A DNA stretch of 24,368 nt from the NCBI GenBank assembly GCA_943704415.1, contig CALSCO010001139.1, forward strand, positions 1 through 24,368. Reading direction: 5' to 3'. Source of the DNA: Parvularia atlantis (Eukaryota > Opisthokonta > Rotosphaerida). The stretch's first letter is position 1. Each line of letters starts with the position of its first letter. Shown in pieces: positions 1 to 24,368 of the stretch. A program made the translations under genes and the position numbers. The notes under the pieces are model-generated. The model made no database searches. It had not been told where the DNA came from and saw nothing but the letters and a program-made list of their open reading frames with translations.

Positions 1-29
1 GCGAAGCAGATCACGGCCCCCCCAGCCCC

Positions 30-902
30 TCACTGCTCGACGTACGGCGGCGGCGGCCCGTCCGTGTAGGGCTCGGGCGCAGACGGGGCGTGCACGTGCG
101 GCTCGAGCAGTGCCACGCCCTCGCCCAGGCGGCGCAGCACCTCGTCGCGCGAGGGCTCGTCCATCTGCAGCGCGCCCATCGCGGCCCACCAGAACACGCC
201 CGCGGCCGGCATGAGCACGGTGGCGTAGCCGAGGAACGAGCGCCGGAGCGAACCGTGCACGAGGATCGACACCGCACCGGTCACCAGACCGCCGCCAACG
301 AGCGCCCACGGCACGGACGGGTGCTGCCACGCCGCCTGCGCGGGCTGGTCCAGCTGGCCGAGCGCGTGCCAGAGCGCGCGCAGGCGCCGGTTCAGCGTGA
401 CGGCGTCGGTGTCGTGAGCATACTTGACGAAGACGGCCTGGGTGTGAAGCAGCGCCTCCTGCGCCAGCCGCTGCCGCGACCGCGCCCGCTCATTGTGCAG
501 GGTCGAGCGGATGCCCCCAAAGAGCGCCGCGCCGGCCGCGATCAGCAGCATCGCCGTCGCCGCGACCTCGCGCCACGTCAGGCTCGCGACCTCCTGCTGT
601 TGCCGCTGGCGGTGGCGCTGCTCCTCCTCGTCATCCTCACCGCGCCGACTGCTGCTGCCGCCATCGCTGTTGTTGACGACCACGACCGATGGCGCCGGCG
701 ACGGCAGCGGCTGCGGGAACACGAAGGCCAGCGGCACGGTCGGCGCCCGCCCCGACGCCGCTGCTGCTCCTGCCGATGCTGCCGATGCTGCTCGTGTCGG
801 GCGCTCACGCTGCTGCGCCGCCACCAGCCGGCACGCCTCGACCCACGCGTCCTGCACGCTCGCCGCCGCGAAGACCTCATGCACGAAGCTTGGCAGCGTC
901 AT
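30..902 (-). CDS. Hypothetical membrane protein, about three TM segments, C-terminal PPPPY
   Basis: Intronless reading frame of 290 codons, ATG at 902 and TGA at 30-32. I do not recognise the family. The N-terminal 95 residues are Ala/Ser/Pro-rich, then comes an acidic stretch (EDDEEEQ) followed by a Gln/Arg-rich segment (QRHRQRQQQ), which suggests a disordered soluble part. Three hydrophobic segments follow: about residues 110-130 (TAMLLIAAGAALFGG), 200-218 (WALVGGGLVTGAVSILVHG) and 225-247 (GYATVLMPAAGVFWWAAMG). A charged helix lies between the first two. The tail ends DGPPPPYVEQ, a PPxY-type motif that in other eukaryotes binds WW domains of NEDD4-like ubiquitin ligases; a WW-binding role here is inference. 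The codon positions are GC-rich like the neighbours. It is divergent from the next gene with about 50 nt between them. That it is coding is fairly sure; the function is unknown. Confidence 0.7.
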   Translation of the reverse strand: MTLPSFVHEVFAAASVQDAWVEACRLVAAQQRERPTRAASAASAGAAAASGRAPTVPLAFVFPQPLPSPAPSVVVVNNSDGGSSSRRGEDDEEEQRHRQRQQQEVASLTWREVAATAMLLIAAGAALFGGIRSTLHNERARSRQRLAQEALLHTQAVFVKYAHDTDAVTLNRRLRALWHALGQLDQPAQAAWQHPSVPWALVGGGLVTGAVSILVHGSLRRSFLGYATVLMPAAGVFWWAAMGALQMDEPSRDEVLRRLGEGVALLEPHVHAPSAPEPYTDGPPPPYVEQ

Positions 903-951
903 CTGTCACACTCTTCGAATTTGGCCTCCCTCGAACCTGGACCCCGCATCA
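903..951. promoter_or_regulatory. Short divergent promoter region
   Basis: About 50 nt between the ATG of the minus-strand membrane protein and the first plausible coding sequence of the plus-strand orphan. It is less GC-rich than its flanks (around CTTCGAATTTGG), which fits a non-coding promoter or 5' leader. I see no TATA box. The assignment rests on position and composition only. Confidence 0.35.
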
Positions 952-1677
952 CTGCTCGCGCGCGGCACCGAGGCCGGCGTGGCGCCGCTGTCGCGTGCGG
1001 CGCGCGCCCTTGACTGTCGCGCGTGGCACATCGTCGGCGCGGCACCGACCGTGCGCCATCTGCTCGCGCTGCAGGCGGTCAAGACGGCCGTGCGCGCTGG
1101 TCGCGCCACCCACGCGCTCGTCGTCGCCGGCGCGGCCGACCGCGCCCTGCCGGCCGTGTGGTTCGCGGGGCTCGAGCCAGACGAGATGGCGCGCGTGCAC
1201 GTTGCCTTCGCGCCCGATGCGGCCGCGTTCAACACGCTCTGCGCCACGCTGCACCTCCAGCCGTTTGCGCGCGCCCTCGCCGTCGTCGCCGTGCTCGACC
1301 TGCTCCCGCGCTTCGCCCTCGGTGTTGTCGACCTGGTCAAGGGCGTCGGCATCCTCTCGGACGCGCTGCTGCACCTCGCCCCCGCGCCGTTCCTCCTCGT
1401 CACGGACGATGACGAGCTCTGGCGCCCGCACGGCGCCGGCGGCACCGCGTCCGGCGGCAGCGGCGCCATCTCGCTCTCGCCGCACGGCTCCGGCCGCGCG
1501 CAGCTGCTCGCGCTGCTCGGTGCGTGGCTGCCCGTGCGCTTCCACGCGCTCGAGATGGACCGCGACGCCGGCACGCACGCGCTCCGCTGCGAGCCCGGGC
1601 CGTGGCCGCCGTGCGTCTTCTCGCTGCAGCCAGGCGTGGGCCCCGCGGCCGCGGCGCGCGTGCAGGGCTGGCTGTAG
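952..1677 (+). CDS. Hypothetical protein, possibly a degenerate RecA-like fold; start uncertain
   Basis: Open frame ending at TAG 1675-1677. It reads like a genuine globular protein: alternating beta-like (HALVVAGAAD, ALAVVAVLDLL, APFLLVTDDDEL) and helical segments. The antisense frames are Arg/Gly-rich and look like shadows. No in-frame ATG lies between about 510 and 1186. I therefore place the start near 952, where composition turns coding-like; the first in-frame ATG in that span is at 1186. Candidates are a non-AUG start, an unseen upstream exon, or the ATG at 1186 (164 aa). The order of strands and loops is faintly like small RecA-fold proteins such as SWSAP1 or ELP6, with HIVGAAPTVRHLL where a P-loop would be and no GxxGxGKT. 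That is a guess. It is convergent with the seven-TM gene, stops 34 nt apart. Confidence 0.5.
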   Translation: MLARGTEAGVAPLSRAARALDCRAWHIVGAAPTVRHLLALQAVKTAVRAGRATHALVVAGAADRALPAVWFAGLEPDEMARVHVAFAPDAAAFNTLCATLHLQPFARALAVVAVLDLLPRFALGVVDLVKGVGILSDALLHLAPAPFLLVTDDDELWRPHGAGGTASGGSGAISLSPHGSGRAQLLALLGAWLPVRFHALEMDRDAGTHALRCEPGPWPPCVFSLQPGVGPAAAARVQGWL

Positions 1678-1711
1678 CATGGGTGTGTACACGATGTGCA
1701 TGAAGCGCGAA

Positions 1712-2988
1712 TCAGGTCGCCACGGCCGCCGCGTCGCTCGTGTCGCCCTGCAGCGTCTCGCCCTGCAGCGTCGTCACGGGCTGCCCGCCGCTCCCGACGC
1801 CGCCTTGCCGGCTGCGCCGCAGCGCGCGCTCGGGCTGCGGCGGCGAAGTCGGCACGACACCCGCGGCCGACAGCAGCTGGTTGGAGAGCAGCGAGCGGTC
1901 GCCGGCCGAGGCCGCGGGCGAGAGCACGCTGATGCGCGACTTGAGGTAGTCGCTGCACGCGGCGCAGTCAGCCCCACACGCACGCGCTCACGGAGCCCAC
2001 GCACACGATCGCCGTCGACAGCAGCATGAGCAGCGCCGACACCGACACGCCCAGGATCAGCAGCACCGCGAGCACGTGCGACAGCGCCGGCACCGCGTAC
2101 GCGTCCGTCACGGCCATCAGCAGCGCGGCCAGCGCGAGCCCCGCCGCGCCAAGAAAGTAGCTGATGGCGAGCTGGCGCATCTGCGCGCGCTCGTCAGCGA
2201 CAGGGGGGGGGGGGGGGGGGGGGGGCGCGGCACCTTGTGCGTGTGCAGGACGACCAGCTGGTTCTGCCCGTCGTGCATGTCCAGGTCGGCCAGGATGAGC
2301 GCCATGACCTTGTGAAAGTGCATCCCGCCCAGCACGACGAGCACGGCGCAGAGCGCGCCATACACGGCCAGGAACGCAAACAGGGCCGTGTGCACCCCAT
2401 CGGCCGCGCCGTTGCCCGTCACGCGCAGCACGCCCAGCACCGCGCTCAACACGACCGCGACCGCCACGAGCACGATCGCGAGGGCCGCCGCCAGGGCGAG
2501 CTGTACGCCGCGCGACGGCAGCAGCGACTTGCGCACCTGCTGCGCCGCGTCGATGTAGGCGGGCGGGAGCGAGCGCAGGCTGTGCGCGCGACGTCAACAA
2601 ACACCGATCACACGTCTCCCGCGAGCACGCGCGCGCGCGCGCACAGGGTCAGCAGGAAGACGTCGAGCGCGCTCAGGCCGAGGACGAGGCGCAGCGTGAA
2701 GACGACGTCGCGCACGCCGTCGGCCGGGCCCCAGTCGCGCGCGATCGTGAACGAGTAAAGCACGTCCAGCGCCGTCAGGGCCGCGCCCAGCACGACCATC
2801 GCTTCGTGCCCGCGCGGCTCGCCCTCCCAGAACAGCGTCAGGCGCTGCACGCCGAAGCGGTAGACGAGCAGCCCCGCGGCGACGGCCAGCGCGGCCGCCG
2901 CGAGCGCGCCGTTGGCCGTCCACAGCGCGCGGACGAGCGCGGCTTCATCGCAGCCGGTGGCCTGAACGCGCCAGTCGCACGGCGCCAT
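1712..2988 (-). CDS. Seven-transmembrane protein of unknown family, 4 exons
   Basis: Exons (minus strand) 2988-2645, 2579-2234, 2180-2005, 1952-1712; introns of 65, 53 and 52 nt; 368 aa. All phases agree. The start is ATG 2988; an earlier in-frame GTG is not needed. Seven hydrophobic segments fall at about residues 24-45, 62-83, 94-115, 140-164, 172-197, 236-258 and 262-288. The N-terminus is short and the C-terminal tail is about 80 residues, Ser/Thr/Gly/Gln-rich and without membrane segments. This topology resembles a GPCR-like receptor with a cytoplasmic tail. I see no DRY, NPxxY or other defining motif, so the family is unassigned. The third intron has several possible GT sites; the chosen one (GT|GTGCGTGG) is the only consensus site that restores frame at a normal length. 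It is the last of three minus-strand genes in tandem (delta-COP, BUD31, this). Confidence 0.75.
2203..2225. repeat. Homopolymer run of 23 G (C on the sense strand of an intron)
   Basis: Uninterrupted run of 23 G on the plus strand. It lies inside intron 2 (2181-2233) of the minus-strand seven-TM gene. In the transcript it is a C run between the 5' splice site (GTGCCGCG) and the branch-like CTGAC. It takes up almost half of the 53-nt intron. The exact length may be affected by sequencing or assembly. Confidence 0.9.
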
Positions 2989-3084
2989 CCGCACGTCACA
3001 AAAACGCGGCTACGCACGCGGCGCACTACACATCCACACGTACGCGCCTCCCCCCTCGCGCGGTACTGCTGCCTTCCGCGGTCT
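2989..3084. other. 96-nt intergenic region between BUD31 and the seven-TM gene
   Basis: The two genes are in tandem on the minus strand, so this stretch must hold the 3' end of BUD31 and the promoter and leader of the seven-TM gene. I see ACAAAAACG and a pyrimidine run (CCTCCCCCCTC) but no recognisable TATA box or poly(A) signal. Confidence 0.4.
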
Positions 3085-3770
3085 TCACGCGTCGGCGCAG
3101 CCGCGGCACCCGCAGTGGACGCACTCGACGATGCGGTCGACCACTTTGTCCTTGGGCACGCGGCACAGGCACGCCGAGCCAAAGTTGGTGTCGCGCGGCT
3201 GGATGCAGCGCAGGCAGCACAGGTTGTTGAAGCCGGGCTGTGCGCAGTGTAGGATCAGCACGCACGCTGCACACCGCCCCGAGCAGCACGCCGCACGCAC
3301 CTTCTTCCACTTGGCGATCAGCTCCGCATCGGCGTACTTCTCGGCCAGGCAAAAGTCGTACAGCTCCTTGCTGATCGCGTGCCGCTTGTGGTAGATGTCG
3401 TAGATGTACCTGCGCGCCGCCGTCAGCGCCCAGCCGCGGCCGCGATCCCCCCCTGGCCGCACCGCGACCGCTGGTGGTGCAGCTTGAAGATGGTCCAGCC
3501 AGACTCGACGCGCCGCTTGCCCTCGTGCGGGTCGTTCTCGGCTGTTGCGCGCGCCGTGTTCACGACACACACGGCAAAAAAAAAAAAGCGGGTCCGGGCG
3601 CGCACCGTCGCGGAACTTCTTCTCAAACTCCTTGAGCGTGGGCTCGATGAGCTCCCACCCCTCGGGGTACACCGTCCGCGCGCGCCGCACCTGCGCCAAG
3701 CCGCGCGCGCGCGCCCGCCGCGAGCGTGAGCCGCGCCATCTGCGCTCTCGGACGACTAGACCTTTGGCAT
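3085..3770 (-). CDS. BUD31: BUD31/G10 spliceosome-associated protein, 5 exons
   Basis: Exons (minus) 3770-3762, 3690-3606, 3541-3463, 3409-3301, 3237-3085; introns 71, 64, 53 and 63 nt. The spliced product is 144 aa, the same length as human BUD31. It begins MPKVRRAR with [10 protein letters not shown] close behind, then [32 protein letters not shown] and the Cys-rich end [29 protein letters not shown]. In the family this C-terminal Cys cluster binds zinc. BUD31 belongs to the NTC-related part of the activated spliceosome and acts in the nucleus, so it helps remove the very introns seen around it. Exon 1 is only 9 nt (M-P-K); its intron opens with GTCTAG, atypical for this window, but the family N-terminus supports it. 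Intron 2 has a 12-T run on the sense strand. Confidence 0.96.
3576..3587. repeat. 12-A homopolymer (T on the sense strand) in BUD31 intron 2
   Basis: Run of 12 A on the plus strand inside the 64-nt second intron of BUD31. On the transcript it is a U tract about 35 nt before the 3' splice site, in a region otherwise nearly free of A/T runs. It could serve as a displaced pyrimidine tract. It could also vary in length between isolates. Confidence 0.85.
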
Positions 3771-3850
3771 GGCCGCTTGTCATAAAAGTCGCGACTTCCG
3801 TCCGACTCGACTGCAAAAAGCGCCTCGAGAAACCGCACCACACGACACGT
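3771..3850. promoter_or_regulatory. 80-nt tandem spacer: delta-COP 3' end and BUD31 promoter
   Basis: Lies between the delta-COP stop (TAG, 3851-3853) and the BUD31 ATG (3770). It carries AAGTCGCGACTT at 3787-3798, a perfect 12-nt palindrome. Read toward BUD31 this gives CGACTTTTATGAC ending about 11 nt before the ATG. A related CGACTTTCGAC element precedes TTC7 and Sec8. Regulatory function is inferred from position and recurrence only. Confidence 0.4.
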
Positions 3851-6202
3851 CTACACGACCGCAAACTCCTCCGGCACAACCCCGACGCTGCTCGAGAAGA
3901 TCACCGGCCGGCCGTCCTTGACCGCGACGACGTCGCTCACGCGCAGGCGCGACAGCAGCGTGCTCGACGTGAAGTGCACCGTCAGCGGGAAGAAGCCTGC
4001 GGGCTCCGAGTTGGCCACGGAGAACTCCTGCGTACGCGTGCGCGCATGGCATCAGCGGGCTGCGGGCGCGTGAGACCGCATGCGCGCACCATCGCGCCGC
4101 TCTTGTTGGCCGCACTGATCTGCGACAGCTGCCACTCGAGCACGCGCTTCTGCTTGTTGTACTGGTAGTCGCCCTCAACGTTGCCCACGATCGGGTTGCC
4201 CCCACCGCTGCGTGCGCGCGTGCGTCAGCTGCGTGCGTGTGCGTGCAGGAAGCAGCGAGCGCGCACGGCGGGATCGGAATGCTGATGATGACGTCGTCCA
4301 GCAACAGGTCCTCGCGCTCGAGCTCGTACTCGATGTTGACGTCGCACGAGCCGTTGTTGGCCGGCGTCGGCCAGCAGTTGACTGGGGCAGCATCACGTGA
4401 GACGGCGTGCACGCGGCCCGCGCAAGGAGCGCGGACGCACTCGACAGCGGGATCGCCATCTCGTCCTTCGTCTGGTACCGCCACTTGAGCACGCCGAGCG
4501 CCTGCGGGCACGCCGTCAGCGCAACATGCGTGCGCGCATGCAGTCGCACCTGCCCCACGGGGAACGGCCGCGTCGGGTCTTTCAGCCCGACCTTGCCCTC
4601 GGCCGAGAACATGCGCTTGTCGACGTTCGGGTGGGTCTGCGCAACCGCGTGCATGGGTCAGCCACCACGTGCACGGCCTCGCGCGTGCACACACACCTTG
4701 AACTGGTACGTCTTCTCGTCGACACCCTCGAGGTTGACGCGGATGAGCGCCTTGTCGGCGTCCGAGATGCGCAAGAACATCTCGCCTGCGACGCACGCTG
4801 AGCCCACGTCGCGCGTACGAGAGAGGCAGGCGCACCCTTGACCTCGAGGTTCTCGAGGCCGCCGTCGCGGTTGCTCACGACAACCAGCTTCTCCTCGATC
4901 ACGACGTGCACACTGCGCGCGGGTCAGCCGACGCGCCGATCCCCCCCGGAGGGGGGGTGCGCGCCCACCTCTCGGTCTTCTCAACCGGCGTCGCGGCCGA
5001 GGCCTTCGCCTTGTCGGGCGTGGGGACCGCGTCCACACCCAGGTCCAGGCCTGCGCGCGGCCAGTGTGAGGCCTCGTCAGTGCGCGGCGGCGTAGCGCGG
5101 CAGCGGCACGCACCGTCCTCGACTTTCATCGCCTCGAGGAAGTCGGTCGCCGACTGCTTCTTCGAGCCGAGCTGCATGCCGCGGCCGACGGGCGTCGCGG
5201 GCCTGCGTACACGCGCGTCAGCAGGCGCCGCCCTCGAGCGGGTGCGCCCGTGCGCACTTGGCCGCCGCTGTGCTCGTGTACGACGACGACGACGACGTGC
5301 GGCCGTAGCCTCCGTCGTCGCGCGCGCCGCCCGACGACGTCAGCGATATGGCCGCGCTGCCGTAGCTCGGCGGGCCCGCGGACGACGGGCCCATGCTGCC
5401 CATGCCCGGCCCGAAGCCTTTGCCCTTGCGCGCGTTCTCTTTCCGCTGCAGCTCCATCTGCTTGATGTGCAGCTTGGCCTGCTCCTTGGCCTCCATCTCC
5501 TTGTTCTGCGGGGCGCGCGCGCGGCGTGAGCTTGCGTACCGCGAGGCGACGCGTGCGCGCACCTTTGCGATCATCTCCTGAATCTTCTCCTCGTGGCTCT
5601 CCATCTCGGTGAACGTGCGGATCTGCGCGAGCACGCCGTGAGGCTCGGCGCGGTGCACGGCGTCGTGAGCGTGGCTGCCGCACCTGGTTGATCTGCACGT
5701 TCTCGTTGTACCCGAGCGACACGACCTCGTCGAACGCAAACAGCAGCTCGAACGAGTGCTGCACGACCTCGTCCTCGTCGAGCGTGCGGCAGTACTCGGG
5801 CACGATGCGCGAGAAGAGGTGCAGGGTCTGGGCGGCGGCGGCGGCGCGTGATGGTCAGTACGCGGCCGCGACGCGCGCTCGTCACGCGCCTCCAGGTCCT
5901 CGAGGATGTTGCTCGTCTTGGTCGTGACCAGGACCATGTACAGTTCCTCCATCGGCTGGTAGACGTAGCGCACGTTCTCGGTCTCGACAAACGTGTGCTG
6001 CTGCCCCGCGCCGAGCAGCTTGGGGAAGGCCGCCAGCAGGCCCTCGACGCGCGAGCGGTTCATCTCCACGAACTGGCGCGCGACAAGCGGCTTGCCGCCC
6101 TTGCTGAGGATGGCCGCCGACAGCACGACCTGCGGCGGGCGCGGCGCGGCGGGCCGTCAGCTGCGGGCGTGGCGCCGGGCAGAAGGCCGACGCGCGCACC
6201 AT
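3851..6202 (-). CDS. ARCN1: Coatomer subunit delta (archain), 14 exons
   Basis: Exons (minus) 6202-6200, 6129-5890, 5827-5684, 5622-5563, 5505-5258, 5202-5114, 5050-4969, 4912-4836, 4785-4697, 4636-4550, 4501-4441, 4381-4267, 4207-4090, 4027-3851; introns 48-70 nt; 529 aa (human 511). The N-terminal longin-like domain (about 1-135) reads [51 protein letters not shown] and [16 protein letters not shown]. Then come a charged segment ([16 protein letters not shown]), a Gly/Ser-rich linker, and the mu-homology domain (about 275-529) with [61 protein letters not shown] and [10 protein letters not shown]. It is a subunit of the COPI coat on Golgi-to-ER vesicles. Exon 1 holds only the ATG. Intron 2 (5828-5889) is GC-AG. 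Intron 7 has a C7/G7 hairpin. Divergent from the glycosyltransferase. Confidence 0.97.
4913..4968 (-). other. delta-COP intron 7 with C7-TCC-G7 inverted repeat
   Basis: This 56-nt intron (GTGGGCGCG...GCGCGCAG) contains seven C, then TCC, then seven G on the sense strand. That could fold into a 7-bp all-GC hairpin with a 3-nt loop. CTGAC follows near the 3' end. The hairpin could bring the 5' splice site and branch point closer, or it could simply be drift in a GC-rich genome. Confidence 0.75.
5828..5889 (-). other. Non-canonical GC-AG intron in delta-COP (intron 2)
   Basis: Protein alignment requires joining SNILEDLE to [12 protein letters not shown], as in the family (human NILEDLETLRLFSR). 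The only junction giving this is CTGGAG|GCGCGTGACG...CCGCCCAG|ACCCTG, a 62-nt intron starting GC. Every nearby GT either breaks the frame or adds residues not found in the family. GCGCGT differs from the window's consensus GTGCGT at the second base only. The branch-like sequence TACTGAC is the strongest of this gene, which may compensate. Confidence 0.85.
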
Positions 6203-6255
6203 GGCGATGGACGCTTCTGCGCGTTACTGTGACGCACAAACCCATCGCGAGCGCC
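6203..6255. promoter_or_regulatory. 53-nt divergent promoter, delta-COP / glycosyltransferase
   Basis: Only 53 nt separate the delta-COP ATG (6202, minus) from the glycosyltransferase ATG (6256, plus). Both starts are well supported, delta-COP by the family N-terminus (MVVLSAAI) and the other by an immediate signal-anchor. Both promoters and leaders must share this space or reach into the neighbour. It contains GTTACTGTGACGCAC and no evident TATA box. Confidence 0.5.
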
Positions 6256-7368
6256 ATGCCGGACATCCGCACGCTCATCGAGGCCGTCGTCGTGACGCTG
6301 CTGCTCGCCGTCATCACGGCGCAGATGCTCAAGCCGGGCCCGACCGTGCTGCCGACCGATGTCGTCGCCGCGCTCGACATCGCGCCCGCGACCGATGCCG
6401 TCGCCGTGCCCGATAACCGGGTCAGGCTCGATCCGGCCCGCGCCGAGGCAGCATCACAGGGCAGCCTGCTCGCGTTCGTGCGCGACCACGTGCAGACCTA
6501 CCGCGACGTGGCCGTCGTCGCCGTGTCCAACAGCGCCATGCGCAACATGACGCTCAACATGCTCCTGTGGATGCACCGCGCCGGCCTGGACGTGCGCCTG
6601 CCGCTGATCGTGTGCCTCGACCACGAGGCGCACGAGTTCTTCGCACGGCGCGGCCTGACGTCGTACCTCGCCACGCCGGCGCTCTGGACCGAGATCGGCT
6701 GGCCGCTCGCGCCCGACGAGGGCAAAAACTTTGTCGGCTACGGCGGCGGGCGGTCGTACGGGCGGCTCACGCGCAGCAAGGTCGCCGTGGTCAACTACCT
6801 CGTGCAACAGGGCGTGAACGTGCTCTACCAGGACGTGGACCTGGTCTACCTGCGCCGGCAACCGCACGCGCTCGACGCGGCCCTGGCGCACCTCGACCTC
6901 GCCCCGACCGACGTCGTCATGTCGCTCAACTACCCCGTCTGCAACCTGTTCGAGTACAACACGGGCTTCTACATTGCGCGCGCGAGCCCAAAGTCGCAGC
7001 TGCTCATGCGCCAGTTTGTCGACGCGTGCATCGCCGACACGAACGAGGGCACGGACGACCAGGCCATCCTCAACAGCCTCGAGCGCAGCGACAAGGCCGT
7101 CAAGGCCCTGCTTTACCCGCTGCCCTACGACCAGTTCATGCCCGGCGGCGGCGCGCTCACGATGGGGCACGCCCAGACGCCCTTTGCCGAGGTCTGGCGC
7201 GCGGGATGGCCCGACAAGCTTGAGCGCGAGACGCGCTACCCGTTCATCATGCACGCCAACTTCCTCATCGGCGCAAACAAAATCAAGCGCCTGCGCGAGT
7301 GGAACCTGTGGCTGGCAGACGACGAGCAGCTGCTGCGCACGGCGGGCCTGTCGGAGCCCTCTCTGTGA
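6256..7368 (+). CDS. Golgi-type nucleotide-diphospho-sugar transferase, GT77-like
   Basis: Intronless, 370 aa, ATG 6256 and TGA 7366-7368. Type II membrane topology: short N-terminus, then a hydrophobic anchor at about residues 10-26 ([15 protein letters not shown]), a stem, and a lumenal catalytic domain. The domain carries [11 protein letters not shown] with a DxD motif (D193, D195) that in this superfamily binds the metal and nucleotide sugar. NTGFYIAR follows from residue 235, and TDDQAIL, a pattern of the PF03407 'nucleotide-diphospho-sugar transferase' family that includes plant arabinosyl- and xylosyltransferases and algal homologues. [18 protein letters not shown] before the DxD also fits. 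Donor and acceptor cannot be read from sequence. It probably decorates secreted or surface glycans in the Golgi. The stop lies 66 nt from the convergent ATP-citrate lyase stop. Confidence 0.88.
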
Positions 7369-7434
7369 GCGACCCGGCGATTGTACTTCTTTTGTGTTTC
7401 CATTTTAGTGCATAGGCCGCCAAACAGCACTGCA
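7369..7434. other. 66-nt convergent 3' region, glycosyltransferase / ATP-citrate lyase
   Basis: Stops of the two convergent genes are separated by 66 nt, noticeably richer in A/T than the flanks (TTGTACTTCTTTTGTGTTTC and CATTTTAG). This suits cleavage and polyadenylation of both transcripts. AATAAA is absent on both strands. The mature 3' ends probably overlap or abut. Confidence 0.4.
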
Positions 7435-10400
7435 TCACGCCGCCAGCTGGTCGCCCACCAGGTACGAGATGTCGTCCCACGGGTGGCGGTACAGGCCCTG
7501 CTTGAGCCGCTTCTGGTCGATGTAGTGGCCCACGAAGCCGATGCTCCGCCCGACCACAAACAGCGCGTTGAGGCAGCCGATCTTGACGTACTCCTGCGCG
7601 CCCGCACCCATCGCCCGTCAGCGCGCCCAGACACGCGCACAGCCTGCGACGCACGTCGGCCTCGTCGCGCGTGAACGCGCCGCACGTGCGCATCAGGTCC
7701 ACAAACGCCACGCCGATCGCGCCGTCGACGTTGAGGATCAGGTTGTCCTTCTTGGACGTGGTCACGGCCTCGACCGAGGTGGCGTAGTCAAACACGGGCG
7801 TGCTCGGGAAGTGCTTCTTGACAAACTCCTTGATGATGACCACGCGCAGGTCCGGGTTGGTCTTGGACTTGATGCGGTGGCCGATGCCCAGGATGAGCTT
7901 GTTGCTCTTGCGCATGTGCTCCACAAACTCGTGCGGCGTCAGGCCCTTGTCGTAGCCGGACGAGAACTGCTCGGCCGCGCCGTCGAGCGCGCCGCCAAAG
8001 CGGTCACCCTGCGACAGCGCCCACCCGTCAGCACGCCGCAGCCAGCCAGCCTGGCCGCACGCGCGCGCACGATCGTCAGCAGGCCCGAGCACAACGACGA
8101 GATCAGGTCCTTGCCCGCGCGCGCCGTCACAATCGTGTTGTGCGCGCCCGACACGGCCGGGCCGTGGTCGGCCGTGAGCATGAGCACCATTTCGATGAAT
8201 CGGCAGCAGTAGTCGGGCAGCCGGCGGCGGAACCACAGCAGCGACACGACGCCGCCAATGCCGATATTCTCCTTGAACACCTGCGAGATCGGCATGCCCG
8301 CGTACAGCTGCGTGGCCGCGTCAGCACCCGCCCCGTCGCGCACCCGCTCGTGCGCGCCGCACCAGCTCCTGCCCGCGGTCGTCCACGATCGTTGACACAA
8401 AGTTGGCCGGCTTGCGAATTAGGCCGAGCTCTTGCGCCCAGGCGTAGTCGATCGGGACCTTGGGCACCTCGGGCTCGGGCTTCTGCACGACGACGCCCTG
8501 GCTCACGAGCTGCGTCGTTGCGGCGTGGGCTGTCAGTCGGTCGCGCCGCACTTCCGCGCGCGTGCGCGCGCACACCTTCTTGAACGTCTCTTCCAGCAGC
8601 GTCGGCAGGTCCTCGAAGCTGTTGGGCACGAGCGCCCCGGCGTCGCGCAGGCCCTTGTTCTTCGCGTCGGCCGTCTCCATCTCGCTCTGCGCGAGCGAGC
8701 CTGCGTGGCCAAACTGCACCTGCGAGGGCCAGCGCGTTGAGACCGCAACGCGCGCACACACCAGCGTGGCACACCTCGGTCGTAAACATCTTGGCGCACG
8801 TGCCGATGCACCACGCCACGAGCGGCTTCTTGATCTCGCCGCTCTTGATCGCCTTGGCGATCTTCCACTCCTCCACGCCGCCGACCTCTCCCAGCAGCAC
8901 GATCATCTTGCAGTGTGGGTCGGCCTCGTAGCGGAGGATGTGGTCGATGAACGTCGTGCCCGGGTAGCGGTCGCCGCCGATGGCCACGCCCTCGTACACG
9001 CCGTCAGTGTGGCGCGAGAGGATGTTGTTGAGCTCGTTCGACATGCCGCCGGACTTGGACACGTAAGCGACGCTGCCGGGCCGGTACAGCTTCGAGTCGA
9101 TGATGTTGTCCATCATGCCGCCCGTGTTGCCCACCTTGAAGCACCCGGGCTTAATCCCGCCGACCTGCGCGCGGGCCGCGGCGTACGCCGTCAGGCGCGT
9201 GCAGATCCCTTGCAGCGGGCGCGCACCGTCGCCGGGCCAATGATCGTCACGCCGAGCGCGCGCGCGTGCTTGATCAGCTGCTTCGTGCGCTGCTCGGGCA
9301 CACCCTCGGCGATGATCGCGATCGTGCGGAACTGCGGGAACTTGAGCAGCTCCATTGTGCTCTCGTGCACCGAGCGGAACGACGCGAAGTTGACCACAAC
9401 GTCCACGTCAGGGAACTTGGCCACGGCGTCCTGGACCTGAGCACGGCGGTGTCAGTTACGCCTGCGGGTCACGCGCGGCACACACGACCTTGGTGAAGAC
9501 GGGCACGAGGGTCTCAGCTGTGCCCCAGTAAAACTTCTGGACGTGGTTGCCGCCAAACGGGTAGATCATGCCCGCGACCGACGCGCGCTTGCGGCCGCAG
9601 ATGTGGTCAAAGTCAAGCATGCCCTGGCCCCGCCGCGGTGTCAGCCCACGTCGCGCGCGCCCACTGCTACATGCGCACCTGCACTGCGCGCGGCTGCATG
9701 CCGTACACAAACGCGCGCGTCTCGTTGTTGAAGAGCGAGAACTGGGGCTTCTGCGCGGGGGCGTCCGGCCTGTGCGCCCGTGCCGCGTGAGTTGCGCGCG
9801 ACGGGCCCCGCGCACGCACGTGTCGAAGCTCGCAATCACGCCCGTGCCGTCCGCGTCGCCCGCCGTGGCGCTGCCGCTGGCCGCCGCTGCGCCACCGCTG
9901 ACGGTGGCCTGCGCGTCCAGCCCGTCGTTCGACTCGCTGCCGTACACGCGCTCGTTGAAGCTCATGGATGACGTGCGCCGGTGCAGTTCAGGCTTGATAC
10001 CGAGGGCGATGGGCACTGCGCGCGACGGCGCACGTTTCAGCGCCCGCTGCACGCGCGCGCGCAAGCCAAGCGCGCGGCGCACCAATGCCCGTGATGAACA
10101 TCTCCGGCCCGTGCACGTAGATCGGCACGCCCAGGTTCTCGCCCAGCTGGCGCATCGCGCGCAGGCCCTCCTGGTAGTTGGGCCCGGCACGGCGCACAAA
10201 GATCTTGACCTTGGTCTGGATCAAGCGGTGGCGGTACTCCTTGAGCGCGCGGATGATGCCCTTGAAGGTCGCGGCGACGTTGGTGAAGTTGGCGATGCCG
10301 CCGCCAATGATGAGGACCTTGCCGTCCGGGTGGGCCTCGCGCGTCATGAGGTCGAGGATCGTCTTGGAGTACTCGTACGTCTGGTCCTCGTTGGGCGCGC

Positions 10401-11452
10401 CCGAGTACTCGCCGTAGTTGGCCAGCTCGTGCGCAAAGCCCGCCGCGGCGATCGCGTCGCTGTACACGACCGAGGCGCCACCGCCGGCGACCATGGTCCA
10501 GATGCGCCCTTTCGGGTTGAGGATTGTCAGCTTGAGCGACGCGCCGGTCTTGGAGTCGAGGTCGGCGATGTACGCCTCTATGTGTGCGCGCACGTGCGGC
10601 GGCGTGAGTGTGGCCGCAGCGACCGCGTGCCGCACACACCCTCCGGAAAGCTCTCGCGGCCAAACGGCGCGGGGAACTCGACCGGGCCCCACATCTTGCC
10701 GCACTCAAACTCGGCCGTCTGGTCGAGCTTGGCGGCGAGGTCGAGGTAGTGCACCTGGTCAGCCACGACGACGAGCGGGTTGATCTCGAGGTAGGTGAAG
10801 TTGAGCTGAACGTAGACGCGGAAGAGCGACGCGACGAACGAGGCGAGGAGGGGCCGGCGCTGCTCGGGCACGTGAATGAGCAGCTTGCTGGTGACGGCCT
10901 CGGGCGCGATCGTCTCATTGACCGGCACGAGCACGCGCTCGGCCTTGCTGTCGACGTCGCCGACGTCCACGCCGCCCTCGTGGTAGAACAGAATCTCGTC
11001 GCCCTCGCGCTCCGAGTGGATGCACACGTAGTACTCGTCCGCGGGCTGGTGCGGCACGAACGGCTCGACAATGAACGTCTTGAGCAGCCCAGAGACGGCG
11101 CCGGCCGTGACGGGCTTCTGCAGGCGCGCGCGGATCCACTCCTTGGCCTCGTCCCAGCTCGCGTTGAGCAGCAGCAGGCCCGACTTGCCGCGGCGCTTGA
11201 TGAGCTGCGCGACCGCTGCCGTGTGAGTGCTGCGGGGTGCTGCACGGTGACGGCGCGCACCTGGTCTGGCTTGGCCACGAGCTTCTCCGTCAGCAGCCAC
11301 GCGTGCTCGGCCGGGAGGCGGTCGAGGTCGGTGGCGGCGTCGACCTGGACGTTGCGGTTGCTCGTGACGAAGCGCGCGCCGCCCTCGGCCTCCTTGAGCC
11401 ACTTGGCGAGGATGCGCTTGCCGTCGTACTCGCGGATCGCCTTGGCCGACAT
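7435..11452 (-). CDS. ACLY: ATP-citrate lyase, single-chain animal type, 13 exons
   Basis: Exons (minus) 11452-11261, 11204-10640, 10577-10083, 10015-9820, 9769-9679, 9623-9489, 9436-9227, 9164-8775, 8719-8576, 8509-8363, 8307-8071, 8008-7655, 7593-7435; introns 50-67 nt; 1104 aa (human 1101). It makes cytosolic acetyl-CoA and oxaloacetate from citrate, CoA and ATP. It begins [12 protein letters not shown] as in animals. The ATP-grasp part has [17 protein letters not shown] and HHEGG-like [12 protein letters not shown]; then [20 protein letters not shown] and [15 protein letters not shown] Ser-rich linker (about 420-485) follows. The CoA-ligase part has the phospho-histidine H763 in VQFGHAGS. 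The citrate-synthase-like C-terminus has [22 protein letters not shown] and [14 protein letters not shown]. One 5' site is ambiguous: exon 6 may end at 9489 or 9486, adding one Val. Plants and many fungi use two subunits; here both are fused. Confidence 0.97.
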
Positions 11453-11776
11453 GCTGCCGCGCTGCTGCGTGGTGCGCACGCGTGCGCGCGTGCGTGTGAG
11501 CGTGTGCGCGCGCGCCCTCCCCCGGGCGTGCACAGGCAGAGACGAAACGGAGCGGCTGTCAGCATGACTGGCGGCGGACACGCGGCATCAGCCACTTGGG
11601 CGCACAACACAAAGGGTGGGCACGGCAGCAGCAACGACGAAGAACAAGAAGGCGCAGTAGCACCAAAGCACGGGCGCTGCCCCAACGCAGACGCGCGTGA
11701 GAAAACTTGAAGTGCGTGGCCTGATCCGTGTCACTATAGCTGCCATCGATAATCGATTTTACGACTTTCGACACGA
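11453..11776. promoter_or_regulatory. 324-nt divergent promoter region, ATP-citrate lyase / TTC7
   Basis: No convincing gene; the frames crossing it are Arg/Ala-rich shadows. On the lyase side, minus-strand 11533-11465 could be a 69-nt 5' leader intron: GTGCACGCC start, CTCAC branch-like site, CACGCAG end, 12 nt before the ATG. On the TTC7 side the last 35 nt are A/T-richer and hold ATCGATAATCGAT (11745-11757), two ATCGAT palindromes one base apart. CGACTTTCGAC (11762-11772) then ends 4 nt before the ATG. The CGACTTTCGAC element recurs in the same orientation upstream of Sec8. No TATA box is evident apart from CACTATAG at about 11732. Confidence 0.5.
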
Positions 11777-14637
11777 ATGTCGACCGCCGAGCTCGACCTG
11801 GCGCGCGACCGGCGCGCGTGGGAGGCGCTGCCGGCGATGGCACGGCGCCTGGCGCGGGCCGCGGGCGCCGACACGGCGGCGGCGTACGACGCGCTGCTGA
11901 CCGGCGAGCTCGTGCTGCGCCGCGCGCTGGCCGCGTGGGACGACATCAACCCGGTCGACCACGCCGCGTGCGAGATGGGCGCGCCGGCCGGGCGCCCGCG
12001 CGTGCGCGAGCCGATCCCGCTTGCCCGCGTCGAGACGGCCGTCAAGACGCTCGAGGCGTGCCCGCTGGAGGTGGCGTGCCGTGCGCCGCGCGTGCGGATG
12101 GCGCTGATCGCGCGCGCGATTGACGAAGGACGCCAAGCTGCTCGTGGCCATCCTCCGCGTCGACAGCAGCACCGTCAACGACGCGGCCATGGCGACCCTC
12201 GCCAACGCGCCCGCGCCCACGCCCGTCAGCCACGTGCTGCCGCTGCAGACGCTCCTGGCCAAGGCCGTGCTCCTGTCCAAGACCGGCGCGCTGGCCGAGG
12301 CCGCCAAGCCCCTCGCCGCCGTGCGCGACTTTGCCCTGGCCAACCGCGCCCTCCTCGCGCCCGGCTCGTACACGCTCGCGCTGGCCGAGGAGGCCATGTT
12401 CCGCCTCGCCTTCCTCCAGCACGATCTGCAGTGCGCGCGCGCGCGCGTCGATTACAATCGGTCTTATCGCGCGGTCGCAGGAACGTCGACGCCGCCGAGC
12501 TCGCGCTGCAGCAGTGCCTCGAGCTGCCGCACGTCGCCGACGGCAGCAAGCGCGTCGCCGCGCTGTTCAACTACGCGCGCCTGATCGCCAAGAGCCGCGC
12601 GTTCGAGGACCTGGCCAAGCACCCGCGCCGGCCCGAGGAGCGCGACGAGTTCCGCGCGCAGAACGCGCTCCTGCTTGACGCCGTGCAGTGGCTTGAGACG
12701 AGCGGCGCGCGCGAGGCCTTTGCGGCCGACGCTGTCACACGCGCCTTCTTCGCCGCGCTCGACGTGCTCAACGTCACCGCGGCCCTGCCCGCCGTCGTCC
12801 GCGCCGCCGAGATCGGCATGCGGCTGCTGCCGTACCACGAGGGCCTCGCGTTCACGTACGCGCGCGCGCTCATCCACAGCCACAAGTGCGTCAGCATGGC
12901 TGCGGCGTTCGCGCGTGCGTGCGTGCGTGCTCACCGCGGAACAGGTACCACGAGGCCCTCGCCGTGCTGCGCGCGTGCATGAGCAAGAACGAGCTGCTCG
13001 TGTGGATGGCGACGTGGCTGTGCCTCGTCCCGCTGCGCCTGGACCCGCAGGTCGCGGCCGACTACGCCGAACACGGCCTGAAGCTCGGCAGCAAGTACAT
13101 GGCGCGCTTCCACCACGCCATCGCTGTCGCGCGCGAGCGCCAGGCCGCAGCCGTGCACGACATTGACGAGAAGCAGCGCCTGCAGCACGAGGCCCTCGCC
13201 GCACTCAAGGCCGCACGGGCCGCCGACGCCGACAGTTGGGAGATTGAGTACCACCTGGCGCTGCATCTGGCGCACCAACGCAAGGCACGTGTGCGCGCCC
13301 CAGCCGCAGCACCGCTGACGGCACGCCGCCGCGCGCGCAGATCAAGTCGGCCGTGTCGCACATCAAGTCGGCCATCGTGCTCAACGACGCCAACCCGGAT
13401 CTATGGAACCTGCTCGTGCTCCTGTGCACGTGCAACCGCGACTTTGCCGCCGCCGACCAGTTCTGCCTCCAGGCGCTCGAGCGGCACAAGCACGACGTCA
13501 GCCTGTACCTGACCTGGACGCTCATCCAGGGCTACCTGCACGGCCTGCCGCGCGAGGTCGCATCCCTGCGCAACCTGTTCAACCGGGTGCGCCTCCGCTC
13601 ACGTCCGGCGTGCGCGCGTGTCAACCGCGGCGTGTGCAGATGCCCAGCACGAAGCGCTCGGCCGCCGACGACCAGCTCGCGCGCGTCCTGTCGATGAGCG
13701 ACGTGTCCGAGTCGGGCAAGTCGTCCGTGGCCAAGCGGCGCAGCAACACGTTCAGCCGCGCGTTCGGGCGCTTTGCCGCGCGCGCCGTGGCCCAGACGAG
13801 TGAGAGCGAGCAGTCCGAGACGCCACCGGCGCCGGGCGGCGACGCGATGTCGCTCGACTCGAGCGTGATGGGCGCGATGAGCGCCGTGTCGGCCGACGGC
13901 GGGCACCCCGTGCGTCGCCGATGCACTCTGCGCGCGCGTGTGCGCACGTGCTGACCTGCTTGGCGTGGCGCAGGCCGTGCATGGCGACCAGGTGCGCGAG
14001 GCCTTGCTGTGGACGCACGCCGGCCACGCGTACCTGCGTATGGGCAACATGGACGACGCGCTGCTGTGCATCCACACCGCGTGCTCGCTTGAGGCGACGC
14101 TGCCGGACGCGTGGTGCCTGGTGCGGCCTGCTGGCGGCGCTGCCAGCCTTGCTCACGCACACATCAGCACGGCGAGTTTGTCGCGGCGCAGAGCGTGCGC
14201 GACACGGACGAGGTGCTCGCGTTCTTCTACAAGGCGCTCGCGCTCAACAGCACCCACGTCGTGCGTCGCTGAGCGTGCTCGCATGTACGTGAAATGTGTC
14301 CTGAACGCCGCGGCCCAGCCCTCGCTCGTCGGCAGCGGGCGCATCCTGCACAAGGCCGGGCGGCTCGCGCTCGCACACCAGCACCTGACGGCCGCGGTCA
14401 ATCTGGACGAGCACGACGCCGCGGCGTGGTGCGTACGCGCACGAGATCGGTCGCGCGACTAACTGCTGACCGGTTCGCCGCAGGCTCGCGCTCGGTCGCG
14501 TCTACCGCGCGCTCGGCGAAAAGACGACGGCAAGCGACTGCCTGCTGCGCGCCTTTGCCGAGGAGCGCATAACGCCCGTGCGGCCGTTCTCGCGCACGTG
14601 GACGATGCAGACCGGGACAGAGGCGTGGCAGCTGTGA
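11777..14637 (+). CDS. TTC7: TTC7-like TPR protein (PI4-kinase IIIalpha scaffold), 10 exons
   Basis: Exons 11777-12070, 12129-12430, 12481-12885, 12945-13290, 13341-13586, 13640-13909, 13974-14120, 14168-14260, 14319-14428, 14484-14637; introns 47-64 nt; 788 aa (human TTC7A/B about 850). It is helical TPR solenoid throughout. The C-terminal third matches TTC7 best: HAGHAYLRMGNMDDALLCI, FYKALALNSTHV, GRILHKAGRLALAHQHLTAA, LALGRVYRALGEKTTASDCL and a final PVRPF, like human AVPF. TTC7 (yeast Ypp1) holds PI4-kinase IIIalpha to EFR3 at the plasma membrane for PI4P synthesis. Exon 6 (residues about 532-621) is a Ser/Arg-rich disordered loop at the same place as the variable loop of animal TTC7. The exon 1/2 junction (GAG|GTGGCG...GACGAAG|GAC) is the least certain because of its AAG acceptor. 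It converges on PLD with 26 nt between stops. Confidence 0.9.
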
Positions 14638-14663
14638 GGCGGTGCCATGTGCCGATGATCATT
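14638..14663. other. 26-nt convergent gap, TTC7 / phospholipase D
   Basis: Only 26 nt lie between the two stop codons. Both 3' UTRs must extend into the opposite gene or be almost absent, so the mRNAs are probably complementary at their ends. No poly(A) signal of the AATAAA type is seen. Confidence 0.5.
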
Positions 14664-17600
14664 CTACAAGAATATCTGTTCGGGCGCGAGCGACGTCGGG
14701 TCGAGCGACGTGCGCCGGAGGAAGCGGTGCGGGAACGTGACGACGCGCCCCTGCAGCTTGCTCAAGTGGGCCAGCGCTGCGTCGCTCGGCATCGGCGACG
14801 ACCGCTGGAACGTGCGGTACTGCTCCCACGTCTGGACGGTGTCGTCCGGGAGGCAGTGGAACACGTCGCGGTAGATCTGCGTGTTGCGCTCAGCGTAGCG
14901 GCGCCACACGCGCTCAAAGCAGTGGTCCGAGGCCGGGTCGAGCGCGCCGACGATGTCGAGGTCTAGCCCGAGGTGCTCGCTCCAGAGCGTGCGGCGGAGC
15001 GCGCTGGCCGCGGTGGTGTCCTCGACCCGTGCGGCCATCTCCGAGTCGCGCATGCCCAGCAGGCTCCGGTCGTTGATGTTGGCCGAGCCGACGATGACGA
15101 CGCGGTCGTCGGCGATCATGAGCTTGTCGTGCACGTAGATCAGCTCCGTCTTGAGCGCGTCGTGCCCGAAGAAGGCCCACTGGCGCAGGGCGAAGAAGGC
15201 CACGTACTCGTCCGGGTTGATGCCCTCGGCCTTGAGCCGCCGCCGTAGCGCCCCGACCGACCGCAGCTGTGCCGCCAGCACCGAGCGCAGCGACGCCGCG
15301 AGCGCGTCGGCCACGTCGCCCTCGAAGGCAGGCAGGAGCGGCGTGACGATGTAGGCGCGGAACGGGCGGCCCTCGTCGCGCGCGCGCACAATGCGCTGGA
15401 ACAGCGCAAACGCAAACATGTTCTCGTACGGCAGCGGCCCGCCCGTCGCGGCCTCGGCCTCGGCGTCCGGATCCACAGCCCCGCCGGCGTCGAGCGCGGC
15501 GCCGTTCAGCTCGAACGCGCCCGGCCCGCTCGTCTGGTGGCTGTTGGTCACGAAGAACTGGTTCTCGACGTAGACGTAGCGCTCGGCCAGGAGGATCGTC
15601 TGCATGTAGGCGTTGTAAATCGAGTGCTCGGTCCTGAGCCCGCCGTATGACCAGCGTGAGGCCGAGCGCAGGATCTGCACCGAGCACGGGCCCGTGGCGG
15701 GGAAGCGGCGGTTCGTAGGCACGGCAGGGTAGGCGGTTGGCACGAGGAAGCTGACCTTGGGGTTGCGCCTCGCTGCCCAGCACCGCAGTCAGCGCACATG
15801 CGAGCGGCGTGGGCAGCTGCGACCGCGCACGCACCCTTGCTGACCTTGCAAAAGTTCCACCGCTGAATGAAGCTGTAGGCGACGTCGCTCGCGCTCTGGC
15901 CGCAGATGCGCACGGCGACGTCGTGCCAGGGCATGCGCGGGACGCTGCGCCGGTCGATCGAGTCGATGTGCCACTCGTGCAGGTTGTGAAAGTCGCGCTT
16001 GAAAGGGTTCGAGTAGTCCTTGCCCGGGAAGAGCACGCGCCACGGCCCCTCGCCCGGCGGGCTGTCGCTCGTGCGCCCCTTGGTGTGGTAGTGTCGCGCC
16101 GTGCGCGCCGACGGCAGGAGTGCGTCGTCCGGCGCGAGCTCGCCCATGACCGTGTAGTCGGCGCCGGTCGAGGCCGACGGCGTCAGGCGCCCGCGCGACT
16201 CGTTCATGCTTGACACCGATGAGGCCAGCTTGCGCAGTTGCCGCACGAAGCGCGGTGCGCGGCGCGCGTGCGACGCGGCCGTGGCGCCGCCGGCTTCGCC
16301 GGCCTTGCGGGCCTCGCGGTCCTCGTTCGCGTGGTAGCCGTTGCCGTCCATGCCGTGCTCGTCGGGGTCGGCGGCAAAGTCGCGCAGCGGGTGCTGCGCC
16401 GTGTCGTACCGCCCAAAGCACAGGTCAATCCCGCCCACGAACGCGACCTCCTCGTCGATGCAGACGACCTTCTCGTGGTGCGCCCAGTAGAGCGTGCCGC
16501 CGACGTTGAGGTGGTCCGGGTGGCGGATGACCTCGATGTTGGGGCTGAGCGCGCGCAGGACGTTCTTGGCGTGGGTGCTGCCGAGGGTGAGGGCGGCCTC
16601 AAACTCCTTGTAGAGTATGATGTAGATGTGCACGCCCTCGTCGGCCTTGCGCTTGAGCAGGCGGTCCAGCCGGAATTGCTCGTTGTCGGCGGGCGGGCGG
16701 CGCAGGTACAGCTCCGGGCTGAGGCACCAGTCGGCGATGAAGATGGTCCGCGCGGCCGCGGTGATCGCGTGCGCGACCGCGTCAAAGTACGCCTGCGCGT
16801 CCACGAAAAACATGGCGTGCTGGCGCGCGCGCACGGGCGCAAAGCTGTCGTGCGGGTGCCGCTGCACGCGCTCGCTCCGCTCTCGCAACAGCAACAGCGC
16901 CTCGACGATGCGCCGCGCGCGCCGCCTGGACACGACGCGCATCGTCAGCTCGCGGTAGTCGTTGCTGACGACGATGACCCGGTTCGAGCCCTCGGGCACA
17001 CGCACGCGGAACGCGTGGTCAACCATCAGCACCTCGTGCGCCTCGACCTCGTCCAGGTCGTTGTAGTACGCGATGCAGTTTGGCCGCAGCACGAGCCTGC
17101 TGCGCGTCAGCGCACGCCCGGCCACGAGAGCGCGCAGGCACGCACCACTTGCGGTTGCTGCGTTGCAGCCACTGCACCCAGTCAATCACGAACGAGACGA
17201 GGCGCCAGTTGTGCCGCTGGTACAGGCGCCCGCCCGGGTACTTGAGGATGAACGTCTCGAGCGGCTTGGGCGCGTTGACGTCGACAAACGACACGACGCT
17301 GCACTCGATGAACGCGCACACAAGCAGCTGCGTGCGTGCGTGCGTCAGCAGTGTGACGTGCGCAAAAGTGTGGCGCGCACCGCGGCCTCGTGCGCAAAGT
17401 CGCACCCGAGCAGCAGCGTCAGGTACACGCCAAAGGCGTCGCGCTGGCGCGCCGTTAGCTCCGGCAGGGCGGCTACGTCGCCGGCGGCCATCGCGCTCGC
17501 GATCGGGTCCTCGTCGTCATCCTCGTGCATGGGCGAGTCCTCGAGGTGCTGGTGCAGGCGGAGCGACGCGAGCCGTGGCGACGTGGCCGCGTGCTCGTCC

Positions 17601-18213
17601 ACGTGCAGCTGCGTGAGCGATGCGCTCGCGCCGGTGGCCGCGGCGGCCTGCGTCGGGTTGGCCGGGAACGACGGGAGCGGCCCGGTGCGGCGGCGGAGCT
17701 GGAGCAGCTTGAGGAGCGAGTGCAGCTTGAGAAAGTCGCGGTAGCGGCGCTTGACGGCCCACTCGAAGCGGCTCTTGCGCAGGCGCAGGTGGATCGTGTA
17801 GAGGTTGTACGTCTGGAGGAAGGCCAGCTGGGGCACGCGCACGACCTGCTCGACGGCGCCCATGCGGCAGTGGATGCGCGGCAGGAGCGCGTGCAGCTCG
17901 GCGGGGGCGGGCCACGCGCCGCCGCCCGACCCGATCGTGCCGCTGGCGCTGCCGGTGCGGGTGCCGTCGGCGCTGGCGTGAGCGAGCTGGAACGCGGGGT
18001 GGGGTGGCGCAAGGGTGGTGGGGGCGGGGGGGGCACGGGTAAGCGCGCGATTGCATCGGGACTGTCAGCCTGCACCGCGTCGGTCAGGGTCGGCGGCGAC
18101 GGCACGGCGAGGCGCGTGGTCGTGTGCGAGCCGTCGCCGTCGCCCAGTCCGTGCACGCCCACGGCGCTTCTGCTGCTCGCGCTGTCTTCTCCGATGCGCG
18201 CAAGCACGTCCAT
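14664..18213 (-). CDS. PLD1: Phospholipase D, PX-PH type (PLD1/2-like), 5 exons
   Basis: Exons (minus) 18213-18037, 17986-17381, 17327-17146, 17096-15835, 15772-14664; introns 50, 53, 49 and 62 nt; 1111 aa (human PLD1 1074). It hydrolyses phosphatidylcholine to phosphatidic acid and choline at membranes; the family is activated by PIP2 and small GTPases. N-terminal about 100 residues are low complexity. The PX domain (about 105-280) has NLYTIHLRLR and AVKRRYRDFLKLHSLL; the PH-like region (about 285-395) has NRKWLVLRPNCIAYY. The two catalytic HKD motifs are intact: H529-K531-D536 (HHEKVVCIDEEVAFVGGIDL) and H957-K959-D964 (HDKLMIADDRVVIVGSANIN). FIADWCLSPELYLRRP and RHIYVENQFF-like YVYVENQFFVTN are also family hallmarks. 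A loop of about 130 residues after HKD1 is Ser/Arg-rich. Intron 1 is C-rich without a clear branch site, so the exon 1 link is less sure. Confidence 0.95.
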
Positions 18214-18287
18214 CGGCAGGGAACGTGCGTCAGCGGAGAGTCGCGATGGGTGTCCAGTGGCAGGTCACACATCAGTGACGCTCGAAA
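18214..18287. promoter_or_regulatory. 74-nt divergent promoter, phospholipase D / PRMT
   Basis: Between the PLD ATG (18213, minus) and PRMT ATG (18288, plus). On the plus strand it holds GAGTCGCGATGG, sharing AGTCGCGA with the BUD31 and Sec8 upstream regions, and CGCTCGAAA directly before the PRMT ATG. On the minus strand CGCTGACG precedes the PLD ATG, so part of the region could be a leader intron for PLD. No TATA box is seen. Confidence 0.4.
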
Positions 18288-19376
18288 ATGGACAGCGACG
18301 ACGCCTACTACGGCTCGTACGGCGACCTGCGCGTGCACGAGGACATGCTGCGCGACGCCGTGCGCACGGACGCGTACCGCGCGGCCATCGCGCGCGACGG
18401 GCGGCTGGCCGGGCGCGTCGTGCTCGACGTCGGCGGCGGCACGGGCATCCTCAGCGTCTTCGCCGCGCGCGAGGGCCGGGCGCGGCGCGTGTACTGCGTC
18501 GAGGCGAGCGCGACGGCGGCCGTGGCCGAGCGCGTCGTCGCGGCAAACGGCCTGGCCGACGTCGTCACGGTGATCCGCGGGCGGATGGAGGACGTGCACC
18601 TGCCCGAGCCCGTCGACGCGATCGTGAGCGAGTGGATGGGCTTTGGCCTGCTGTTCGAGTCGATGCTCGACGCCGTGCTCATCGCCCGCGACCGCTGGCT
18701 CCGCCCGGACGGACCGCGCCTGCTCCTGCCCGAGCGCGCGCGCCTGCACCTGGCCATGCTCACGAACGATGTCTTCTACGAGGAGCGCGTGCGCTTCTGG
18801 GATGACGGCGTGCGCGAGCTCTACGGCGTCGACATGGCCCTCGTCGGGCGCATGCTCCGCGCGGCCCAGCCGCAGGAGGTCGTGCTCGAGCATGTCCCGC
18901 CCGAGTGCGTCCTCAGCGCCCCGGCCGCCGTCGTCGCTGACCTCGACCTGGCCACGGTCGCCCTGGCCGACCTGCCGCGCATCACGAGCACGTTCGCCCT
19001 GCCCGCGATCATCTCGGGCCCGCTGCACGGCCTCGTCGCCTGGTTCGACGTCGACTTTCCCGGCGGCGACCGCCTCTCGACCTCGCCGTACGACCGCGAG
19101 ACGCACTGGAAGCAGATGTGCATGTACATCCACCCGCCCGACGACACCGAGCCGCCGCTGGTCGGGCAGGACGACACCGCGCACGGCACGATCGTGCTCT
19201 CGCGCCCGGCCAAGCAGCCGCGCGGCCTCGACATCGTTGTGACGGTGGCGCTGCAGCGGTGCGGCGAGCCCGCGCCCGGACCGACCACGACGCACCGCTT
19301 CGTGCTCTCGGCCGACCCTGCCGGGGCGGGCGCGGCGTCGTCCGTTGCGCCGGCCAACCTCGGCGCGGCGTGCTGA
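18288..19376 (+). CDS. Type I protein arginine N-methyltransferase (PRMT1/PRMT6-like)
   Basis: Intronless, 362 aa, ATG 18288 and TGA 19374-19376. It transfers methyl from S-adenosylmethionine to arginine guanidino groups. All hallmark parts are present: YYGSYGDLRVHEDMLRD at the N-terminus, SAM motif I VLDVGGGTGILS (about 45-56), VEAS at the end of strand 2, the double-E loop SEWMGFGLLFESML (E115, E124), and the THW loop ETHWKQM (272-274). LSTSPYDRETHWKQ and the GFGLLFESML wording lean to PRMT6-like enzymes, while the body is general type I. After the barrel the last 40 residues are Ala/Gly/Pro-rich and unlike known tails. Asymmetric dimethylation of histones or RNA-binding proteins is the family role; the substrate cannot be read here. 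It is convergent with Sec8. Confidence 0.93.
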   Translation: MDSDDAYYGSYGDLRVHEDMLRDAVRTDAYRAAIARDGRLAGRVVLDVGGGTGILSVFAAREGRARRVYCVEASATAAVAERVVAANGLADVVTVIRGRMEDVHLPEPVDAIVSEWMGFGLLFESMLDAVLIARDRWLRPDGPRLLLPERARLHLAMLTNDVFYEERVRFWDDGVRELYGVDMALVGRMLRAAQPQEVVLEHVPPECVLSAPAAVVADLDLATVALADLPRITSTFALPAIISGPLHGLVAWFDVDFPGGDRLSTSPYDRETHWKQMCMYIHPPDDTEPPLVGQDDTAHGTIVLSRPAKQPRGLDIVVTVALQRCGEPAPGPTTTHRFVLSADPAGAGAASSVAPANLGAAC

Positions 19377-19435
19377 CCGAGGCGCTCGTGGAACAATTGT
19401 ATCATTGTGGCGCACAGATGCATGCATCTACACCG
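19377..19435. other. 59-nt convergent 3' region, PRMT / Sec8
   Basis: Lies between the PRMT TGA and the Sec8 TAG. It is mixed in composition with an A/T-richer centre (GGAACAATTGTATCATTG, containing the palindrome CAATTG). No canonical AATAAA is present. It probably serves 3' end formation in both directions. Confidence 0.4.
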
Positions 19436-22400
19436 CTACCGCGCCTGCCATGACGCGCGCTTGGTCACCTCGACGATCTGCTGCTCGACCGCGTTGTTGA
19501 ACCCGAGCGTGTCGTGCCCGAGCGCCTCGGCGTTGCGCAGGATCAGTCGCAAGACCGTGTCGTACTCGGCCGGCGAGAACAGCGCGGCGTTGGCGGCGAT
19601 GTAGGCCGCGAGGTTATCGGCGTCGTAGTCGAGCAGGGCGTAGAACTGGCGCACCCGGTTGAGGTAGCGGTCGAGGATGATGCCGGGCGCGACCGTGGCC
19701 GAGAGGCACTTTTGCAACGCAAAGACGTTGCGCGCCATCTTGAGCGAGGCGTACTGGTTGACGGGGCCGATGTACTTGGCGTCGGCGCACAGCACCGCGC
19801 TGAGCAGCTGCGGCACACCGTCAAACACGTAGAGCAGGGCCGGGTCGCGCAGGCGCCGGCTCAGCGCCTCCTCCAGGCCGGCCAGGTCCTTGCTCAGGCT
19901 GAGCACGTACGGGTCGGGCTCGACGGCCTCGGACGCGGGCGCGTACGTGCCCTCGCGCACAGCCAGGTCGACGAAGTAGTGCACGTGGCAGCGCACCTCG
20001 GTCCGCAGCACAAACAGGCAGCCCTTGGCCATGTCGCGGATGCGCTCGGCGATCTCGTTCAGGCGCGCCTTGCTCTCGTCGTCCATGAGCAGAAACATGG
20101 TCGCGCCGACGTTGAACGCGACCTCGTTCGCCACCGCCGCCACGTTCTCCAGGTCAATCAGCGCCATGGCCACGTCGTCCGCGCCGCCACCTGTGCCTGA
20201 GCCACCACCGCCGCCGCCGCCGTCACCGGACGCAACAACCACGGGCGCGTTTTCGTCCAGCGCGGCGGCGCGCATGCCCTCGAGCTGCTCCATCATCCAC
20301 ACGAGGCTGTGGTGCAGCGTCGCGACAAGCAGGAGCCGCGCCGGGTCCCACACGAGCTGCTCACGGTCCGTCGTTGCCGCGTCGCCCTTGGCCTCGAGCT
20401 CAGCACGGGTCTGGTCGTCGTTGGTGATGTCGTCCAGGCGCAGCAGCGTGCTCTGGACGGGCACGGCGAGCGGCAGGGTCTGCGACAGGAGCGGGTGCTT
20501 CTGCAGGGCCTTGCGCACGGCGGGCAGCTGCGTCCAGCGGCGCGCGATCGTGTCGCCCGTGACCGCGTCAAACTGGCGCTCGCACGTGTTGAGGTACTCG
20601 ACCAGGAGGATCTGCACGAGCGAGATGTATTCGTTGCAGTGCAGCGGCACGGTCGTCATAATCTTGCACAGCTCGCGAATTAGCCACAGCACGACCACGG
20701 CGCTCTACGCGGCGGGTCAGCGCCGCCGTGAGCCCGCACGCACACGCGCGCGCACACGCCTTGAGCAGCGGCCGCTCGGAGGCCGCGTCGATAAACAGCT
20801 CGGTCTTGGTCGGCGCCGCGCCCGAGCCGTACTTGATCGACGCGCTCATCTGCCGCAGGACCTTGTCGCGGATCAGCGGTACGACCTCCTCCAGCACAAA
20901 GTCGTCCAGGAAGGCCTGCAGCCGGCCCTGCGCGTCACCCGGGCGCGCGCCCACGAGCTTCATCATCGCCGTCGTGAAGCGCTCGGTCGGGCGGTACAGG
21001 AGCGAGATATTGAGCGCGTCAGACGGCAGCAGCAGCCGGTGGCCGCCGCGCCCCGCGGCCTGGTGCAATGCCGCGGTTAACCACGGCGCATCCCGCGTGG
21101 CAGCACGCGCGCACCATGCCCAGGTAGATGTCGTCCATGGTCTCGATCAGCATCGTGTCCTCCTTGCGCTTGAGCTCGCGGTAGTGCGCCGCCATCGTCT
21201 TGGAGCTCTCCGTGCCCGCGAAGCTGAACATGCGCGTCTTCATGATCGAGGCCGGCGCCGGCGCGGTGCTCGCGGGGCTGTCGGCCGGGCGCGCGCGCAG
21301 CGGGTCCTGCAGGTAGTCGCGCAGGACCGACTCGAGCTGTGCGCGGGCGTGAGACACGGGCGGATCGGAAGGCCGGCGGCAAGCGCGCACCTCCTCCTGG
21401 ATGGCCTCCCACACGTCCATGCTCGAGAGCGCGTCCGTGCCGAGGCGGTAATTGACGCGCTCGCAGACAAACTGGCACCGCCGGAAGATGGCGCGGTATT
21501 GGCGGTACAGCGTGCGCAGCAGCGAGCGCAGGACGCGCGCGCGGTGTGCGGGGCTGTTGGCCGCGGAGATGGCCACGGCCGAGGCGTCAAAGCGCGTCGT
21601 GACGACAGACGAGGTGTAGTTGCTTAGGCCCGACGCCTCGGCCGCCTCGACCTCATTCAAAGCGCTCTCGGCCACCTGGAAAATCTCGAGCCGGAGGCTG
21701 CGCTGCAGCACCTGCACAAACGCCGGCAGCTGGCCCAGCCGGTCGAGGCTGTCGACGAGCACGGCGAGGCGTCGCATGGGGTCGGCTGCGCCCGCGCTCG
21801 CGCCCGCGCCGAGCTTGTCGCCCTCGTCTGTCACGTCGTCGCGCGGGCCAAGCTGGCGGCGCGTGCTCGCGGGTGCGGCGGCCGCGACGGCCTGCTGGCC
21901 GGCGGCGTTGAGCGACGCGGTGGACGCGGTGGCCTCGCCGGGCATCGACCCGAGTGTGCCGCGCCGCCCAGTGCGCCCCGTCCTGTGCGCTGTTGACGCG
22001 CGTCAGCCGTGCACGTGCACAAAGACGACGGACGGCGCGCACGGTCGAGCGTGAGGGGCGAGAGCGCGAGAAAGCCGCTGGACGCCGACATATCCGTCAC
22101 CGAGAGACTGTCGCGGTGGAGGCCGCTGCGGCGCAGCGACGTGCTCGACAGGGACTCGCGCAGGCCGTGCGCGGGCGAGGCGGCGCGGTCGTCGCCGTCG
22201 CGCACGGGATTGTCGTCGTCGTTGTCGCACAGCTCCTCGTCCTCGTCGTCGTCCGCGGCCGCATTGGCCGTGCGCCCGTGCGCGGCCACGCGTGCACCCG
22301 TTCCGTCCAGGCGCGCGCGCCGCCCAAACAGCTGCACGAGCAGCTCGTCGGTGAGCTTGGCCGGAAACGAGTCGCGGTTCTCGTCGAGGGCGCGGCGGAT

Positions 22401-23024
22401 GTCTGCGATCGCGCCGATGTCGCGCACGCCCTCGGCGTTGGCCAGGCGCGTGGCGGCGGCGAGGTGGCCCACGGCGCTGAGGTAGTGCTCGGCCTGGAAG
22501 GCCTCAGCGATGCGCGCGGGCATTCGCTTGAGCTCGTCGATCTGCGCCAGCAGGCGGCTCATCTCCTTGCACTCGATCGTCTTGGTCCACAGGCGCGACA
22601 GGCCCTCGCGGCGCGTGCGCAGCAGCTGCAGGAAGTGGCGCGCCTCGAGCAGGTCGCGCTTGAGCTGGTTGACGCGCGTCTGGGCGTCGGTGACGTGCGC
22701 GACGATGCCGCTGAAGGTCTGGATCGAGTTGTTGAAGCCGAGGTGGTACTCTGCCGCACCACACACGTCAGCGCGTGCACACGGCGCAGCAGCACGGCGG
22801 CACGCACCGTTGACGATCTTGCCCACGTCGCCCTCGAGCCGGCGCGTCTGCTCCTCGAGCGCGCGCAGGCCCCGGGCGCGCTCGGTGCGCCCCGCGACGA
22901 TGTCGAGCGCAATCGTGACCGGGTCGAACGGCGCGCCGCCACCGTCGCCGTCGTCGTCGTCGGCCGCGAACTCGGGCCAGGCCTCGCGCACGTGCGCGAG
23001 CGAGGCGGCGACGGCCGCGTCCAT
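19436..23024 (-). CDS. EXOC4: Exocyst complex component Sec8 (EXOC4), 6 exons
   Basis: Exons (minus) 23024-22808, 22750-22043, 21989-21391, 21336-21115, 21059-20758, 20702-19436; introns 57, 53, 54, 55 and 55 nt; 1104 aa (human 974). Sec8 is a rod-like CATCHR subunit of the exocyst, which tethers secretory vesicles to the plasma membrane. The N-terminal coiled-coil segment matches the family: RREGLSRLWTKTIECKEMSR, LLAQIDELKRMPARI and AEHYLSAVGHLAAATRL (human RDELRKLWIEGIEHKH, HYLSATDMLVSAV). The C-terminus gives GCLFVLRTEVRCHVHYF, AVREGTYAPA, DPYVLSLSKDLAGLEEALS and ARNVFALQKCLS (human VLQCCLLLHLEVRVHCFYF, DPLVVKLNKDISAMEEAMS). Low-complexity inserts (about 320-420, with DDDEDEE) and a Gly run near residue 850 account for the extra length. 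The fifth junction (GC|GTGTGCG...GTAGAG|C) uses a GAG acceptor and is the least certain. Intron 3 is stopless and a multiple of three. Confidence 0.94.
21337..21390 (-). other. Sec8 intron 3: in-frame, stopless 54-nt intron
   Basis: GAG|GTGCGCGCTTGC...TCTCACGCCCGCGCACAG|CTC. It has consensus 5' and 3' ends and a CTCAC branch-like site, but is 18 codons long with no stop in frame. Removing it gives VWEAIQEELESVLRDYLQD, matching the Sec8 pattern VWxxIQxxLxxLLxxYLD; keeping it inserts 18 Arg/Pro/Ala-rich residues. Splicing is favoured. Confidence 0.75.
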
Positions 23025-23266
23025 CCCGCGTCTCAGGCTCGGTCAGGGTAGTCGAAAGTCGCGACGGCCATTGCGCAACCACTTTGCGGCGGCGCCTCGA
23101 CGACTCTCGGTCGTCGTCGTTTTCGCACAGCCGGCACCACTCCGAACCTCACCTACCTCCTTCACCTACCCTCTCCTCTCTGTCCTCCGTCCTTCTGCTT
23201 ATGCCCCTTGCCTGACCGCGCAACGAAAAACCGCGAACAAAAAAGAGCGCCTCCCTCCTCTTTTTT

Positions 23267-23329
<63 letters not shown>

Positions 23330-23367
23330 CGGCTGTCGGAACGACGCACGCACGCACGAGACTGTCG
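23025..23367. promoter_or_regulatory. 343-nt divergent promoter, Sec8 / acidic orphan, with a long pyrimidine tract
   Basis: No gene seen. On the Sec8 side GTCGAAAGTCGCGAC (23051-23065) lies 26 nt upstream of the ATG; read toward Sec8 it contains CGACTTTCGAC, identical and in the same orientation to the element before TTC7. From about 23140 to 23330 the plus strand is strongly pyrimidine-rich (CCTCTCCTCTCTGTCC, CTCCCTCCTC, TTTTTTTCTCC), ending in the long CT repeat. This is the likely promoter and leader of the downstream gene, where CT/GA tracts often act as core-promoter or GAGA-factor-like elements in other eukaryotes. Confidence 0.5.
23271..23326. repeat. (CT)28 dinucleotide microsatellite
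   Basis: Twenty-eight uninterrupted CT units on the plus strand (GA on the minus). It starts right after a TTTTTTTCTC stretch and ends about 41 nt before the ATG of the acidic orphan gene. It is therefore probably within its 5' leader or core promoter. Length may vary between strains. Confidence 0.95.
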
Positions 23368-24261
23368 ATGGACGCGCACGCCGAGGACGTGTTCATGGGC
23401 TCGCTCGACTACATCAACCAGTTCAGCGCGCTGCCGCCGCTGGTCGACGACGCTGACGTCATGAACGACAAGGCCCTGCTGCTGCTGGACGACCTCGTGA
23501 TGCTGCCGATGCCGCTGGCGCTGCCGTGCGCGACCGAGGCCGAGCCCCTGCCCGCCGCCGACCCGCTGCCCGAGCTGCTGCTGCAGTACGACGCGCAGGA
23601 CGCGCAGACCGTGCCTGGCAGCGCCCTCGTCGTGCCCGTCTCGCCCGCCTCGTCGCCGGCACACGAGCTCGTCGCGCGCGTGCCCAGTGGCCGCGAGCAG
23701 CGCCGCACGACGCCGTACTGCCGGCCGCGCGCGCAGACCGCGGACGAGGATGACGACGACGACGACGACGACGACGCGGTGCAGTCGCGCGCGCACGCCA
23801 AGGGCCTCCGCGAGCGCAAGACGGCCATCCTCGCCGTCGCGTCAGTGCACCGCGACAGCGCCATGGACCTGCTGGACGAGCTGGTTGACTTCCAACTGCG
23901 CGCCGTGGTCGAGTGGGCGTTCCAGCTGGCGCAGGGCGACAAGACCGAAAAGTCGTCGCGCGTCAAGGGGGCGCTCCGTGCCGTCGCACGCCTGTCGCTC
24001 GCCGCGAGCCGCCTGCGCGAGGAGCCCGCGTGCGTGGTGCAGAACAACCTGCTCGCGCTGGCCCAGCCGCGCTCCGTCCGCCTCCCGTCCAAGGCCCACA
24101 GCTTCCGCCTCCCGTTCGCGGCCCTCGGCATGGATGTGCCGAGCGCGGCCAGTGCGGACGAGCGCTGGCGCGCGCTGATTGGCCAGCAGACCGAGGCCCG
24201 CCTGCGCCAGCACCTGGTGCAGCGCGTGTGCATGGGCAACTGGGACGAGTGCTTCGCGTGA
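23368..24261 (+). CDS. Hypothetical acidic nuclear-type protein with Asp run
   Basis: Intronless, 297 aa, ATG 23368 and TGA 24259-24261. I do not recognise the family. Residues 1-120 are acidic and hydrophobic-spaced (DVFMGSLDYINQFSALPPL, DDLVMLPMPLAL, LPELLLQYDAQD), in the manner of transactivation regions. Then come basic residues (PSGREQRRTTPYCRPRAQT), nine consecutive Asp at about residues 128-136, and a predicted all-helical second half with no membrane segment. That half includes LRERKTAILAVASVH, DLLDELVDFQLRAVVEWAFQ and RLRQHLVQRVCMGNWDECF. Acidic patches with a basic stretch suggest a transcriptional regulator or histone-binding protein; this is inference. The coding call rests on codon-like composition, a clean start after a promoter-like tract, and a compositional change at the stop. 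Confidence 0.7.
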   Translation: MDAHAEDVFMGSLDYINQFSALPPLVDDADVMNDKALLLLDDLVMLPMPLALPCATEAEPLPAADPLPELLLQYDAQDAQTVPGSALVVPVSPASSPAHELVARVPSGREQRRTTPYCRPRAQTADEDDDDDDDDDAVQSRAHAKGLRERKTAILAVASVHRDSAMDLLDELVDFQLRAVVEWAFQLAQGDKTEKSSRVKGALRAVARLSLAASRLREEPACVVQNNLLALAQPRSVRLPSKAHSFRLPFAALGMDVPSAASADERWRALIGQQTEARLRQHLVQRVCMGNWDECFA

Positions 24262-24368
24262 GGCACACCCAAACCCACCAAGATCTATGCCCTCCCATGT
24301 CTCTTCCCTCTTTTTTTTCCCCCTCCTTTCTTGAGCTTCTGCTGTCCTCTCGTCAGTCATGCCCCCCC
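24262..24368. other. 107-nt 3' flank with pyrimidine tract, to window end
   Basis: Downstream of the acidic orphan. Composition changes abruptly to a pyrimidine-rich stretch (CTCTTCCCTCTTTTTTTTCC, CCCTCCTTTC) like the promoter before that gene. The last bases, CAGTCATGCCCC, contain an ATG at 24359 that might open the next plus-strand gene. Too little sequence remains to tell. Confidence 0.35.

Follow-up and report, generated by a model that had tools for sequence, protein, structure and literature searches.

A GTGCG 5′ splice site and a canonical U1 gene in the intron-dense genome of Parvularia atlantis

The genome-wide 5′ splice site of Parvularia atlantis is G/GTGCG(C/T) (the slash marks the exon–intron boundary), in an intron-dense genome of about 70% GC. 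As predicted from reading frame and homology, the introns are in all likelihood ordinary major-class (U2-type) spliceosomal introns. We also consider it highly probable that their GTGCG(C/T) donor is read by canonical U1 and U6, and that the C at position +4 was driven by base composition and then selected.

The initial annotation of contig CALSCO010001139.1, whose whole 24,368-nt stretch is called the window here, had placed 50 introns in seven genes, about 43 of them starting GTGCG or GTGTG. Our count from a gene finder and protein homology came close to this, with 48 introns in seven genes (Table 1) and donors GTGCG in 38, GTGTG in 6, GTGCC in 2, GTGGG in 1 and GCGCG in 1; the outer coordinates given there, 1953 and 22807, are indeed intron ends. 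The two strands of the window together contain 2808 GT sites; GTGCG makes up 235 of them and GTGTG 70. The refined caller described below supplied 42 of the 48 introns. The other six, which it had missed, have lengths divisible by three (3n), are in frame and are free of stop codons; four of them are exact gaps in homologue alignments, and the remaining two lie in a loosely aligned linker (5051-5113) or are placed by frame and motifs only (22751-22807). A doubtful call of 37 nt at 12092-12128 is counted in the 48 and left out of the table. Lengths fall between 47 and 71 nt in 46 of the 48 introns, the other two measuring 46 and 37 nt. The statement that no intron exceeds 71 nt therefore holds for the window but not for the genome-wide sample, in which, with introns of up to 600 nt permitted, 19 of 541 were longer than 75 nt and 4 of 541 longer than 200 nt.

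Table 1. Predicted introns of the window. "Both" denotes identical placement by the consensus-free and refined callers; "aligned" denotes support from the homologue alignment; CF, consensus-free placement.
Gene	Position	Strand	Length (nt)	Donor	Features	Basis
	1953..2004	-	52	GTGCG		both
	2181..2233	-	53	GTGCC	G run (C on shown strand)	refined; CF 2190-2233
	2580..2644	-	65	GTGCG		both
BUD31	3238..3300	-	63	GTGCG	3n, stop-free	exact 21-residue gap against BUD31
BUD31	3410..3462	-	53	GTGCG		refined (CF 3410-3468); flanks aligned
BUD31	3542..3605	-	64	GTGCG		both; flanks aligned
Coatomer delta	4028..4089	-	62	GTGCG		both; aligned
Coatomer delta	4208..4266	-	59	GTGCG		both; aligned
Coatomer delta	4382..4440	-	59	GTGCG	CTCAC	both; aligned
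Coatomer delta	4502..4549	-	48	GTGCG	CTGAC, 3n	16-residue alignment gap
Coatomer delta	4637..4696	-	60	GTGTG		both; aligned
Coatomer delta	4786..4835	-	50	GTGCG		both; aligned
Coatomer delta	4913..4968	-	56	GTGGG		both; aligned
Coatomer delta	5051..5113	-	63	GTGCG	3n	in frame, stop-free; loosely aligned linker
Coatomer delta	5203..5257	-	55	GTGCG		refined; variable linker
Coatomer delta	5506..5562	-	57	GTGCG	CTCAC, 3n	19-residue alignment gap
Coatomer delta	5623..5683	-	61	GTGCG		refined (CF 5644-5683); aligned
Coatomer delta	5828..5889	-	62	GCGCG	GC donor	refined (CF 5828-5874); identical flanks LEDLE/TL in alignment
Coatomer delta	6130..6199	-	70	GTGCG	directly 3′ of ATG	refined; aligned
ATP-citrate lyase	7594..7654	-	61	GTGCG		both; junction outside alignment portion shown
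ATP-citrate lyase	8009..8070	-	62	GTGCG		both; aligned
ATP-citrate lyase	8308..8362	-	55	GTGCG		both; aligned
ATP-citrate lyase	8510..8575	-	66	GTGTG	CTGAC, 3n	22-residue alignment gap
ATP-citrate lyase	8720..8774	-	55	GTGTG		both; aligned
ATP-citrate lyase	9165..9226	-	62	GTGCG		both; aligned
ATP-citrate lyase	9437..9485	-	49	GTGTG	3′ end ambiguous by 6 nt	refined; CF 9431-9485
ATP-citrate lyase	9624..9678	-	55	GTGCG		refined; aligned
ATP-citrate lyase	9751..9815	-	65	GTGCG	3′ end unfixed by homology	refined (CF 9742-9815); variable linker
ATP-citrate lyase	10016..10082	-	67	GTGCG		refined (CF 10016-10052); aligned
ATP-citrate lyase	10578..10639	-	62	GTGTG		both; aligned
ATP-citrate lyase	11205..11260	-	56	GTGCG		refined (CF 11205-11245); aligned
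TPR gene	12431..12480	+	50	GTGCG		both
TPR gene	12886..12944	+	59	GTGCG		refined
TPR gene	13291..13340	+	50	GTGCG		refined
TPR gene	13587..13639	+	53	GTGCG		both
TPR gene	13910..13973	+	64	GTGCG		refined
TPR gene	14121..14167	+	47	GTGCG		refined
TPR gene	14429..14483	+	55	GTGCG	CTGAC	refined
Phospholipase D	15773..15834	-	62	GTGCG		refined
Phospholipase D	17100..17145	-	46	GTGCG		refined
Phospholipase D	17328..17380	-	53	GTGCG		both
Phospholipase D	17987..18036	-	50	GTGCC	less certain	refined
Sec8	20703..20757	-	55	GTGTG		both
Sec8	21060..21114	-	55	GTGCG		both
Sec8	21337..21390	-	54	GTGCG		refined
Sec8	21990..22042	-	53	GTGCG		both
Sec8	22751..22807	-	57	GTGCG	CTGAC, 3n	frame and motifs only

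The genome-wide sample consisted of 21 loci covering 220 kb of the 16.25-Mb assembly. Junctions were placed by frame and homology rather than from RNA reads, and splicing is predicted. The coding model was seeded with 11 stretches, of which one (8130-8300) was in the wrong frame and one ran into a stop codon, and was then retrained in four rounds on all 21 loci. A consensus-free caller found 409 introns, 286 of them 45-75 nt long, and a refined caller with a trained consensus, which permitted only GT-AG and GC-AG ends, found 517 of that length (494 GT-AG and 23 GC-AG). Intron density was about 3.5 per kb of coding sequence, which extrapolates to a genome total of roughly 40,000. When ten pairs of terminal dinucleotides were compared, GT...AG scored highest, as expected of U2-type introns, with the reservation that the intron composition model had been built from GT/GC-AG introns and gives this pair a small advantage. 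With wrong end pairs the caller still set 128-176 "introns" of 45-75 nt, because it requires some gap to bridge reading frames; thus, the calls cannot all be true. The strongest signal at +3 to +5 was nevertheless that of the GT/AG set, where these bases were GCG in 184 of 286 introns, against 62 of 166 for GT..AC and 57 of 161 for GT..GA.

Alignments read by hand for three genes supported 23 of 28 introns, namely 8 junctions in ATP-citrate lyase, 9 in coatomer delta and 2 in BUD31, together with the 4 retained 3n gaps. The ATP-citrate lyase of the window is a fused single chain, which speaks against a mamiellophycean alga as its source, since that of green plants has two subunits. The consensus-free run set 12 of the 19 homology-checked called junctions identically and placed 7 elsewhere or missed them, so the exact bases of these seven lean partly on the trained consensus. 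False calls remain among the 286 introns, whose +3 to +5 signal falls short of that in the homology-checked set.

The donor bases agreed across these sets. Among the 286 consensus-free introns the frequency of G was.85 at +3 and.79 at +5, and that of C and A at +4 was.76 and.02, respectively. An ordinary GTAAG or GTGAG consensus, against which the initial annotation had proposed to check its pattern, was represented by 0 and 2 introns of this set. In the 23 homology-checked introns, +3 and +5 were always G, and +4 was C in 18, T in 4, G in 1 and A in none; at the 12 junctions on which the consensus-free run and homology agreed, the corresponding counts at +4 were 8, 3, 1 and 0. The strength of the 5′ signal from +3 to +6 was 3.4 bits in the consensus-free set and 4.9 bits in the refined set. 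A division of donors into two anti-correlated classes (G at -1 versus G at +5) gave no clear signal, with an odds ratio of 1.5 (p = 0.22) in the consensus-free set and 0.40 (p = 0.045) in the refined set.

The initial annotation had offered GC pressure as one explanation, and if composition acted alone, GC pressure and GpC-rich sequence would produce +4C and +5G at a splice site with no preference at +4. C is already the commonest base after GTG by context (57% inside introns, 52% in exons and 47% in intergenic sequence), and a large part of the +4C signal therefore needs no selection. However, C occupied +4 in 84% of GTG donors in the consensus-free set and 91% in the refined set. In the former this corresponds to 206 of 244 donors, compared with 422 of 737 GTG occurrences in the interior of introns (odds ratio 4.0, p = 2e-15), and A dropped from 62 of 737 (8.4%) to 4 of 244 (1.6%; p = 9e-5). 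A, G and T at +4 each lay below their own GTG-context background, and the homology-checked junctions are equally devoid of +4A. GC pressure thus accounts for part of the pattern only, and composition as its sole cause is unlikely.

The genes for U1, U2, U4, U5 and U6 are all present in the assembly, as in a U2-type system. Only one U1 gene was found, and its 5′ end, AUACUUACCUG, is canonical, as are the U2 and U5 sequences and the ACAGAGA box of U6. The initial annotation had held that GCG and GTG at +3 to +5 pair poorly with U1; this is correct at +4 but not at +5, where G has been retained and normal pairing is possible. Predicted pairing to canonical U1 (pseudouridine left out) averaged -4.05 kcal/mol over 494 refined introns, compared with -12.3 for CAGGUAAGUAU, and of 27 single changes modelled in the same way, U to G at U1 position 5 was the best, at -9.13. 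These values would suit a U1 with a changed 5′ end, or a second U1, compensating for GTGCG, as had been suggested. However, the canonical gene is the only U1 match with E ≤ 0.001, with no second or variant gene at that threshold among the 41 of 149 first-look candidates scored in the assembly, and ATACNTACCTGG has one match in the 16.25 Mb, within the U1 gene (the reversed control pattern also has one, elsewhere). Given the canonical U1, U2, U5 and U6 ACAGAGA sequences, a changed U1 is refuted for the assembled genome within the scope of these searches, and we regard it as extremely improbable. Since U1 is unchanged and fits GTGCG poorly, some factor besides U1 pairing probably favours +4C.

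U6 retains UACAGAGAA. No variant U6 was seen, RF00026 giving one match with 47 of 492 first-look candidates scored. ACAGAGAAGATT occurred once in the assembly, and TGCGCAAGGATGACAC had 29 matches, one exact, one with a single mismatch and 27 with two, against 10 for the reversed control pattern; the single-mismatch match (C389, L032) lacks a neighbouring ACAGA. Within the catalytic AGC of the sole U6 gene found lies an insert of 48 nt.

We propose that the donor would be read by canonical U1 and U6 through G-1, GU, +3 (G opposite U) and +5G, all of which are able to pair, and that C at +4 would pair with neither RNA. GC-biased composition would make C the commonest base where Watson-Crick pairing is dispensable, which could explain C as the +4 consensus, and later selection would have fixed C and removed A. 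The preference may act at the hand-over to U6, around U6 A43, SNRNP27K and PRP8, rather than in U1 pairing. A bolder possibility, which we advance only tentatively, is a third +4 state in which the spliceosome positively reads +4C and A is counter-selected, with METTL16, SNRNP27K Met141, the U6 ACAGAGA box and U1 all kept; U6 A43 with its proteins, or an unmethylated A43, would then have been retuned to C while the facing snRNA bases stayed unchanged.

Position +4 is the one that METTL16 and SNRNP27K influence, and in Saccharomycotina a switch of donors from +4A to +4U goes with the loss of METTL16, of SNRNP27K or of its Met141 (Parker et al. 2023, PMC10581693, in part). Like those yeasts, P. 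atlantis combines a lineage-wide +4 change with an unchanged U1 and U6 ACAGA box. Unlike them, it has shifted to C rather than U and keeps both genes, and its SNRNP27K has a Met aligned to Met141. The best PDB match of the METTL16 candidate is the U6 A43 methyltransferase, at 168 bits, with psilocybin synthases, which are METTL16-like, matching nearly as well at 159 bits; the METTL16 Pfam family also matches in bacteria. A second PF05971 match (C296) scored 25 bits. The gene with the 168-bit match rules out loss of METTL16, U6 keeps the sequence given above, and a +4 preference shifted by loss or decay of either factor is accordingly quite improbable.

CTNAC lies near the 3′ end in 36 of the 48 window introns; between 8 and 42 nt from the end, CTGAC occurs in 26 and CTCAC in 12, close to the earlier tallies of about 27 and 11. 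By chance, on the evidence of randomly drawn pieces of the window with a terminal AG, these numbers would be 2.1 and 1.5. Genome-wide, CTNAC was found in 306 of 494 refined introns and in 12.9% of shuffles. Branch sites read CTGAC or CTCAC; most have the A 12-23 nt upstream of a CGCAG end. The comparison with U1 and U2 that the initial annotation had proposed shows a poor fit of the donor to U1, and a branch motif that can pair with the canonical GUAGUA region of U2, as in U2-type introns. No pyrimidine tract was seen in the genome-wide intron set. These introns are probably paired across the intron (intron definition, at 47-71 nt), which fits their short lengths and the absence of a pyrimidine tract.

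Many introns start GTGCGCGC and finish GCGCGCAG. Pairing between the two ends of the same intron was not better than in mixed introns (17.18 versus 17.29 permuted, z -0.7). Common ends could also be inherited if the introns were introner-like elements, recent copies of one another. The narrow length range agrees with this, as does a modest excess of similar pairs, with 99 of 494 introns having a partner at 30 bits compared with 44-50 in three shuffles. At higher thresholds, however, partners were found for 2 of 494 introns at 40 bits and for none at 50 bits, so that the 220 kb sampled of 16.25 Mb held no families of similar copies. Recent copying is very improbable, and the small excess may be explained by common motifs.

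Ostreococcus and Micromonas are already known from the literature to combine GTGCGT with CTGAC, a Mamiellophyceae-type pattern that P. atlantis shares (Irimia and Roy 2008, PMC2483917; Verhelst et al. 2013, PMC3879977; both in part). In Ostreococcus lucimarinus outside chromosome 2 the donor is GTGCGTG and the CTGAC-type branch is GACTGACG; those authors called the donor atypical, held matching snRNA changes worth exploring and thought a single spliceosome likelier (PMC2483917). Its canonical introns resemble ours in donor and branch type, whereas its genome is mostly intron-poor, P. atlantis uses both CTGAC and CTCAC, and here U1 and the U6 ACAGAGA box have been read and are canonical (compared with PMC2483917). 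Canonical introns of Micromonas likewise have an AG/GTGCGT donor and an NCTGAC branch, the latter 43-52 bp upstream, further than here (PMC3879977); no introner families were seen in our 220-kb sample.

Within the literature searched, and as far as those searches show, the GTGCGT/CTGAC pair is new in a genome that is this dense in introns (about 3.5 per kb of coding sequence) and whose U1 and U6 have been read. GTGCGT may also be frequent in Chlamydomonas introns, in which case the dense-intron setting is less new. Strong 5′ splice signals usually accompany few introns; in P. atlantis a strong 5′ consensus (3.4 and 4.9 bits) coexists with a high intron density, contrary to that pattern. The matching snRNA change raised by Irimia and Roy (2008, PMC2483917, in part) is absent here, where a +4 mismatch coexists with a canonical U1 gene. 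Because +4 is C with both genes present, P. atlantis falls outside the association that has been published between +4 and METTL16 or SNRNP27K (PMC10581693, in part).

The initial annotation had described short introns in the window, most of them starting with GTGCG or GTGTG. We called introns with a gene finder that required only a GT start (GC was allowed but penalised) and an AG end and assumed a flat internal base composition, so that positions +3 to +6 had no influence on the calls. The finder was seeded with the codon usage of 11 open reading frame stretches of the window, most of them Pfam-supported and one in the wrong frame. Retraining then used 21 loci: the window itself and 20 further 10-kb stretches taken from other contigs. 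The retrained finder placed 408 introns, 223 of which start with GTGCG. A GT-only version placed 409, from which the 286 of 45-75 nt were used for base counts and 60 shorter and 63 longer introns were excluded. In these 286 consensus-free introns, G predominates at +3 (.85), +5 (.79) and -1 (.65), +4 is C in.76 (G.12, T.10, A.02), and +6 is mostly C (.47) or T (.31). Ordinary donors are rare (GTGAG 2/286, GTAAG 0/286). When the consensus was fed back, the refined round yielded 544 introns with a median length of 56 nt, or 3.5 per kb over 155 kb of coding sequence; 517 were 45-75 nt long, comprising 494 GT-AG and 23 GC-AG introns. Intron ends other than the correct pair scored lower when wrong pairs were tried in the finder. 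Among the refined GT-AG introns of 45-75 nt, GTGCG was the top donor in all 21 loci, ranging from 13/22 to 17/17.

The junctions were also compared with homologous proteins. The predicted ATP-citrate lyase (1122 aa) matched ATP-citrate synthase chains in the PDB with 1537 bits, the match covering residues 1-1120, and the alignments for coatomer delta and BUD31 scored 454 and 196 bits. These three genes contain 28 introns, of which 23 are supported either by gap-free flanks at the junction or by an intron that equals an exact gap. Left out were variable or ambiguous junctions after ATP-citrate lyase residues 484 and 554 and coatomer delta residue 251, together with two introns marked in the table. 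All 23 supported introns have G at +3 and +5, and +4 is C in 18, T in four, G in one and A in none, where homology resolves a junction to about one residue and the exact base comes from the trained caller. In the first consensus-free run, 12 of the 19 called homology-supported junctions were identical; +4 in these is C in eight, T in three, G in one and A in none. The short introns noted in the window, with their prevailing GTGCG start, are confirmed.

Coordinates of features in the window (contig C286) and, where a prefix is given, in other contigs (C) or stretches (L) of the same assembly
Feature	Coordinates	Strand	Remark
G run	2203-2225		inside an intron
Intron	5051-5113		length a multiple of 3, in frame, stop-free; in a variable or ambiguous stretch, left out of the 23
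GC-AG intron, coatomer delta	5828-5889		flanking residues identical in homologue
Intron, coatomer delta	6130-6199		immediately after start codon
ATP-citrate lyase	7438-11452		one fused full-length chain, 12 introns
Junction	7594-7654		left out of the 23; alignment listed to about residue 958 of ATP-citrate lyase, short of this junction
Long CT repeat	23271-23327		just upstream of predicted start codon at 23368
U6 gene, sole one found	L003:1501-1662 = C142:8820-8981	+	48-nt insert
Second, weak Methyltransf_10 match	L028 (C296:13073-13363)		25 bits; additional to METTL16 gene on C232

A changed U1 5' end had been raised as one possibility, and within the reach of our searches the assembly refutes it: the U1 gene begins AUACUUACCUGG, and ATACNTACCTGG occurs once, in that gene. 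The U2 gene carries GUGUAGUAUCUG, the U5 loop is GCCUUUUAC, and U6 contains GAUACAGAGAAGAUU. Modelled U1 pairing averaged -4.05 kcal/mol over the 494 introns, compared with -12.3 kcal/mol for CAGGUAAGUAU; a G at U1 position 5 would bring it to -9.13 kcal/mol, a change that is absent from the genome. Judged by U1 pairing, the 5' site is therefore a weak one that relies on -1G, GU, the +3 G-U pair and +5G.

The U6 insert interrupts the catalytic AGC directly behind the A (GAUUA / GUUGCG...UCGUU / GC), or else one position further on; it lacks GU-AG ends, and a copy of GTTGC stands at each side. Because U4 stem I (from stretch L006) forms eight unbroken base pairs with U6 only when the insert is omitted, this pairing suggests that the insert is removed from the RNA. 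Against removal, keeping the insert strengthens the U4-U6 duplex as a whole in the model (-44.7 kcal/mol, versus -28.2 kcal/mol when it is left out).

GC pressure, the other cause originally suggested, is part of the answer, since C is already the commonest base after GTG in intron interiors (57%), in exons (52%) and between genes (47%). It is not the whole cause, because C follows GTG at 206/244 splice sites versus 422/737 positions in intron interiors (odds ratio 4.0), and A, which should be the best +4 base under U1 pairing alone, falls below its own background (4/244 versus 62/737). In yeasts, a +4 switch from A to U accompanies loss of METTL16, of SNRNP27K or of its Met141, with U1 and U6 unchanged (PMC10581693; review PMC11732430). 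Both factors are present here: METTL16 (PF05971, 181 bits) has the U6 A43 methyltransferase as its best PDB match (168 bits) and carries an NPPF motif, and SNRNP27K (52 bits) has a Met aligned at the Met141 position. The yeast rule, formulated for A versus U, does not foresee C as the consensus base where METTL16 and SNRNP27K are both retained. A genuine preference for C at +4 remains, without explanation.

The branch-like site annotated as CTGAC or CTCAC recurs as CTNAC in 306/494 refined introns, compared with 12.9% of shuffled sequences (CTGAC in 173, CTCAC in 122), and its branch A lies 12-23 nt from the intron end in 245/334 copies. No pyrimidine tract is visible over the 12 nt preceding the last three bases, where C+T is.44 to.56. 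The intron lengths and the absent tract are compatible with putative recognition across the intron.

The window is an entire contig of a 16.25-Mb assembly (616 contigs, GC about 70%) in which U1, U2, U4, U5 and U6 genes are all present, which marks it as eukaryotic. Its genes include the fused ATP-citrate lyase, BUD31, coatomer delta, a TPR protein, a PX/PLD phospholipase D, Sec8 and an arginine methyltransferase, among others. Animals likewise have the lyase as a single fused chain, and this arrangement would suggest a lineage other than green algae.

The pairing of a GTGCG donor with a CTGAC-type branch site is not new, because two reports already describe it: GTGCGTG with GACTGACG, called atypical, which prevails through most of the genome in Ostreococcus lucimarinus (Irimia and Roy, PMC2483917, who considered possible snRNA changes worth exploring there), and AG|GTGCGT with NCTGAC in Micromonas (Verhelst et al., PMC3879977). 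In Parvularia atlantis this pair of signals occurs in an intron-dense genome.
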